Below, one piece after another: positions 1-64,000 of a stretch of DNA of 64,000 nt; position 1 is the first letter of the stretch, and the number at the start of each line of letters is the position of its first letter. Source of the stretch: Winogradskyella sp. PC-19 (GTDB lineage: Bacteria; Bacteroidota; Bacteroidia; Flavobacteriales; Flavobacteriaceae); NCBI RefSeq assembly GCF_002163855.1, contig NZ_CP019332.1, positions 99,213-163,212 on the forward strand, in the 5' to 3' direction. The notes under the pieces are model-generated. The model was not told where the DNA came from. It ran no database searches and worked only from the letters and a program-made list of their open reading frames with translations. Position numbers and translations under genes: made by a program.

Positions 1-3000
1 GACGACGACAATATTTTGTGTTTGTGTAGATGTGTTCCCATTACCATCATCGAAAGTCCAAGTTACAGATGTAGTACCTTGAGTAGAACTTGTTAAGCTA
101 TCTGATGTTGTCCCAGTAATAGTACCACCACAGTTATCTGTAGCAGTAGGAGCACTACCAGAGATGGTCGCAGAACACTCACCAGTGGCATCAGACAGTG
201 CTGTCGCATCTGGTACAGGTGCTAAATTATCAACAACAGTAACAATAGCTGTGTCTGATGCAGAACCATTATCATCTGTTACGGTAAGAGTTACAGTATT
301 TGCTCCAATATTTGCACATGTAAATGCCGTGGTATCGGTATTAAAGCTCAGTGTTCCTGTACCTGTACTACCGTTATTTACTGCATCTTCTGCTATCGTT
401 GCATTACCAGTAGCATCTAAATTCACTGTTATATCTTGAGTTATTACTGAAGGACCAGCGGCAACATTAGATGAAAAATTTAAATTATCTATTGATATAT
501 CACTTGTAAAAGTGCCATCCGTAATTGCAACAAATCTTAATCTAATTATTTTACCATCGTAGTCGGATAAATCTGCGGATTGAGTTTTCCAAACAGCACC
601 ATTACTAGTCTGTTGTTCACCAATTAGAGGATTTTCCTGAGAAGTGTCTGTGTTTGGTACTACAATAAAAGGAGCACCGCCATCACTTACTTCTAATGAT
701 AAACTACCTGTTGAATTTAATCCAAACATATGATAATCAAAAGTGAAAGTACTATTTTCTCTTCCGGTCAAGTCAAAGCATGGCGAAGATAATATTGCGT
801 TTCTAACAGGAGTAATATTACCAGGGGCAGAGGCTTCAATATATAAATATCGTGAACCATTAGAGGCGTTATTTGGTCCAGTTCCACCAGAACCAGTTGT
901 TCCAGAATTATTTGTCCAATTTAAATCATCATCTGTGTTCTGAGTCCAATCTCCAGTAAATGTTGATGATGCAGTTTCAAAACTTTCAGAATAAGGATAG
1001 CTAGAAATTGTTTCGTCACAAAAAACTAAAGTATTGAACTTTACGGATTCAGAGAATGTTGAAACAGTACTATTACATCTTGTAGCCACCTGTAATTCAT
1101 ATTCTGTATTATTAATTAATCCCGATAGAGCCTGTGTTATATTATTTATATCAGTAATAACTGTCCAAGTCGAACTGCCTGTTTCTCGGTATCGTAAATC
1201 ATAAGTAGATCCTGAAATATTTGACCAAGAAGCATCAGCTGTTGTAAAACTGATATTATCTAATTGAATGTTCTTTGGGGGTAAAGCAGCATCGCAAGGG
1301 ACATCTAATTCTAGAATTCTAAAGTCGTCAAAATAAAAACCGCTAGGAGTAGAGGAATAGTTTTCTAAAACATTGCCATTATCACTTCTAAATCTAAATT
1401 GTATTCTAACATTTGATTGACCAAGTAGAAAAGAATTTGTTTCAGAATCAATAACTATTTCTTCCATTTTCCAATTGTCATACAAATCTCCATCGTATAT
1501 TAATCCAGAACTATTTGAGTCTTGTTGCGTATTGCCATTATTTGAATGATCTGTTGTTGCTGTTGTGGCTGCAGGTTTTGTGTATTTACCTTCTAAAGGC
1601 TGAAATGCACCATTGTTTATAGAAGCTAGCACCTCAACAAAATCATAATTTCTTTCAATATCCCATTTTGCAAAATATTGAATAAGATAATCTGGATTTG
1701 TATTAAAATTATAAGAGTTTTGAGTTGTAATGGTTCTTGTTGTACTATTAGGATAAGCATTATTGTTATTTCCGCCAACTTTAATTCCTCTTGTGCCAGA
1801 ATAAGCAGCTCCTGTTGCTGTAGCTGCAGTCCAAGTTCCAGAAGTGGTCCAGTTGCTTAATAAATCAGTATCAGGATTATCTTGAAAAAGTACAGTTGGT
1901 TTATATATTTTTTCGTAAGTCGCATCGTAAATGATAGCGCCTGTACTATTTGCTAACTCTACCTTGTATATTATACGTTCTTTAGGTTGTATGCTAGACG
2001 TTAAAGTTATTGAACTTGAAACTTCTGTTTGGTCTAATGAATTTAGGCCATTAATTGCTATAGTTGGTGTTGCTATAGATTGAATGTTTTGAATAGGTGT
2101 AATTGTCAATGTAAAATTCCCATCCGTTTGTCCAACTCTTTCTACACCAAACGTTAAGTCAGTTGTTAAGTTTGAGGCTGGTTGGCCACTTAGTAAGTTT
2201 GATGGTGTTAAGTCATGAAATTTTGCGTAGCGTCCACCATAATATGCATTCATTAGATTTATACGCATCATACGTTTTGCAATAGGAATTATATTGTTCC
2301 TAGTTGGCCAAAAACCTTGATTGGCACCATTGTTAGTAAACCCATTTCCTGAGGCTTCACTGCTTGCTCCATTTTCTGGAGTAGTAGCCAATATTCTCAT
2401 TGGTGTAGTACCTAGACCATTAGGGACAGCGCCATATGAGCCATTATCATCTTCAGCACCACCTAACATCCAATCATCTGCAATACCATTTGCAGGTGGA
2501 AATATTGTTGCACCAGATACATATCTATTGTATTTGGTCATGTCTTCGTGCCACTTTTGCATTTCATCTTCTCTACCAGAAACAAATGATGGATTACCTC
2601 CATATGGATGCGGAATGGAATTGGCAAAAGTGTGCTGCCAAACAGCTGTTTTAAAGTTTCTTGATTCTACAAACTCCACAATTATTTTTGTTTCAGGCTC
2701 AGAAGCTGCTGCGGGACCTCTATAACCAGAACTTGTCGGGCTAGGAGAAGAACCAGAACCAGCACTTCCCCAGAAGTAATCAAAATTTCTATTCAAATCT
2801 ACACCTCTGTTGTCAAGTGATGAAGAGTTTGCGTTTGGTCTTAAGTTTTTACGTTGCATACCACCACCAAAAGGTTGTGTTACTTCATTCCATTTTAATC
2901 CATCTGGATTTACTACTGGAATAAAATAAAGTTCGTTATTGTCCACTAATTCTTTTACAGCGGGATTGCAATCATAATTTTCAATTAAATACCACATAAA

Positions 3001-3849
3001 AAAGATGTTCCCTATCTGAGCACTTAACTCTCTTGAGTGAATCATCGAAGTATATAAAATTTGAGGTTTAGTTCCTTCTGCCGTACTAGATTCGTTACCA
3101 GTTATTCTAATATAATATATAGTTTGTGGGTCAAAACGTTGTGCTGTTGTTCCGACACCTATATAATCTTCAGGATTGCTTGCTGAGTTTTCAGGAAGCA
3201 TATCATCATATAAGGGATTAGGAATTGTAGTTAGAGGGTTACCCCATGTTTTCATATTTAAAGTTCCAGAGGCATCGGCTTTTTCTGAAACTATATTTAG
3301 TCCTTTACTTTGAGAATAAGCACGCATTTCGTCGAGTTCTGTTAAAACTTGTGATATTGTTAGAGCGCCACCCATAGGCACTTCCGCGGAAGAAGTCACA
3401 TCTGGAAAATTTAATGGTACATTCCAATCTTCTTCGGAAGCCCCAATATATTGCAGGTAATTATCAATGGTGTTTAATGCAACTGATGATCTCTGACTTA
3501 AGCCTTGACGGAATGCTAAAGTCTTAGCTCGCTCTGCTTGAAACTCTTGTTGTGCTCTAAATAAATCTTTAGTAGAGTTTTCTTGATAAAATTCATTTAA
3601 GTTATCTATAACGATTTGGTATGAGATATTATTTTCTCTTAATAGTTCAAGCTCTTCATTGCTAATGTCAATTGTAGATTCGTGATCATGATGTGTAGCA
3701 CCACACCTTAAATCAATTCCTAAGTCTGCCAGTCTATTTACATTTGCTTGGCTATGGCTATTAATTTTAATTCTCTTATGAGTTTGTGAATTTGCGGTTT
3801 GCGCTAAGGCAAAAAATGCCAATAGAACAATGAGGGTAATTCTTTTCAT
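1..3849 (-). CDS. Secreted M14 zinc carboxypeptidase with FN3/MAM-like repeats (3' end outside window)
   Basis: Open from an ATG at 3849 to the window edge, 1283 codons, incomplete at the C-terminus. Residues 1-22 are a Sec signal peptide (MKRITLIVLLAFFALAQ). The M14 metallocarboxypeptidase signature is visible: the zinc motif HSRE (H271, E274), then NPDG and a RGVDLNRNFD stretch, then a later conserved His in a WQHTFAN context. Downstream are MAM/jelly-roll-like blocks (ending FDDFRILE), a fibronectin III-like segment, and an HYR-like region (TATDNCGGTITGTTSD) running off the edge. Members of this type in Flavobacteriia usually end in a type IX secretion tail, which here would lie outside the window. 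It probably digests extracellular protein or peptide. It is host DNA just outside the island. Family assignment is firm; substrate is unknown. Confidence 0.88.
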   Translation of the reverse strand, partial: MKRITLIVLLAFFALAQTANSQTHKRIKINSHSQANVNRLADLGIDLRCGATHHDHESTIDISNEELELLRENNISYQIVIDNLNEFYQENSTKDLFRAQQEFQAERAKTLAFRQGLSQRSSVALNTIDNYLQYIGASEEDWNVPLNFPDVTSSAEVPMGGALTISQVLTELDEMRAYSQSKGLNIVSEKADASGTLNMKTWGNPLTTIPNPLYDDMLPENSASNPEDYIGVGTTAQRFDPQTIYYIRITGNESSTAEGTKPQILYTSMIHSRELSAQIGNIFFMWYLIENYDCNPAVKELVDNNELYFIPVVNPDGLKWNEVTQPFGGGMQRKNLRPNANSSSLDNRGVDLNRNFDYFWGSAGSGSSPSPTSSGYRGPAAASEPETKIIVEFVESRNFKTAVWQHTFANSIPHPYGGNPSFVSGREDEMQKWHEDMTKYNRYVSGATIFPPANGIADDWMLGGAEDDNGSYGAVPNGLGTTPMRILATTPENGASSEASGNGFTNNGANQGFWPTRNNIIPIAKRMMRINLMNAYYGGRYAKFHDLTPSNLLSGQPASNLTTDLTFGVERVGQTDGNFTLTITPIQNIQSIATPTIAINGLNSLDQTEVSSSITLTSSIQPKERIIYKVELANSTGAIIYDATYEKIYKPTVLFQDNPDTDLLSNWTTSGTWTAATATGAAYSGTRGIKVGGNNNNAYPNSTTRTITTQNSYNFNTNPDYLIQYFAKWDIERNYDFVEVLASINNGAFQPLEGKYTKPAATTATTDHSNNGNTQQDSNSSGLIYDGDLYDNWKMEEIVIDSETNSFLLGQSNVRIQFRFRSDNGNVLENYSSTPSGFYFDDFRILELDVPCDAALPPKNIQLDNISFTTADASWSNISGSTYDLRYRETGSSTWTVITDINNITQALSGLINNTEYELQVATRCNSTVSTFSESVKFNTLVFCDETISSYPYSESFETASSTFTGDWTQNTDDDLNWTNNSGTTGSGGTGPNNASNGSRYLYIEASAPGNITPVRNAILSSPCFDLTGRENSTFTFDYHMFGLNSTGSLSLEVSDGGAPFIVVPNTDTSQENPLIGEQQTSNGAVWKTQSADLSDYDGKIIRLRFVAITDGTFTSDISIDNLNFSSNVAAGPSVITQDITVNLDATGNATIAEDAVNNGSTGTGTLSFNTDTTAFTCANIGANTVTLTVTDDNGSASDTAIVTVVDNLAPVPDATALSDATGECSATISGSAPTATDNCGGTITGTTSDSLTSSTQGTTSVTWTFDDGNGNTSTQTQNIVVV

Positions 3850-4054
3850 TAGATTTGGGTTTAAATGAATTTGCGGCAAATATATAATAATATTTATAAA
3901 ATAATCGATAAAAAGCAAAAAAAATAGATAAAGTGTAAAATTTATATATTTTATATGTTTCAAGTCAATTTGAAAAATGATTTAAAAGAAATAATAATTT
4001 ATTTTTCTAGTGAATTAGTACGTTATGTAAATGTTTAAAAATAACCCATAAAAA

Positions 4055-4077
4055 AACCAGTACAATTTGTACTGGTT
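4055..4077 (-). terminator. Original terminator of the tRNA-Met gene, displaced by the island
   Basis: Inverted repeat AACCAGTACAA / TTGTACTGGTT, followed on the minus strand by a run of T. It lies 13 bases beyond the tRNA-Met 3' fragment at 4090-4133. In the uninterrupted chromosome it would have followed the complete tRNA gene, so it is best read as the ancestral tRNA terminator now stranded 35 kb away. Confidence 0.75.
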
Positions 4078-4089
4078 CTTATAAATATT

Positions 4090-4133
4090 AGTAGCGAGAA
4101 CGAGATTTGAACTCGTGACCTCCGGGTTATGAA
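4090..4133 (-). repeat. Distal attachment site: 44-bp copy of the tRNA-Met 3' half
   Basis: Identical over 44 bp to 39117-39160. It carries the anticodon loop, T arm and 3' acceptor strand of tRNA-Met but no 5' half, so it is not a gene. Identity stops immediately past the anticodon loop (4134 is c where 39161 is t). Same orientation as the intact tRNA, as expected for the far att site left by site-specific integration. Confidence 0.93.
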
Positions 4134-4194
4134 CTCGCGTTATGAACACAATTTCAATGAATTGAGGCGCTATTTCTTTCTTTTTTTATCTAAT

Positions 4195-4224
4195 ATGTTC
4201 TAAATCGTGTTCAGTTTTATGTTC
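4195..4224 (+). other. Candidate integrase arm sites, left end
   Basis: RTGTTC occurs at 4195, 4207 and 4219, exactly 12 bp apart, 62 bp inside the left att repeat, with an inverted copy (gaacac) at 4144. The stretch TGTTCTAAATCGTGTTCA recurs inside the integrase gene at the opposite end (39006-39024), where another 12-bp-spaced triplet lies. Arm-type integrase binding sites are the simplest explanation. Confidence 0.6.
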
Positions 4225-4268
4225 ACATGATTGTAATGCAAAAGTAACATTTTTTAATTATTGATTTA

Positions 4269-4640
4269 TCAATGTTGATAACAACGTCCACTCGAATTTT
4301 TTGTTTTCCGTTTGCAGCGTTTTCCAGATTTAGTTTTACCAGTACATTGACTAGCGACTGCTTTTTTTGAAGTTGTTGTTCTCTTTTCTTTCTTTGAAGT
4401 TAAAGACGTTGCATTTGATTTCTTTTTTGTATTGCTTACTGTTGGTTTACATACTTTACAAGCCAAGTATCCTAATGCTTTGGCTCTGTCTAATTTGATT
4501 TCTTTTTTAGAATACTTAAGATAACGGCAATTACTTTTATGGTATTTCTCGCCAGTTTTAGTGGTATAAACAGTTTGTGCAGATATACAATAACCAAAGG
4601 ATAATGTTATGAAAAGTATGATGATTTTTAGCGACTTCAT
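4269..4640 (-). CDS. Small secreted cysteine-rich protein
   Basis: 123 aa with a signal peptide (ends about residue 21, GYCISAQ). The N-terminal half has a VYTTKTGEKYHKSNCRYLKY...CKVC pattern seen in small proteins linked to secreted nucleases (Ada-like metal-binding fold, inferred). A Lys/Thr/Ser-rich linker leads to a C-terminal CTGKTKSGKRCKRKT...GRCYQH motif with paired Cys and a final His, a likely small metal-binding module. Its start overlaps the thermonuclease stop by 4 bases, so the two are translationally coupled. It may bind nucleic acid or assist the nuclease. Family not recognised with confidence. Confidence 0.75.
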   Translation of the reverse strand: MKSLKIIILFITLSFGYCISAQTVYTTKTGEKYHKSNCRYLKYSKKEIKLDRAKALGYLACKVCKPTVSNTKKKSNATSLTSKKEKRTTTSKKAVASQCTGKTKSGKRCKRKTKNSSGRCYQH

Positions 4641-5137
4641 TCTTTAGATTTTTTCTTTTTCTTGTCTCGCCATTCCCAAGGAGCCATAGCATTTTTATCT
4701 TGCCAAAGTCCTATTTTGTTCCTTCTGGCATTATCCTCTAAGTCTTGTAAAATAGAATCCTTAGAATATTTTCTGTAATGCCATGCTAGACCATTTTTCA
4801 CAAGCTCATGGCATAAACTTAGAGAATCATCATATATGACATTACTGATATAGCGTCTATATCTATCCTTTTTTAGTACGTTTAACTTTACAGTTTTACT
4901 AAAGATGGCTTTAGATACAAATTGTTTAGCAATATTAGAAAATGGTTGTTTACGTTCTGGGCAATCTATATTGGCTAATCTTACTTTTATAAGCGTAGAA
5001 TCTTTGGTCAGTAGTTTAAACGTATCACCATCTGTTATAGCAACTACTTTGCCTGTAATAGTTTGCTTTTTTACAACCGCTTTGTCCTTTTTTGTGGTAA
5101 CAAAAAGAAGTAGAAGAATGATTAGGAGTTTTTGCAT
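4637..5137 (-). CDS. Secreted thermonuclease-like (SNase) protein
   Basis: 166 aa. An N-terminal hydrophobic segment (LLIILLLLFVTT) serves as signal or anchor. The staphylococcal nuclease fold is recognised from VVAITDGDTFKLL, then RLANIDCPERKQPF (catalytic Arg, Asp and Glu region) and KKDRYRRYI (second Arg), with LVKNGLAWHY and NKIGLW later in the fold. It should cleave DNA/RNA in the periplasm or outside the cell, Ca2+-dependent if like the family. Overlaps both neighbours by 1-4 bases in a seven-gene operon, which suggests a joint role with the membrane proteins upstream rather than plain nutrient scavenging. Confidence 0.85.
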   Translation of the reverse strand: MQKLLIILLLLFVTTKKDKAVVKKQTITGKVVAITDGDTFKLLTKDSTLIKVRLANIDCPERKQPFSNIAKQFVSKAIFSKTVKLNVLKKDRYRRYISNVIYDDSLSLCHELVKNGLAWHYRKYSKDSILQDLEDNARRNKIGLWQDKNAMAPWEWRDKKKKKSKE

Positions 5138-5658
5138 TAGTATAAAAGGTTAGGCATTTCTGGGTATGGAACAAAGCTGTCTAATATCATTTGCAGATTA
5201 TCTTTTAATAAGAAGCTACAAGAAATTAAAACAGTAACAACCAAAATACTGATCCCTAAATTATTGTTTTTAATCTCTTCGTAAATGTTTATTCCTTTTA
5301 AATAGCGTTTTGTGATTGCTATTACTATTGTGCAAATTACCAATGCCAGAACTAAGGCTATTATTAAAAGTATTGAAATATGTTTTGCAGACTCAATGGT
5401 ATATTGCCACGAATTTAAACTGCTACCTAATAGTTTTAAGGTTGAAATTACAGGTGTAACTAAAACTGATATAATGTAAAAAACAGAGAAAACTATTCCG
5501 CCAGTAAAAATACCAAAAGCAGTATTGTAATTTTCAATATTATGTTTTTTGGCTATAAATCGTTTAATGAACCAAAGTGTTATAATCAATGCTATAATTG
5601 ACAATAAAAGAAAAATACCAAAATGTATTAATCCTGTTTTAAATAGTTGCTGCTCCAT
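5137..5658 (-). CDS. Four-helix integral membrane protein
   Basis: 173 aa with four predicted membrane helices (about residues 10-30, 48-70, 92-118 and 135-152). Arrangement and length recall the DUF350 family found in envelope-stress membrane modules, but no diagnostic motif is seen, so this is only a suggestion. It sits 2 bp after the transglutaminase-like gene and overlaps the nuclease start by one base, placing it firmly in the operon. Function unknown; partner of the membrane proteins in this unit. Confidence 0.7.
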   Translation of the reverse strand: MEQQLFKTGLIHFGIFLLLSIIALIITLWFIKRFIAKKHNIENYNTAFGIFTGGIVFSVFYIISVLVTPVISTLKLLGSSLNSWQYTIESAKHISILLIIALVLALVICTIVIAITKRYLKGINIYEEIKNNNLGISILVVTVLISCSFLLKDNLQMILDSFVPYPEMPNLLY

Positions 5659-5660
5659 AA

Positions 5661-7256
5661 TTAATTATTGTTAGTTATTAAATGTACGCTCCATAAATCC
5701 ATATTAGAAATTTCTGGATTTAAAACACCAGGCTCAAAACCTTTTGCTGTGGTTTCCCATGTGTAATAACGTTTTCCTTTTATACTTTTATAAATACCAT
5801 TGTATGGCAAATTTATTGCTAAAATTGAATGTTGATAGGGTAAACTCCCTAAAACTGCAACGTCGTACCCAAATTTTGAAAGTATGGTAAACAATAAAAC
5901 TGTACGTGTGTCGCAATCACCTTTTAAATTAGCAACAAATTCTACTGGTGCTTGTACACCATATTTAACATCGCCAATACAACATTCTTGGCATTTATAT
6001 AATTGTTGTTTAATAGAGTTATCCTCGTATAAATTACTTTTACATTGTTCTTGTAAAACTAAGGCATAAGGAATGTCTTGAATGCAAGACACAACCATTT
6101 CTGCAAATTGCGTTTTATTAAGTTGATTTTTACGACTAATGCTATCAAAGGTTTTGATTACATATTCTAATTTATTCTTATCGTTATTAATTAAGGAATG
6201 GTATAATTGTGTCCATTGATAATCGTCATACAAGCGATAATTTGTTAAATTTCTATGTTGAAATGACGCATTAAAATCTGAAGATAACACACTTAAATTA
6301 CCTCTATAAATATTTTGATTATAATCTCGCCAAACACGTTGATGACTAATTATTGACACACTATCTGTGAGCTTAGTTTGGGTTGTTGTTTCTTCTTTAA
6401 CAAATTCTGTTTGATCTGGGATAATGTTGCCGGTTGAACGCGTCGAAGATTTTGTTACTACCGAATAAATGCCTGAAAGTATTGATATGGCAAACATAAA
6501 TATCAGGAAATTAAAAAATAGTCTTAACAGCCACCCAATAATATTGATGATGCCATTTGCTAAAACAGAAACATAAGAGAATAGAAAATAAATTACTGTA
6601 ATAACTGCTAGTAAAATTAGTCCAGGCAAACCTATTGCCGCAATAAAAGCAATACCCAATCCTATGATTATAAACCAACCAAAAATTTCAGAAAAATCAA
6701 CACCTGACGGTATTCTTGTTCTGCCTTGGCTATCTTTTGGTTTTGTTGTATCTGGCTTATCAATTTCAATAGGTCTATATGGTTTACACTTGCATAGACT
6801 TGGTATTTTGTAGCACCAATCACAAACTTTAATTTCAGTTTCAAATTCTTTATCTCTAGTATCAATTAAATAGCCATAAACTTTACAAGAAAAAGTGCCA
6901 AAAGTTTGGTTGTCTTCTTTGACCACATCTTCAATATCGATGAATTGTACCTTTGGAGCATTGATTTTTAACCGAAAACCATCAAAATTATTTATTTGTT
7001 CATCGGTTATGGAGGTAACATTTTCAAACTGTTGCTGTAAAAAATGAGTTTCAGAATCGATGTCTTCATAATCCGATTCCGAAATAATTTCAGTATTTCT
7101 TATTTCGCCTTCATAGATATTGATATTGTAATAGCGTTCATTCTTAAAAAGTACTTTTTTACTGTCGAAATCACCGTAGTATTTCCCAACAAAATTGCCT
7201 TTAATATACGTTTTTCGTTCAACTGGTTTTATGACTTTAACTATCTTGGTTGCCAT
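5661..7256 (-). CDS. Membrane-anchored transglutaminase-like cysteine protein
   Basis: 531 aa. Residues 1-170 are soluble, with a CDWC...CKC cysteine cluster (possible zinc site). A long hydrophobic stretch at about 190-275 holds two or three membrane helices. The C-terminal domain has KGDCDTRTVLLFTIL with C448, then QHS with H476, then TWETT with E501. That Cys-His-acid order is the transglutaminase/papain-like triad, so this is probably a peptidase or transamidase acting on the envelope or on a partner protein. It overlaps the upstream DUF4407 gene by 20 bp. The triad assignment is mine from spacing and context; the substrate is unknown. Confidence 0.72.
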   Translation of the reverse strand: MATKIVKVIKPVERKTYIKGNFVGKYYGDFDSKKVLFKNERYYNINIYEGEIRNTEIISESDYEDIDSETHFLQQQFENVTSITDEQINNFDGFRLKINAPKVQFIDIEDVVKEDNQTFGTFSCKVYGYLIDTRDKEFETEIKVCDWCYKIPSLCKCKPYRPIEIDKPDTTKPKDSQGRTRIPSGVDFSEIFGWFIIIGLGIAFIAAIGLPGLILLAVITVIYFLFSYVSVLANGIINIIGWLLRLFFNFLIFMFAISILSGIYSVVTKSSTRSTGNIIPDQTEFVKEETTTQTKLTDSVSIISHQRVWRDYNQNIYRGNLSVLSSDFNASFQHRNLTNYRLYDDYQWTQLYHSLINNDKNKLEYVIKTFDSISRKNQLNKTQFAEMVVSCIQDIPYALVLQEQCKSNLYEDNSIKQQLYKCQECCIGDVKYGVQAPVEFVANLKGDCDTRTVLLFTILSKFGYDVAVLGSLPYQHSILAINLPYNGIYKSIKGKRYYTWETTAKGFEPGVLNPEISNMDLWSVHLITNNN

Positions 7257-8220
7257 ATAGATGTTTAATGAAATCGGTTTCTTTACCTATGTTACGATTG
7301 TCTTCAATTTTGACGGTATTAAAAGGCGGATTTTTATAATGCTCTATAACTTCAATTGCTCTACCTATAGATTTTTTGAAAATTAGAGGATAATGTTTTT
7401 TAAAAAAACTGTACTCATCTTCAATAATTTTATTTTGAATATTAAGCCGTTTTCTGTTATATATTCCTGAAGGCGTTACAGAAAACTTTAGAACAAAAGG
7501 CGTTAAGAATAATGAGACCAAAATGAGAGTTATCAGCCACATTTGTGGATGTTTAGAATTAACAAAAATGAGTCCTTTTATAAAATAAGGCGACGCATTT
7601 AGCAATTGCTCTGTTTCTTTTATTTGCTGCGTTTTATCCGCCTTTAAAAATTCAATTTTATCTGTAAGACTTTTTTCTTTAGTTTGATAATTGACCAAAC
7701 GTTGTGTTTCAATTTTTACCCTAAAATCCTTAAGTGCTTTTTCTGTATTGGTTATTTCAGTTTCAAAATAAGTTGCTGTTTTATTAAGTGCTTTTTCAAT
7801 TTTTTGCTGTTTTGCATCTTCAATTCCTTTTGAAAAAACAGTATCAAAAATGATAAGTTCTAATGGTTTTATAACCGTTAAACCTATAAGCATAATAAAT
7901 ACAAGCCTAATGCCTAAGGACACAAAATACCCGAAGCTATACTTTAATTTTTGAGAAGAAAGCGTAATAATATTTAGTCTATAAATATTAATAATTACCA
8001 TAGTAAACACTAAGCCAATTATCCAAGAAAACACGGGTATTTTAAATAGCTTATTAAATGTGTAATGGTAAGATATAACGCTTAGTAAAAAGAGCACACA
8101 AATAATAATACCACTACATAAAAACCTGCTTTTGAGTTTGGCGTTGGTGTTATTAAGGACCTGTGCTTCTTCGCCAGATACCTTCCAAAAAAAATGATAT
8201 AGTTGGTTGCTATCCTGCAT
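7237..8220 (-). CDS. DUF4407 membrane protein (second copy)
   Basis: 327 aa. DUF4407 hallmarks: an N-terminal FFWKVSGEEAQVL, paired helices near residues 34-75, a FVMLIGLTVIKPLELIIFD-like third helix, then a long helical region (about 130-200) rich in Lys/Glu/Gln, and a last helix near 225-245. Shorter and more diverged than the neighbouring copy at 8221-9444, one base away, so it arose by tandem duplication and then specialised. Likely forms a membrane complex with its paralogue. DUF4407 has no established function. Confidence 0.82.
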   Translation of the reverse strand: MQDSNQLYHFFWKVSGEEAQVLNNTNAKLKSRFLCSGIIICVLFLLSVISYHYTFNKLFKIPVFSWIIGLVFTMVIINIYRLNIITLSSQKLKYSFGYFVSLGIRLVFIMLIGLTVIKPLELIIFDTVFSKGIEDAKQQKIEKALNKTATYFETEITNTEKALKDFRVKIETQRLVNYQTKEKSLTDKIEFLKADKTQQIKETEQLLNASPYFIKGLIFVNSKHPQMWLITLILVSLFLTPFVLKFSVTPSGIYNRKRLNIQNKIIEDEYSFFKKHYPLIFKKSIGRAIEVIEHYKNPPFNTVKIEDNRNIGKETDFIKHLYGNQDS

Positions 8221-9444
8221 TTAGGCTTCTGAGATGTAATCTTCTACATTTTGGTCTATGTTCTGTTTCTCTTTTTCTTTCCACTTTTCAATAATGTAAT
8301 CACTAAGCTCTGTTTGCGCTTTAATCAGCATCATTTTTTCATCTACTTTTTTCTTTGCTTGGTGGTTAATAATAAGATTACGCTCTTGCCCTTTTTTATC
8401 TTTGTAATAATCGTACTTTATCTGTATGCCTTGGTCGGCCTTTAGTAGCTCATTAACGTTGTCCGACATATAATCGTAAGGGCTTTTTATAAGCATCATT
8501 TTAAAGAAAATCGGTGTTAGCTCAATAACTATAAACAATAGGGTTATAAAAAAAGTGATCCAAAAACCAGCGACTTCGTGTGCTAAGTGAATACGTTCTA
8601 AAAGACCGTCGAGACCACCAGCGACTTCTTTATTCTTTGCGAGTTCGGAATCTAATTCTGTTTGTAGTTTCAGCTTTTCTGAGTTTAACCGTGTGAGTTC
8701 GCTTTTATTCGTTTCATCAAAATCATCTAACTCTAATTCTAATTTATCTATTTGACTTTTCAGTGCTTTCGATAATGGTCCATTACCAGGCGTTGTTCCT
8801 GGTACCTTACCGTTTAACTGGTCACTATAATCTTGTTCTGCTTTTTTTATTCTTTCGATTAAATCAACTCTTTTAATTTCAATCTTTTTTAATCCCTTTT
8901 CAATTTCTAGAAATCTACCATCATAATTAGCTGTTGTAGCCTCTTCATATTCTTTTTGTTTTTCTAATTGCGTCTGATGCAACTCGGCATCAATCTCAGA
9001 TTTAAACATCCTAATTTCCATAGGTTTAGAAATAGTTATAGCTATAACCAAACCCATAATAATACGTGGTATTGAGCCAGTAAATTCTTTCCAAGTTATT
9101 GCTTCTGTACCATCGCCTTTTCCTGTTGCTGCTACGATAAAGCGGTCTATATTAAAGATAATTAAGCCCCAAATAACCCCAAATATACAAGCCATTAAAG
9201 CCGTTGGTATATGCGTAGCATCATCTAAGGCAGAACCTTTGGGCTCAAAAATGGTGTAAACAGCGTAACCACCTGCCAAAGCTGCCATAAATCCTGTGGC
9301 TACAACAATACCACCTAAACAGGCGTATTTTACTTGGTCGTTGTAGGTGCTTCGTTTTAAGATGTAGGCGTCTGAACCAGCTGCTTTCCATAGCCATTGC
9401 ATTACTTTTCCTGGCTTTGGACTGTGGTAATAATCTCTATTCAT
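8221..9444 (-). CDS. DUF4407 membrane protein
   Basis: 407 aa. Clear DUF4407: MQWLWKAAGSDAYILK, a Gly/Ala-rich helix pair, then WGLIIFNIDRFIVAATGKGD and ISKPMEIRMFKSEID, the most conserved blocks of the family. Residues about 155-270 form a long charged coiled coil. A final helix (about 290-315) precedes a charged tail. Starts within the last codons of the 201-aa gene (8-bp overlap). Probably spans the inner membrane with the coiled coil exposed to one side. Biological role undescribed; the operon links it to a transglutaminase-like protein and a nuclease. Confidence 0.88.
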   Translation of the reverse strand: MNRDYYHSPKPGKVMQWLWKAAGSDAYILKRSTYNDQVKYACLGGIVVATGFMAALAGGYAVYTIFEPKGSALDDATHIPTALMACIFGVIWGLIIFNIDRFIVAATGKGDGTEAITWKEFTGSIPRIIMGLVIAITISKPMEIRMFKSEIDAELHQTQLEKQKEYEEATTANYDGRFLEIEKGLKKIEIKRVDLIERIKKAEQDYSDQLNGKVPGTTPGNGPLSKALKSQIDKLELELDDFDETNKSELTRLNSEKLKLQTELDSELAKNKEVAGGLDGLLERIHLAHEVAGFWITFFITLLFIVIELTPIFFKMMLIKSPYDYMSDNVNELLKADQGIQIKYDYYKDKKGQERNLIINHQAKKKVDEKMMLIKAQTELSDYIIEKWKEKEKQNIDQNVEDYISEA

Positions 9445-10042
9445 AATTATGGTTATTTAGTTGGTCTAAGGTTTGGTAATTATTTATAATGTCCAGTTTG
9501 TCGATTGGTTGTGGGCTATCTAAAACCTTTAGCTTATCAATTTTAGCTGAAATTTTTATAGGTTTAAATTTTATACTCGCTGTTTTATCTATTTTTTTTA
9601 AACCGAAATTGACTTTCTGCAATTTATTAAACTTGGGATTGTATTTTTTTACAGCAGAAGTTCTATGCTTTAAAAGTTTTGCCTCAATTTCTTTTTGTTT
9701 TAAAGCAACTACTTTTATGCTCGTTTTTTCAATTACCTTTCTATTAAAACCATAAACCTTTAATGAAAAATGGGTTTGATTTTCATCAACTTTAAAAATA
9801 AAATCTTGCGTATTGAGATGTACTTTTGATGTACCTTCAACAATGGTAAAAAGAGAGTTTTCTACGTCCCAAATTAATTGGTTAAGTGCTCCATTTATAC
9901 AATAATTGTTTGTGGCTTTAAATGAATTGACTACTAGTTGTCTTTTAAGTATGACAAATTTAAAATACCTTAAAACCAAGATTGGCGAATATTTTAATAG
10001 TTGCAATGTTATGCTAAGCTTTTGTTTTGAAATAATCATCAA
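9437..10042 (-). CDS. Unknown protein opening the DUF4407 operon
   Basis: 201 aa, basic, no membrane helix except a weak hydrophobic N-terminus (LQLLKYSPILVLRYF). The C-terminal 70 residues are Lys- and Ile-rich with repeated K(L/I)DKL-like units. No family recognised. It is the first gene of the tight operon running to 4269, overlapping the next start by 8 bp. It could be a cytoplasmic adaptor for the coiled coil of the DUF4407 protein; that is only a guess from position. Confidence 0.6.
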   Translation of the reverse strand: MMIISKQKLSITLQLLKYSPILVLRYFKFVILKRQLVVNSFKATNNYCINGALNQLIWDVENSLFTIVEGTSKVHLNTQDFIFKVDENQTHFSLKVYGFNRKVIEKTSIKVVALKQKEIEAKLLKHRTSAVKKYNPKFNKLQKVNFGLKKIDKTASIKFKPIKISAKIDKLKVLDSPQPIDKLDIINNYQTLDQLNNHNYE

Positions 10043-10069
10043 TCACAAATTTGTTCGTCTAAAATTACA

Positions 10070-10423
10070 TTATTCAAGCTTATAAACCGTAGCCGAGTAA
10101 TAATCTACTTTCATGATACATTCGGTTGAATAACCTGCATAGCCAAAATAGCCTCTAAATTTTATGTATATGTTAGTGCCTTTTACCTCGTATAAATCGC
10201 CATCGCCGTCAGAAAGTTCTATTTTATAATCGCCTGAATCTACTTCGGTTTTGACATAGATGTAATCGATATCGTCGCCATCTTCGTCTAATGTGCCGTA
10301 ATCTAATTCTACTTTTTTGTAAAACTCATCGACGGTGTAATTGTCTAAATCTTTTAGACTTTGAGAAAAAGAAAAACTAATAAAAAGAATTAATGTGGTG
10401 GTTGAAAATATGTATTTTTTCAT
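10070..10423 (-). CDS. Small secreted acidic protein
   Basis: 117 aa counted from the ATG at 10423, chosen because it starts a canonical signal peptide (MKKYIFSTTTLILFISFSFSQS); a longer frame upstream lacks one. The mature part is acidic with Asp/Gly-rich stretches (DEDGDDIDYIY, ELSDGDGDLYEV) and a Tyr-rich C-terminus. The Asp/Gly pattern might bind calcium. No family recognised. It follows the 106-aa membrane protein by 13 bp and is probably co-transcribed with it. Confidence 0.62.
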   Translation of the reverse strand: MKKYIFSTTTLILFISFSFSQSLKDLDNYTVDEFYKKVELDYGTLDEDGDDIDYIYVKTEVDSGDYKIELSDGDGDLYEVKGTNIYIKFRGYFGYAGYSTECIMKVDYYSATVYKLE

Positions 10424-10436
10424 CTCTATACTTATT

Positions 10437-10757
10437 TTATTTTTTATCCCAACCAATAACTTTCCCATCTTCAATCGTAATTTTTAAGGCATATCTATTG
10501 GTTCCTGTCTTTTGATATTTCCAAATTTCTTTTTTTCTTGTTTTTAAAACCTGTTCACTTATTTGCTCTGGTTTTCCTAGAGCGTCTATTAGCTGACCTT
10601 TGGGTTGTCCCTGCCAAAAAGAGCCTGACATTAGTTTCTCTACAAGAACTTCGTCCTTATATTTTTTCATTAAACGCTCTCTTTTTTGCTTGTCATTAAT
10701 GTAAGTAATAAAGAAGATAGCAACGATAACTAGTATTATCCATATATACCAAGGCAT
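10437..10757 (-). CDS. Small membrane-anchored protein, SmpA-like C-terminal domain possible
   Basis: 106 aa: one N-terminal helix (WYIWIILVIVAIFFITYI), a short basic linker, then GSFWQGQPKGQLIDALGKP...KKEIWKYQKTG...ITIEDGKVIGW. The pattern G-Q-x-x-x-(L/V)-x-x-x-LG-x-P followed by W-x-Y and an xVxGW end is that of small SmpA/OmlA-like or DUF2845-type folds. Function unknown; probably a periplasmic or membrane accessory protein. Confidence 0.62.
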   Translation of the reverse strand: MPWYIWIILVIVAIFFITYINDKQKRERLMKKYKDEVLVEKLMSGSFWQGQPKGQLIDALGKPEQISEQVLKTRKKEIWKYQKTGTNRYALKITIEDGKVIGWDKK

Positions 10758-10784
10758 AGTTTATTTATTTTAAGTTTTATCTAT

Positions 10785-11066
10785 CTAAAACGAAGTTATT
10801 ATACTCTGATTAATAAAGTTCTCTTTGAAGATTTTGTTAGACTTAGTAATTAAAACCTTCTCTCCATCTAATTCCATAATGGAGTAATGAGGATTACAAT
10901 TTTTAACTCTAAACTTTAAAGCTTTTAAACCTGAAAATAATCCCTCAGACTTAGTTGTTTCATAAACATAATTTGAGCATGACTTTTTAAATAGACATTT
11001 TCTACGTCTATTTTTAGGTATTAAATACCAGTACAACTTGATAACTATTAAAAGGAAAACTTTCAT
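10785..11066 (-). CDS. YidD-like membrane insertion factor
   Basis: 93 aa from the ATG at 11066, which lies just past the stop of the upstream gene. Matches the YidD signature: basic and aromatic N-terminus, CLFKKSCSNYVYETTKSEGLFSGLKALKFRVKNCNP (split here for reading as CLFKKSCSNYVYE then GLKALKFRVKNCNP) with the three conserved cysteines and the closing CNP. YidD normally helps YidC-dependent membrane insertion and is encoded near rnpA/yidC. Here it is an accessory copy on a mobile island, perhaps serving the many membrane proteins encoded alongside. Confidence 0.75.
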   Translation of the reverse strand: MKVFLLIVIKLYWYLIPKNRRRKCLFKKSCSNYVYETTKSEGLFSGLKALKFRVKNCNPHYSIMELDGEKVLITKSNKIFKENFINQSIITSF

Positions 11067-11067
11067 A

Positions 11068-11301
11068 TTATCCTTTACCAAAAACAACCATCTGATTTGA
11101 TGTTGTATAACCAGCAGTTGCTCCTAATCCAAAACAACCTGTATTTGGCTGTACAAATGTTGTCACACTTTCTAGTCTTACATACTTCCAACCTTGGTTA
11201 GAATGATGCTCAATAATATCTTCTAACTGATTTGCAACATGACTCGAGTTTCCACTTTTTGAGTCTATTGATGCTACGAATGGTATTACTTTATATTCCA
11301 T
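11068..11301 (-). CDS. DUF4177-like small protein
   Basis: 77 aa. MEYKVIPF at the start, QLEDIIEHHSNQGWKYVRLESV in the middle and MVVFGKG at the end match the small alpha/beta DUF4177 type (Y-K-V ... L-N-x-x-G-x-x-G-W-x-x-V). A Gly-rich insert (GCFGLGATAGYTTS) lies before the last strand. Function of the family is unknown. Directly followed by the YidD-like gene. Confidence 0.65.
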   Translation of the reverse strand: MEYKVIPFVASIDSKSGNSSHVANQLEDIIEHHSNQGWKYVRLESVTTFVQPNTGCFGLGATAGYTTSNQMVVFGKG

Positions 11302-11326
11302 TTTATACTTTTTTTAATTAATAACA

Positions 11327-11674
11327 TTAGAGATTGGGTGAGCATTTAAGTACTTTATTATATGGCTCAATGTATTTCCAGAATGCTTTTCCAGCACTAT
11401 CTAAATAGTGCGATGAGTAATTAAATTTTGTGTTTAAATCTACTTGATATATGTTTTAAAGAGCTTGTAAATTTTACTAAAGCAAAATAGTGTGCATTGT
11501 AATTATTGTCAGTTACATCATAAAAAGTAACTTGTGAAATAGCATCACTATCATAACTGTACTAGGTACTGCCATAACTTTTAGACTTAACATAATCCAT
11601 TAACTCTGTGCACGATTGTGCAGTAATTCTAGAAATTAATACCAATAAAAAAGTGGTAAATAAGATTTTTTCAT
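11327..11674 (-). pseudogene. Degenerate secreted-protein gene
   Basis: Reading from an ATG at 11674, one extra A near the start breaks a signal peptide (in the corrected frame KILFTTFLLVLISRITAQ), an in-frame TAG interrupts after SKSYGST, and a further shift is needed before SSHYLDSAGKAFWKYIEPY, which ends at TAA (11327-11329). Corrected pieces read as one coherent small secreted protein (SCTELMDYVKSKSYG; AISQVTFYDVTDNNYNAHYF). At least three lesions make this a true decayed gene rather than a sequencing slip. Confidence 0.65.
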
Positions 11675-11675
11675 T

Positions 11676-12218
11676 TCAATTATTTTTTAATTCCTCAATT
11701 TTTTCTTTCCCAGATTGAAATACTAATTCTAAGTCTTCATAATTCTTGACAAAAATTGTGTTGTCACTACCGTATTTTTCTAGTACTGCGTACCATTTAA
11801 CTTTTCCCTTACCAGCATAATAGCCTATCTTAAATCCATCTTCTGTAATGAACTTATTTTCTAAATAATCTGCTGTGGTAGTGATATCAACTTCTGATTG
11901 CAACTTTAAAGTTTGTATGGCTTGTTGTACTTCTACAATATCATCATATGCTATTGATGCTGTCTTGGTATCATACTTTCCTGTTTTAGAAATTTGAAGA
12001 AAATATTGGATTTCATCTCCTGCAATAATCTTTCTTATTTTGGATGGTGCAACACTAGAAAAAGTAAGTTTTATACTTTGTAAATTATAATCTTCAAGCT
12101 TTATTATTACTCCAGTTTTAGATGCAAATTCTTGCATTTTAGAAACTCCATTTTTCTTTTCTTGACCATATCCTATAAGAGTGACTAATAAAATAATAAT
12201 CTTAATACAATTTTTCAT
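11676..12218 (-). CDS. Secreted protein of unknown function
   Basis: 180 aa with a signal peptide (IIILLVTLIGYGQ). The mature part alternates charged and hydrophobic residues, with a central VEVQQAIQTLKLQSE helix and a C-terminal GKVKWYAVLEKYGSDNTIFVKN sheet-like stretch. No family recognised. Lies immediately upstream of the decayed secreted gene at 11327-11674 and downstream of a 42-aa basic ORF, in the accessory small-gene part of the island. Confidence 0.65.
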   Translation of the reverse strand: MKNCIKIIILLVTLIGYGQEKKNGVSKMQEFASKTGVIIKLEDYNLQSIKLTFSSVAPSKIRKIIAGDEIQYFLQISKTGKYDTKTASIAYDDIVEVQQAIQTLKLQSEVDITTTADYLENKFITEDGFKIGYYAGKGKVKWYAVLEKYGSDNTIFVKNYEDLELVFQSGKEKIEELKNN

Positions 12219-12223
12219 GAAAA

Positions 12224-12352
12224 CTATTTTTTTCTTCGTTTTGGTGGTTTCAAAGAAGGTGTATTTCCTTGTGTTTCTTTATTGTCTCGTGCTCTTCTAT
12301 CTGGTTTCCCAGTTGATTTGGCAATTCTTTTTGGTCCTGGTTTAAGTCCCAT
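12224..12352 (-). CDS. 42-aa very basic peptide
   Basis: Starts MGLKPGPKRIAKSTGKPDRR, ends PPKRRKK; 42 aa, about one third Lys/Arg, no hydrophobic segment. Lies 6 bp before the start of the 180-aa secreted protein, so a shared transcript is likely. The composition resembles small nucleic-acid-binding peptides and the basic K-x-x-G-K-P style of some Bacteroidetes mini-ORFs. Could be a leader peptide. Coding is plausible but unproven. Confidence 0.45.
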   Translation of the reverse strand: MGLKPGPKRIAKSTGKPDRRARDNKETQGNTPSLKPPKRRKK

Positions 12353-12463
12353 AGTTTTCAAATTTTAAGATTAATAATGCCCAAACCTAAAACCATTAAA
12401 AGAGTATTCCTTACGGTATTCCGTAAGGCTTAATTTTTTGACATAAAAAATATTTTTAGATAA

Positions 12464-13129
12464 TTAAATAAGTCCCAAGTCTTTCATTTTGGCAACTAAG
12501 TGAATAGCGTTGTCTGCTTTGAACTTAATACGAAGGTTATTTAGGCGTTTTTCTATTGAGCTTACGCTACCAGGTGAGATATTGTTTTCAATAAAGTAAC
12601 GACTAATACCCTTTTGGTCTAAACCTAAAGAAAGTTGTTTGGTAAGTTCAATATCATAATCTGTGATTTCTAAATCTAATTTTGAATTTATGGCATTTGC
12701 TACTTGCGGTGACAGGAAAGATTCATTATTGTATACTAATTTTATAGCTTCAGCCAATTCCTTTGAACCGTTTCTGTCTTTGCAGACATAGGCATTGACT
12801 TTATAGTTTTTGACTAAAAGCCGTACTTTCTGCAATTGGTCTTTCATAGAATATATTATGATGGACAAATTGGGAAAGTCTTTTCTTAATGCAGCAATTA
12901 AATCTTCACCAGATGTAATATCGCAATTACGATGGTCTTTTTTAAAGGATAGGTCAGTTATTAGCAAGTCATAAGGTTCATTATCATATTTAGCTCTTTT
13001 AATCTTTAAAAATGCATCATCACAGTATTGAGAATTAATAATATTGCTAACATCATTAGCTTTTAAAATATTAAATACACTAGTATTGATATCATCATGA
13101 TCATCGACAATTAAAACCTTTTTAAACAT
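12464..13129 (-). CDS. Response regulator with C-terminal helix-turn-helix
   Basis: 221 aa. Receiver domain 1-125: VLIVDDHDD at the acidic pocket, phospho-acceptor D59 in LLITDLSF, then S/T and K positions (IIYSMKD; YVCKD). Residues 150-221 hold a LuxR-like HTH that is diverged (ISRYFIENNISPGSVSSIEKRLNNLRIKF). Three bases after the TPR histidine kinase gene, so it is the cognate partner. Likely DNA-binding regulator of island genes, possibly of the secretion operons. Confidence 0.85.
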   Translation of the reverse strand: MFKKVLIVDDHDDINTSVFNILKANDVSNIINSQYCDDAFLKIKRAKYDNEPYDLLITDLSFKKDHRNCDITSGEDLIAALRKDFPNLSIIIYSMKDQLQKVRLLVKNYKVNAYVCKDRNGSKELAEAIKLVYNNESFLSPQVANAINSKLDLEITDYDIELTKQLSLGLDQKGISRYFIENNISPGSVSSIEKRLNNLRIKFKADNAIHLVAKMKDLGLI

Positions 13130-13132
13130 ATC

Positions 13133-14818
13133 TTAAACTTCAATTATAGCCTTAAAGCCTTTGTTTATTTCTGACTCAAAATTAATTCTACCACTAATAG
13201 CATTAATACGGTTTTCCACATTTAATAATCCATTACTCTTTTTTAAGTGACAACCAATACCATCATCTTTATAGTTTATTATTATCTTTTTAGAACTACT
13301 ATTAAACGTAATTACTGCAATCGAAGCTTTGCTATGTTTTTTCATATTTATAAGTAGTTCTTGAAGGACTTTATATAAAGCAGTTTTCTTTATGTCAGAA
13401 ACTTTCTCCCATTGTATTTTTGAGACATCCTTAAGGATAACATTTGTGTCAGAATTAGTGTAATTAATAGCTAAATCATTTAAAATTGTTTTAAAATCTC
13501 CAGTAATATTTAACTCTCCTAATTGTTTAGAAATATCCCTAGCTTTATCGTAGATATGTTCAATGTTACTTTTTAAGTTGCTGTTTATATCTGCTTCTGC
13601 TTCTAAGTTTGTCATTACTTGAAAAACGTCATTAGCAATTTCATCATGTACTTTTTTTGATATTCGAGATTCAGTTTTATAGACTTGTTGTAGTTTTTCT
13701 TTTTTGTGCTTAGATTTTAAAAGAAAAAATAAGAAAATTGAGGAAATAAAGATTATACTTCCTAAGAGTAAATAAATAGTTTTGTAGCGCTTTTGTTCTA
13801 AACTAGATAATTCTGCTTCCTTAGCTCTTATGTCTGCGTCTTTTGCCTTAAGTTGATTTTCTTTTGCTAATTTTTCTTGTTTTTCATAAGCATATTTTTT
13901 TGATGCATATTTATTTTGTGCTAACCTATTGCTTTTATTTATACTGTCTTCTAGTCTTTTTAATTTTAGAATTTTAGAATCTCTATTTAATTTACTGTAA
14001 AATGACAAAGTATTTAATAAATAGTCACTATTTCCGGTAGCTTCAGCAACTTCAATTGCTTTATTTGAATATTCCAAGGCTATTTTTCTTTTGTTTCTGT
14101 CTTTGTAATATTCTCCTATGTGCAAATAACTCTCAATGATTCCTGGTGTGTAGTTTAAATTCTGTCTCATTTTCAAAGCCTCTGTTAAGTTTTCTATGGC
14201 ATCCAAATTTGCTATTTTGGATTGAGCGAATCCCAAATTATCCAGAGCTCTTGCAGTATTTTTTTTGTCATCAAAATATAAGCTACCTTGATATGATTTT
14301 TCATAGAACTTAATAGCAGATTCATAATCTTTTAAACCAAAATATACTTTACCAATATTATTTATAATTGTAGCTATATTCTTTGGGTCTTCGTTTAGTT
14401 CTAAAACTTTATTGTAAAATTTAAGAGATGTTTCATAGTCTTCAAGTTCTAAATATAGAATACCTAAAGAATTATATAGAGGTATTTTATATTCAAAGTT
14501 ATCTTCTTCTAAATCATCGAGTATTTTAATAGCTTCAACGGCTGAATTCTCAGCTTCATATATCACTCCCATTTTTCTTTGCCCACGAGCAATATATGTT
14601 AAGTTATATACTAACCTTATGGAATTATTCTCTTGCTTTTGAATGACATTGTCTTTTCTAAAAAATGATATTGCATCTATAATATCATTATCATTTTTAG
14701 AATCATTTATCAATTTCACATAATAACTTAAACTGTCTACACTGTTTTGTGCTTCACTGTTTTGAGTAAAACAAAAAATAAATAAAAAAAAGAGGAATGA
14801 AATTTTTATTGGTTTCAT
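13133..14818 (-). CDS. TPR-containing sensor histidine kinase
   Basis: 561 aa. Signal peptide (ISFLFFLFIFCFTQNSEAQ), then about six tetratricopeptide repeats (residues 80-270; e.g. NSLGILYLELEDYETSLKFY, LDNLGFAQSKIANLDAI), a coiled segment, one membrane helix (about 343-362) and a cytoplasmic kinase: phospho-His in SRISKKVHDEIANDV (near 390), N box LQELLINMKKHSKA, and G boxes DDGIGC and GLLNVENRI. This is the NarL-partner type common in Bacteroidota, where periplasmic TPRs sense a protein or peptide partner. The lipoprotein just upstream is the obvious candidate partner. Confidence 0.9.
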   Translation of the reverse strand: MKPIKISFLFFLFIFCFTQNSEAQNSVDSLSYYVKLINDSKNDNDIIDAISFFRKDNVIQKQENNSIRLVYNLTYIARGQRKMGVIYEAENSAVEAIKILDDLEEDNFEYKIPLYNSLGILYLELEDYETSLKFYNKVLELNEDPKNIATIINNIGKVYFGLKDYESAIKFYEKSYQGSLYFDDKKNTARALDNLGFAQSKIANLDAIENLTEALKMRQNLNYTPGIIESYLHIGEYYKDRNKRKIALEYSNKAIEVAEATGNSDYLLNTLSFYSKLNRDSKILKLKRLEDSINKSNRLAQNKYASKKYAYEKQEKLAKENQLKAKDADIRAKEAELSSLEQKRYKTIYLLLGSIIFISSIFLFFLLKSKHKKEKLQQVYKTESRISKKVHDEIANDVFQVMTNLEAEADINSNLKSNIEHIYDKARDISKQLGELNITGDFKTILNDLAINYTNSDTNVILKDVSKIQWEKVSDIKKTALYKVLQELLINMKKHSKASIAVITFNSSSKKIIINYKDDGIGCHLKKSNGLLNVENRINAISGRINFESEINKGFKAIIEV

Positions 14819-14845
14819 TCCTCTAAAATAATAACAAATTAGTTA

Positions 14846-15025
14846 TTACCCACCAGTTCCAGGTGGTGGTGGTGGAGGTGGTGGTGGTGGAGGCGGTGGA
14901 TCAATTTCTCCACTTCCATCACAACAGGCTTGCTCTTTTACTTCTTCATTAAGTGCTTCTGGTGTGCACGAAAAGAAAGCTCCGTTGAGGAAAACCGTAA
15001 ATAGAATTACATATATTTTTTTCAT
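14846..15025 (-). CDS. Small poly-proline lipoprotein
   Basis: 59 aa from the ATG at 15025 (MKKIYVILFTVFLNGAFFSC); a longer upstream frame lacks a signal peptide. Lipobox GAFFSC gives a lipidated Cys20. The mature part has a CC pair (EQACCDGSG) and a run of 13 consecutive prolines before GTGG at the C-terminus. First gene of the lipoprotein / histidine kinase / response regulator operon, 27 bp before the kinase start. A 13-Pro run needs EF-P to translate and would make a stiff rod reaching from the membrane, suited to touching the periplasmic TPR domain. Function unknown. Confidence 0.72.
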   Translation of the reverse strand: MKKIYVILFTVFLNGAFFSCTPEALNEEVKEQACCDGSGEIDPPPPPPPPPPPPPGTGG

Positions 15026-15110
15026 TTTGTTATGTTTAAAATTGAACAATAGTGTTGCTGTCCGAGTAATTCTCAGAGTATTTATTGCATAGCAACACAA
15101 ACTAAATTTT

Positions 15111-15182
15111 GAAGAGGTACCTCTTCATTGGGAAGTATGGAGCGCAGAAGTAAAACAGTATCGTTACTTCCCAAATGGCAAT
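15111..15182. promoter_or_regulatory. Palindromes in the divergent control region
   Basis: A perfect 16-bp palindrome GAAGAGGTACCTCTTC (15111-15126) is followed by the inverted pair GGGAAGTA (15130-15137) / TACTTCCC (15175-15182). They lie 86-157 bp upstream of the lipoprotein-kinase-regulator operon and before the divergent gene at 15312. Position fits an operator, perhaps for the response regulator itself, or a structured leader. Not proven. Confidence 0.45.
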
Positions 15183-15311
15183 CCCATTTTACTTTGCAAC
15201 TCCAATATTGAATTGAATTTCGTAAGCCCTATTACGAGTAAGACGTTTATCAATTCTTAAGCAAATGAATGGAGATTTTTTTGTGAATAATGGAATTAAA
15301 CTGGAAATAAA

Positions 15312-16058
15312 TTGGAAAAGAATTTCCAATTTATTTCCAAAAATGAATTATTAACTTTAAGATTTGTTAATCATAATAAAATGCATAGAGAACTACTTAT
15401 AAAAGCTTTTCAAAAGGCTGAAGAAGAAATACAAACAGATAAGGTTTTACCAAGAGCAAAATTGCTTTCAGATTTTATTCTAGAAGACAGTAAGGAACCT
15501 TATGGTGAAAAAATTTTGGGAATAAAGTTTAAGGCTGTAAAAGATGGCGCTAAAAAAACAATTCGACTAAAAAAACATGCCGAGGAAGCATTAAGTCATT
15601 ACTTAGATTATGAAGATTATCCATCTTTTTTAAAAGCAAATAGTGTAGATAAACCAGATGATAAGGGTAGAGTGGAAATATTTTGGAATAAAAATAAGAT
15701 TATACTGATAGTTTCATTAGTTATCATAACTAGCATAATAATTTATAACTCTTTAAATAGACAGCGTTGGATGATTTGGCAAGAAGATCATTATATAGAG
15801 GTGAAGTTAGATTTAGAGAAGTATAATGTAAATCAACTTAAAGTATATAAAGAAGAACGCGTAGAGTTTTTTAAGAAGATAAATCCAGATTGCAGTTATA
15901 AATTCTTTAATGATGATGGAAGTGTTATAATTTGGTATGGAAAGAACATTAAAAAAGAATTAGAATATTTTACAGCATTAGGTCTACATCCAGAAACTGG
16001 TGTTACTTTGAAACCAATCACTAATTATATGATTAATAAACATATTTGCGATAATTAA
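15312..16058 (+). CDS. Single-pass membrane protein of unknown function
   Basis: 248 aa from a TTG start; an in-frame TAA at 15297 rules out a longer form and no in-frame ATG precedes residue 24. Residues 1-120 are charged and cytoplasmic (LTLRFVNHNKMHRELLIKAF; ELLSHYLDYEDYPSF-like segment at 92-105), one helix at about 131-147, then a C-terminal domain with DLEKYNVNQLKVYKEERVEF and GLHPETGVTLKPITNYMI. I recall similar proteins as lone genes in Flavobacteriia, but no function. Transcribed towards and overlapping the GspM stop by 4 bp. Confidence 0.68.
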   Translation: MEKNFQFISKNELLTLRFVNHNKMHRELLIKAFQKAEEEIQTDKVLPRAKLLSDFILEDSKEPYGEKILGIKFKAVKDGAKKTIRLKKHAEEALSHYLDYEDYPSFLKANSVDKPDDKGRVEIFWNKNKIILIVSLVIITSIIIYNSLNRQRWMIWQEDHYIEVKLDLEKYNVNQLKVYKEERVEFFKKINPDCSYKFFNDDGSVIIWYGKNIKKELEYFTALGLHPETGVTLKPITNYMINKHICDN

Positions 16059-16570
16059 CCAAAACTCTTCAGCAAAACTCTAGCTTGAAGATAGTTTTTT
16101 CTGGAACGACGTTGCTTTTTGAGTTCAAAATGCACATGAATAACTTCTCCAAACTTGGTGTTTTGTTCTAAATGGTGTATGAGCTCAAGAATTGAATTAT
16201 AGTTTCCTTCTAAACTAAATTCGTAGGTCTTAGCTATAAGCTCATTTTGTTCTATTACATGAGGCTCTATAAACGAAGTAACTTTTATATCCTTTTCTTC
16301 CGAGAGTTTATTTAGTGTCTTTAAAAGATTATACTGTAATGAACCTTTTCCTATTTGGTATTGATTTAATAAAGTATCGTAGTATTTTTCTTTTTTCTTT
16401 AGAATAGCCAGTTGTGTAGGCATATCCTCAAATAATTTAGCCTCATTTTTAAGTGCTATATATTTATTTTTTAAATCAAAAGTTTTAGAAATTGAAACTT
16501 TGTAGGCTATTGCTGTTATGAATATAAACCCAATAGCTAAATAGATATTTTTAAGCTTGGGATTTTTCAT
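16055..16570 (-). CDS. GspM/PilO-like inner-membrane assembly protein
   Basis: 171 aa. Short cytoplasmic tail, one membrane helix (residues 8-24), a coiled coil (about 30-75) and a C-terminal ferredoxin-like domain with EFSLEGNYNSILELIHHLEQ, the usual PilO pattern (strand, then helix of a pairwise subunit). In T2SS/T4P machines it pairs with GspL/PilN to form the assembly platform. Overlaps the GspL-like gene by 20 bp and is the last gene of the minus-strand secretion half-operon. Confidence 0.75.
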   Translation of the reverse strand: MKNPKLKNIYLAIGFIFITAIAYKVSISKTFDLKNKYIALKNEAKLFEDMPTQLAILKKKEKYYDTLLNQYQIGKGSLQYNLLKTLNKLSEEKDIKVTSFIEPHVIEQNELIAKTYEFSLEGNYNSILELIHHLEQNTKFGEVIHVHFELKKQRRSRKNYLQARVLLKSFG

Positions 16571-17768
16571 TGATTTTTATTTTAATGCTAAAATTAGACT
16601 CACGTTTATTTACTGTTTCGTAATTAATTATATCAACAATTTTCACCCATTTTAGATTTTCAAGTTGAGTTAACCAACTTGAGAAAAACTCACTATCCAA
16701 TGATTTTCCGCTTATTTCTATTGTCCCAAGTTGACTCTCTATACTTTTATTTGATTGAATTTTTTTATCGAGAGGCTGATAATTAAGCTCTTTTAAACTT
16801 AATGATTCTGGTATGCTAATAATAATTTCATTTATATAATAAGAAGCTTTAGAATTACTTAAACGTTGAACATCTTGCACCTTCTTTTTAGATTTTAAAA
16901 CTTTATCTGCTAGCTTAGTCATTTTTTCTTGTGAAGATGACGTTATTTCAGAAGTGTTTCTTAGGTGGTCTAATTGATTGAAATAATAATTAAAGAATAA
17001 AAAATTAGTGATTAAAGTCACTAGCAAGAAAGTTATGATACCTCTTGATGCAAGTCTAAAAATGCGCTTATGTTTAAAGTTTTCTTTTAATTCTAAATGG
17101 TTGCGGTTAAAGTTACTTTTTAGAAGACTACTATTTAAAGCTAATTTTAAAGCTCCAGAAAATGCCAATAGATAGTTAGAGCTTATGTCCAAACCATTGA
17201 CATTATATGTTTTACTCTCTGTAGTGTTTGATTTCTTAATATTTTGAATTTCTTTTTCATCTAAACTAATAATAGTGTTTGATAGAGAGATAGATTCCGT
17301 TTTATTCAGAAAACTAAGTGTATTGGAAATAATCAAATTACCAATAATAAAATCAACAATATTGATTCTATTTGTTTGATATTCTTTTAGAATAGTATCA
17401 ATAACTTCTTTTCTGCATATTGAAACAAAAGCATTTCTCTTTTGTTTTAAAATTTCAAAATAAAACTCATCTTTATTAAGATTTGGAAATGCTTCGTTTA
17501 GTATTTTATTGTCATCTTGATGAGTACTATCTATGCTTTTTATTAGTACATCTGAAGTATTGATGACTAAAGTTACAGGCTTATCTTTACAAATAAGCTT
17601 AGCTACATCTTTTATATTATTAAAGCAATCCTTAGATATAATATCAAGCCTTTTTTTTGACTTTTTTAATTGTATAACATTAAAAACCTCTTCACTATCC
17701 TGTGTTGTGTATTCTATACCAAAAACGGTATTGCCAATTTCTAAATATGACGCTATTTTAGATTTCAT
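16551..17768 (-). CDS. GspL / PilM-PilN-like platform protein
   Basis: 405 aa. N-terminal 225 residues are cytoplasmic with an actin-like PilM/GspL flavour (ASYLEIGNTVFGIEY; LAFSGALKLAL at 205-215, as in PilM ends), one membrane helix at about 243-262 and a periplasmic PilN-like domain (QLGTIEISGKSLDSEFFSSW). This fusion order is that of GspL. It should link the GspE ATPase to GspM and GspF. Shares its start base with the secretin stop; followed by GspM. Confidence 0.75.
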   Translation of the reverse strand: MKSKIASYLEIGNTVFGIEYTTQDSEEVFNVIQLKKSKKRLDIISKDCFNNIKDVAKLICKDKPVTLVINTSDVLIKSIDSTHQDDNKILNEAFPNLNKDEFYFEILKQKRNAFVSICRKEVIDTILKEYQTNRINIVDFIIGNLIISNTLSFLNKTESISLSNTIISLDEKEIQNIKKSNTTESKTYNVNGLDISSNYLLAFSGALKLALNSSLLKSNFNRNHLELKENFKHKRIFRLASRGIITFLLVTLITNFLFFNYYFNQLDHLRNTSEITSSSQEKMTKLADKVLKSKKKVQDVQRLSNSKASYYINEIIISIPESLSLKELNYQPLDKKIQSNKSIESQLGTIEISGKSLDSEFFSSWLTQLENLKWVKIVDIINYETVNKRESNFSIKIKINEKSQA

Positions 17769-19930
17769 TAATCAATAATTGTTGGCTTTATAAATACAGT
17801 AAGCCTTGACTTTCTTGCTTCTCTTTTACGCTTGCTAAAAAGCCACTTAATTATAGGAACTCTTGCAAGAAAAGGTACACCTGAGCCACTATTGTTTTTA
17901 AAATTTTCTTCAAGTCCACCTAAAACAGCAATATCTTTATCTTTCATTCTTACTGTTGATGAAAAGTTCCGTGAATTTATATCAGGTGGTGCATCTTCAG
18001 CTATTCTATTTCCAAAGCTAGACTGCACAACTTTTATATTTAATAAAACTTGCCCATCACCAGTGACATAAGGTTTAATATCTAGTCCTAGTTTTGCATC
18101 AATAGGGAAGTAGTTACGGATTTCATTAGTTACAGGGTTATCAGTTCCAAATGTATTTCTATCTGTAACTGCATAATATGAAGTCTGTCCATTAGAGAAT
18201 GAAGCTCTATGACCATTGAGTGTAGCCAACTTTGGAGTTGACTTTATTTTTAAGTCTCCATTAGTCTCCATAGCTTTTATGGTGGCAAAAAAATTAGGTA
18301 CTACGCTGCCAAAATTAAATGCCGATGTATTACCAAAGCCATTTATAATTTTATTAATTGTTTTTGCACCCAAGGTTAAATCTGTATTTGGAAAAATTCC
18401 ACCTTGTGTTGTACTAGGATTATCTCCAATACCCCATTCAACACCAGTTTCAACAGTATTACTAATACTGGCTTCAACTATCATAACCTCGATAATAATT
18501 ACAGGAATTGGCTTATCTATGTGAGTGATAAAATCTTTAAAAAATTGAATTTTTGCTCCAGTACCAGTAACATATATGCTATTTAGTTCTATATCAACTT
18601 TAAAATCTAAGCCTTCTTTAACTTCGTCTGGTATTAAGTCTAAGATATCTTTTTCTTCTCCTTCAATTTCTAATGTATTTTGGTCTTGATAATTTCGATC
18701 TATTGGTCTAGTTGTATTGCTATTATTGAAGTTTCCTTGAGGCGTAAAACGAACATTTCTATTAGACCTATTAAAATTGCTTTCTACAACACTAGAGTTA
18801 ATATCTGATTGCGTATCTGGCATTAGATTTACAGAACGATGTCTTAATCTAATAATTTCAACATTTCTAACGCTTAATTGATGCTCTGTTCCGAAATAAT
18901 AGATATTGTTTTCCTTTTTATATGTAAATCTTTTCCTTTTCGAAACTGAAGAGTTATTCTGTACTGTATTAGTTCTATTGGAAGAGGTAATGGTTTTATT
19001 TGTAGATGTTATTACTTCAGTTTGAGTTTCAAACATTTTGTTCAATAACTCATCAAAAGTGATATTCTGGGCTCTAAAAGTAATGTTGCCTGCTTCTTTT
19101 AATGGTGTCGCTGTAAATCTATTAATAGCCAATGTATCTCCCAACTGATTAACAATCTCTTCTATAGAAATATTTTCGAAGTTTACATTAAGTAATTGAT
19201 TATTGATATCAATAACTTCAAAAGCCACATCAGAATTTATTCTTCCGTAAAAACTACTTTTGGACGTTTTGTCTTTATTTAGCGTATCAAATACATAAAA
19301 ATTATCTTTTGTTTTTACTAAGGTCATATTATTCGTTAATGCCAATTTCTCCATAGCAGAGTCAAAATTCACAAGCTTCATATAGGCATTCAACTTTGTG
19401 TTTTCCATCCCAGGTGCAAAAACTAAATTTTTGCCTGTCTTATCCATTATAACTTTAAACACGTCATAAAGGTTATTATCCTTTATATCCATATCGACTT
19501 CATTGAATTGAGGATTATATTGGACATAGATATCGTGTTTCTTTGGTACAATATCTTTAGAATTGTAAGGCTTTATAGACAATATGTTTTCTGTAAATTC
19601 TATAGTTAAGCTATATTCTTTACATAGAAAAAGTATAGCTGTAGATACATTTACATTTGAAAAGTTATTTGAGATGGTAGCTTGCTGAATGTTTGGGGAA
19701 ACATTCATGTTAATTTTATGAATATTAGATACAGCTAATAAAAAACTGGATAATGATATGTTATTAAGCGCAATATCCGTGTTTAATTGTTCTGAAAGCC
19801 CTGGAGAAGAAGAAGCTGTAATTTCTAGCTTGTTTCTTAAATCATTAATACGTTGCGTTTCATCTTGAGTATACCCAAATTGGAGTGAAAGAAAAATGAA
19901 AAGTATGAATATTTTAAATTTTAATTTCAT
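17768..19930 (-). CDS. gspD: Secretin (GspD/PilQ family)
   Basis: 720 aa. Signal peptide (IFILFIFLSLQFGYTQ). Periplasmic N domains at about 40-330 (e.g. NNISLSSFLLAVSNIHKINM, ISIEEIVNQLGDTLAINRF), an Asn/Arg-rich linker, a further N domain (DFKVDIELNSIYVTGTGAKI) and the secretin core (about 480-720), with VPIIKWLFSKRKR and SRLTVFIKPTIID at the end. A VLGGL motif precedes the last strand pair. It forms the outer-membrane gate of the machine. No lipobox or pilotin gene seen. Three bases separate it from gspE upstream. Confidence 0.92.
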   Translation of the reverse strand: MKLKFKIFILFIFLSLQFGYTQDETQRINDLRNKLEITASSSPGLSEQLNTDIALNNISLSSFLLAVSNIHKINMNVSPNIQQATISNNFSNVNVSTAILFLCKEYSLTIEFTENILSIKPYNSKDIVPKKHDIYVQYNPQFNEVDMDIKDNNLYDVFKVIMDKTGKNLVFAPGMENTKLNAYMKLVNFDSAMEKLALTNNMTLVKTKDNFYVFDTLNKDKTSKSSFYGRINSDVAFEVIDINNQLLNVNFENISIEEIVNQLGDTLAINRFTATPLKEAGNITFRAQNITFDELLNKMFETQTEVITSTNKTITSSNRTNTVQNNSSVSKRKRFTYKKENNIYYFGTEHQLSVRNVEIIRLRHRSVNLMPDTQSDINSSVVESNFNRSNRNVRFTPQGNFNNSNTTRPIDRNYQDQNTLEIEGEEKDILDLIPDEVKEGLDFKVDIELNSIYVTGTGAKIQFFKDFITHIDKPIPVIIIEVMIVEASISNTVETGVEWGIGDNPSTTQGGIFPNTDLTLGAKTINKIINGFGNTSAFNFGSVVPNFFATIKAMETNGDLKIKSTPKLATLNGHRASFSNGQTSYYAVTDRNTFGTDNPVTNEIRNYFPIDAKLGLDIKPYVTGDGQVLLNIKVVQSSFGNRIAEDAPPDINSRNFSSTVRMKDKDIAVLGGLEENFKNNSGSGVPFLARVPIIKWLFSKRKREARKSRLTVFIKPTIID

Positions 19931-19934
19931 TCAA

Positions 19935-21341
19935 TTAGTTGTTTAAAAGTGGGTAAACCTCTTCAAGAGATGTAATTCCGTCTCTAACTAGATTTATTGC
20001 ATTTTGCTTAAGCGTTACAATTTTATTATCATTTAAATAATCATCAATGTCCAGTTCATTAGATTTAATATGCCTTATGAGGGATGTATTTATAGGTATT
20101 ATCTCATAAATGGCTTTACGTCCACTATATCCAGTATAAAAGCAGGACGGACATCCAATAGGAACAAATTGTTGCTCTAAGCCTTTATCAGGTTTGTAGT
20201 TTAGTGGGTAATCTTCCGATTTTATCTTTTTTCTTTCTTTACATTTCACACACAGTTTTCTAACTAAACGTTGCGCAACACTGACATTTAATGTACTTGC
20301 AATTAAGAATGGTGGAATACCCATATCTACTAATCTAGATATTGTAGCCCATGCAGAATTTGTATGTATTGTTGACAGAACTAAATGTCCTGTTAAGGAT
20401 GCTCTTATAGCCATGTTAGCAGTTTTTACATCTCTTATCTCACCAACCATAATGACATCTGGGTCTTGTCTTAAAAATGTTCTAAGTGTGCTCGAAAAAT
20501 CAAGACCTATGTTTTCTCTAAGCTGTACTTGGTTGATACCTTCAAGAGTGTACTCAATAGGGTCTTCAATAGTTAGAATATTAGTTTTTTCATTATTGAG
20601 TAATTTTAAAGTAGCATATAGAGTTGTTGTTTTGCCAGAACCTGTTGGTCCAGATATTAGGACTATACCATTTGGTTTTTTAACACATTCTTTATATGTA
20701 ATTAACTCTTTGGTAGTGAAGCCAAGATCATTTAATTGAATATGTTCTGCATCTTTACTCAATATTCTGAGTACCATTTTTTCACCATGTAGAGTAGGTA
20801 AAGATGATACTCTAATATCATATTCCTCAGTCACAGACTTTATACTTATTCTACCATCTTGAGGTAGACGTTTTTCAGAAATATCTAATCCAGCTCTAAT
20901 TTTTAACTTATTAATGATGACAGGATATTCTTCTGTTGCTATAATGTAGTATTCTTTCAGTTTTCCATCTAAACGTAGTCTAACTCTGCACTTATGTTCA
21001 AAGACTTCAAAATGGATATCACTACTGCCAATTTGTTTTGCACTATCAATGAGTTTTTCTAAAAAATCTGTGCTGTAATTTAAATTTTGAGTGTTTGCCT
21101 GTGTTTTAATTCTGAAATTATGGCTTAGATATTTTTCTATGTTATTGTCAGAATCTTCAATTAGCTTTATATCTCTTCCTAAAACAATTTTTAGCTCTTG
21201 CTTTAAATCATCTGTTACGTCCTTAGTTTTAAAGGTAATTATATCATCTTCTAATGCTATAGGAATAATATTATAGTTGTAAGCTTGTTCACTACTAATT
21301 AGTTGAACTAACTGTGTTGGTATTTGAAATTCAGCTACCAT
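19935..21341 (-). CDS. gspE: GspE/PilB-type assembly ATPase
   Basis: 468 aa. Walker A GPTGSGKTTTLYA near residue 230, Asp box EDPIEY, Walker B DPDVIMVGEIRD near 293, His box STIHTNSAWATISRL, and a CVKC...CPSC zinc module near 365-400, all typical of GspE/PilB. The N-terminal GspE N1 part is shortened. Cytoplasmic hexamer powering pseudopilus assembly through GspF (35928-37058). No PilT-type retraction ATPase is seen in the window, which favours a secretion pseudopilus over a retractable pilus. Confidence 0.94.
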   Translation of the reverse strand: MVAEFQIPTQLVQLISSEQAYNYNIIPIALEDDIITFKTKDVTDDLKQELKIVLGRDIKLIEDSDNNIEKYLSHNFRIKTQANTQNLNYSTDFLEKLIDSAKQIGSSDIHFEVFEHKCRVRLRLDGKLKEYYIIATEEYPVIINKLKIRAGLDISEKRLPQDGRISIKSVTEEYDIRVSSLPTLHGEKMVLRILSKDAEHIQLNDLGFTTKELITYKECVKKPNGIVLISGPTGSGKTTTLYATLKLLNNEKTNILTIEDPIEYTLEGINQVQLRENIGLDFSSTLRTFLRQDPDVIMVGEIRDVKTANMAIRASLTGHLVLSTIHTNSAWATISRLVDMGIPPFLIASTLNVSVAQRLVRKLCVKCKERKKIKSEDYPLNYKPDKGLEQQFVPIGCPSCFYTGYSGRKAIYEIIPINTSLIRHIKSNELDIDDYLNDNKIVTLKQNAINLVRDGITSLEEVYPLLNN

Positions 21342-21820
21342 TATATACTATAAAGGTTAGTGGTTATACCAGTCCAATTCGAAACGTAAACTAGAATAAA
21401 AAATAGACTCATATAACCAGCAAGTGGTATTGTAGTTACTTTGTTTTTTTGCTTAAGAAGTAAGTGTAATAGTAAGGAAAATATAAGTGAGAAAACGAAA
21501 ATAACTATATACGATATTGACGCAAAGCTGAATGCTAAGCCTATAAAAAGTAAAGCATCACCCAAGCCAAAAACATTTTTAGGAGATGTTTTTAGTTTAA
21601 ATATTGAGTAACTATATACAATAGTGAGTAAGAAAACAACCATAGCTAGATTAACCAAAACATTGATAATAAATAATTCAAGAATAGTACTATTGTAGAA
21701 TAATATTCCTGAAATTAAGGCTACCAAAGGAAATAAGAACCAATATACCTGTCGTTCTTTTATATCTTGAAAAAGAATCAAAGCAAACCCTGTGATAAGT
21801 ATGATTTTTAATAGAATCAT
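21341..21820 (-). CDS. Short prepilin peptidase (A24 aspartic protease)
   Basis: 159 aa, about five membrane helices. Catalytic aspartates are D19 (FQDIKERQ) and D88 in the signature FGLGD. The N-terminal cysteine-rich methyltransferase domain of PilD/GspO is absent, so the size matches TadV/CpaA or archaeal types. It should trim the pseudopilins encoded at 21824, 35148 and 35464. Start overlaps the gspE start region by one base with gspE downstream; 3 bp after the GspG-like gene. Confidence 0.88.
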   Translation of the reverse strand: MILLKIILITGFALILFQDIKERQVYWFLFPLVALISGILFYNSTILELFIINVLVNLAMVVFLLTIVYSYSIFKLKTSPKNVFGLGDALLFIGLAFSFASISYIVIFVFSLIFSLLLHLLLKQKNKVTTIPLAGYMSLFFILVYVSNWTGITTNLYSI

Positions 21821-21823
21821 TAA

Positions 21824-22228
21824 TTAGTCTTTAACTATTTGTTTTGGGTTACCATTTTCATCAATCTCCCAAACATTAAATACACCATCACCATCAAAAT
21901 CATTAATTGCTGTTGCTCTGGCTTTAAAAGATGTATCAGATGCATTTAAAATTTCATATACATAATTGCTAGTACCTTCTTCCTTAGTAGTTTTTGGAGG
22001 TTCAAAATCCAACTCATTCATGTTAATGGTGTATTTAGAATTGAGATACCTATGCGTTGTTTGATTATTATAGATGTACTTTAACTGAATTTGAGCTTCA
22101 ACACTTTTTGTTCTTGCAATTAGAGGCATTAGACTTGGCAAGGCTAATAATAAAAGAATGCCAATTATGGCCAATACTGTTAATACTTCCTGAAGATTAA
22201 AAGCATCTACTTTATTTTTTTGCTTCAT
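21824..22228 (-). CDS. Major pseudopilin (GspG-like)
   Basis: 134 aa. Short basic leader (MKQKNKVDA), cleavage site A|FNLQE with Glu5, then a hydrophobic helix (VLTVLAIIGILLLLALP). C-terminal DFDGDGVFNVWEIDENGNP is a calcium-loop-like stretch as in GspG. The residue before the cut is Ala instead of the near-universal Gly. Encoded just after the response regulator and before the prepilin peptidase. Expected to be the main subunit of the pseudopilus. Confidence 0.88.
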   Translation of the reverse strand: MKQKNKVDAFNLQEVLTVLAIIGILLLLALPSLMPLIARTKSVEAQIQLKYIYNNQTTHRYLNSKYTINMNELDFEPPKTTKEEGTSNYVYEILNASDTSFKARATAINDFDGDGVFNVWEIDENGNPKQIVKD

Positions 22229-22246
22229 AGCTATAGAATTTAAATT

Positions 22247-22924
22247 TTAAAGAAAGCCAGCTATTTCAGCTTTTACTATTAAGTCTCTATCACTACCATT
22301 ATCAACTTCAAAAGTTGTTTTTAGTCCATACTTTCTCTGTTCTACTGCACTTTTAGATAAGCAAACAAGCTCAGCTATTTCAGAGGTTTTAGCACCTTTA
22401 TGTAGATGATATAGTAATTGACGGTCAATCTTGTCAAGTACAAAACTATTAGAGATATGTCTACGTATTAATTGCTGTATAGCCTTACTGTAGTATGGTG
22501 GCTCTTGTAATACAGACTGTATAGCATCTAGTAATTTTAAATAATTAATATCACTTTTTATAAGAAAGCCATCAGGATCTATAGACTTAAGAATATTGTT
22601 AAGTCTATAATTATTATTATGGGAGGTAAAAACAATAACCTTAACTTTTGGAAATAAACTTTTTATTTCTATTCCTAAATCTTCTCCTGACAAAATACGT
22701 TTGTCACTCGAAGGCGGAATAGATATATCCAATAAGATTAAATCAAAAGGTACTGACTTTACTGCTCTATCAATTTCATTAAGGGCTAAATCAGAGTTTG
22801 TTGCTGACTTTACTTTAAAATCATAACGTCCGTTAGATTCACTAATACTATTTAATGCATTCTTTAACACATCAATAATCAGTGGTTCATCTTCTACAAT
22901 TAAAACATTAATTGGTTCACACAT
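22247..22924 (-). CDS. Response regulator heading the secretion operon
   Basis: 225 aa from the ATG at 22924 (MCEPINVLIVEDEP), preferred over a start 14 codons earlier because the receiver begins there. Receiver with acidic pocket ED, phospho-acceptor D66 (LILLDISI), T (VFTSH) and K (LIKSD). C-terminal HTH of LuxR type (LYHLHKGAKTSEIAELVCLS). No histidine kinase adjoins it; the TPR kinase at 13133 is the nearest. First gene of the minus-strand half-operon and divergent from Rhs1, so it is well placed to control both. Confidence 0.85.
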   Translation of the reverse strand: MCEPINVLIVEDEPLIIDVLKNALNSISESNGRYDFKVKSATNSDLALNEIDRAVKSVPFDLILLDISIPPSSDKRILSGEDLGIEIKSLFPKVKVIVFTSHNNNYRLNNILKSIDPDGFLIKSDINYLKLLDAIQSVLQEPPYYSKAIQQLIRRHISNSFVLDKIDRQLLYHLHKGAKTSEIAELVCLSKSAVEQRKYGLKTTFEVDNGSDRDLIVKAEIAGFL

Positions 22925-22966
22925 ATTCTTTCTAATATCCACACCTGTATAAGAAGGTGTATTCAA

Positions 22967-23179
22967 CTTCTACGAAAATATTAGATGTGTGATAATTACA
23001 ACAAAGGAAAAGCCTTTGAATAAATGGGGGAAATCCACAACTGTAAAAAAAATAAGGGATATAAATTTACAGACATTATTTAAGAACTCGACTGTATGTC
23101 AGTAAAAAATATTATTGATGTAATAATCGGGGCTTAATTAAGAATATCAGGGTAAATAATCCAATAAACGTATTTAAAA
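22967..23179. promoter_or_regulatory. Divergent control region between the secretion operon and the first Rhs gene
   Basis: 213-256 bp between the response regulator start and Rhs1. It contains the inverted repeat CAAAGGaaaaGCCTTTG around 23003-23020. I found no clean TAnnTTTG box. Divergent expression of machine and cargo from one region, beside a response regulator, suggests joint control, an inference from layout. Confidence 0.4.
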
Positions 23180-26100
23180 ATGAAAAAACAACTTAATTCA
23201 GTTATCAAGATTTTGATAGGCTTGCTCCCTCTATTAGCTCTATCTCAGGAGCTTCCAGAGGTTTTACCACCGTCACCAACTGTTGCTAACCTAATGCAAT
23301 TTGAAGAAGTCCCAGTAAGTTACTATACTGGACAACCTAATATTTCTATTCCTATTTACTCGAAAGGTTTAAGTGGTGATTTGTCTGTAAATGTAAGTTT
23401 AAGCTACAATACCCAAGGAGTTAAGATTAATAACCGCTCTGGATGGACAGGTACGGGATGGTCTTTAAATGCAGGTGGTACAATATCCAGAACAGTTAGA
23501 GGAGAACCAGATGAGATTTCTACTAATACGCACAGTACTAAAGTAGGTATTTATCATTTAGACGATTATTGGAATTATGATAACCCTTCCACAGATAAAG
23601 CAAAGTTTAACTATCATGTGGCAGGAACAAGTGCTGAGAAATATGATAATAAGCCAGATTTATATCAATTTAATTTTATGGGCTATTCTGGTCGCTTTAT
23701 TATTTTAAAAGAAGCTAATAATACTTTAGTACCCAAATTCATAACAAACAACTCTAATATAAAAGTTGAATTTGTAAACACTACTGACTATACTATTACA
23801 AGTTTTAAAGTTACTGACTCTAAAGGCTATATCTATACTTTTAATGCTGTTGAAAGTTCTCTGACTTACCCATTTACTGGTACACAAACTCAAGGTCAAG
23901 GAAGCACATATAACGTTTCTGCTTCTCAAGCCCAACAAGCCTATTCAGCAAATACTGCATGGCATCTTACAAAAGTTGAAAATAGCTCTGGATTAGAATT
24001 ATTAAGTCTTGCATATAATTTTATTACCGAAAATTATACTGTATCAATAAGTAGCACTAAAAATGTTATTCTGGGAATGGATCCCGCTAGTTTTCAAATA
24101 ATTACTAGTAATTCTTATAATCAAGGTATACTAGAGCCCTACCATACTATTAGCTATCAAAACGTAAATACTGGAACTCAAAAGCTATCTAACATATCAT
24201 TCCCTCAGGATAATGTTGTGATAAGTTTTGATGTAGATACTAACTATACACATCCTGAAACACTAGGTAGACTTCTAAAAAATATAGAAATAAAAAGAGG
24301 GACTGAAATTGATAAAACTTTCACTTTTGATTATGAAGAAACAATTGACAACTCTACACCAGTAATAAAAAAACGTGTATGGCTAACCAAACTTACCGAA
24401 ACTAGTGGAAATATAGATCAAGAATATCAATTGAATTATTATCAAAAAGAAAACCTACCCGGTTTTAATGATGGATATCAAGATAGTGCATGGGGTTATA
24501 ATAGTGGTATAAATTTGGGTTTACTAAGTTGCTCAAATAATACATATAATGATAATATCATTAAAACAGGTCTTCTTTCATCAATAGAATATCCTACTGG
24601 TGGTGTTAAAGAATTTGAATTTGAGCATAACACATATTCATATTTTCAAGATGATCTTATTGATTATGATGACTACATAGAAAATCCTAGAAATACAGAA
24701 ATAGTATCTCAATTTACAGATGATTTGACATATACCAATGGTTCATCACCTGTGGAATTATTAATTGACACGTTTACTTTAGATTTTGAACAAGAAATAC
24801 ATATTTCTTCTTGGGTTACTGCTTCTCCAAGTCAATACTTAAATGAGCATAGAATAAAAATATCTCAAGCTAATAATCAAGGTAGCTCATTCTTTTTTGA
24901 TTTAAATGAACAATGCCAGAGCTCGACTAATCTTTCAGCGGGAAATTATACCATGTCGTTAGTGCCAACTGAAAATTTACTTTTGGATCAATATTCAATA
25001 ACAGGAGATTATAGAGTTTCTTTTGTAGAGGAAAAAGCAACTATAAAACAAGAAATGATAGGCGGAGGTGTAAGGATAAAGGAGATTAGATTCAAGGATG
25101 ATATCAACACCCTCAATTTATCTAAAAAAATACTTTACGAATACAAAGATGAAAATAACAGTAATCTTTCTTCAGGAGTTATTGATTCGAAAGCTGATAA
25201 GCTTGACCGAAAATATATTAAAAACACATCTCGTTTTGTGTTTGGTAATACTCTAAATAATTGTGGTGCTTTTTTAGTACAAAATATTCAATATCAAGTT
25301 ACAGAAAACAGTTATAATGTAGAACTCTCTCAAGGAAGTTATGTAGGGTATGAACATGTAAAAGTGACAGAAGAAAATAATGGGTATAAAACTTATTCTT
25401 ACACATCACCTGCGTTATATCCAAGTCCTTTAGGTACGTTTTCCTATGAAATTCCTAGACCAAAAGAAAATATAGATTATAAAAGAGGCCTTTTATTGGA
25501 GGAAAAAATATTCAATCAAACAGGTGAGATTTTAAAGGAAGTTAGTTATAAAGATATTAATAATGAACCTAATTATGAGTTTGCAGAAACACTACTTTTT
25601 AAAGATAGATCTGTCTTTAAGCCAAATTGTGAATATCTTCAGTTTTATGATTTATATACATTTTATGAGAGTGGTACTGTGCAACTTCATGTACCTTCGT
25701 CAACAAGCGGAAATTGTTCACAGCCGAGTTACTCTCCAACTCCATGTGGTGCATTTCCAGTATTTACTGCAGACTTTAATTCCGGTTGGGCAAAGCTTAA
25801 GGGTTCTACAACCAAAGAATACTTCTACGACACTTTAGGTACCCAAAGCGTCAAAGAAACGCGTCAAGTCTTTACTTACAACTCTGATAATTATCAAATA
25901 GCAACTCAAGATACCTATTATGATATAAAAGGTGTTGACGAACATTTAGAGACTAAATATTATTATCCTGTTGGTCCTTCACTAAATAGTAATTCTACAG
26001 CCGTTAAGAATACTCTTGTTGCAACAAATAAAGTTACTGAAATTTTAGAATCCCAATCTTTTAGAAACAGTAACAAAATCAGTGAGACGCATAATATTTA

Positions 26101-26578
26101 TGACGATTTTGATGCTAGTGCCAACGATTTAATGTTACCAAAAGAAATTAGGGTTGGTAAAAGCACATTAACACCAGAAACTCGTGTAGAATTCTTAAAG
26201 TACGATAGCTATGGTAATCCTACTGAGGTCAAAAAGACAAATGGTACATCTATCATATATGTTTACGGCTTTAACGGCTCACTGCCTGTAGCTAAGATTA
26301 CCAATGGCAATTATACTACTGTTCAAAATACAGTGGGCAATACGCTTAATGTAGCGACTAACCTTACAACCACTCAAGAAAACACTCTAAGGTCTTCTCT
26401 CCCAAATGCGATGATATCCTTTTACAGGTATGACCCACTAAAAGGCGTAATAAGTACTATAGATGACAAAGGCTACGAAACGACCTATGAATATGACGAA
26501 TTTAACCGTCTTAAAGTAGTTAAAGATGCCCAAGGCAACATCTTAGGCGAGAATAGTTACCATTATAAAAATCAATAA
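23180..26578 (+). CDS. YD-repeat / Rhs-like secreted giant protein, first of a pair
   Basis: 1132 aa with a signal peptide (IKILIGLLPLLALSQ). N-terminal PVSYYTGQPNISIPIYS and NRSGWTGTGWSLNAGG blocks match the SpvB/TcB-like or YD-protein start. The C-terminal region has YD repeats (LKYDSYGNPTEVKK; TTYEYDEFNRLKVVKDAQGN). It stops at a YD repeat without an Rhs core or toxin tail. Such proteins precede DUF6443 Rhs genes in Bacteroidota and probably build part of the shell that encloses the toxin. Eleven bp to the next gene. Confidence 0.85.
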   Translation: MKKQLNSVIKILIGLLPLLALSQELPEVLPPSPTVANLMQFEEVPVSYYTGQPNISIPIYSKGLSGDLSVNVSLSYNTQGVKINNRSGWTGTGWSLNAGGTISRTVRGEPDEISTNTHSTKVGIYHLDDYWNYDNPSTDKAKFNYHVAGTSAEKYDNKPDLYQFNFMGYSGRFIILKEANNTLVPKFITNNSNIKVEFVNTTDYTITSFKVTDSKGYIYTFNAVESSLTYPFTGTQTQGQGSTYNVSASQAQQAYSANTAWHLTKVENSSGLELLSLAYNFITENYTVSISSTKNVILGMDPASFQIITSNSYNQGILEPYHTISYQNVNTGTQKLSNISFPQDNVVISFDVDTNYTHPETLGRLLKNIEIKRGTEIDKTFTFDYEETIDNSTPVIKKRVWLTKLTETSGNIDQEYQLNYYQKENLPGFNDGYQDSAWGYNSGINLGLLSCSNNTYNDNIIKTGLLSSIEYPTGGVKEFEFEHNTYSYFQDDLIDYDDYIENPRNTEIVSQFTDDLTYTNGSSPVELLIDTFTLDFEQEIHISSWVTASPSQYLNEHRIKISQANNQGSSFFFDLNEQCQSSTNLSAGNYTMSLVPTENLLLDQYSITGDYRVSFVEEKATIKQEMIGGGVRIKEIRFKDDINTLNLSKKILYEYKDENNSNLSSGVIDSKADKLDRKYIKNTSRFVFGNTLNNCGAFLVQNIQYQVTENSYNVELSQGSYVGYEHVKVTEENNGYKTYSYTSPALYPSPLGTFSYEIPRPKENIDYKRGLLLEEKIFNQTGEILKEVSYKDINNEPNYEFAETLLFKDRSVFKPNCEYLQFYDLYTFYESGTVQLHVPSSTSGNCSQPSYSPTPCGAFPVFTADFNSGWAKLKGSTTKEYFYDTLGTQSVKETRQVFTYNSDNYQIATQDTYYDIKGVDEHLETKYYYPVGPSLNSNSTAVKNTLVATNKVTEILESQSFRNSNKISETHNIYDDFDASANDLMLPKEIRVGKSTLTPETRVEFLKYDSYGNPTEVKKTNGTSIIYVYGFNGSLPVAKITNGNYTTVQNTVGNTLNVATNLTTTQENTLRSSLPNAMISFYRYDPLKGVISTIDDKGYETTYEYDEFNRLKVVKDAQGNILGENSYHYKNQ

Positions 26579-26589
26579 ATATAATAGAT

Positions 26590-26988
26590 ATGAAATTAAT
26601 GTATACAAGCATTGTACTGCTACTATTGGTTATAGCACCATTAAATGAAGTGAGTTCTACATTTACACTTAATTGTAGTAATACCGAAGTCGATAATGTT
26701 TCTTCTAATGTTGTTTCAACAATAGAGGTATTAGATGATACTGTTGTTTGGACACAGTTTCAGACGACAGAGGACATACCATCAAGCTTTGATATTGTAT
26801 CCACTTCAGGTAGTTGGGATGCTACCAACTCTACTGGACAGTTAAGCTATATACTTAACCAAGATGGCTATCAAGCAGACTTTAGTGTTACAGGAACCAA
26901 CTCAGGGATAAGTGCACAGTTTGTGTTTCATATTTCGGATACACAACAAGAGACTTACAATTTCTTGGTTAGTAGCATCACTTATTAA
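26590..26988 (+). CDS. Small secreted protein between the Rhs genes
   Basis: 132 aa with a signal peptide (TSIVLLLLVIAPLNEVSS). Ser/Thr/Asp-rich beta-type sequence (SFDIVSTSGSWDATNSTGQL; GISAQFVFHISDTQQETY), no cysteine pair beyond one Cys, no recognised family. Spacing (11 and 18 bp) places it in one transcript with both Rhs proteins, so it could be a chaperone, adaptor or shell component. Function unknown. Confidence 0.7.
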   Translation: MKLMYTSIVLLLLVIAPLNEVSSTFTLNCSNTEVDNVSSNVVSTIEVLDDTVVWTQFQTTEDIPSSFDIVSTSGSWDATNSTGQLSYILNQDGYQADFSVTGTNSGISAQFVFHISDTQQETYNFLVSSITY

Positions 26989-27006
26989 TTAAATTCATTT
27001 CAAGTT

Positions 27007-30000
27007 ATGTCAAGCATAAAATCACGTACATTAAATAAAACAATATTTCTTTTTTTAATAGGCTTATCTTTTGGGTTTTCGAGTTTTTCCCAAAATATAA
27101 CAGGTACCACTAATCCATCTTTAAACAGTTCAGAGACCTATTTATTCAACGATGGTAATCTATGGCCTTACTTTAATTGGCAGGTTGTAGGCGGTACAGT
27201 GACATCCTCAGGACTTCAGTCAGGCACTACATACTATGCTGTTGTCAACTGGACAACTTTAGGAGCTGGTTCAATAACAGCAAGACGTAAGGGTATTGTG
27301 TTAGGAACACTCAGTGTTACAGTAGCCAATGGCGGAGGTGCACCAGTATGCGCAGATACTAATTTAAGTAATAATGAGAATTATGTACATACCTTAGCAC
27401 CTCGAATAGCAACAACCAATACAAGTGGCTTATCTAATGATCAAAAGATAGAATCGGTAACTTACTTTGATGGATTAGGCAGAGCAAAACAATCGATAGG
27501 GATACGCGCAGGTGCAGGATGTGAAGATATTATTACTCATGTAGCTTATGACCAATATGGTAGAGCAGAAAAAGAGTACCTACCATTTGCACAAGGTAAT
27601 AATGGCGGAGCACAACACAGCAATGCATTAAGTGCCACCAATACGTTTTATAACACTACAAAATATGAGAATACACCAAACCCATTCTCAGAAAAGGAGT
27701 TTGAGGCATCACCATTAAACCGAGTATTTAAGCAAGCAGCACCTGGTCAAGATTGGGCGATGGGTAGTAGTCATGAGATAGAACTCGATTACCAAACAAA
27801 TGGTATTGATGAAGTGAGACGCTATAAAGTTAGTACATCTTTACATGTTTACAATAGAGCTAAAACATATAATCCATCTTTAATTTCAGACGGTTATTAT
27901 AACCCAAGTGAGCTTTATAAATCTATTACAAGAGATGAGAATCATACAGTTGGTGACAATTATAATCATACTACAGAAGAATTTAAAGATGCCGAAGGAC
28001 GTGTTATTTTAAAACGTACTTACAATAATAATGAGACTCATGACACTTATTATGTCTATGATGATTTTGGAAATCTCACCTATGTGTTACCACCAAAGGT
28101 AGATACTAGTAATGGGGTTTCTTCTTCAGAACTTGACGATTTGAGCTACCAATACGTCTATGATTACAGAAACAGATTGGTAGAAAAGAAAATACCAGGA
28201 AAAGGTTGGGAGTATATTGTGTATAATTTATTAGACCAGCCAATACTTACTCAAGACGCAAACCAAAGAGCGAAAAGTCCTGATGAATGGCTATTTACTA
28301 AGTACGACGCTTTTGGACGTATAGCTTACACTGGACTAGTAAAAAGTAATACAGCGAGGCATGTAATTCAAAACTCTGGTGATAATCCTAATCATATGCA
28401 TTACGAAACCAGACGCACCGAGCATAATGTATTAGGTACATTAATGAATTACACACATGATGCGTTCCCTGTTTCTGGAGTAGTTGCGATATACACAATT
28501 AATTACTACGACGACTATGCTTTTGACAAAGATGGTGGTAACTCAGAAACGGCATACGGTGTTACGCCAATCACTAGTGTTACAAACTTAGCAACTGGCA
28601 GTAAAGTTAGAGTACTAGGCACAAGTGATTGGATAACTTCTGTGACGTATTACGATGATAAGGCACGACCAATTTACGTCTACTCCAAAAACAATTATTT
28701 AGATACCACAGACAAAATAAAGAGTGACCTTACATTTGATGGCACAGTGACTGAAACCACAACCTCACATGCAAGACAAGGCTTTAGTACAATCACCACA
28801 GTAGATAGCTTTACCTATGACCATATGAATCGTCTCATTGACCAACAGCAAACCATTAATGGTTCTGCAGCAGAAGTAATTGTTGAGAACACCTATGATG
28901 AGCTTGGACAATTAGAAAGCAAAGGTGTTGGAGGTACCACAGCACAAACGCGTTTACAAACTGTAGATTACAAATACAATATCAGAGGTTGGCTTAAAGA
29001 GATTAACGATGTGGCTAATATGGGTAACGATCTCTTTAGTTTTAAGTTGGGCTATAACGAAGGTGCAAACCCACTATTCAATGGTAACATTTCTCAAACG
29101 CAATGGCGTTCAAACAATACAGATAACACATTAAAAGGTTACACATACCAATACGATGCGCTTAACAGAATTATCAATGCTACAGACAATACAGGGAAGT
29201 TTAATCTCGACTTGGTGAGTTATGACAAAAATGGAAACATTGACCAACTGATACGAAAAGGAGCTGTAGTTAACCAACCTGTTTTATCTAACAATAGCCA
29301 TTTTAATACAATGGATAACCTTATTTATACCTATAGCGGAAATAAATTGACTAAGGTTTTAGATAACGGTAATGACAACTATGGGTTTATAGATAGTGCA
29401 GTTAATGACCAAGACTATTGGTACGATTCTAATGGTAATATGACAAAGGATGATAACAAGGGTATTACAAATATTACATACAACCATCTTAACTTACCAA
29501 CCAGCGTTTCGATAAACGGTAATGGTAATAACGGAACAATTACGTACATTTACGATGCAACTGGTGTAAAACAAACAAAGACGGTGAGTAACGGAGCTAC
29601 GACATACTATTCAGGTAACTATATCTATGAGAATAGTACGCTTAAGTTTTTCTCACATCCAGAAGGATACATTGAGCCTAATGGAAGTAATTTTGACTAT
29701 GTATACCAGTATAAAGATCATTTAGGAAACATAAGATTGGCTTATTCTGACAGTGACAATAACGGATCTGTTAACAGCTCTGAAATTATAGAAGAAAACA
29801 ACTACTATCCTTTTGGACTTGAACACAAAGGATACAATAATGTCGTGAATGGTAGAGAACACAACTACAAATACAACGGAAAAGAACATCAACAAGAATT
29901 AGGTTTAAATTGGTACGATTATCAAGCTCGAAATTATGACCCAGCTTTAGGACGTTGGCACGTTATTGACCCATTAGCTGATGAATTTTACGATTGGTCA

Positions 30001-30711
30001 CCATATACTTATGCTTTTAATGACCCTATTAGGTTTGTTGACCCTGATGGAATGGCACCTGATGACATAGTTTTAAGAGGTAAAAATAATTCAAGTGTCA
30101 CAATAAAAACAGATTTGATAAATGTTGATGTCAATGTTGGTGGTATTGTAGGAGATTTAGGAGGTAATTATTCTTTTGAAGGTGATGATATTTTAGTTGC
30201 AGGATTAGATATTGTAGGTATTGCTGACCCAACTGGTGTTGCAGATATAGCTTCTGCCAGTATTGAAGCTAAAAACGGAAATTGGGGCGGAGCTATTTTA
30301 AGTGGTTTAGGTGTTATACCATATGTTGGAGATATAGGAAAAGTTGGTAAAATTGGTAAACACGTTAAAACAATTAATAAAGCTATTGATGGTGCTAAAG
30401 CTGTAAATGGTAATTCCAAAGCGAGTAAAAAAGCACAACACGTATATGAAATAGTAAATAATACCACAAAAAATGTAGAGAAAGTAGGTATAAGCGGTGG
30501 AAAAATATCTAAAGCAGGTAACTCATATCGAGCAACAAGTCAAGTAAATAAACTCAATAAGGCAGGCGGTAATTATTCTTCACGTATTGTAGAAAAAATA
30601 TCTGCTGGTAAAGGAGCAAGACAAAAGGCTTTAAATGCAGAAAAAAGAGTTACTAATGCTAACAAAAAGACTTTAAATCCATTAATACATAAAAGACCAA
30701 AAGCAAACTAA
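27007..30711 (+). CDS. DUF6443 Rhs polymorphic toxin with GIY-YIG/URI-like C-terminus
   Basis: 1234 aa. Signal peptide (LFLIGLSFGFSSFSQ), an Ig-like part, then the DUF6443 region (SVTYFDGLGRAKQSIGIRAG), many YD repeats (YDQYGRAEKEY, YDDFGNLTYVLPP) and the Rhs core (YNGKEHQQELGLNWYDYQAR; NDPIRFVDPDG near 1007-1017). After the core comes a Gly-rich pre-toxin segment and, from about 1144, QHVYEIVNNTTKNVEKVGIS ... SYRATSQ ... ARQKALNAEKR, resembling the GIY-YIG/URI nuclease fold (Y/VGIS, Arg, Glu). This suggests a DNA-cutting toxin. Core assignment firm, toxin fold inferred. Confidence 0.9.
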   Translation: MSSIKSRTLNKTIFLFLIGLSFGFSSFSQNITGTTNPSLNSSETYLFNDGNLWPYFNWQVVGGTVTSSGLQSGTTYYAVVNWTTLGAGSITARRKGIVLGTLSVTVANGGGAPVCADTNLSNNENYVHTLAPRIATTNTSGLSNDQKIESVTYFDGLGRAKQSIGIRAGAGCEDIITHVAYDQYGRAEKEYLPFAQGNNGGAQHSNALSATNTFYNTTKYENTPNPFSEKEFEASPLNRVFKQAAPGQDWAMGSSHEIELDYQTNGIDEVRRYKVSTSLHVYNRAKTYNPSLISDGYYNPSELYKSITRDENHTVGDNYNHTTEEFKDAEGRVILKRTYNNNETHDTYYVYDDFGNLTYVLPPKVDTSNGVSSSELDDLSYQYVYDYRNRLVEKKIPGKGWEYIVYNLLDQPILTQDANQRAKSPDEWLFTKYDAFGRIAYTGLVKSNTARHVIQNSGDNPNHMHYETRRTEHNVLGTLMNYTHDAFPVSGVVAIYTINYYDDYAFDKDGGNSETAYGVTPITSVTNLATGSKVRVLGTSDWITSVTYYDDKARPIYVYSKNNYLDTTDKIKSDLTFDGTVTETTTSHARQGFSTITTVDSFTYDHMNRLIDQQQTINGSAAEVIVENTYDELGQLESKGVGGTTAQTRLQTVDYKYNIRGWLKEINDVANMGNDLFSFKLGYNEGANPLFNGNISQTQWRSNNTDNTLKGYTYQYDALNRIINATDNTGKFNLDLVSYDKNGNIDQLIRKGAVVNQPVLSNNSHFNTMDNLIYTYSGNKLTKVLDNGNDNYGFIDSAVNDQDYWYDSNGNMTKDDNKGITNITYNHLNLPTSVSINGNGNNGTITYIYDATGVKQTKTVSNGATTYYSGNYIYENSTLKFFSHPEGYIEPNGSNFDYVYQYKDHLGNIRLAYSDSDNNGSVNSSEIIEENNYYPFGLEHKGYNNVVNGREHNYKYNGKEHQQELGLNWYDYQARNYDPALGRWHVIDPLADEFYDWSPYTYAFNDPIRFVDPDGMAPDDIVLRGKNNSSVTIKTDLINVDVNVGGIVGDLGGNYSFEGDDILVAGLDIVGIADPTGVADIASASIEAKNGNWGGAILSGLGVIPYVGDIGKVGKIGKHVKTINKAIDGAKAVNGNSKASKKAQHVYEIVNNTTKNVEKVGISGGKISKAGNSYRATSQVNKLNKAGGNYSSRIVEKISAGKGARQKALNAEKRVTNANKKTLNPLIHKRPKAN

Positions 30712-30713
30712 TT

Positions 30714-31451
30714 ATGAATTTGAATTATATATCATTGGGTTTAGATTACAACACTTACATTGGTGTTGATAATGAGCTTCGTTATGATTTTCAACAACAT
30801 ATAGATTTTATTAACGATTATTTTTCAAAAGCAATTAGAAAAGATAAGTTTAAAACTGATGGCACATTCAATATGATTAACGTTGCTTTATCGGAGTTTG
30901 AGTTAAAAACATCATCTATTGTGCCTTCTAACGTATTGCAAGTACATTTAGATTTTGATAAGTCGAAATATAAAAAGGCAAAAAAAACAAACGACTGTAG
31001 TTATTATTTAGAATTACTTGAAAAAGGTTTTAAAAAAGCTCACAAGTTTAAATCCATACCGTTAGATAATCTTTTGAATTTGATAGAGGAATTTAAAAAA
31101 GGAGATTGTTTAAATAAATGGGTTCACAAGAAAAAACGTTTTAAAGGAGATGATTTAGAAATTATACTAACTTGTGAATTAACTACTAACTGTTTTCAAT
31201 TGTGGTTAACTGCAAATAAAATAAGCACTAAAGAAGAGCTGATAAATGGAGTTATAATGAGAACAGAAACAGGAACTTCAATTCACGAAGGAATGTTTAA
31301 AAACATTATAATTGATAAAGATATTATAATAACTGACAAGAGTGATAGCCCAAGAGTAATAGTAAATAAACAGGCTGTATTTAAAAGGGAGTTATTATTT
31401 GAAATAAACGGTGATTCTGAAATAAAAGAAATATTATCGTATGAATTATAA
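30714..31451 (+). CDS. Candidate immunity protein
   Basis: 245 aa, cytoplasmic by sequence, no signal peptide or membrane helix. Starts 2 bp after the Rhs toxin stop, the standard place for an immunity gene. Contains LQVHLDFDKSKYKKAKK, a Lys-rich middle (HKKKRFKGDDLEIILTCEL) and SIHEGMFKNIII near the end. No family recognised. A strong terminator follows. Role inferred from position. Confidence 0.75.
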   Translation: MNLNYISLGLDYNTYIGVDNELRYDFQQHIDFINDYFSKAIRKDKFKTDGTFNMINVALSEFELKTSSIVPSNVLQVHLDFDKSKYKKAKKTNDCSYYLELLEKGFKKAHKFKSIPLDNLLNLIEEFKKGDCLNKWVHKKKRFKGDDLEIILTCELTTNCFQLWLTANKISTKEELINGVIMRTETGTSIHEGMFKNIIIDKDIIITDKSDSPRVIVNKQAVFKRELLFEINGDSEIKEILSYEL

Positions 31452-31472
31452 GTAACAAGAATTAATGTAAAG

Positions 31473-31497
31473 CCACAACGAAAGTTGTGGTTTTTTT
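31473..31497 (+). terminator. Terminator after the immunity gene
   Basis: CCACAAC-gaaa-GTTGTGG followed by seven T: a 7-bp stem with a GNRA-type tetraloop, 22 bp past the immunity stop. Ends the Rhs transcript before the IS. Confidence 0.9.
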
Positions 31498-31609
31498 ATT
31501 TATAAGCTAAACGAGTTTTAGCATCACGAAGTAAAGCATCAAGATTATAAAGGATAGCTTCTTTATCCTGCTCTGCTACGTCCAAAGCACTTTTAAAATA
31601 ACGTGTCCC
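31496..31609 (-). pseudogene. 3' fragment of a helix-turn-helix regulator gene
   Basis: Minus-strand reading frame RYFKSALDVAEQDKEAILYN then LDALLRDAKTRLAYK and a TAA at 31496-31498; upstream it meets an in-frame stop at the edge of the IS region. The pattern resembles the C-terminal tail of Bacteroidota XRE-type regulators, so this looks like a gene cut off when the IS or flanking DNA arrived. No start or HTH remains. Confidence 0.45.
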
Positions 31610-31632
31610 TTAAATGGGAATAGATATAGAAA

Positions 31633-31654
31633 CACCTGTTGATTCAGGTGTTTT
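31633..31654. terminator. Terminator beyond the transposase gene
   Basis: CACCTG-ttgatt-CAGGTG with T runs on both strands (TTTT on +, TTTC on -), 14 bp past the transposase stop. Short 6-bp stem, plausible bidirectional terminator at the IS edge. Confidence 0.55.
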
Positions 31655-31667
31655 CTGTTTATACTAA

Positions 31668-32933
31668 CTAAGTACATATTTTACAGCTGCTATTTTTATT
31701 CAGCTTAATTCTTAGATCTTTTTGTTCTTTAAAACCCAATTTATATTGGTTAAAATTTGTGATTTTCCCTGAGTACGTTTCTAATGGCGTATTTCCTCCC
31801 AAAGATTTTTGTGGTCTTTTACTGTTATATGTTTCTACAACCTGTACAAAAATATTAGCTAATTGTTTTTTTGAGTTTATGTTTTTTGGGTAAAGAAACT
31901 GGTGCTTCAATATTTTATTTAAAGCTTCTATCATTGAGTTAGAATATAAAACATCGCGCTGCGCAATGATATGTTTGTGAGGAAATACTATATTATTTAA
32001 AAATGAGAATACATTACTATTTATATTTTCTGTACCTGCATCTGTAACCAATTCTAATTTATCTGGTTTGTATCGTTTTGTAGCTTCTCTTAATATATTT
32101 GCTAGTGCTTTTCCAGAATTTGATGTTTCAATTTTATAACCTAGTATATACTTTGAGTAATGATCCATTAGTATATGTATATAGTGTTTTTTACCATCTC
32201 CTGTTTTAAAGATAGTTACATCGGCACACCATTTTTCATTTGGTTGCTTAGTAATAAGTGGATTATAATCATTGCTTTTTTTTCGTTTTGGTTTGTTAGC
32301 AAAACCCAATAACCTGCAATAATTATAAAAAGTACTATCGCAACACTTAAGTGCATTATCTCTAACTGCTTTAATGTATACAGATGCTTTTGACCAAAAC
32401 TGATAATCTTTATGAGTCATATAAGATTTAATCACTTCAACTTCTTTTGGTAGCAATTGATTTGGAAAACGTTTGCTACATCTACTATAATATGAGCTAT
32501 CACATTTATGGATGACTATAGATTTATAATTCTGGTATGTGCTACGAGAAATGCCAAACAGTTTTAATGCACTTTCTATAGGAATGCTCTCCTTTACTTG
32601 TTCTATAGTATTTACAATAATAGCTTTGTTATTTTTTATAGATTTTTTTAATGGTTTTGCATTATCTGTAATGTGATTAAATGCATCGATGAGTCTAAAA
32701 TAATTTTCATTTAACTGTTTTATCCTTGAGGACTGACAGAATCGTTTTATTAAATCTAACTCTTGTTTTAATAGCTCGTTAAGTTCTGAAAACTCGTATT
32801 TATCTTCAGGCTCATGTTTCCACCTCGATATGTTACTACTTGGTAATTGAGAATATTGTTCTCTTGTCAAAATAGATTCTAATATTCCTAAACGTGCTAA
32901 ATGTTTTACAGATGTATCCCATGATTTTCGCAT
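31668..32933 (-). CDS. DDE (rve-type) transposase of an insertion sequence
   Basis: 421 aa in one frame. N-terminal HTH (SVKHLARLGILESILTREQ; SALKLFGISRSTYQNYKSI), then an integrase-core DDE domain: first Asp in KWCADVTIF, second in LVTDAGTEN, Glu in SNSMIEALNKILKHQF, and a C-terminal NSKRPQKSLGGNTPLE typical of IS3/IS481-like elements. Apparently intact. It lies between the immunity gene and the second machine half-operon. Terminal inverted repeats could not be fixed, so the exact IS ends are left open. Confidence 0.88.
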   Translation of the reverse strand: MRKSWDTSVKHLARLGILESILTREQYSQLPSSNISRWKHEPEDKYEFSELNELLKQELDLIKRFCQSSRIKQLNENYFRLIDAFNHITDNAKPLKKSIKNNKAIIVNTIEQVKESIPIESALKLFGISRSTYQNYKSIVIHKCDSSYYSRCSKRFPNQLLPKEVEVIKSYMTHKDYQFWSKASVYIKAVRDNALKCCDSTFYNYCRLLGFANKPKRKKSNDYNPLITKQPNEKWCADVTIFKTGDGKKHYIHILMDHYSKYILGYKIETSNSGKALANILREATKRYKPDKLELVTDAGTENINSNVFSFLNNIVFPHKHIIAQRDVLYSNSMIEALNKILKHQFLYPKNINSKKQLANIFVQVVETYNSKRPQKSLGGNTPLETYSGKITNFNQYKLGFKEQKDLRIKLNKNSSCKICT

Positions 32934-32995
32934 TGTATTTATTTTTTAAAATGAGCCAACCAATAAAAAATAGATACTTGTAATATCACAAGGTA

Positions 32996-33042
32996 TTTCC
33001 CTTTGTCTTGCAAGGGAAACATCGTATCAAAACAAAGGGAAA
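32996..33042 (+). promoter_or_regulatory. Leader hairpins before the second secretion half-operon
   Basis: TTTCCCTTTG (32996-33005) pairs with CAAAGGGAAA (33033-33042), while CCCTT (32999-33003) can pair instead with AAGGG near 33012. Two alternative stems 58-100 bp upstream of the lipoprotein start could act as an attenuator, or be the outer end of the IS. Undecided. Confidence 0.35.
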
Positions 33043-33099
33043 ACCACAATACATGACGATTGAAATGTATTAAATTTCTTCTTTAAAAGATAAATACAA

Positions 33100-33459
33100 A
33101 TGAGAATACGTTTTCTTTTTCTTTGCTCACTTTTAGTATTAGTGTCTTGTGAAGAAATTATTGAGGTAGAGGATATTTCCCAAGCACAAATAGATATTTT
33201 GGCACCAACAAATGATGCTGTTTTAAACACGACTCAATTAAGATTTTCGTGGCAAGACTTAGAGTTTTCAGAATACTACAGATTACAAGTAGCGACACCT
33301 AATTTTTTAGAAGCTATACAAATTGTAGAAGATACTTTAATCTCTACTACTGAGTTTAATAAAATCTTACAAGTAGGAGATTATCAGTGGCGTATTAAGG
33401 CTATTAATTCAGCTTATCAAACACAATATCAAACCCAATCTTTCAGCATTGAAGAATAA
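33100..33459 (+). CDS. FN3-like lipoprotein of the secretion cluster
   Basis: 119 aa. Lipobox LVLVSC gives lipidated Cys17. The rest is one fibronectin-III-like domain (TNDAVLNTTQLRFSWQDLEF; YYRLQVATP; YQWRIKAINSAYQ). First gene of the plus-strand half-operon, overlapping the PilP-like gene by 11 bp. By position it could be the pilotin-like partner of the secretin, though it does not resemble known pilotins. Confidence 0.75.
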   Translation: MRIRFLFLCSLLVLVSCEEIIEVEDISQAQIDILAPTNDAVLNTTQLRFSWQDLEFSEYYRLQVATPNFLEAIQIVEDTLISTTEFNKILQVGDYQWRIKAINSAYQTQYQTQSFSIEE

Positions 33460-33910
33460 GAAAAAGACATATGGACTTTTAGTATTGGTTATCGCAGTTT
33501 GGGGCTACATTGGGTATTATGTGATGACATCATTAGACCCTTCATTACCTGATTATACAGAATCTAAAATAGCATTTAAGGATGATTTTGTTTTTAATAA
33601 TTCCTTTGAGAAATTCTCAATTCAAAGAGTAAATAGAGACCCTTTTTTAGGTACGGTAGAGACTCCTATATCTCAAAAAACAAATACACCAAAAATAAAA
33701 AAGCAAATGTCTTGGAAACCTATTAGTTATTTAGGTATGATAGCTAATGACACTAATAAGGATAAAGTGTTTATCCTGTCAATAGCTAATCAACAAGTAT
33801 TACTAAAACAAGGACATACTCATGATAGTGTAAAAGTTATTAGAGGAAATGCTAAGAATATTACACTGAGGTACAAAGACAATACCAAAAGTTTTAAACT
33901 AAAGACATGA
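33449..33910 (+). CDS. PilP/GspC-like linker protein
   Basis: 153 aa from a TTG start that overlaps the previous gene; no better in-frame start. One membrane helix (residues 7-27), a flexible linker, then NRDPFLG and a beta domain (WKPISYLGMIANDTNKDKVF; VLLKQGHTHDSVKVIRGN) as in PilP/GspC, which bridge the inner platform to the secretin N0 domain. Overlaps the GspK-like gene by 4 bp. Confidence 0.8.
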   Translation: MKNKKKTYGLLVLVIAVWGYIGYYVMTSLDPSLPDYTESKIAFKDDFVFNNSFEKFSIQRVNRDPFLGTVETPISQKTNTPKIKKQMSWKPISYLGMIANDTNKDKVFILSIANQQVLLKQGHTHDSVKVIRGNAKNITLRYKDNTKSFKLKT

Positions 33911-35160
33911 TAAGTCCAAAAAAGCTAAACGCTGGTTCTCTGCAATTGGTAACCTTTGTGATTGTTGTTATAGCATTGTTGTTAGGATGCTTTATTCTTT
34001 TGGTGCATACTCAGAAACAGTATAGAGTCAAAACCTATCTACTAAAAGACACTATACAAAATACTGACAAGGGAATTTTATATGTTTTAGAGCATAACAA
34101 TATTAACCAAGATAGTTTAGAGATTGTTACAGATGAGAATTTAAGTCTAAAGTTAAAAACAGAACTTTGGGGTACTTACCAGAAAGTAGGTGTTGTATCT
34201 AAGCTTAAAAATTTTAAATACAAAAAAACCGCACTTATCGGCGCAAAGCAAGAAATTGATAATACTGTATTGTATCTAAAAGATAATAACAAGCCTTTAG
34301 TGCTTGTTGGAAACACCAGAATTAAAGGAAATAGTTCTTTACCAGAGCAAGGCGCAAAATCTGGAAATATTTCTGGTATCTCTTTTAATGGAAATCGATT
34401 TATAGAAGGTAAAGTAGATATTAGTAAGCAGTTTCCTAAACTTAGTTTTCAGACACGTAGTTATATTCAGAATATTCAGTCAATATACGATTCTGATAAA
34501 AGTTTAGAGAACTTCAAAATCAAACTTGGAAGCTCAGTTTCAAACTCTTTTGAGAATGAAACCTTGGTTAGTGTAAGTTCTGATGCCATTTACCTCGAAG
34601 ATATTTCTCTAATTGGTAATCTCGTTATTCAGTCCTATTCGAAAATTGTAGTAAGTAATACGGCTAAGCTTAAAGATGTGATTCTTATTGCACCTAAAAT
34701 TGAAATTGAAGACAATACAACAGGAAGCTTTCAATCTTTTGCAACTGACCATATTTTAGTTGGTAATGGTTGTAAACTCCAATATCCATCGGCATTAGCA
34801 TTGGTAAAACCATTTACAGATACGTTTCAAGAAGAACATAAAATTCTGATAAATACTGGTTCTAAATTACAAGGAAGCATTATTCTATTGGGAAGAAAAG
34901 AAAGAAATAACTACAATCCTCAGATAGTTATAAACCCAGAAGTAACTGTTGAAGGTGAAGTATACTGTGAACAAACTTTGGAATTAAAGGGTAAAGTATA
35001 TGGGTCGGTATTTACAGATAGTTTTATCGCTATTGCTAATGGGTCTTATTATCAAAACCATTTATTAGATGCAGAGATAAATAGCGCTGAGTTAGAAGAT
35101 GAATACATCGGTTTGCCATTAGTTAATACAAAGAAAGGAGTTGCTAAATGGTTGTATTAA
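33907..35160 (+). CDS. GspK/PilX-like large minor pseudopilin
   Basis: 417 aa. Starts MISPKKLNAG then SLQLVTFVIVVIALLLGCF: a class III-like leader with Gly before the cut and no Glu at +5 (Val), which is the GspK condition. The large exported part has a repetitive beta-helix/bactofilin-like stretch at about 215-370 (EDISLIGNLVIQSYSKIVVS; TVEGEVYCEQTLELKGKVYG). As GspK it would cap the tip of the pseudopilus. Overlaps GspI-like by 13 bp. Confidence 0.7.
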   Translation: MISPKKLNAGSLQLVTFVIVVIALLLGCFILLVHTQKQYRVKTYLLKDTIQNTDKGILYVLEHNNINQDSLEIVTDENLSLKLKTELWGTYQKVGVVSKLKNFKYKKTALIGAKQEIDNTVLYLKDNNKPLVLVGNTRIKGNSSLPEQGAKSGNISGISFNGNRFIEGKVDISKQFPKLSFQTRSYIQNIQSIYDSDKSLENFKIKLGSSVSNSFENETLVSVSSDAIYLEDISLIGNLVIQSYSKIVVSNTAKLKDVILIAPKIEIEDNTTGSFQSFATDHILVGNGCKLQYPSALALVKPFTDTFQEEHKILINTGSKLQGSIILLGRKERNNYNPQIVINPEVTVEGEVYCEQTLELKGKVYGSVFTDSFIAIANGSYYQNHLLDAEINSAELEDEYIGLPLVNTKKGVAKWLY

Positions 35161-35474
35161 AAAAAATAAAAGCATCTACTTTGATGGAGACTTTAGTAGC
35201 GACAGTGCTCATTGTTGTAGTTTTTATGATGGCTAGTCTTATTTTAAACAATACGTTTTCTAACCAGATAAAAAACAATAACCATCAGTTGAAAAATTAT
35301 ATCTATGAGTTGGAGTATATGTATGTTTCAGACAAAATAAGTTTACCATATAATTCTGAATACAAAGATTGGTCTATATCTGTTTTTAAAAACATAGAAT
35401 CGTCTGAGGTAATTATTTCTGCAATACAAAATGTAACAAAGAAAGAGCTAAAGCAAGTTATATATGCACATTGA
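35148..35474 (+). CDS. Minor pseudopilin (GspI-like)
   Basis: 108 aa. Basic leader MVVLKKIKA, cut at A|STLMETLVATVLIVVVFM with Glu5 and the METLVA pattern typical of GspI/PilV. Short exported domain. As in the GspG-like protein, Ala replaces Gly at -1. Overlaps both neighbours, showing tight coupling within the minor-pseudopilin set. Confidence 0.85.
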   Translation: MVVLKKIKASTLMETLVATVLIVVVFMMASLILNNTFSNQIKNNNHQLKNYIYELEYMYVSDKISLPYNSEYKDWSISVFKNIESSEVIISAIQNVTKKELKQVIYAH

Positions 35475-35928
35475 TAAAAAAATACCATCAATGACTATTA
35501 ATGAAATGCTAGTGGTTATTATTATATCGACCATAGTCGTTGGTATGGCATTTTCTGTGTTGCGTATGGTTCAGCAACATATGTGGTCCATTGAAAAATA
35601 TATTTCAAAAAATAGAACTATAACAAGCTTAGAGCAATCACTTTGGATTGATTTTAATAGATATAGTTCTATAAACTATAACAGTGAAAAATCTACATTG
35701 TTCTTTAAATCTGAGTTAGATTCAGTTACTTATAGATTTGATACTGAGTTAGTAGTTAAAAACAGAGATACTTTTAGGCTAGCAACAAAAACTAAACACT
35801 TATTTTTTGATGGTAATCGAATAGAATCTGGTAAGATAGATGCACTTAAATTAATCCTAGAAAAAACACCTATTGAAAAATCACTTTTTGTATATAAACG
35901 AAAAGATGCACACCAATTTATGAACTAA
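35464..35928 (+). CDS. Minor pseudopilin (GspJ-like)
   Basis: 154 aa. Leader MHIDKKIPS, cut at S|MTINEMLVVIIISTIVVG with Glu5, Ser at -1. Downstream QQHMWSIEKYISKNRTITSL and SLWIDFNRYSSINYNS recall GspJ/PilW. Completes the likely I-J-K tip complex. Its stop overlaps the gspF start by one base. Confidence 0.82.
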   Translation: MHIDKKIPSMTINEMLVVIIISTIVVGMAFSVLRMVQQHMWSIEKYISKNRTITSLEQSLWIDFNRYSSINYNSEKSTLFFKSELDSVTYRFDTELVVKNRDTFRLATKTKHLFFDGNRIESGKIDALKLILEKTPIEKSLFVYKRKDAHQFMN

Positions 35929-37058
35929 TGGCATTTGATTTAACCAAAATAGAAAAAAGAGAATCTATAGCGGTAGCTAAAGACAAACCTTCTATTCTCG
36001 AAAAAGAAATAGTAGTTTTTAAAAAACCTTTTTCAAATAAAATTAAAGAAGATTTTTATACAGAATTAAGTGTGTTATTAAAAGCAGGAGTTAACCTTAA
36101 AAACGCGCTAGAATTACTTTTAAACGCACAAAAGCAACAACAAAATAAAGATGTTGTAAAAACGATACTTACAGCAATTATATCCGGAGAGAGTTTATCT
36201 CAATCTGTGAAGAATCTTAAACCTTTTTCAAGGTATGAATACTATTCTTTAAAAATAGGAGAGGAGACAGGTAGGACTGCTGAAATTGCTGAGCAACTTG
36301 GTGATTTCTTCTCAAGAAAAAATGAACAACGTAGACATCTCGTCAATGGTCTGACTTATCCTGCAATAATTTTAATTACAGCTCTATTGGTTGTTGTATT
36401 CATGCTACAATTTGTAGTGCCTATGTTTCAAGATATCTTTAAACAACAAAATGTGGAGTTACCAGGGATTACAAATTTTGTTGTGTCACTCTCTAATGGT
36501 ATACAAGATTATGGTTGGATTATACTAGTTGGATTCTTTGGAATACTTGTTATAGCTAAACTTTTAAAAAATAACATTAGATATTTAAGACTAAAAGACA
36601 AAATACTAAGCAAAATTCCATTTGTTGGTGATTTTATAAAAACTGTATATCTGTCTCAATTTACCCAAGCAGTAGCACTTTTAACCGCATCTAAGGTGCC
36701 AGTTGTAAATAGTATAAAGCTAGTCAAACAAATGATAGCTTATCAGCCCTTAATTCAATCTCTAGAAGTTGTTGAACTAGAACTTTTAAAAGGGAATACA
36801 TTAAGTAAAAGTCTATCTGAACACAAACTCTTTGATGATAAGATGATAGCATTAGTTAAAGTTGCTGAAGAGACAAACCAAACCAAGTTTATATTTAATA
36901 GATTAAATCAACAATACAACACCAAAGTACAACAACGGTCTAAGTTATTATCTACAGTTTTAGAACCATTCATTATACTTGTTGTTGGTGTTTTTGTTGG
37001 GTTTATTTTAGTAGCAATGTATTTACCAATGTTTAGACTAAGTAGTGTTATTGGGTAG
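35928..37058 (+). CDS. gspF: GspF/PilC inner-membrane platform protein
   Basis: 376 aa. Two tandem GspF domains: first with FYTELSVLLKAGVNLKNALELL and IGEETGRTAEIAEQL, second with TQAVALLTASKVPVVNSIKL and LVKVAEETNQTKFIF, and three membrane helices (about 145-167, 193-212, 345-368) ending VAMYLPMF. It translates GspE motion into subunit addition. Last gene of the plus-strand half-operon, followed by integrase-associated genes on the other strand. Confidence 0.93.
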   Translation: MAFDLTKIEKRESIAVAKDKPSILEKEIVVFKKPFSNKIKEDFYTELSVLLKAGVNLKNALELLLNAQKQQQNKDVVKTILTAIISGESLSQSVKNLKPFSRYEYYSLKIGEETGRTAEIAEQLGDFFSRKNEQRRHLVNGLTYPAIILITALLVVVFMLQFVVPMFQDIFKQQNVELPGITNFVVSLSNGIQDYGWIILVGFFGILVIAKLLKNNIRYLRLKDKILSKIPFVGDFIKTVYLSQFTQAVALLTASKVPVVNSIKLVKQMIAYQPLIQSLEVVELELLKGNTLSKSLSEHKLFDDKMIALVKVAEETNQTKFIFNRLNQQYNTKVQQRSKLLSTVLEPFIILVVGVFVGFILVAMYLPMFRLSSVIG

Positions 37059-37095
37059 CAAATTGGTTATTAGTTAAATCAAAAAGTAAATTGTT

Positions 37096-37752
37096 TTATG
37101 TTATCTCAATATTAAAAACATATTGTAATAAGTAGTTATCAGCTTCCTCTTCACGTATTAACAAATCAGTTTGTTGTTGATTAAGACTTTTATGTTTTGC
37201 AACAAAAAAACTTTTGTTGTTGCTGTTGTTAAGACCTCTAAAGTCAAGCTCTTTAATGGTTTTGGTGAACTTGGCGAAGTAAGTTTTTTTATGTTGTTGC
37301 AAACAATTGTGTTGTAATTCAAAAAAAGGAAGTAATTCTGGATAGTAATTGTCTAATGTTCTTGAGTTAGAGTCCTCTTGTAGATATTCTATCATTATTT
37401 TAGTATAGTCAACCCAAGCTAAAAGTTCTTTTGAATAGCTGTCTAATAAAAATTCAAAAGCTTTATCGTTTAGCAAAGCCTTTTGTTGCAACAACAAAAA
37501 AATGTTGTTTTGTAGAATTTTTTCTTTCTCGAGTAACTTTATTTGATATAAATTATTGTCTATATGCCTTATAGAGTCATCTACATTCAGTATAACGATG
37601 CTATCAATAATACGGGTAACTTTTAATCCAGAGTAATTCGTATTCTCTAATTGGTCTAATAGTTGGCTAGGAATAAAAAACAAAAGAGGTTTTCTAATGC
37701 TATTCAACAATTGTTGCATTATCGTATTTGTATCGTTATTGTTTGTAGCCAT
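37096..37752 (-). CDS. Unknown protein co-encoded with the integrase
   Basis: 218 aa, no membrane helix or signal peptide, helical, rich in Gln/Asn/Leu with repeated LLLQQK-type stretches and a HKSLNQQQTDLLIREEEADN C-terminus. Starts 2 bp after the integrase stop on the same strand, so co-transcribed. Could be an excisionase-like or regulatory partner, but it is larger than usual excisionases and no DNA-binding motif stands out. Not recognised. Confidence 0.65.
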   Translation of the reverse strand: MATNNNDTNTIMQQLLNSIRKPLLFFIPSQLLDQLENTNYSGLKVTRIIDSIVILNVDDSIRHIDNNLYQIKLLEKEKILQNNIFLLLQQKALLNDKAFEFLLDSYSKELLAWVDYTKIMIEYLQEDSNSRTLDNYYPELLPFFELQHNCLQQHKKTYFAKFTKTIKELDFRGLNNSNNKSFFVAKHKSLNQQQTDLLIREEEADNYLLQYVFNIEIT

Positions 37753-37754
37753 AT

Positions 37755-39065
37755 TTAATCAAATAATTCAGAATAGTCGGCTGGTAGTTCCGCATCTATG
37801 TTTCGCAGGTATTTTTCTAAAGCATCCATAGTGATATGACCAGTAATCTGCATCAATTTACTTTTGGCCTCGTTAGGAGTCATACTTTTGACTAACTTTC
37901 TATAAAGTTTTGTGATAAAAGTATGTCTAAAACTATACAATCCGTAATTATTATCAAATCCAAAGTAATCCTTGACTTTTTCTTTATATTTTTTACTAAA
38001 ATAATCTCTTCTATTCGTCAGTTTGATATCCCAATAACCTCCAATTTTATTTGGAGTAAATAACAACTGGTTTTTATCTAGCTTCGATATGTCGGGTAGC
38101 TCTTTAAATAGAATATCTGGGATTAATTTTGTTTTTAGAGTTTTGTTTTTTGCTTTAACTGTTAATGTTTTTTGATTAAAATTTATATCGCCAATTGTTA
38201 GCCTGCATATTTCAATAGGTCTTAAAAAACCATATGAAATAAATTTTATAAACAACAACAATACTTTATCCTTTTGTTGTAAGTGCTCAAAAATTTCCTT
38301 TTGCTCTTTTTCAGTATATGATTTGTTTCTTGTTGGTTTTGTTTTGATAATATTTATTGAGCTAATAAAATTATCATCTACAATATCATTATCCTTGAGT
38401 GTTTGGAATATACTAGATAAGACAGCTCTATTATTGTTTCTATTTCTTGCTGAGGTATTAAATTGAACATTATTTAAGTACTCAACAACAATTTTTCTAT
38501 CAATTTGATTAATTGTTGCAATACTTTTTTTGTTCTCGCTAAGCCATTCCTTAAAATTACTTAGCCGATTTTTATAATCAGCAAATGTTTTCTCTGCAAC
38601 AATATTATATTTTAGTTTAAGTGCCTTTTCAAATGCTTCAGAATAAGTTATAATACTATTATCAATAGAAGTAACTGTTTTCTTTTTTTTTGTTTTTCTA
38701 TTAGTATTCTCTGACACATCAGGATTAGAATTTTTTAATCTTTTCTTATATAATTCAATATTATTTGAAAATGGATTAAAACCTTCTTGCAATAATTTGA
38801 TTAATCTTTTTTTGTAAAGATTAAGTAGTGTATATCGTTCTTCTTTTGTTTTATAGCGGTTAGCTTTCCCATAAATGTTCTTAACCCGTTTTAACTTTCC
38901 AGTTTCAGGATGACGATAAGAGAAATACACATACCAACGCTTAGATAAATCTCCATTAGCATCAAAAATTTTTGGTGTAGAAAAAAGTGGTTTGTGTTCC
39001 AAATTGTGTTCTAAATCGTGTTCATTTAAAACATCTAAGGTAATTAATTCAAAAATATTGTACAT
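37755..39065 (-). CDS. Tyrosine recombinase (island integrase)
   Basis: 436 aa. N-terminal arm-binding part opens with the repeated ...EHDLEHNLEHK... peptide; a SAM-like core-binding domain at about 140-245 (YSEAFEKALKLKYNIVAEKT); catalytic domain about 250-430 with Arg in GFLRPIEICRL, SFRHTF (His-x-x region), a TGHITMDALEKYLRN block with the His and Tyr nucleophile. Lies 53 bp from the tRNA-Met 3' end. It should integrate and excise the island at the tRNA. Its ATG directly follows the T run of the tRNA terminator. Confidence 0.94.
   Translation of the reverse strand: MYNIFELITLDVLNEHDLEHNLEHKPLFSTPKIFDANGDLSKRWYVYFSYRHPETGKLKRVKNIYGKANRYKTKEERYTLLNLYKKRLIKLLQEGFNPFSNNIELYKKRLKNSNPDVSENTNRKTKKKKTVTSIDNSIITYSEAFEKALKLKYNIVAEKTFADYKNRLSNFKEWLSENKKSIATINQIDRKIVVEYLNNVQFNTSARNRNNNRAVLSSIFQTLKDNDIVDDNFISSINIIKTKPTRNKSYTEKEQKEIFEHLQQKDKVLLLFIKFISYGFLRPIEICRLTIGDINFNQKTLTVKAKNKTLKTKLIPDILFKELPDISKLDKNQLLFTPNKIGGYWDIKLTNRRDYFSKKYKEKVKDYFGFDNNYGLYSFRHTFITKLYRKLVKSMTPNEAKSKLMQITGHITMDALEKYLRNIDAELPADYSELFD
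38994..39023 (+). other. Candidate integrase arm sites, right end, inside the integrase gene
   Basis: gtgttc at 38994, 39006 and 39018, exactly 12 bp apart (GTGTTCYAAATY unit), 94 bp from the att repeat. On the minus strand this codes the EHDLEHNLEHK peptide of the integrase. The opposite end of the island has the same 12-bp triplet at 4195-4224. Confidence 0.6.
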
Positions 39066-39092
39066 AAAAAAAGGTTTAGTGTGAACTAAACC
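39066..39092 (-). terminator. New tRNA-Met terminator supplied by the island
   Basis: GGTTTAGT-gtga-ACTAAACC, with seven T on the minus strand that end directly at the integrase start codon. It replaces the original terminator left at 4055-4077. Read-through would produce integrase mRNA. Confidence 0.8.
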
Positions 39093-39116
39093 TTTTGTTT
39101 ATAACATATTTTAAAA

Positions 39117-39160
39117 AGTAGCGAGAACGAGATTTGAACTCGTGACCTCCGGGTTATGAA
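39117..39160 (-). repeat. Proximal attachment site within tRNA-Met
   Basis: 44 bp identical to 4090-4133, spanning the anticodon loop to the tRNA 3' end plus one base. Crossover took place somewhere within it, at the tRNA-anticodon-loop-to-3'-end sublocation used by many tyrosine integrases. Confidence 0.93.
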
Positions 39161-39192
39161 TCCGACGCTCTAACCAACTGAGCTACCTCGCC
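39119..39192 (-). tRNA. tRNA-Met (CAT)
   Basis: 74 nt, no encoded CCA. Acceptor strands GGCGAGG and TCTCGCT (two G.U pairs), D arm AGCTCAGTTGGTTAGAGC, anticodon loop TTCATAA, T arm GAGTTCAAATCTC. Elongator-like rather than initiator, since the first pair is G1.U72 and not the unpaired C1-A72. CAT could also be a lysidine-modified Ile tRNA, but the body reads as Met. The gene stays functional because the island restores its 3' half. Confidence 0.9.
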
Positions 39193-39342
39193 GTAAATTT
39201 TTATGCAAAAGCTAATCTTAAGCGGCTGCAAATATAAAAACAAATTCTTCTACAGCAAACATTACTTTCCAAAAAAATAAATTTAGTTTAATGTTTTAAT
39301 CTCCACTAATATTATATATATTGAGCAAATAATTATTTATTT

Positions 39343-39735
39343 ATGGACGACAAAGTTAAGTACGAATTAGAATTTCCTATACACGCATCACCAGCTATGT
39401 TATACACACATATATCTACACCATCTGGTTTGTCAGAGTGGTACGCAGATAATGTTAATAGTAGAGGAGAGTTGTTTACTTTTATTTGGGATGGCAGCGA
39501 AGAACAAGCTAAACTTCTCAATAAAAAAAGCAACGAGCGTGTAAAATTTCGTTGGCTAGAAGATGAAGAAGAAGGATTTTCATGTTATTTCGAAATTCGT
39601 ATTCAAGTCGATGAAATTACAAAAGATGTATCTTTAATGGTAACAGATTTTGCAGATGAAGACGAAGTTGAAGAATCTAAAATGCTTTGGGAGAATATGA
39701 TAGGTAGTCTTAAGCAAGTTTTAGGCTCGGCCTAA
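39343..39735 (+). CDS. START-like (SRPBCC) domain protein
   Basis: 130 aa, single SRPBCC/START-like domain: YELEFPIHASPAMLYTHIST, GLSEWYADNV, FTFIWDGSEEQAKL, VKFRWLEDEE, and a C-terminal helix ESKMLWENMIGSLKQVLGSA. Small ligand-binding fold of unknown ligand; a widely kept single-domain protein in Flavobacteriia. Marks the return to host chromosome beyond the island. Confidence 0.85.
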   Translation: MDDKVKYELEFPIHASPAMLYTHISTPSGLSEWYADNVNSRGELFTFIWDGSEEQAKLLNKKSNERVKFRWLEDEEEGFSCYFEIRIQVDEITKDVSLMVTDFADEDEVEESKMLWENMIGSLKQVLGSA

Positions 39736-39755
39736 ATTTTATGACTTACAAATAG

Positions 39756-39763
39756 TATCTTTG
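39756..39763 (+). promoter_or_regulatory. Bacteroidetes -7 box (TATCTTTG)
   Basis: Matches TAnnTTTG 26 bp before the aminotransferase start. A small hairpin (CCCG...CGGG then seven T, about 39765-39789) lies between it and the ATG, which might attenuate or simply end the upstream transcript. Confidence 0.5.
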
Positions 39764-39789
39764 TCCCGTATTTATTTCGGGATTTTTTT

Positions 39790-40641
39790 ATGGTAAATTT
39801 TAACGGCAAATTATTAAATAATTCAGAGGCTAAAATAGATATCTCTAATCGAGGCTATAAGTATGGTGATGCTCTTTTTGAAACCATCAGAGTTGTAAGC
39901 GGAAAAGTTTTATTTCTTGAAGACCACTATTTTAGATTAATGGCATCTATGCGCATCATGCGTATGGATATACCTATGAATTTTACAATGGAATTTTTTG
40001 AAGAAGAAATCATAAAAACTGTAAAAGCTAACGAATTTTCTGGAAATTCAGCTAGAGTTAGACTTAACGTAGATAGAGGTGAAGGTGGAAAATACATACC
40101 TAATCAAAACGCAAATGTCAATTTTAATATAGTTGCCGAAACTTTAAATAACCCTTTTTACCAGACCAATAATTTCAAAGATTACATTGTAGACTTATAT
40201 AAAGATTTTTATGTAGCACCTGGACTACTTTCTGGTCTAAAGTCAAATAATAAAGCAATACAAGTAATTGGTAGTATTTACGCTAAAGAAAATGGATGGA
40301 ATAACTGTTTGGTTTTAAATACTAACAAAAGTATTATAGAGGCTTTAAATGGAAATTTATTTTTGGTTAAGGGCGAAAATATTAAAACGCCACCATTAGA
40401 AGATGGATGTCTCAAAGGCGTAATGCGTAAGCAAATTTTGAGCTTACTTCAAAATAATCCAAATTATAATATCGAAGAAGCTTCAATTTCTCCTTTTGAA
40501 CTCCAGAAAGCAGATGAATTATTTATTACAAATACGATTGTAGGTATACAGTCTATTGGTCAATACCGTAAAAAGAAATATAATAATACAGTAGCTGAAG
40601 ATATTTTAAAAAGTCTAAATGTAAAATTAAGATTGGGCTAG
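39790..40641 (+). CDS. Class IV aminotransferase (PabC/IlvE/DAAT type)
   Basis: 283 aa. Fold type IV PLP enzyme: NRGYKYGDALFETIRVVSGK at the start, RVRLNVDRGEGGKY, the PLP lysine in GLKSNNKAIQVI (near 155), ALNGNLFLVKG and DELFITNTIVGIQSIGQY. Could be 4-amino-4-deoxychorismate lyase or a branched-chain/D-amino acid transaminase; the Y-x-F/Y-E-T-I-R block leans to PabC-like, not certain. Transcribed after the START-like gene. Confidence 0.88.
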   Translation: MVNFNGKLLNNSEAKIDISNRGYKYGDALFETIRVVSGKVLFLEDHYFRLMASMRIMRMDIPMNFTMEFFEEEIIKTVKANEFSGNSARVRLNVDRGEGGKYIPNQNANVNFNIVAETLNNPFYQTNNFKDYIVDLYKDFYVAPGLLSGLKSNNKAIQVIGSIYAKENGWNNCLVLNTNKSIIEALNGNLFLVKGENIKTPPLEDGCLKGVMRKQILSLLQNNPNYNIEEASISPFELQKADELFITNTIVGIQSIGQYRKKKYNNTVAEDILKSLNVKLRLG

Positions 40642-41192
40642 TTGTAGCTAGGATTTTCAGGTGCATTTGACCAAATGGAATATTCCCCACCCATTTCTAG
40701 CATTTTTTCTTTCCAAAATTCATTACAACACTTAGATATGAGTTTGTTATTGTAAGTGTTTTTTGAAACTACCCAAGCACGGGAATCTAATTCATCGTTG
40801 AGTTGCTTTTCTTCCCAACCAGAATATCCAAGGAAAAACTTAATATCCTCACATGTTATTTTTCGAGTATTGATAAGCTCTAATACGGTGCCAAAATCGC
40901 CACCCCAAAAAATACCTTGAGAAATTTCTATGCTATTTGGTATTAAATCTGGTGATTTGTGTATAAAATAAAGATTATCCTGTTCTACAGGACCACCATT
41001 ATATACAGGGAATTCAGACTCTGTACCTTCAATTATATCTTTGAGATTATAATCTAATTTTTTGTTTAATATAAAACCTACGGAACCCAAATCGTTATGG
41101 TCCGCCAAAAGTACGACAGCTCTATTGAAAGATAAATCTCCAATAATAGATGGTTCTGCAATTAATAAACTTCCTTTTTCTGGCTTTTTCAC
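40638..41192 (-). CDS. YqgE/AlgH family protein
   Basis: 184 aa from a GTG start. KGSLLIAEPSIIGDLSFNRAVVLL, GSVGFILNK, VYNGGPVEQDNLYFIH and FLGYSGWEEKQLNDELDSRAW are the family hallmarks. Cytoplasmic single-domain protein of unclear role conserved across Bacteroidota. Stop overlaps the convergent aminotransferase stop by 4 bp. Confidence 0.92.
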   Translation of the reverse strand: MKKPEKGSLLIAEPSIIGDLSFNRAVVLLADHNDLGSVGFILNKKLDYNLKDIIEGTESEFPVYNGGPVEQDNLYFIHKSPDLIPNSIEISQGIFWGGDFGTVLELINTRKITCEDIKFFLGYSGWEEKQLNDELDSRAWVVSKNTYNNKLISKCCNEFWKEKMLEMGGEYSIWSNAPENPSYN

Positions 41193-41278
41193 GGTTGGTT
41201 TCGTAGTTATACTATACTAAAAATAGCGATATTTTTTTTATAAGCAATTAATTATATATCAAATTTATGCAAACAAAA

Positions 41279-41301
41279 AAGCCTACTTAAAAAAGTAGGC
41301 T
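41279..41301 (-). terminator. Terminator of the HU gene
   Basis: AAGCCTACTT/AAGTAGGCTT stem (about 9 bp) with a T run on the minus strand, 24 bp past the HU stop. Confidence 0.85.
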
Positions 41302-41324
41302 TTAATATCGTAAACAAATTAAGC

Positions 41325-41597
41325 TTAGTTTACAGCATCACTTAAGTCAGAACCTGCCTTAAATTTTACTACATTTTTTGCTTTAATTTTTATTGTTTTT
41401 CCTGTTTGTGGATTTCTTCCGTCTCTTGCAGCTCTACGAGTAACTGACCAAGAACCAAAACCTACTAAAGATACGCGGTTACCTTTTTGTAAAGATCCTT
41501 CGATATCGATTAATAATCCGTCTAATGCTTTCTTAGCTGCAGCTTTTGTGATACCTGCATTTTCAGCCATGTTGTTAACTAAATCTGTTTTGTTCAT
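41325..41597 (-). CDS. HU family DNA-binding protein
   Basis: 90 aa, full length. MNKTDLVNNMAENAGITKAA, VSLVGFGSWSVTRRAARDGR and NPQTGKTIKIKAKNVVKFKAG match HU/IHF, including the DNA-binding arm (RNPQTGKTI). Nucleoid protein; single gene with its own terminator. The A/T-rich region upstream probably holds a strong promoter. Confidence 0.96.
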   Translation of the reverse strand: MNKTDLVNNMAENAGITKAAAKKALDGLLIDIEGSLQKGNRVSLVGFGSWSVTRRAARDGRNPQTGKTIKIKAKNVVKFKAGSDLSDAVN

Positions 41598-41791
41598 AAA
41601 ATGTTAAATTTAAATTATTAAATGTTTGGATTCTAACATAAATGTTAAAACCAATAACAAATTTATACGTATAATCCACTCATGCAAGGAAAACCCTAGT
41701 AAATACGCGGTTTTGTTGATAACTCGACCGATTTGTTAATAAAGGTGTGCATTTTATCGATGTTTTCTCGAATCCTAATGAGAATAAGGGT

Positions 41792-42751
41792 TTAGAGCAT
41801 TTTTGCATTTTTATTAAATTCAAAACCATTTAATAATGATTTTGCATCCATTTTTCGCTTATTAGGTAGTTGTAATTCTTTGATATTAATGAATCCATTT
41901 TTACAGGCTACTTTTATTTCATTATCAGAAATTTTTATTGTGCCATTTTCATAATTGTGCAATTCTTCAATCTTTGAAACACCATAAACTTTTACAGAAA
42001 TTTTTTCGTCTTCCGCATTGTTCAAATAACACCATGCAGTAGGAAAAGGATTTAATCCTCGAATCTTATTATATATAAGGTCTAAATTCTGATTCCAGTC
42101 AATTTTACAATTATCTCGATTTAGTTTATAAGCTGTTTTTAAATCTTCACTTTTTGGTTGTATTGTTGTTTCAACCTTATCGTTTTCGATAAGTCTAACT
42201 GTTTTAATAACTAAATCGCTTCCTATATCCATTAATTTATCATGAAGTTTACCCACAGTTGCATCTTTAGCTACATCTGTTTCTTTTTTCATTATAATTG
42301 CACCAGTATCTATTTTCTCATCGATAAAGAATGTTGTAACACCAGTTTTTTCTTCACCATTAATAATAGCCCAATGTATTGGTGCAGCTCCACGATAGTT
42401 TGGTAGAAGTGAAGCATGTAAATTAAAGGTGCCGTATTCTGGCATATCCCAAACTACTTTTGGTAACATTCTAAAAGCAACTATTATTTGAAGATTTGCT
42501 TTTAATGAAGTTAATTCTTCAATAAACTCTTCAGATTTAAGATTTGTAGGTTGCATGATTTTCAAATCGTTTGCTAATGCAAATTCTTTAACTGCAGATG
42601 ATTTTAGTTTTCTGCCACGACCTGCAGGTCTATCAGGTGCAGTTATAACACTAACAACATTATAATTATGGTCTAATAGATTTTTTAAAGTCGCGACAGC
42701 AAAATCTGGCGTTCCCATAAAAACAATTCTTAAATCTCTCTTTTTTGTCAT
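41792..42751 (-). CDS. fmt: Methionyl-tRNA formyltransferase
   Basis: 319 aa. Formyltransferase core: IVFMGTPDFAVATL, APDRPAGRGRKLK, catalytic Asn-His in TFNLHASLLPNYRGAAPIHW and the Asp in DTGAIIMKKE, then the C-terminal OB-like tRNA-binding domain (CKIDWNQNLDLIYNKIRGLN). Formylates initiator Met-tRNA for translation start. Its ATG overlaps the recQ stop region by 4 bp, so the two are coupled. Confidence 0.96.
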   Translation of the reverse strand: MTKKRDLRIVFMGTPDFAVATLKNLLDHNYNVVSVITAPDRPAGRGRKLKSSAVKEFALANDLKIMQPTNLKSEEFIEELTSLKANLQIIVAFRMLPKVVWDMPEYGTFNLHASLLPNYRGAAPIHWAIINGEEKTGVTTFFIDEKIDTGAIIMKKETDVAKDATVGKLHDKLMDIGSDLVIKTVRLIENDKVETTIQPKSEDLKTAYKLNRDNCKIDWNQNLDLIYNKIRGLNPFPTAWCYLNNAEDEKISVKVYGVSKIEELHNYENGTIKISDNEIKVACKNGFINIKELQLPNKRKMDAKSLLNGFEFNKNAKML

Positions 42752-44643
42752 TTTAGCTTGTAAGTATTTGTAGGTGTAACTATAATTGTTTCATCTTTAG
42801 TGAGCAAAGATAATACTTGTAAAAGTTCTGCTTGGCTACATTCTATATGGTGTAACAAGTCTCTAGAAGATCTATCTTTTTCTTTTAATAATAATAAAAT
42901 TCTTTCCTCTATAGATTTTATTGAGGTTTTAGTCGAAGTTTTTTGTTTTGATAAACAAACTGAGCAGATACCACAGTTTTCTGTAGATGTTTCATCGAAA
43001 TAACTTAATAATTGAATGCTTTTGCAGATTGTATCATTGTTAGTATAATCGACAACGCTCTTTATTTGACGTTTTTTCTGAGCCTGCTGTTGTTCTATAA
43101 TACCAATTATTGGATTAATAGTTTTTTCGTCTTCTCTTGGTTTTATGAATGTAATTTCAGAATCTGTATTGGCGATATTAAGTTCTATAATATTGTGTCG
43201 TTCCAAATCTTTTAAAATAGCAATGATTTGTTTGGAATTGGTTTCAGCTTTATTAGCTACCAATTCAACATTAATTTTTGTTGGATAATCTATTATACCT
43301 CCATAAGTTCTCAAAAGTGCTTTTATAGCTTTGTCTTGAGATTTATTATTTTCTAAATATTTAAATATAGAAGTATTACTTACTTTAAACTGAACTGTAG
43401 TTTTATAATTAAAACGCTGGTCGAGCGAAATAATACTGTTGCTATCTAATATTCGAAGTGCATTAAAAGTAAGCGTGTTTTTTAGACCATAGATATTACA
43501 AAATGTTTTAAAGTTAAGTTGGTGTAATGTGTTTTGACCTTCACCATAAGATATCTGAAAATAACTGCATAGCTTTTTATAGACATATTTTATGGCATCG
43601 ATTGAAGGTAGTGTATTTAAAAACTGAGACTTTAGTCTATCTTCATCTACATTTTTCTTCAATATTACAGCAATTGCATTTTGTCCATTTCGACCAGCAC
43701 GACCGGCTTCTTGATAATAACTTTCTAAACTTTCTGGTAAATTATAATGAATAATACTCTTTACATCTGCTTTATCAATTCCCATACCAAAAGCTGTTGT
43801 AGCTACCATTATAGGTTTTTGATTGTTTGTCCATTGCTGTAAACGTTCAGTTTTTTCAACATTGGTCAAGCCACCATGGTAAAATGTTGCTTCGAACCCT
43901 TTTGAAATTAAATAGTCCGAAATGCTTATTGTAGCTTTTCTGCTTCTAGCATATATAATCGAAGCACCATTATATTGTTTTAAAAGGGTTTCTAAATGAT
44001 AGTTTTTATCTTCTGTATTAATGACTTGGTAACTAATATTTTCTCGTTTAAAAGATCCTTTAAAAACCTTTGCATCTATAAAGTCTAATGCGTCGATTGT
44101 GTCTTTTACAACTTCGGCTTTTGCTGTAGCAGTCAATGCAATACAACTGACACTTGGTTGCAGTTCTCTTAATTTAGAAATTGTTTTATAAGCAGGTCTA
44201 AAATCGTTTCCCCATTGGCTAATACAATGTGCCTCATCAACGGCAATAAGATTTACGTTCATTTGCTGAATACGTTCTTGTACTATAGCTTGTTGTAAAC
44301 GTTCTGGAGATAGATATAAAAACTTATAATTACCGTAAATACAATTGTCTAGTTGTGTGTCTAAATCGGCGTAAGATACCCCAGCAGAAATTGCCATGGC
44401 TTTTATACCTTTTTGTTTTAAGGTGTTAACTTGGTCTTGCATCAATGCTACTAAAGGAGAGATGACAATACATATACCAGGTTTAATTAATGCAGGAATC
44501 TGAAAACAAATCGATTTTCCGCCACCAGTTGGTAATAGTGCAAAAGTATCGTCATTATTAAGTACAGAAGTTATAATCTCTTCTTGTAATGGTCTAAAAG
44601 AGGTGTGATTCCAATAACGTTCTAATACTTCAATAGGATGCAT
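42748..44643 (-). CDS. recQ: RecQ-type ATP-dependent DNA helicase
   Basis: 631 aa. Walker A LPTGGGKSICFQIP, DEAH box AVDEAHCISQWGNDFRPAY, motif VI QEAGRAGRNGQ, and the RecQ zinc site (CKSIQLLSYFDE...CGICSVC). The C-terminus is a winged-helix-like end (DRSSRDLLHHIECSQAELLQ) and lacks a clear HRDC domain. 3'-5' helicase for repair. Starts 1 bp after the AAA protein; neighbours fmt. Confidence 0.95.
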   Translation of the reverse strand: MHPIEVLERYWNHTSFRPLQEEIITSVLNNDDTFALLPTGGGKSICFQIPALIKPGICIVISPLVALMQDQVNTLKQKGIKAMAISAGVSYADLDTQLDNCIYGNYKFLYLSPERLQQAIVQERIQQMNVNLIAVDEAHCISQWGNDFRPAYKTISKLRELQPSVSCIALTATAKAEVVKDTIDALDFIDAKVFKGSFKRENISYQVINTEDKNYHLETLLKQYNGASIIYARSRKATISISDYLISKGFEATFYHGGLTNVEKTERLQQWTNNQKPIMVATTAFGMGIDKADVKSIIHYNLPESLESYYQEAGRAGRNGQNAIAVILKKNVDEDRLKSQFLNTLPSIDAIKYVYKKLCSYFQISYGEGQNTLHQLNFKTFCNIYGLKNTLTFNALRILDSNSIISLDQRFNYKTTVQFKVSNTSIFKYLENNKSQDKAIKALLRTYGGIIDYPTKINVELVANKAETNSKQIIAILKDLERHNIIELNIANTDSEITFIKPREDEKTINPIIGIIEQQQAQKKRQIKSVVDYTNNDTICKSIQLLSYFDETSTENCGICSVCLSKQKTSTKTSIKSIEERILLLLKEKDRSSRDLLHHIECSQAELLQVLSLLTKDETIIVTPTNTYKLK

Positions 44644-44644
44644 A

Positions 44645-45184
44645 TTACAAATCTAAAGTCTGTAATATAAAGTTAACTCTTTCTTTAACAGTCCCAAAAG
44701 GAACCTCGATTAAATTATAACCGTATTTAGTGTAGGTTTCAGCCAAATGTGTGTGTATGGTTACGGATTGTTCAAAATTTTCATAACGTTCACTATCTGG
44801 GGTAAAAATAGCTTCCCATGGTGGTAGTAAAAAGACAAGATCATATTTATGAATTTCGCAAGACTTTACGAAATGTTCAGGGTAATCATCACCGATATAA
44901 TCCATGTATGCCAAAACATCCGGAATACCTCTGTCTAAAAATACAACTTCAGTCTTTTCATCGTTAGCACCTTTAAATTGCTGAGCTCGTCCTTCTAATA
45001 ACTTCTCACTAAATAGAAGTGGCTCTGTTAAAAATAGCTGCTCAATTCCATCTTTTCTTGCTTGCAAAGTGATTTGTCTAGAAATTTCATCATAACACAT
45101 ATAACCACTGTTCTTTAGTAAGTTAATTATCGATGTTTTTCCTGTTCCTGGACCACCAGTAATAGCTATTTTTTTTGGATTCAA
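44645..45184 (-). CDS. AAA_28-type P-loop NTPase
   Basis: 179 aa. Walker A GGPGTGKTSIINLL near the N-terminus, Walker B-like VVFLDRGIPD, and LLPPWEAIFTPDSERYENFEQ as in AAA_28/NadR-C-like proteins common in Bacteroidota. Possibly a small-molecule or nucleoside kinase. First gene of an AAA-recQ-fmt run. Confidence 0.85.
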   Translation of the reverse strand: MNPKKIAITGGPGTGKTSIINLLKNSGYMCYDEISRQITLQARKDGIEQLFLTEPLLFSEKLLEGRAQQFKGANDEKTEVVFLDRGIPDVLAYMDYIGDDYPEHFVKSCEIHKYDLVFLLPPWEAIFTPDSERYENFEQSVTIHTHLAETYTKYGYNLIEVPFGTVKERVNFILQTLDL

Positions 45185-45248
45185 ATCTGAAAATATTTTG
45201 TCACAAAATTCGGAATTAAAATTTAATTAAAAACTATAAACTTAAATG

Positions 45249-45256
45249 TATCTTTG
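45249..45256 (+). promoter_or_regulatory. Bacteroidetes -7 box (TATCTTTG)
   Basis: TAnnTTTG 17 bp before the ATG of the DUF493 gene; no clear -33 TTG is seen. Serves the DUF493-DUF4290-murA direction. Confidence 0.55.
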
Positions 45257-45273
45257 CAGTTCAAAAATTGGTT

Positions 45274-45567
45274 ATGAGTACATCAGATAAATCGGAAGCA
45301 TTTTACAAAAAATTAAAATCTCAATTACAAGACACAGCACTTTGGCCATCGGAGTATTTGTATAAGTTTATCATAACTACAGATGCATCAAAAATTAAGA
45401 AATTAAGCAACTTGTTCAATAATCAAGGAGCTGTTATTACGACCAAAGAGTCTAAAAACGGAAAATATACAAGTGTGTCGATTAATGTTAAGATGAAAAA
45501 CCCTGACGCAGTTATTTCTAAATATAAAGAAGTAGCAGAAAAAATAGAGGATGTAATTTCTCTATAA
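45274..45567 (+). CDS. DUF493 family protein
   Basis: 97 aa from the ATG at 45274 (a TTG two codons earlier is less likely given the -7 box spacing). LWPSEYLYKFIITTDASKIK, YTSVSINVKMKNPDAVISKY and a C-terminal VISL match the YbeD/DUF493 ferredoxin-like fold. Likely a small regulatory-type domain; function unknown. Confidence 0.9.
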   Translation: MSTSDKSEAFYKKLKSQLQDTALWPSEYLYKFIITTDASKIKKLSNLFNNQGAVITTKESKNGKYTSVSINVKMKNPDAVISKYKEVAEKIEDVISL

Positions 45568-45603
45568 TTTTGGTGTAGCTATCTAAATTTTTGTACTTTG
45601 CGA

Positions 45604-45627
45604 CAGAACCAGTAACTACAGGTTCTG
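45604..45627 (+). other. Hairpin in the DUF4290 leader
   Basis: CAGAACC (45604-45610) and GGTTCTG (45621-45627) are perfect complements, 29 bp before the DUF4290 start; a TACTTTG box lies just upstream (45594-45600). No T run follows, so it is a leader hairpin rather than a terminator. Confidence 0.45.
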
Positions 45628-45655
45628 ATATAATTTACTACACATTTTTACAATT

Positions 45656-46309
45656 TTGATAGACGATTTAGAATACAACACGGAGCGTGAGCATTTGATT
45701 ATTCCAGAATATGGACGCCATCTTCAAAAGATGATTAATCATGCAAAATCACGTGAAACAAAAGAAGAACGTAACAAATTAGCAAAATCAATCATTTCGG
45801 TGATGGGTAATTTGCAACCACATTTAAGAGATGTTGCGGATTTTCAGCACAAACTTTGGGATCAACTTTTTATAATGGCAGATTTTGACATCGACGTTGA
45901 TTCTCCATACGACAAGCCAGAGCGCGAAGTTTTACAGGCTAGACCTGAGCCATTAAAATATCCTCAGAATTTCCCTAAATATCGTTTTTATGGTAATAAT
46001 ATAAAAACTATGATTGATGTAGCTATCACTTGGGAAGATGGCGAAATGAAAGAGGCATTGACTTACACCATTGCAAACCACATGAAAAAGTGTTTCCTTA
46101 ATTGGAATAAAGACACGGTTGAAGATGCTGTGATTTATGATCACCTTTTCGAACTATCAAACGGTGCTTTGAACCTTAAAGATAGCGAAGAAACGTTAAG
46201 TGATTCTAACAGTTTATTGCGAACAAAATCCAAATACGGAAATAAGAGCAATAACAACAAGAAAAATAACAACAAGAAAAAATATTCCAATAATAGAAAA
46301 CGTTACTAG
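45656..46309 (+). CDS. DUF4290 family protein
   Basis: 217 aa from a TTG start. DDLEYNTEREHLIIPEYGRH, MINHAKSRETKEERNKLAKS, DFQHKLWDQLFIMADFDIDV and FPKYRFYGNNIKTMIDVAI are the conserved blocks; the C-terminal 30 residues are an Asn/Lys-rich tail. Conserved across Bacteroidota directly upstream of murA (6 bp here), which hints at a cell-wall or division link. Function unknown. Confidence 0.92.
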   Translation: MIDDLEYNTEREHLIIPEYGRHLQKMINHAKSRETKEERNKLAKSIISVMGNLQPHLRDVADFQHKLWDQLFIMADFDIDVDSPYDKPEREVLQARPEPLKYPQNFPKYRFYGNNIKTMIDVAITWEDGEMKEALTYTIANHMKKCFLNWNKDTVEDAVIYDHLFELSNGALNLKDSEETLSDSNSLLRTKSKYGNKSNNNKKNNNKKKYSNNRKRY

Positions 46310-46315
46310 AAACGT

Positions 46316-47632
46316 ATGGGAACATTTAAAATAGAAGGTGGCCACCAACTTAAAGGCGATATAACGCCTCAAGGCGCAAAAAACGAAGCATTACAAATTT
46401 TATGTGCAGTTTTATTAACTCCAGAAACGATTATTATTGATAATATCCCAGATATTGTCGATGTCAATAAGCTTATAAAACTGCTTATAAACCTTGGTGT
46501 CGAAGTCGAAAAACTAGCACCAAACAAATATTCTTTCAAAGCAGAGAATGTCAATCTTGACTACTTAGAGTCTGAAGCTTTTAAAGTCGAAGGCCGTGGA
46601 CTCAGAGGTTCTATAATGATTGTTGGACCAATGCTTGGGCGTTTTGGAAAAGGATATATCCCAAAACCCGGTGGCGATAAAATTGGTCGTCGTCGTTTAG
46701 ACACGCATTTTGAAGGTTTTATTAATCTAGGTGCAAAGTTTAGATATAACAGAGAAGATTATTTCTACGGTGTAGAAGCAGATGAGCTTACAGGAACATA
46801 CATGCTTTTAGACGAAGCTTCAGTAACTGGTACTGCAAATATTGTAATGGCTGCAGTTTTAGCAAAAGGCGAAACAACAATTTATAATGCCGCTTGCGAA
46901 CCCTATTTACAACAACTTTGTAAAATGCTTAATCGCATGGGTGCAAAGATTACTGGTGTTGGTTCTAATATGCTAAAAATTGAAGGTGTCGAAAGCCTTG
47001 GCGGAACAGAACATAGAATGTTACCAGATATGATTGAGATTGGTAGTTGGATTGGTCTTGCTGCGATGACAAAATCAGAGCTTACGATTAAGAATGTGAG
47101 TTGGGATGATTTGGGAGTAATACCAAGTGTGTTTCGTAAAATAGGTATCACAGTAGAGCGTAAAGGAGACGATATCCATATACCAGCACATAAAGATGGT
47201 TACGAAATACAAAGTTATATCGATGGTTCTATCCTAACAATATCAGATGCGCCATGGCCTGGTTTTACGCCAGATTTATTAAGTATTGTTTTAACTGTAC
47301 TTATCCAAGCTAGAGGAGAAGCAGTGGTACATCAAAAAATGTTTGAAAGTCGTTTATTCTTCGTGGATAAATTGATTGACATGGGTGCAAAAATTATTTT
47401 GTGTGACCCACACCGAGCTACTATAATAGGGCATGACTTTAAATCTCAATTGAAAGCAACGACAATGACTTCGCCAGATATTAGAGCAGGAGTATCCTTA
47501 TTAATAGCAGCATTGTCTGCAAAAGGCACATCAACTATTCACAATATCGAACAGATTGATAGAGGTTACGAAAACATAGATGGACGTTTAAAAGCCATCG
47601 GTGCAAAGATTGAACGTTTAGAAGGAAATTAA
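46316..47632 (+). CDS. murA: UDP-N-acetylglucosamine 1-carboxyvinyltransferase
   Basis: 438 aa, full EPSP-synthase-fold enzyme for the first committed step of peptidoglycan synthesis. GGHQLKGDITPQGAKNEAL opens the protein; VSGTANIVMAAVLAKG-like and ILTISDAPWPGFTPDLLS are typical. The active-site loop reads KPGGDKIGRRRLDTHF: position 121 is Asp where E. coli MurA has Cys115. The Asp form is active but does not react with fosfomycin. Follows DUF4290 by 6 bp; strong terminator after it. Confidence 0.97.
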   Translation: MGTFKIEGGHQLKGDITPQGAKNEALQILCAVLLTPETIIIDNIPDIVDVNKLIKLLINLGVEVEKLAPNKYSFKAENVNLDYLESEAFKVEGRGLRGSIMIVGPMLGRFGKGYIPKPGGDKIGRRRLDTHFEGFINLGAKFRYNREDYFYGVEADELTGTYMLLDEASVTGTANIVMAAVLAKGETTIYNAACEPYLQQLCKMLNRMGAKITGVGSNMLKIEGVESLGGTEHRMLPDMIEIGSWIGLAAMTKSELTIKNVSWDDLGVIPSVFRKIGITVERKGDDIHIPAHKDGYEIQSYIDGSILTISDAPWPGFTPDLLSIVLTVLIQARGEAVVHQKMFESRLFFVDKLIDMGAKIILCDPHRATIIGHDFKSQLKATTMTSPDIRAGVSLLIAALSAKGTSTIHNIEQIDRGYENIDGRLKAIGAKIERLEGN

Positions 47633-47677
47633 TAATCCAATAATCTTCTGAAATCTAAAATATTACCAAAACACAAA

Positions 47678-47703
47678 GCCTCAAGATGTCTTGAGGCTTT
47701 TTT
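47678..47703 (+). terminator. Terminator of murA
   Basis: GCCTCAAG-atgt-CTTGAGGC then six T, 46 bp beyond murA. Perfect 8-bp stem. Confidence 0.93.
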
Positions 47704-48398
47704 ATGCATTGTAAAATAGGCTAGAATTTAATCTAACTGTACTAGGATAGACTTGCTTTTATTCAAACCAATATAGAAATTAGGTTTGTTAACCATGTCC
47801 TTAAGTTCACTAAAGAAAAAATGTAACGGTATTATAAATCAATGTTTTTTTGAAGTATAATATTTTATAGCTTTAACTTCTAAAATATTCAAGTAATATA
47901 TATCACCAATATAGAAAATCTTAACAAACTTTTTTATCATTTCGAAAAAAAACAAACAGTACAGGAAGCACTTATTTCTCTATGGTTTTAAATTCTTAAT
48001 AAATAACAACTGATTTTCTATCTATCGTATTTCAAAATTTTAAGTATTGTTTGGTTGCGATATAATTTTCATAAAAAATTATTAGCTTTTTGACCAAATA
48101 TATTTCCGTATAAGTCTGTCCATTATTTTTTTAATTTGTCAGGAGTATTTTGTCGTAAATTATATATAAAATAAATAGTATCTATATTGTGATCCAAAAA
48201 CTTACTAAAGTTAAAATTTATAATAGTCTATTATCATTATTTTTCTATTTTATTTTATTTGTAACGTACTGTCTTAGTTAAATACCATAATTGAAGTAAT
48301 TTATAACGGTATTTTATTTTTATTATGCGTCTTAAATCTAAGTGTTATAAATAGTTTAAAATGTAAAATTTTATTAAAAAAACAAAAAGGATACTCCT
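47704..48398. other. AT-rich intergenic region without a gene
   Basis: About 695 bp between the murA terminator and the DUF748 gene stop. Very AT-rich, stops in all frames, no tRNA, repeat or hairpin array that I can support. Perhaps remains of a decayed gene. Confidence 0.6.
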
Positions 48399-50578
48399 TT
48401 AATTATCAATAAAAATTTCAGTCTGATCGCCCTCTCCCAACAAACCATAAGTGATTAAAAACCTAGGATAGGAACCAGAATTTTCAGGTGCTTCTGATTT
48501 TCCTTGTTTTAACTGAATATTACTAATTGGATATTCTTGTTTTATAAAAGTATTTATTTGTTTTATTAGATGCTCTCCTCTTAGTACAACCATACTATCA
48601 ATGGGTTTGTCTTTAGTCAGAGTTCTTAAAGTTTGCTTGATAGTCAAGGAATCGTTACCAACCTTATTTTGTAAATAAACATAAAAGTCCTTTTCATCCT
48701 TAATGTAATCTTTCTGAGTCTCTTTATTATATTGTGATCCAATATATTCGGCTTCAAGCGCTTCTTTTAATAAAGTTGAATCCACGTAATATGTCATTGT
48801 AATTTTAAGTGAATCTTTTTTACGTTCTAAATTTAATAATTTAGACAGCTGTCTTTTGTGCTTTTTAGATAATAGAGTATCGGTGTATTTAAAATTTAAT
48901 TCTTCTAACTCTTTTGGATCTCCTCCAACTAGACCAACTAAAAAGTTAACGGGTGCTGCTACTGTTTTTCCAATAACATTCTTGAAAGTTTTCCAAATAA
49001 TGGGACCAAGATTCGTGCTTGGATCCTTTAAATCGCCTTTGACAGGTATATCTAATTCAACATCACCATTTTTATCTGTGAGTAAAAAGAAGGCAAACTT
49101 TAACGGTAAGTCATACAAGCCTCCTTTAGAATTCTCTAAAGATGCGTTTTTAATAATAAGCTTATTTCTACTCTCAATGTTACCATTTGTTAATTTTGAT
49201 TTTGAAAAGTAGTACATATCGCCTTTTAAAATCCTGTGCCCCATATAATAATTCGTGTAAATATTCAGATCTTCTAATAAAAAGTTTTCTACCGCAATAT
49301 CTAAAGTTGAATTCAAAAAATTATTGGGATCAATACCAATTTCAGATTTTAAAGTTCCTCGCTCATTAAGTAACATTGTTGCATAAATATCTAACCATTC
49401 GCTTGAATTAGTAATACTGTCTGAGTCAATTTTAATTGCACTTAAATTATAATTAAAAGGTTCTCCTGTTAAATTATCAGTGTAGTCTAAAACACCATTA
49501 TTTAAATTAAACTTATTTACGGCATACCTAAGATTTGTATTAGACTGTTTTTGAATACTGTCAAAGCTAGCTGGAAGGGAGCTTTCTTTTTCTGTTTGAT
49601 CAATTTTAAAAATTCGAAAGAAATTATTTGAAAGTGAATCTAATTCAAAAAAAGTATAGGAGTTTTCGATACTTATAAAATCAAAAATATAATTTTTGTT
49701 GTAATAATCAAGAGATTGTATTTGGGTATTGATATCTTTTGCAGATAAAAATAGGCGATTACTAGCGTCAATCATCTCAAAATTATTAACATTAAAGTCT
49801 CCTGAAACTAATGACTTTTTGATTTCATTTGTATTGCCTTCTATTTTTATATTTGAACTTAATAAGCCTTTAAAGTTATTTAATTCTGCATATTCAGCGA
49901 TGTATTCGTAAAATGACTGTAATGACAAATCATTAAGGGTAATCTCAGCATCAAATGCACCATTAATTGGATTGATGTTAAATAACGATTGAAAGTAACC
50001 ACCGTTATTAAATTTAAATGCAATATCAGCATTACTTTTTTTCTGTTGGTCCCAAACGATCTTGGGTATAGTAAATGATAAATCGTTAATATGGGTTTCT
50101 TTATCAATGTTTTTGTCATCAAAAATAAAATGGGCATCTTTTAGTTCAATATTGGATATATTGTATTTAAGAGGTTTGGTTAATTCTTTACTAACAGAGT
50201 CCTTTGGTTTTTTGTAAAATGCTGTTAAATCGTCAAAATTAAAGCTGCTATTTTTCATTATTGCTTTAAGTCTTAATCCTTTTGCATAAAATTGTTCTAT
50301 TTCTATTTTATCTTTTATTAATTGCAACGGTTCTAGATTGAGGATTAAGGTATCTAACGAAGAAAATAAATCGGTATCGTTATTTTCATACATTTTGAAA
50401 TCATACACTTTGATAGTGCTTGTAAAGTAATTATACTTTAGACTACCCACATTAATTTTCGTCCAATTAATTCTTTACTATTATTTACAAGATAGTTTTT
50501 AATTAATGTTGGAGATATAAGCATTATGATTATGAGGACTGATGTAAATCCAATCAGAATTTTTATTTTTCTGTTCAT
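48399..50578 (-). pseudogene. AsmA/DUF748-like envelope protein with an N-terminal frameshift
   Basis: The natural start is the ATG at 50578 (MNRKIKILIGFTSVLIIIML membrane anchor), but a run of four A on the minus strand (50456-50459) is one base short: the frame continues ...KELIGRK then hits TAA. With one extra A it reads ...KINVGSLKYNYFTSTIKVYD and stays open for 683 codons to 48399. That body is DUF748/AsmA-like (LKDAHFIFDDKNIDKETHIN; SLQSFYEYIAEYAELNNFKG; GKTVAAPVNFLVGLVGG). Normally a periplasmic bridge protein for envelope lipids. A GTG at 50450 could start a version without anchor. Homopolymer error or real inactivation cannot be told apart here. Confidence 0.8.
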
Positions 50579-50639
50579 TTAGATAGAATTTAACTTCCCG
50601 ATACTGATTTGTTTGTTTCAATAAAATATCACAAAACCA

Positions 50640-52322
50640 CTAGTTTTTTTTATTGGTAATATTTGGCTGATTACTTCCAGTAAGATGATCTATAAGCTTT
50701 GATATTGGACTCTTGGTTTCAGAATTTAAATGACTAGGTACTGTGGTCACACTCCCATCTCTAGCAGCTGTATATCCTGGGGACAATATCTCTATACCTG
50801 CCTCGTCAAAAACATCCAAAATATACTTATGAATTTCTGAGTAGATAAAGGGTGTTTTTTTATATGCTTCAGTATATGCATTAAGCTCATACGACACATA
50901 AAAATCATCAAGACTGGTTTGTAACACGAATGGTGCAGGATCTTTAAATAAAAGTGGAGCACGATTTGCAGCTTTTAATAGTAAGTCATTTGCGGTCTCC
51001 CAGGGTACATCATAACCTAAAGTAATAGTAGTGTGTACGATTAAATTTCCTGTTTCAGGACTAGAATAATTAATAATATTACCGACAAGTATATTGGCGT
51101 TAGGAATGGTTACATCTTCGTTTTTTGTAGTTCTCAAATGGGTCACTAAAATAGTTTTATTAATGATATCACCAACAAGGTTATCAATTTTTACACGATC
51201 ACCTATCTGAAAAGGACGCATATAAGTGATGACTATGCCTGCGATAATATTGGCGATGGCAGATGTAGATCCAAATGAGATAATGGCGCCAATAAATATT
51301 GAAACACCTTGAAACGCAGATGAACCTGATCCCGGTAAATATGGAAATATTAAAACAAGCGCAAAAGCATAAATAAAAATGGTAAGTAATTTACCAGTAG
51401 GCTTAGCCCAATCTTTATGAAAGTTGTGTAATTGTAATTTCTCTCTTTCTATATCAGTGGTAATGACGTTAAGCACTCTTGCAAAATAGCGCGCTGTAAT
51501 TCCAATGATAATAATAAAAAATAGTGACGGTATAAAATCGATAATACCATTAAATATATAAATCACGGGTTCTTCTATGTATATATAAAATTTCTGAACC
51601 AACTTCTCAGAGAATGGAAAAAAACTAAACATAAAAGGAGTTCCTATGAATAGAAGAAAAATAATTAATCCTATTCGTAATACGTTCATTAAAAAAACAA
51701 AAATATTATTTGAATTTCCTGGAATGAAATACCTTAATAAACTTCCATTACGATTTAAAAAATGACGTTCAATTTTAGATAGCCGCTTATTAATTTTTGA
51801 AAACAAAAGATTAATCAGCCTAACAATGCCATACAACGCCAATAAGCATAGTAGAAATGAACCAATACGTTTGAACCATTCTATGTTACTAATAATTGAA
51901 TTTTTTTCAAAATGTTCTTTAATATTTTGTTTCCTTAATTTGGCAAGTATTTCTATAGGCTTACCTTCTAAGATGGCATCGCCTTGAGTTACTGTTAATA
52001 GCAAGTTTCTATTACAGCTAATCTCAATATAATCATGACTAGTTTTTAAATAAAAACTATCGGTGAGTTTATTATAGCTGGAGGCAAGAATTTTTAGATT
52101 TTTATTTATCGCACGCGCTCTAACGGTTGCAGGATAATTTCCTTTAACACTTTTAATGAAGAAAAGGGTATCATTTTTAGAAATAACAGGAACCTTCTCT
52201 AACTCTTGTACAGAGTTTTTAACATCATTCTGTTTACTATTTTGCTTTGAACTTGTATCTTGACCATATAATAAATGGCTTACTAAAGTGATAATTAACA
52301 AACAACATATATTTCTTCTCAT
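50640..52322 (-). CDS. MscS-family mechanosensitive channel
   Basis: 560 aa. Signal peptide, a periplasmic part (35-150), several helices at about 150-400 and the MscS core: FIGAIISFGSTSAIANIIAG (pore helix), YMRPFQIGDRVKIDNLVGDI and TIPNANILVGNIINYSSPE, then the beta/alpha cage (EIHKYILDVFDEAGIEILSP). Releases solutes on hypo-osmotic shock. Longer than E. coli MscS, closer to YbdG/MscM-like forms. Stands alone on the minus strand. Confidence 0.93.
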   Translation of the reverse strand: MRRNICCLLIITLVSHLLYGQDTSSKQNSKQNDVKNSVQELEKVPVISKNDTLFFIKSVKGNYPATVRARAINKNLKILASSYNKLTDSFYLKTSHDYIEISCNRNLLLTVTQGDAILEGKPIEILAKLRKQNIKEHFEKNSIISNIEWFKRIGSFLLCLLALYGIVRLINLLFSKINKRLSKIERHFLNRNGSLLRYFIPGNSNNIFVFLMNVLRIGLIIFLLFIGTPFMFSFFPFSEKLVQKFYIYIEEPVIYIFNGIIDFIPSLFFIIIIGITARYFARVLNVITTDIEREKLQLHNFHKDWAKPTGKLLTIFIYAFALVLIFPYLPGSGSSAFQGVSIFIGAIISFGSTSAIANIIAGIVITYMRPFQIGDRVKIDNLVGDIINKTILVTHLRTTKNEDVTIPNANILVGNIINYSSPETGNLIVHTTITLGYDVPWETANDLLLKAANRAPLLFKDPAPFVLQTSLDDFYVSYELNAYTEAYKKTPFIYSEIHKYILDVFDEAGIEILSPGYTAARDGSVTTVPSHLNSETKSPISKLIDHLTGSNQPNITNKKN

Positions 52323-52474
52323 AAACTAAATATTACATAAAATCATATTCTGTAAAACAAGATTTAGATTGATAGATTATTTAACGTTAATTTTAATTTG
52401 TACATAAAGAAGGTGTCATTAATTTTTAAATTAAAATCAAACATTTTAGTAAACACTATAAAATGAGTAGACTG

Positions 52475-53026
52475 CTACAATATTGTAAAACCAACTAATA
52501 ATGAAAAAACTTTATTTTTTCCGCTGTAATTAGTATTGTCATTAACATCAGAAATACCAAAAATATAACGCGCTTCTAGACGAAGACCAAAAGGAATATC
52601 TAGTCCTAATCCAACCACGCCAGATAAATCAAACTTATTGATATCTATATCATTAATAACACCACCTGGTTGTGTAATCTTTATTTTTTCATCTAATACA
52701 AAACCAAATTGAGGTCCTACTTGGAAATGGAGTTTACTGATTAGACGGTGTTTGTAAACCACAGGGATGTTCAGATAATTTAAATCAAAATCTCCTCCGG
52801 TTAATTTTGCACCTTGTTTTGAGTATAAGGCGTCAGCCCTGATACCAGATTTATCGTTGAAATTAATACCGGCAAAAATGCCACCAACAAAACCTGTCTT
52901 ATTTTTTAGCTCCGAAGCATCACTTAAATTTGAAAAGTTCATACCTAATTTCACTCCAAAATCAACTCCTTGCGCATACGTGATGTGGGTTACTAAAATA
53001 GCAGTCAATAATATTAATTTTTTCAT
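52475..53026 (-). CDS. Outer-membrane beta-barrel protein (PorT-like)
   Basis: 183 aa. Signal peptide (LILLTAILVTHITYAQ), then alternating strands of an eight-stranded OMP_b-brl_2-type barrel: VDFGVKLGMNFSNLSDASEL, GFVGGIFAGINF, IRADALYSKQGAKL, LHFQVGPQFGFVLDEK, and a C-terminal VFSLLVGFTIL. Outer-membrane protein of unknown ligand; last host gene before the cassette array. Confidence 0.88.
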   Translation of the reverse strand: MKKLILLTAILVTHITYAQGVDFGVKLGMNFSNLSDASELKNKTGFVGGIFAGINFNDKSGIRADALYSKQGAKLTGGDFDLNYLNIPVVYKHRLISKLHFQVGPQFGFVLDEKIKITQPGGVINDIDINKFDLSGVVGLGLDIPFGLRLEARYIFGISDVNDNTNYSGKNKVFSLLVGFTIL

Positions 53027-53079
53027 ATTGATTTTTTTTGTTGAAGATAATAAATCGATTTATTTAATTATACGCATTG

Positions 53080-53544
53080 TTAGCACCTAACGGCTTTAAT
53101 GTTTTTTTTTTTTTTCTTTAATTTGTAACCAGCTTTTTTAATAAGGAAATAACCAAATGAAAGGGCAATAATAAGTGAGGAAATTCCGAAAATAGTAAGA
53201 GGTTCTAGATGTTTATAATCTAAATCAATAACATGTCTAGAAATTCCTATAAGAGCTACGAGTAAAACGATTTCGACATGTACAACGTCCTCTTTAAGGT
53301 ACATTTTAATAGTGTGTAAAAGCTCAATTCCGATTAATACTGAAAGGAAACCACCAAATATACCGTGTAGATGTTTCATAATGTTATTTTCTGAAAAAGA
53401 GTCTTGAATCGCTGATAGTATACCTCCCAATAACAGTGATAAAAAGACTATAGTTGTATATGCTACGATAATTAATAAGCCAAAAAGTAGAGCTATGATA
53501 ATTATTCGTTCTGTTTTTTCTACAATTTTAAGTATCATTTTCAT
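53080..53544 (-). CDS. PsiE-like membrane protein
   Basis: 154 aa from the ATG at 53544; the longer frame would run into the repeat. Four helices, with LLFGLLIIVAYTTIVFLSLL, FLSVLIGIELLHTIKMYL, a conserved HVEIVLLVALIGISRHVID and FGYFLIKKAGYKLKKKKK: the phosphate-starvation-inducible PsiE pattern. Function of the family is unclear. Its stop codon lies inside GTTAGGTGCTAAC (53079-53091), which matches GTTRRRY, at the edge of the array. Confidence 0.78.
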   Translation of the reverse strand: MKMILKIVEKTERIIIIALLFGLLIIVAYTTIVFLSLLLGGILSAIQDSFSENNIMKHLHGIFGGFLSVLIGIELLHTIKMYLKEDVVHVEIVLLVALIGISRHVIDLDYKHLEPLTIFGISSLIIALSFGYFLIKKAGYKLKKKKKNIKAVRC

Positions 53545-53563
53545 TATGTTTAAGTTTGCTGCT

Positions 53564-53793
53564 AACGTCCACTGTGTATGGCGTAGTGAGGCGCGCCTCA
53601 TGGAAAGCCATTGTTGCGCCTCATTAGCTATACACGCTGTTGTATGTAGTTTCGTGTGTAGTTCACGTAGACTTGACTAAATATACATAAAATCGGCGAG
53701 GTGCGACAAACAGTGGACGTTGGTATGTAATTAGTAGAAAGGAAGCGTTTGCAAAACGCGATTCTACGTGCCGCAGGCAATTACATACCAACG
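53564..53793 (+). repeat. 226-bp A+B double palindrome, copy 1
   Basis: Starts AACGTCCACTG and closes its outer stem with CAGTGGACGTT (53711-53721); the second palindrome begins GTTGGTATGTAATT and ends AATTACATACCAAC (53719-53792), followed by G to give the next AACG. Inside A, GTGTATGGC...GAGGCGC pairs with GCGCCTC...GCTATACAC. Unit length 226 bp from AACG to AACG. No ORF of its own. Confidence 0.9.
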
Positions 53794-53914
53794 GTCTTGT
53801 GTATGGTTAGTTGCGTGTTTAAGCAACTAATTTAGCAAACATTCACGAGCCAGAGAAAATTCCGAAGGAATTTTCTCAGTAGGCAGTGACCAAGCAATTA
53901 ATTATACACGTTTT
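53790..53914 (+). repeat. C-type structured module C1
   Basis: GTGTATGGTTAGTTGC pairs with GCAATTAATTATACAC (three G.T pairs on the + strand); inner hairpin GAGAAAATTCC-gaa-GGAATTTTCTC. Ends CACGTTTTAG instead of the usual GTTG. Confidence 0.75.
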
Positions 53915-53983
53915 AGTAGCATGTTTTTTTTAGATAAAAATCTTAATGTGAATTATGTTGGTTTGATAATTAGTAATTTATAA

Positions 53984-55204
53984 TTAATCCTTAACAATAA
54001 CACCTTCTTCATAAGTAACTGTTTTGATTAGTTTTCCGTTCACATCGTATTCATTAACTACGCCTTCACCATTGATAAAAGTTCCTTTATTTAATGGGTT
54101 TCCTTGCCCATCAAAACAATTAATTATATCTGTTAGTCCACCATAACTAAATAAAGCAGTTTTATATAATTTACCATTCTCATGGTAATATAGCCACTCA
54201 CCGTCTTGAGCATCTTGTGGCCATCCTAATTTTAATCCTATACTAGCTATCTGACCATTACGATGATAATATTTCCAGTTATAATCTCCAGATTCATCAT
54301 CTCTAATACATTCAGAACTAACAGCACCATTTTCATAATAACTCGTTCTAAGCAATATATATCCATAAGACATATCAGCTTTTACTTTTACCTGACCGTT
54401 TTCATAATAATAAAAATATTCGCCTTCTAATTTGTCATTTTTATAAAATGATTTCTCCCCGATTTTCCCACTTTTATAATACAATATTTGAATTCCTGTT
54501 CTTTCTCCATTTATAATTTCTTTCTCCACGTTTTTACCTCCTTCTTTATTAAAAGATATATACTTACCATTTAACTTATCATTATTAAAATTTGTCTCTA
54601 CCTCTAATTGTCCGTTTTCAAAATAAGAATAAAACGGACCATTTGCCTTTCCATTAAGATAAGTACTCTTGTTTTTTAATTGTCCATTTTCGTAATACGA
54701 TTTTCTTTCGCCGTTTAATTCTCCATTACTGAAGTTTGCTATTAAATTTGGTTGAGAATTTTCATAATAGGTTTTAGTTAATCCGTCTAACTTTCCTGCA
54801 TCATTAAAGTAATCTACAGATTTTAAATCACCGCTAGGATAGAATTTTTTATGTTCACCTATTTTTAAATTATTAGCAAAATTACCTGATGATAAAACAA
54901 TTCCTTCTTTAGAGTAGGTTTTATAAACACCATGGTATAAATCATTTTTTAAATTGATCAATGTTGATATTTGTCCACTTTCATAATATTCCTTACCTAA
55001 TCCTGACATTTTTCCATTGTTAAAATGCACCACTCGTTCAAGTTTTCCTGACGGGAAATAGTATTTTGTTTCTCCTGTTAATTCCCCATCCTTTTTTGCA
55101 CTTTCTATTTTAATATTTCCATTTTCATAATATTCTATGTAAGGTGTTTGTCCAAAAGAATAGAAGTTAATAAAGATTGCAATAAGTATGATTTTGAAAT
55201 TCAT
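53984..55204 (-). CDS. MORN-type (YwqK-like) repeat protein
   Basis: 406 aa with a signal peptide (IILIAIFINFYSFGQ). About fourteen repeats of the form (Y/F)YENGQ(L/V)...G...NGKxxGxxxxYY, i.e. MORN_2 / toxin-antitoxin YwqK-type repeats, filling the protein. C-terminal YDVNGKLIKTVTYEEGVIVK. The family is large in Bacteroidota and its role is unclear; extracellular or periplasmic scaffold likely. Forms a one-gene cassette. Confidence 0.85.
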   Translation of the reverse strand: MNFKIILIAIFINFYSFGQTPYIEYYENGNIKIESAKKDGELTGETKYYFPSGKLERVVHFNNGKMSGLGKEYYESGQISTLINLKNDLYHGVYKTYSKEGIVLSSGNFANNLKIGEHKKFYPSGDLKSVDYFNDAGKLDGLTKTYYENSQPNLIANFSNGELNGERKSYYENGQLKNKSTYLNGKANGPFYSYFENGQLEVETNFNNDKLNGKYISFNKEGGKNVEKEIINGERTGIQILYYKSGKIGEKSFYKNDKLEGEYFYYYENGQVKVKADMSYGYILLRTSYYENGAVSSECIRDDESGDYNWKYYHRNGQIASIGLKLGWPQDAQDGEWLYYHENGKLYKTALFSYGGLTDIINCFDGQGNPLNKGTFINGEGVVNEYDVNGKLIKTVTYEEGVIVKD

Positions 55205-55244
55205 TTGTTTATTAATTATAAATTTAGTTTGCCAAATGTGCTAC

Positions 55245-55474
55245 AACGTCCACTGTGTATGGCGTAGTGAGGCGCGCCTCATGGAAAGCCATTGTTGCGC
55301 CTCATTAGCTATACACGCTGTTGTATGTAGTTTCGTGTGTAGTTCACGTAGACTTGACTAAATATACATAAAATCGGCGAGGTGCGACAAACAGTGGACG
55401 TTGGTATGTAATTAGTAGAAAGGAAGCGTTTGCAAAACGCGATTCTACGTGCCGCAGGCAATTACATACCAACG
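55245..55474 (+). repeat. 226-bp A+B double palindrome, copy 2
   Basis: Same unit as 53564-53793 with no difference that I can see; AACG at 55245 and again at 55471. Confidence 0.9.
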
Positions 55475-55749
55475 CAGCGCTATGTGCAGTTCTGCGTTTG
55501 GATTTAGTTTTTGTGTATCGAAGATACGATAAAAAGTAAATACAATAGAGCAGACCAAATTGCATTTAGCGACCTGATATGTACAGTTTTCCTCGATGGC
55601 ACGTAAAAGTGATAATAAGCTATATGCCTAACGCCTACACCTAATGCAATTTGACATAGCGCTGCGATGATGTACATATCTCAAAGGGCGGGAATCGAGG
55701 AACGAGATGTAGCAATTTGAGTTCACTTTTGGGTGAATTGTACATCATC
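55471..55749 (+). repeat. Two extra palindromes D and E
   Basis: D: CGCAGCGCTATGT (55473-55485) pairs exactly with ACATAGCGCTGCG (55654-55666). E: GATGATGTACA (55666-55676) pairs exactly with TGTACATCATC (55739-55749). Seen only here in the window; they extend the spacer to five palindromes in series. Frames inside them are broken and I do not call a gene. Confidence 0.7.
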
Positions 55750-55870
55750 GGTTTCGGCTATGAGTAGTTGCGTGGTTTAGCGGTTAACTTAGCAAGTACA
55801 CACCAAACTGAAAATCCTCGCGGATTTTCAGAAGTAGGCGAGAAGGAGCAATTACTTATAGCCATTGTTG
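55750..55870 (+). repeat. C-type structured module C2
   Basis: GGCTATGAGTAGTTGC pairs with GCAATTACTTATAGCC (two G.T pairs); inner hairpin GAAAATCC-tcgc-GGATTTTC. Ends CATTGTTG, 13 bp before the DUF6090 gene stop. Confidence 0.8.
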
Positions 55871-55882
55871 TGCGTTCGTTAT

Positions 55883-56650
55883 TTAATTGTTGTAATTTCT
55901 TATCGTTAACTCTCGTTTAATTTCGTTTACCAATGCATTGCTGCTAGCAAGTATTTCTTTAATATAGGTTCTTTTATTTCCATTAACACCACCTATCACA
56001 TGGTTATAATGTCTGGATAAAGCTAAATAGGTAGGTGAATTATAATTCCCTATCCAACTGGTGTCAATTTTATTTCTATCGAATTCGGGATTTCCATAGT
56101 ATTTTTTCAAAAATCGGAAGGTATTTAAATCGGGATTTTTCATATACTCTCGTCCGTCCTCAGTTATTTCTCTCATGAATTGTTGATACTTTTCTATTAA
56201 AGCATAATGCTCGTTTAAATGAATTAGTAATTCTTTGTTCTTAATAATATATATTCCGCTAGTATTGAGCATTTCATTATACGTCTTTCTATTTATTTCT
56301 ATATTATTCCAACTATATTGCATTACCGATTCAATATTCGCAATATCTTTTACTGATGTTGCTTTAAGTAATAGTTCTGGTATTTTTTCTTGATTGGATA
56401 GATAACCTGCCAAAATGGAATCTTGCTTAGTTAAATGTCGAATATCGAAATTGATATCTTCTTGCAGTTTCTTAATAAAGGATAATTCCTTCTTTTGTTC
56501 TTTTCTATTTTCGTTTAAATCGTTAAGCTGAATAGCTATTAAAATTCCTATAACAACAAGTAAAATTTCACCAATTGCATATTTGAAATACTTTCCAGTT
56601 TTGTTTTCCATAAGCAAGTTTTGTCTAATTTTCCTAAAGAATTTTATCAT
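55883..56650 (-). CDS. DUF6090 family protein
   Basis: 255 aa. MIKFFRKIRQNLLMENKTGK followed by YFKYAIGEILLVVIGILIAI (one helix, residues 23-43), then NRKEQKKELSFIKKLQEDI: the near-invariant start of DUF6090. The remaining 200 residues are helical and probably periplasmic. No known function; abundant and often multicopy in Flavobacteriia, which fits a mobile cassette gene. Confidence 0.9.
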   Translation of the reverse strand: MIKFFRKIRQNLLMENKTGKYFKYAIGEILLVVIGILIAIQLNDLNENRKEQKKELSFIKKLQEDINFDIRHLTKQDSILAGYLSNQEKIPELLLKATSVKDIANIESVMQYSWNNIEINRKTYNEMLNTSGIYIIKNKELLIHLNEHYALIEKYQQFMREITEDGREYMKNPDLNTFRFLKKYYGNPEFDRNKIDTSWIGNYNSPTYLALSRHYNHVIGGVNGNKRTYIKEILASSNALVNEIKRELTIRNYNN

Positions 56651-56678
56651 TGGTTAGTGGTTGGTTTTAATGAAGCAC

Positions 56679-56907
56679 AACGTCCACTGTGTATCGCGAG
56701 TGAGGCGCGCCTCACGAGAAGCCATAATCGCGTCTCATTTGTTATACATACAGTTGTGTGTAGTTTCGTGAGGAGTTCTCGTAGACTTGACTAAATATAC
56801 AATAAAATTGGGAGGCGAGATTAACAGTGGACGTTGGTGAGTAATTAGTAGAAAGGGAGCGTTTGCAAAACGCGATTCTACGTGCCGCAGGCAATTACTC
56901 ACCAACG
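56679..56907 (+). repeat. A+B double palindrome, diverged copy 3
   Basis: 225 bp from AACG to AACG. B reads GTTGGTGAGTAATT...AATTACTCACCAAC where the others read GTTGGTATGTAATT...AATTACATACCAAC: two base pairs changed on both arms. Outer stem of A (AACGTCCACTG / CAGTGGACGTT) unchanged; inner arms differ (GTGTATCGCGAGTGAGG). Confidence 0.88.
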
Positions 56908-56949
56908 TTTAGTGTAAAATGCGTTTTAATGCATTTTTACACCTTGTTG
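56904..56949 (+). repeat. Short C-type module C3
   Basis: GTGTAAAATGC (56912-56922) pairs with GCATTTTTACAC (56931-56942) around gttttaat; flanked by AACG and TTGTTG. A minimal hairpin version of the module, 11 bp before the next gene stop. Confidence 0.7.
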
Positions 56950-56959
56950 TAGACAGTTT

Positions 56960-57604
56960 TTATTCTTCTTTGTTTTTTAAAATTACTTTAACATCTCGTT
57001 CAACTTTTTTCTGTTCCAATATTTTGAATTGCTTTTCTTTTAATTTCAAATTCTTTTCAGTCTCTCTGAATTTCCGCAATTCTTCACTACTCATTCCTTT
57101 GGTTTTTCTATTGGAAGGAAAATCCGCAATTTTGACTAATTCATGTGAGTCAGGGTCAACATAAAACTCTTTAGGGATATGTATATTATAATCATATGGT
57201 TCATTGGGATTAAGGTGTAAATATTTCTGTTCTCTTTTATCCCAAAGTCCGTCTTCCCGTTTTTCGATTAAATCGGCAACAAACCATTTTAAACAATCCT
57301 TATACTCGCTTAAGTTACTTGGTATTCTTTCCGAAACTTCTTTTTGTACATCATTCCAATTGGAACCATTTCTACCTCTTAAGAATCGAATAAGTAGTCC
57401 ATAATTTATTTTACTATTAAAGAATTTAAAACTTTGTCCCATGCCCTCAAAGGTTGGCAATTCGTCCCAGTTCTTATTCTTATTCTTTTTCGTGTTTCGG
57501 GTATCCGAGTAGTCACCATCATTCACATATCGTCTTTTACTTCCAGAAGTTTTAAGTCGTGAAATCAGCCACCTTTTGTTATGTCTTTTTCCTTTATTGC
57601 TCAT
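56960..57604 (-). CDS. Unknown cytoplasmic basic protein
   Basis: 214 aa, no signal or helix in the membrane. Basic N-terminus (MSNKGKRHNKRWLISRLKTS), a middle with GLLIRFLRGRNGSNWNDVQK and KWFVADLIEKREDGLWDKRE, and a charged coiled-coil tail (RKFRETEKNLKLKEKQFKIL). Not recognised. The charge distribution suggests nucleic-acid or ribosome contact. One-gene cassette. Confidence 0.7.
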   Translation of the reverse strand: MSNKGKRHNKRWLISRLKTSGSKRRYVNDGDYSDTRNTKKNKNKNWDELPTFEGMGQSFKFFNSKINYGLLIRFLRGRNGSNWNDVQKEVSERIPSNLSEYKDCLKWFVADLIEKREDGLWDKREQKYLHLNPNEPYDYNIHIPKEFYVDPDSHELVKIADFPSNRKTKGMSSEELRKFRETEKNLKLKEKQFKILEQKKVERDVKVILKNKEE

Positions 57605-57620
57605 TTCTCAAATTGGCTAC

Positions 57621-57744
57621 AACGGTCTCGGCTATGAGTAGTTGCGTGGGTTAGCACTTAACTTTGCAAGTACACACCAAACTGAAAATCCGCGAGGATT
57701 TTCAGAAGTAGGCGAGAACAAGCAATTATTTATAGCCATTGTTG
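57621..57744 (+). repeat. C-type structured module C4
   Basis: Starts AACGGTCTCGG, ends GCCATTGTTG. GGCTATGAGTAGTTGC pairs with GCAATTATTTATAGCC, with three G.T pairs on the + strand; inner hairpin GAAAATCC-gcga-GGATTTTC. Here no A+B unit is present, so this is the simple form of the spacer. Confidence 0.82.
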
Positions 57745-57783
57745 GCAATAGTTATTTTTTATATTTATTTACTAGTACTATAT

Positions 57784-58212
57784 TTAGCTTCCAATTCTTG
57801 TCATTGTTATAAAAATCAGTATCAATGTTAGTATTCCAATTATGCTAGTAAATCGTCCTACTTTTTTTGATTTTGTCCAACCCGATAAAGCAATCATAGC
57901 AGAAAGGGAAATAAGCCCAATCATAAATGTCAACATTCCCAAAATTCTGGCAATTTGAAAGTCATTCAATGAAACATTTTTAATATATCCTCCTGGAGTT
58001 GTAGTCATTACAATATTTACCATTGCAAAAACACTCACAAGAAAACATCCAGCTGATAAAGTCGCTGATTTCAAAATTCGATTGTTCAGTTTATCATTTT
58101 TGTCAGAAACCAGTAAATTCGCCACTACGGTAATTGAAAATCCACTTAATAACGAAGTAATCAGTAGTGTTTGCTTTCCAAGTTCATTCCAATATTCTAA
58201 TGTAATTTCCAT
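57784..58212 (-). CDS. Four-helix membrane protein of unknown function
   Basis: 142 aa. Helices at about 17-35, 49-68, 88-108 and 118-138 (LLITSLLSGFSITVVANLLV; LGMLTFMIGLISLSAMIALS). No catalytic motif visible. One-gene cassette between C4 and the A+B copy 4. Small four-helix proteins of this kind are common in cassette arrays; function unknown. Confidence 0.72.
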   Translation of the reverse strand: MEITLEYWNELGKQTLLITSLLSGFSITVVANLLVSDKNDKLNNRILKSATLSAGCFLVSVFAMVNIVMTTTPGGYIKNVSLNDFQIARILGMLTFMIGLISLSAMIALSGWTKSKKVGRFTSIIGILTLILIFITMTRIGS

Positions 58213-58241
58213 TTAAAATTTTGTTCGTTCTAATTATTGCC

Positions 58242-58471
58242 AACGTCCACTGTATATGGCGTAGTGAGGCGCGCCTCATGGAAAGCCATTGTTGCGCCTC
58301 ATTAGCTATACACGCTGTTGTATGTAGTTTCGTGTGTAGTTCACGTAGACTTGACTAAATATACATAAAATCGGCGAGGTGCGACAAACAGTGGACGTTG
58401 GTATGTAATTAGTAGAAAGGAAGCGTTTGCAAAACGCGATTCTACGTGCCGCAGGCAATTACATACCAACG
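58242..58471 (+). repeat. 226-bp A+B double palindrome, copy 4
   Basis: Differs from copies 1, 2 and 5 by one base that I can see (CACTGTATATGGC for CACTGTGTATGGC). AACG at 58242 and at 58468. Confidence 0.9.
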
Positions 58472-58591
58472 TGTTTGTGTATGAGTAGTAGCGAGCTTAT
58501 ATACCATACTTTTCGGAAAGTAAAATACAAAATATAAAAAGAATAGCGACTTGAATTAAGATTCAAATCGCTATTACTTATACACGTTGTT
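58468..58591 (+). repeat. C-type structured module C5
   Basis: GTGTATGAGTAGTAGCGA pairs with TCGCTATTACTTATACAC (two G.T pairs); inner CTTTTCGGAAAG and CTTGAATTAAGATTCAAAT hairpin-like parts. The interior differs wholly from C4 while the ends keep AACG and CGTTGTTGG. Confidence 0.78.
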
Positions 58592-58603
58592 GGCGGTAGT
58601 TTT

Positions 58604-59515
58604 TTATTTATTTACCTCTTTAAGTAATTCAGTTGCAGCTAATTTTCCAAAATCATTAGCAGCTAAAGGACTAGCTCCTGTAATTAATTTTCGGTCTTTA
58701 TGAACTGTATTATCAGCTTCTTCGTTGATGATTGTAACTCCCAAATTGTTTAATTTCTCTCCATACTTGTATGGCATATGACCTGGTGTATAACCAATCA
58801 TAGGTCCTTGTTCGTCTGCAGCATCTGGAAATGAAGCGATTTTATAGCCTTTATATATATAATTATCTTTGTTACTATCTAAACCTGCTGCTAATAATGC
58901 TGCTGGACCATGACAAATTGCTAGTGTAAACATATCATTATTGTGCGACCATTTTATTAGTTTATTCACATCTTCGTTTTCTGGTAGTCCAAGCATTGCT
59001 CCATGACCTCCAGGAATAAAAATAGCAGCATAATCTGAGCTTTCATTCATAGTGTTAGCAACAAAATCAGATAAGTTTCCTGGGTTTTCAAATTTCTTTT
59101 TGAATTCAGTATATATTGCTTCTACATGTTCATCTTCTTCTGGCATTGCCCATTGTTCAATGACAACTGATTCTCCATTAGGAGTTACAACATCTACTTC
59201 AAAGCCAGCATTTCTTAAATGTAATACAGGTAGAAGTATTTCGACAGGATGATTTCCAGTTGAGAATTGTTTGCCGTTAGCCATGGTCATATTTTTTTGC
59301 TCTGTACAAATCATTAAGACCTTTTTATTTCCTGTATACTTATTTTCATAAACAGTATTATCAAAATCCGTAGTAGGAGATATTGCCAATTTTAATGCTA
59401 ATGGTGACGGAATGTAAGATCCATCTTCAATTTCTGTTGGTCTCGATGTAAAGTATAAGACAATACAAGCTAGTAAAATGATGCTTACTAGAGTTAAGAT
59501 TATTTTTTTCTTCAT
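58604..59515 (-). CDS. Membrane-anchored DJ-1/PfpI protein (HchA/Hsp31-like)
   Basis: 303 aa. N-terminal helix (IILTLVSIILLACIVLYF) anchors or exports it. DJ-1/PfpI core with E92 (NHPVEILLP), H171 in FIPGGHGAM and nucleophile C201 in AICHGPAALLAA, and a SFPDAADEQGPMIGYTPGHM segment as in Hsp31. Hsp31 enzymes convert methylglyoxal to lactate and repair or chaperone damaged protein. Last gene of a three-gene cassette with a nitroreductase and a Crp-type regulator, a plausible electrophile/redox stress unit. Confidence 0.88.
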   Translation of the reverse strand: MKKKIILTLVSIILLACIVLYFTSRPTEIEDGSYIPSPLALKLAISPTTDFDNTVYENKYTGNKKVLMICTEQKNMTMANGKQFSTGNHPVEILLPVLHLRNAGFEVDVVTPNGESVVIEQWAMPEEDEHVEAIYTEFKKKFENPGNLSDFVANTMNESSDYAAIFIPGGHGAMLGLPENEDVNKLIKWSHNNDMFTLAICHGPAALLAAGLDSNKDNYIYKGYKIASFPDAADEQGPMIGYTPGHMPYKYGEKLNNLGVTIINEEADNTVHKDRKLITGASPLAANDFGKLAATELLKEVNK

Positions 59516-59523
59516 GATTTAAT

Positions 59524-60159
59524 TTATATAAATGTTACTAATTTATCCATAGGTTTTCTAACCTTTACAAGGTTGACTAACCAATCTTTATCTACGTCTT
59601 TATAGCCTATTGGCAATAAAAGTGTACTTCGTAAGCCTTTGTCGCGCAATCCTAGAATTTTATCTAATGCATCTGGATCAAAACCTTCCATTGGTGTGCT
59701 ATCTAATCCCTCGTATGCAGCTTGAGTAATAGCTGCCATAAAGGCGATATAGGTTTGTCTTGCAGCATGTTCAAAATTTTCTTCTGCGTCTTTTTGAGGA
59801 TATGCATTTAGCAATTGCTGACGGTAATTTTCCCAACCTTCGTTTTTAAACCCTCTGATTTCGTTAGTTAAATCAAACATATAATTAATACGGTCTTCGG
59901 TATAATTTTCCCAAGCGGCAAAAACTAGTAAATGAGAACAATCTGTAACTTGAGATTGATTCCAAGCGATTTCTTTGATACTAGATTTAGTGTCGTCATT
60001 TGTAACTACAAACACTTCAAAAGGTTGTAAACCGCTTGATGTTGGGGCTAATCTGATAGCTTCTAAAATATTGTCTATTTTTTCTTGAGGAACTACTTCG
60101 CCATTCATAGCTTTAGTAGCATAACGTTCATTTAATTTGTCTAAAAAACTCATTGTCAT
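59524..60159 (-). CDS. NfsB-like NAD(P)H nitroreductase
   Basis: 211 aa (an ATG two codons in, at 60153, is equally possible). Nitroreductase fold: LNERYATKAMNGEVVPQEKI with the flavin-phosphate Arg, RLAPTSSGLQPFEVFVVTND, QAAYEGLDSTPMEGFDPDAL and LLLPIGYKD. FMN-dependent reduction of quinones or nitro compounds. Eight bp before the DJ-1 gene. Confidence 0.92.
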   Translation of the reverse strand: MTMSFLDKLNERYATKAMNGEVVPQEKIDNILEAIRLAPTSSGLQPFEVFVVTNDDTKSSIKEIAWNQSQVTDCSHLLVFAAWENYTEDRINYMFDLTNEIRGFKNEGWENYRQQLLNAYPQKDAEENFEHAARQTYIAFMAAITQAAYEGLDSTPMEGFDPDALDKILGLRDKGLRSTLLLPIGYKDVDKDWLVNLVKVRKPMDKLVTFI

Positions 60160-60223
60160 ATTTTAAATTATCGTACAAAACTAAATGATATTTAGAACGC
60201 AAATATGAACCTATGGTAATAAA

Positions 60224-60799
60224 TTAATTTTTGATTCTTTCTTTTCGAATTCTACTTAAACTTTGCGGAGTAATGCCTAGATACGAAGCTATTTGATAGT
60301 TAGGTATTATCTTTTCAAATTCGGTATATTCTTTAATGAATTGATTGTATTTTTCAGTTGCAGATAGTGCTAACAAACTCAAAATTCGTTTTTGAAGTGC
60401 AGAAATCCGTTTTTCAAAATTCTTACGCTGAATGGTTTCAAATTGAGGAAATTTTTGATAAAATTTTTCAACTTTAGAATTGTCGATTATTAAAACCTTA
60501 GAATGGGTTAGGCTTTCGATGGTGACAACAGATTTGTTATCTGTATAAAGTGTTATATAATCACTTATCCACCAGTTCTTAATGGCAAATTGTATTGTGT
60601 GTTCTTTTCCGTCTTCAGTTTTGAAAAAAGAACGCAAACAACCACTTGCAACAAATACATGTTCTTTTTTAATAGAGTTATCAGTAAGTATTTGTTCTCC
60701 TTTAACTAAGTTTTTTTCTTTGATTATTTCATTTAATTTATTTTCTATTTCAGGTGAAATTGTAACCGTATTTTTAAAATAATCTAAAAGTTCATTCAT
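60224..60799 (-). CDS. Crp/Fnr-type transcription regulator
   Basis: 191 aa. Cyclic-nucleotide-binding-like beta roll (EQILTDNSIKKEHVFVASGC; GKEHTIQFAIKNWWISDY) and a C-terminal winged helix (YQIASYLGITPQSLSRIRKE) that is the typical Bacteroidota form. First gene of the cassette with nfsB-like and hchA-like genes, so probably their regulator. No Cys cluster for Fe-S sensing. Confidence 0.9.
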   Translation of the reverse strand: MNELLDYFKNTVTISPEIENKLNEIIKEKNLVKGEQILTDNSIKKEHVFVASGCLRSFFKTEDGKEHTIQFAIKNWWISDYITLYTDNKSVVTIESLTHSKVLIIDNSKVEKFYQKFPQFETIQRKNFEKRISALQKRILSLLALSATEKYNQFIKEYTEFEKIIPNYQIASYLGITPQSLSRIRKERIKN

Positions 60800-60816
60800 A
60801 TATTCAAATTACCGCC

Positions 60817-60940
60817 AACGGTCTCGGCTATGAGTAGTTGCGTGGGTTAGCACTTAACTTTGCAAGTACGCACCAAACTGAAAATCCACAAGGATTTTCA
60901 GAAGTAGGCGAGAACAAGCAATTACTTATAGCCATTGTTG
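60817..60940 (+). repeat. C-type structured module C6
   Basis: AACGGTCTCGG to GCCATTGTTG. GGCTATGAGTAGTTGC pairs with GCAATTACTTATAGCC; inner hairpin GAAAATCC-acaa-GGATTTTC, the loop differing from C4 while the stem holds. Confidence 0.82.
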
Positions 60941-60947
60941 TACCCAG

Positions 60948-62138
60948 TTATTCATTTTTAAGTGCAGGGATTAATCTGTCTTGTAAAACTCTAAAAGTAG
61001 ACTTTTCAGCCCTGTCATTAATATTCCATCCGTTAAAAATGACTAATAATTCATATTCAGGTGCTACCATTAAAAATTGACCACCGAAACCGTTCGCAGA
61101 ATAAATAATACTTTTACCATTAGTATGTTCTGGAATCCACCATTGATAACCATATCCTATCTTGCGCCTATCACCTCGATTTGTGTCTTGGATTATGGGG
61201 CTAGTCGAATCGGTAATCCAATTTTCAGATACAATTGATTTTTCATTCCATTTCCCTTTATTAAGAAATAATAAGCCAATCTTTGATAGATCTTCAGACG
61301 AAAGATACAATCCTCCTTCGGTATCAATTTCACCATCAGGTGTCTCTTTCCAATAATAATCGCTTATGCCAAGTGGGGCAAATAGTTTTTCTTCTGCCCA
61401 TTTATCAATTCGCTTTCCTGTTATAACCTGAACAATTTTACCTAATAAGACACTTGCTCCACTATTGTAATTGAACTTTGTACCTGGAATTGTATCCAAA
61501 GGTTTATTCAGAATAAACTTTACCCATTCATCACTTTCCTCCAATAAAACGCAATCATTTAATGGGTCGGTGTAGTCTGCCTCGTTCCATTTAAGTCCAC
61601 TTCTCATAGTTAGTAAATCTTCAATGGTCATCCCTTGCTTTCTATTATCCCAAGATTGAACATTATAATTGCCAAATAGTGATGCGACTGTTGTGTTAAT
61701 ATCAAAATCTTTATTAGAATCTAAAGCTATACCTACAAGAATTGATGTTATAGTTTTGGTTGCTGATTGAAGTGTATGTAAGTTAGTCTTCTTGTAATAA
61801 GGATGCCAATTTGGATGATTGTAATTATATTGATGATTAGTGGTGTCAAATTTTTGAGCGATGGTTTCATAGTCCTGCTCGTATTTAAAATCTGCCAATA
61901 ATTTTTCGTTTTGTATGACCATAAAACGGTCAATCAGTCCGTATTTTCCATTATTGATTTCCAAATTAATAGAATCCGCTACCGCTGAAATAACTTTTTG
62001 AACAGATAGGTATTTAGAAGTAGGGATCACTCCTTCAGTGGATTCTTTACTCTTATTTTTTGATTCACACCCGAAAACCACTATCGCTATTAAAACTAAT
62101 AATGGAAGCAATTCTATCTTAATCTTGAGTATTTTCAT
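60948..62138 (-). CDS. Serine hydrolase, class C beta-lactamase fold, lipoprotein
   Basis: 396 aa. Lipobox VVFGC gives lipid Cys24. Catalytic SATK (S125-K128) in HTLQSATKTITSILVG, Tyr motif FNYNSGASVLLG, and ANGFGGQFLMVAPEY near the end in place of KTG. Belongs to the beta-lactamase-like esterase / D-Ala carboxypeptidase superfamily; not a proven antibiotic-resistance enzyme. One-gene cassette. Confidence 0.88.
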   Translation of the reverse strand: MKILKIKIELLPLLVLIAIVVFGCESKNKSKESTEGVIPTSKYLSVQKVISAVADSINLEINNGKYGLIDRFMVIQNEKLLADFKYEQDYETIAQKFDTTNHQYNYNHPNWHPYYKKTNLHTLQSATKTITSILVGIALDSNKDFDINTTVASLFGNYNVQSWDNRKQGMTIEDLLTMRSGLKWNEADYTDPLNDCVLLEESDEWVKFILNKPLDTIPGTKFNYNSGASVLLGKIVQVITGKRIDKWAEEKLFAPLGISDYYWKETPDGEIDTEGGLYLSSEDLSKIGLLFLNKGKWNEKSIVSENWITDSTSPIIQDTNRGDRRKIGYGYQWWIPEHTNGKSIIYSANGFGGQFLMVAPEYELLVIFNGWNINDRAEKSTFRVLQDRLIPALKNE

Positions 62139-62160
62139 AATCTATGTTTTAATTGGGTAC

Positions 62161-62390
62161 AACGTCCACTGTGTATGGCGTAGTGAGGCGCGCCTCATGG
62201 AAAGCCATTGTTGCGCCTCATTAGCTATACACGCTGTTGTATGTAGTTTCGTGTGTAGTTCACGTAGACTTGACTAAATATACATAAAATCGGCGAGGTG
62301 CGACAAACAGTGGACGTTGGTATGTAATTAGTAGAAAGGAAGCGTTTGCAAAACGCGATTCTACGTGCCGCAGGCAATTACATACCAACG
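62161..62390 (+). repeat. 226-bp A+B double palindrome, copy 5
   Basis: As copies 1 and 2; AACG at 62161 and 62387. Lies 22 bp upstream of the serine hydrolase start. Confidence 0.9.
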
Positions 62391-62512
62391 TGTTTGTGTA
62401 TGATTTCGTTGCGTGTTTCAGCACTAAAGTTAGCAAATAAATCACAGATAGAAAGTCCGCGAGGACTTTCGTAAGTAGGCTATAACTAGCAATGAATTAT
62501 ACACGTTGTTGA
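62387..62512 (+). repeat. C-type structured module C7
   Basis: GTGTATGATTTCGTTGC pairs with GCAATGAATTATACAC, with one bulged T and two G.T pairs; inner hairpin GAAAGTCC-gcga-GGACTTTC, where a base pair has changed on both arms relative to C4 (AAAATCC/GGATTTT). Confidence 0.82.
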
Positions 62513-62526
62513 GGTTAGTACTTATT

Positions 62527-63321
62527 TTATTTACTTAACTTCAATATTCTAATTGCACCTTGAATTACCAAAATAAAAACGATTGTTCCAATAATTAAAT
62601 CAGGTTTACTTGAACTCAACCAATTTACCAAAATTCCTGCGATAATTACACCTAAATTGATAATCACATCATTTGAAGTAAAAATCATACTCGCTTTCAT
62701 ATGAGCTTCTTCTTTACTTTTTGACTTTTGTAAAATATAAAGACAAATTCCGTTTGCGATAAGTGCAAAAATTGAAACGATAATCATTGTTGAAAAATTG
62801 GGAAGTTTTTCGTCTCCGAAAAATCTCGTTAAAACTTCTACAAATCCAATAATTGCTAGTGTAATTTGAAAATATCCAGCAAGTTTTGCAATCCGCTTTT
62901 TCTTAATTACAGTTCCGCCAACCGCAAACAAACTAATTCCGTAAACAAAACTATCGGCAAGCATATCCAAACTATCTGCAACAAGTCCCATTGATTTTGA
63001 GATAATTCCTGTTGTCATTTCGATAATGAAAAAGGCAAAATTGATTGCAAGTACAGACCAAAGTAGTTTTTTTTGGTTTGTATTTTCTTTAAATTCCGTT
63101 TGGTCGGTTTGTTCAGTTGAGATTTTTTTCCCGCCTAAATTCAGTTCGATAACTGACTTTTCGATTCTGTTAATTTCTCCGCTATGAAAAATGGTCAATT
63201 TTCGATTCGGAATGTCAAAGTCCAAATTCGCAATACTTGAAATTCCGTCCAATTTCATTCGGATTAGATTTTCCTCTGAAGGACAATCCATTTTTGTAAT
63301 TTCAAATATGGTTTTTTTCAC
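62527..63321 (-). CDS. Cation diffusion facilitator with N-terminal HMA-like domain
   Basis: 264 aa. Residues 1-70 are an HMA-like metal-binding domain with a single Cys (ITKMDCPSEENLIRMKL). Then four to six helices: ADSLDMLADSFVYGISL carries the D-x-x-x-D metal site of CDF transporters. It would export Zn2+/Co2+-type metals. Lacks the usual cytoplasmic C-terminal domain, as in many Bacteroidota relatives. One-gene cassette. Confidence 0.87.
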   Translation of the reverse strand: MKKTIFEITKMDCPSEENLIRMKLDGISSIANLDFDIPNRKLTIFHSGEINRIEKSVIELNLGGKKISTEQTDQTEFKENTNQKKLLWSVLAINFAFFIIEMTTGIISKSMGLVADSLDMLADSFVYGISLFAVGGTVIKKKRIAKLAGYFQITLAIIGFVEVLTRFFGDEKLPNFSTMIIVSIFALIANGICLYILQKSKSKEEAHMKASMIFTSNDVIINLGVIIAGILVNWLSSSKPDLIIGTIVFILVIQGAIRILKLSK

Positions 63322-63350
63322 TCGGTTTCTGGGTTTTCGGTATTAACCAC

Positions 63351-63479
63351 AACGGTCTCGGCTATGATTCCGTTGCGGCGAAAATCAGAATGATTTTCAG
63401 AGTAGGAATCAGTAGCATAGGTTAGGGGATTAAATTTAGTTTTTCTCACGGTTATAGCAATGGATTATAGCCATTGTTG
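63351..63479 (+). repeat. C-type structured module C8
   Basis: AACGGTCTCGG to GCCATTGTTG. GGCTATGATTCCGTTGC pairs with GCAATGGATTATAGCC (bulged T and two G.T pairs), matching C7 in architecture but with GGCTAT/ATAGCC in place of GTGTAT/ATACAC. Confidence 0.8.
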
Positions 63480-63486
63480 TGTGTAG

Positions 63487-63831
63487 TTATTTTTTTATGA
63501 AGGTTTGATTGTTGTAAAACGAAATTTTGTCTTTAGAAACTATTCCCTTTTCTATTCTATTGTTACCATCTAGGGTTATAATTGAATCGTTAAGGGTGTA
63601 CTTCCCATTTACTTTCTCTATATTATTATCAATTGCTTTTGTGTAGGTAACTACAAATTCAGATTCAGACAAAAACTTTATAACGTATATATCATCTATA
63701 TCGATAAACTCCCATTGAGAATTTACAAGTTGTAACGGTTTTTTCTCAGTCTTATTGCATGATATTGTTAACACCAATATTAAGATTGAAATAATTTTTA
63801 TGAGTTTTAAATTAACTAATTGAATCTTCAT
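63487..63831 (-). CDS. Small lipoprotein of unknown function
   Basis: 114 aa from the ATG at 63831, chosen because the signal sequence IIKIISILILVLTISC-type (lipobox LTISC) follows it; the longer frame adds nine residues. Mature part QLVNSQWEFIDIDDIYVIKF and NGKYTLNDSIITLDGN is lipocalin-like META/DUF-type beta sheet. Not recognised. One-gene cassette. Confidence 0.75.
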   Translation of the reverse strand: MKIQLVNLKLIKIISILILVLTISCNKTEKKPLQLVNSQWEFIDIDDIYVIKFLSESEFVVTYTKAIDNNIEKVNGKYTLNDSIITLDGNNRIEKGIVSKDKISFYNNQTFIKK

Positions 63832-63875
63832 TGTTAAAGTAAAAACTGAGTTTATCATAATATGTAAATACTATT

Positions 63876-64000
63876 TTAGTTTGATAATATTAATTGAGCT
63901 GCTATTACGTTATGTTTAATCGTTTGGTTTGTCTGCCACATTTCGTTAAAAGTCTTCCATTTTCCTTGTGAATATATAAATGCGTCATATTGAGAATTAT
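63876..64000 (-). CDS. C-terminal end of a gene entering from beyond the window
   Basis: Minus-strand frame open from the window edge to a TAA at 63876-63878: NSQYDAFIYSQGKWKTFNEM then WQTNQTIKHNVIAAQLILSN, 40 residues. Composition looks coding. No structured spacer lies between it and the lipoprotein gene. Too short to identify. Confidence 0.4.
   Translation of the reverse strand, partial: NSQYDAFIYSQGKWKTFNEMWQTNQTIKHNVIAAQLILSN

Follow-up and report, generated by a model that had tools for sequence, protein, structure and literature searches.

The route by which large toxins leave cells has been termed enigmatic (PMC10847048). The window analysed here, a stretch of DNA of 64,000 nucleotides from Winogradskyella sp. 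PC-19, holds a pair of YD and Rhs genes between two opposed halves of a machine resembling type II secretion systems (T2SS) and type IV pili, which raises the question of whether this machine exports the toxins encoded within it. The reading we favour, and consider somewhat probable, is that the machine derives from a pilus and mainly exports a split toxin shell of Tc-like type, both being encoded on a 35-kb tRNA-Met island.

A YD-Rhs toxin pair between two opposed machine halves

The layout described in an earlier note on this DNA, two opposed machine halves around a YD gene, a small gene, a DUF6443-Rhs gene and an immunity gene, was recovered with the genes and coordinates given there. On the plus strand, the YD protein (23180..26578), the TcB-like half of the proposed shell, is followed by a small exported-type protein without a Pfam match (26590..26988) and by the TcC-like DUF6443-Rhs protein (27007..30711), in which DUF6443 (1e-44), the Rhs core (1e-16) and a nuclease-like Tox-URI2 tip (1e-12) were detected. 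Sec signal peptides, which the same note had attributed to all Rhs products, are present on the three proteins as judged by eye. The next gene (30714..31451, plus strand) starts 2 bp past the Rhs stop and has no Pfam match above cut-off, and its position after Rhs makes it a likely immunity gene. No T9SS C-terminal sorting domain was found on the YD or Rhs protein of the window (NCBIfam, E 0.1), and the cargo proteins showed no recognisable exporter-specific signal.

YD is ahead of Rhs in 38 of 40 loci, where the two genes adjoin, are one or two small genes apart or are fused. In several relatives, the small genes between YD and Rhs are of a size comparable to that in the window. The tips of the related Rhs proteins are unrelated to one another, and a core followed by a variable tip is the layout of Rhs polymorphic toxins. 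Tip exchange is apparent in two tandem Rhs genes that are the same over 3083 nt and unrelated thereafter.

The minus half of the machine is headed by a response regulator (22247..22966; Response_reg 1e-10), found at the same place in three related loci (L003, L168 and L169). The other minus-strand genes encode a GspG-like major pseudopilin (21824..22228; N terminus judged by eye to be of pilin type, weak matches to pilins, relatives), a GspO-like prepilin peptidase (21341..21820; Peptidase_A24 0.007, below cut-off, position conserved), a GspE/PilB-like assembly ATPase of a Bacteroidota clade (19935..21341; T2SSE 3e-123), a GspD/PilQ-like secretin (17768..19930; Secretin 6e-39, under the NCBIfam equivalog cut-offs), a GspL/PilN-like protein (16551..17768; PilN 5e-5, above cut-off) and a GspM/PilO-like protein (16055..16570; PilO 0.06, below cut-off, with a same-place match in relatives). 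The plus half, on the plus strand, comprises a lipoprotein (33100..33459; lipobox by eye, kept in relatives), a GspC/PilP-like protein (33449..33910; position and relatives), a GspK-like minor pseudopilin (33907..35160; Bactofilin-like match 8e-4, below cut-off, relatives), GspI-like (35148..35474; N_methyl 0.08, below cut-off, relatives) and GspJ-like (35464..35928; relatives) proteins and a GspF/PilC-like platform protein (35928..37058; T2SSF 5e-42). Only the D-, E-, F- and L (PilN)-like parts are above Pfam cut-offs, and the others are named by order and relatives; the GspC, G, I, J and K identities come from gene order, from N termini resembling those of pilins and from matching genes in relatives, none of them from a Pfam cut-off.

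The machine and toxin genes lie on an island

Judged from the repeats at the tRNA end and the integrase, the window set is a tRNA-Met integrative island. It extends from 4090 to 39160 (~35.0 kb), exceeding the 16055..37058 covered by the earlier note, and each of its ends is marked by a copy of the same 44-bp tRNA-Met repeat. The left attachment repeat (4090..4133, plus strand) is a perfect direct repeat of 39117-39160, while the right one (39117..39160, plus strand) overlaps tRNA-Met (39118-39192) and spans the 3' portion of this gene. A tyrosine recombinase (integrase) gene (37755..39065, minus strand; Phage_integrase 1e-7) is situated at the same end. The G+C content is mostly 0.27-0.33 within the island and 0.36 across the Rhs gene, and the flanks have 0.35 on the left and ~0.30 immediately on the right, so that base composition backs the left border only.

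Between the immunity gene and the plus half, an rve-type (IS) transposase is inserted into the layout (31668..32933, minus strand; rve 7e-15), which was missing from the earlier note. Between the immunity gene and the plus half, L001, L005, L169 and L207 have a lipoprotein gene, for which tblastn found no counterpart in the window (best E 0.08, elsewhere).

The machine belongs to the so-called T2SS of Bacteroidetes

The ATPase, the secretin and the platform protein missed all of the listed NCBIfam cut-offs for T2SS and type IV pili. The secretin scored 143.9 bits against GspD (cut-off 351.35) and 145.6 bits against PilQ (cut-off 284.35), the ATPase 464.2 bits against GspE (cut-off 630.25) and 482.1 bits against PilB (cut-off 675.65), and the platform protein 221.5 bits against GspF (cut-off 424). 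In a quick tree of 81 rows, from which Cytophaga is absent, the ATPase fell within a 10-row Bacteroidota clade with an SH-aLRT of 100 and a long stem. The window machine belongs to the "so-called T2SS of Bacteroidetes" and is hence of an already-known type, which clusters with T4aP and is possibly a novel secretion system with an origin in type IV pili (PMC6668835). Like the window, the Bacteroidetes T2SS described previously has D, E, F and G, a short prepilin peptidase and PilN/O/P-like parts (PMC6668835, PMC5553014). Flavobacterium johnsoniae is listed among its bearers (Fjoh_0611-0622, with Fjoh_0618 as the secretin; PMC5553014). The available parts of these two papers settle no cargo, whereas here the machine is tied to split Rhs toxins; for a machine of debated nature (PMC6668835), this kinship-corrected tie to one toxin family provides a testable substrate.

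The PilB and PilQ scores are slightly above those for GspE and GspD, although all are below cut-off, and the GspG-like protein has a weak ComP match. Such similarities would suit a DNA-uptake pilus, with the Rhs nuclease killing neighbours and thereby freeing DNA for uptake. However, a Pfam scan of 30 window proteins showed one T2SSE-type ATPase and revealed neither a retraction-type ATPase nor a competence gene, and we consider a role in DNA uptake highly improbable.

A comparable arrangement has been published for F. psychrophilum, in which a CC-ST10 cluster of ~35 kb has T2S genes in two opposed loci and, like the window, toxin-like genes, here two with ABC-toxin-like domains (FPSM_02426 and 02429) that are numbered between them (PMC5808330). 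That report deals with one species and reads the cluster as possible virulence, and its available part contains no general link and no analysis of an exporter swap. It was the sole published case in our literature search, which found no general link between the machine and Rhs. Rhs genes in islands have been described as well, without mention of T2SS in the available part of that source (PMC5561996). As far as the literature was searched, what is new is the tie between machine and Rhs, its statistics after correction for kinship, and the T9SS carrier described below; the parts were already known.

The machine co-occurs with DUF6443-Rhs genes

A GspE scan of named genomes yielded 80 loci, nine of which (L001-L009) were Bacteroidota machines. 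YD or Rhs genes lay inside the covered stretch at L001, L003, L005, L006 and L007, and were not in the covered stretch at L002 (4.1 kb only), L004, L008 and L009. DUF6443 was present in all eight whole genomes from L001 and L003-L009, with a weak match in that of L009 (E 3e-5), versus none of 14 control genomes.

The co-occurrence that the earlier note had suggested surveying holds in Flavobacteriaceae, the family of Kordia. When the best six candidates per genome were scored with a GspD profile, by which some machines were possibly missed, the machine was found in 38 of 199 genomes, all with a best E below 1e-180, and no GspD was found at 1e-10 in the remaining 161. DUF6443 occurred in 36 of the 199 genomes, 34 of which also had the machine (Fisher p 2e-31). 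Within this one family, DUF6443 was therefore found in 34 of 38 machine genomes versus 2 of 161 machine-less ones, and is not equally common elsewhere; equal abundance elsewhere is what the earlier note had named as speaking against its proposal. The two genomes with DUF6443 and no machine are G123 and G138, the latter of which has GspF fragments and may represent a machine remnant or an assembly gap; the four with the machine and no DUF6443 are G065, G083, G092 and G157, in which GspE was confirmed. The Rhs core was detected in 38/38 machine genomes versus 34/161 others. TANFOR was also tried as a control family and dropped as uninformative, with 0/199 genomes above its cut-off and weak matches in 2/199.

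The survey was extended to 296 genomes of the phylum, in which GspD was counted at E<=1e-60 with the best four candidates per genome scored, and nine weak secretin matches (1e-10 to 1e-13) were treated as machine-negative. GspD was found in 26 genomes, DUF6443 in 47 and both in 21 (p 7e-15). DUF6443 was also present in 26 of the 270 genomes without GspD at this threshold; the machine is thus not a universal requirement, and the idea that all DUF6443 depends on it was dropped. No GspF match was found either in 22 of these 26 DUF6443-only genomes; when G123 and G138 are added to the 26, five have GspF, which is machine-like only in G138 and G372. The Rhs core was detected in 26/26 phylum machine genomes, in one of them (G415) at E 7e-6, and thus in all of the 60 distinct machine genomes of both surveys, four of which are shared. 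It was found in 8 of 30 machine-less phylum genomes taken from the top of the list after removal of the DUF6443-positive ones, a rate that is too low because of this removal, and its p-value was not used.

The link survives correction for kinship

To correct for kinship, rpoB was sought in 80 genomes (38 machine, 2 DUF6443-only and 40 others, of which 20 were picked for carrying the Rhs core). A match was obtained in 75, and a tree of 73 was built after exclusion of the partial sequences of G087 and G120. The machine state changes at least 20 times on this tree. In 20 path-disjoint machine/no-machine pairs (best tree, any support), DUF6443 changed along with the machine in 15-19 and against it in 0 over 500 draws. 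Well-supported branches alone gave 8 pairs, a mean of 7.0 of which changed the same way (median p 0.016), with one opposite pair in a few draws. The link between the machine and DUF6443 survives kinship correction, and is weaker when any Rhs core is used instead of DUF6443 (median p 0.125). In a count by eye, restricted to genomes with a printed size of at least 3.6 Mb, DUF6443 was found in 25/28 with the machine versus 1/21 without.

Rhs genes lie both near to and far from the machine

A total of 90 DUF6443 copies were counted in machine genomes, omitting nine rows (eight second pieces of a listed domain and one match within a reading frame of 153 aa). Of these copies, 24, in 22 of 34 genomes, lie no more than 30 kb from GspD; another 17 are on the same contig but farther away, up to megabases, and 49 are on other contigs, some of which may be neighbours split by assembly gaps, as was the case for L207. 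The link is therefore not a matter of neighbours alone, and distant copies would be expected if one exporter is shared. DUF6443 is within 30 kb of GspD in 22/38 machine genomes, where chance would give ~1.3 among the 34 genomes with DUF6443, and six more Flavobacteriaceae machine genomes have the Rhs core within this distance. At least 28/38 Flavobacteriaceae and at least 21/26 phylum-wide machine genomes have one or the other this close to GspD; the machines are not consistently without Rhs neighbours, as they would be if the earlier note were wrong by its own account.

Such neighbourhoods could also arise if the machine mainly exports other proteins, such as fibre-like GNVGIGT proteins, adhesins or enzymes, and Rhs genes accumulate as both ride islands and plasmids. 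Indeed, the window set sits on an island, L001, L003 and L166/L167 encode GNVGIGT proteins at their machines, such motifs occur in L008, and mutants of the homologous machine in Cytophaga hutchinsonii have a cellulose phenotype. However, hitch-hiking accounts for neighbours and not easily for the genome-wide tie between DUF6443 and the machine, nor does it readily explain why all machine genomes of the two surveys have the Rhs core. We regard this explanation as rather unlikely, and the machine may exist largely for exporting toxins of the YD-Rhs kind.

YD and Rhs as a probable two-part shell

The structure models are of low confidence (pLDDT 44 for YD and 48 for Rhs; 7-row alignments). The YD model aligns with TcB from near the YD start (4igl_C 27-875) and the Rhs model with TcC (4igl_B 8-688); T6SS Rhs proteins and teneurins match the two models about as well as Tc proteins, and the YD profile, run against PDB sequences, returned a single chain at E 0.74. 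The TcB/TcC-like matches of these low-confidence models, together with one fused YD-Rhs gene among the relatives, agree with the shell that the earlier note had suggested checking by structure prediction, and YD and Rhs probably form a two-part shell, which may be TcB-/TcC-like.

With Tc (ABC) toxins, the window shares a YD protein similar to TcB and an Rhs protein similar to TcC, as far as the low-confidence models indicate, as well as a variable tip. Unlike Tc toxins, both parts have signal peptides (by eye) and are accompanied by their own pilus-like machine; no TcA-sized injector gene was found, as the 64-kb window has no ORF >1234 aa. Unlike T6SS Rhs effectors (RhsA 7q97, RhsP 8h8b), the window Rhs protein has no PAAR or VgrG match, and the pair has a Sec-type N terminus and is encoded by two separate genes. 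The TANFOR polymorphic toxins described from Bacteroidetes are likewise exported and lie near T9SS-tagged genes, but their N-terminal domain differs from that of the window Rhs protein (PMC7073777).

Under the reading that we favour, the TcB-like YD protein and the TcC-like DUF6443-Rhs protein would each reach the periplasm via Sec and would assemble there into a hollow shell enclosing the variable C-terminal toxin tip, which the pseudopilus would then drive outward through the secretin. YD and Rhs would thus be exported by the machine that surrounds their genes, and a single machine would handle Rhs pairs from other places in the genome as well. The immunity protein would shield kin, while the nuclease-like tip would hit a presumed target cell after entering it by a presumed route. 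A folded TcB-TcC shell is possibly too wide for passage through a secretin.

A T9SS-tagged carrier in loci without the machine

In 10/20 machine-less loci, from 6/15 genomes, a carrier of ~550 residues, some copies of which are cut or split, is encoded directly upstream of YD. Of the carriers tested with NCBIfam, 8/8 have the type A sorting domain of T9SS (TIGR04183). These carriers would fit an explanation in which YD-Rhs shells exit via T9SS, aided by the carrier or alone, and the pilus-like machine does a linked job such as display or delivery. However, among loci covered for 1 kb or more ahead of YD, the carrier was found in 9/13 machine-less loci versus 0/13 loci of machine genomes (Fisher 5e-4, a p too small because several loci come from one genome) and upstream of 0/8 other YD genes; moreover, the window YD and Rhs proteins are without a T9SS tail. 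We consider this explanation improbable. Four machine-less loci with good upstream coverage have no carrier.

The distribution of the carrier suggests an exporter swap, in which machine-less lineages use the T9SS-tagged carrier. A wider account, to which we give slightly less than an even chance, is that the T2SS-like machine of Bacteroidota is a separate secretion system that evolved from type IV pili, that its founding cargo was a Sec-exported two-piece Tc-like shell, and that machine-less lineages shifted this shell to T9SS via the tagged carrier. If the swap with T9SS is true, the conserved unit is the shell and not the route.

Machine and toxin genes on plasmids and putative viral contigs

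Mobility, another part of the proposal in the earlier note, is consistent with the island, its 44-bp tRNA-Met repeats and integrase, and with plasmid-borne sets of machine and YD-Rhs genes. Of 515 records in a plasmid secretin search, five span at least 80% of the query and come without exception from Bacteroidota; Rhs relatives are present on four of the five plasmids. The Persicobacter plasmid CP012864 has a machine flanked on both sides by a YD-Rhs pair, in CP012857 the machine is nearly complete and is flanked on one side by distant relatives of YD and Rhs, and two Flavobacterium plasmids have machine genes, partly broken, plus Rhs-core pieces. The Pontibacter plasmid carries machine genes and no Rhs in the 39.5 of 92.9 kb covered.

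On putative viral contigs, GspE relatives were found in 9 loci, with identities of 34-49%. Rhs relatives were found there in 23 loci, the best with 38% identity, and three of these loci (L210-L212) also hold YD relatives.

The window contains no counterpart of the lipoprotein gene that four related loci (L001, L005, L169 and L207) carry at the place corresponding to positions 31452-33099. A transposase sits at this spot instead, suggesting that the lipoprotein gene was replaced. In locus L164, Rhs genes with identical bodies and differing tips are arranged in tandem (L164:2986-15923), and the same contig also carries a lipoprotein gene resembling the one heading the plus half of the T2SS-like machine in other loci.

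Several genomes of both surveys gave weak DUF6443 matches covering about profile positions 13-90 (for example G164:C1:3239092-3239325), many of them in frames of about 3000-3900 aa, and these matches perhaps represent giant fused relatives of the YD-Rhs pair. Two machine secretin genes each were present in G002, the genome of L001, and in G001 (Kordia). At L170-L176, L179, L182 and L183, all in machine-less genomes, YD-Rhs is directly preceded on its upstream side by a T9SS-tagged carrier.

Exported proteins with a GNVGIGT-like motif, a possible second cargo family, were observed near machines or YD-Rhs pairs in L001, L003, L008, L166, L167, L190, L192, L206 and L208. Further products of the island, encoded within window positions 4637-14818, are two DUF4407 proteins, a homologue of staphylococcal nuclease, a second response regulator and a TPR protein weakly matching a histidine-kinase ATPase.
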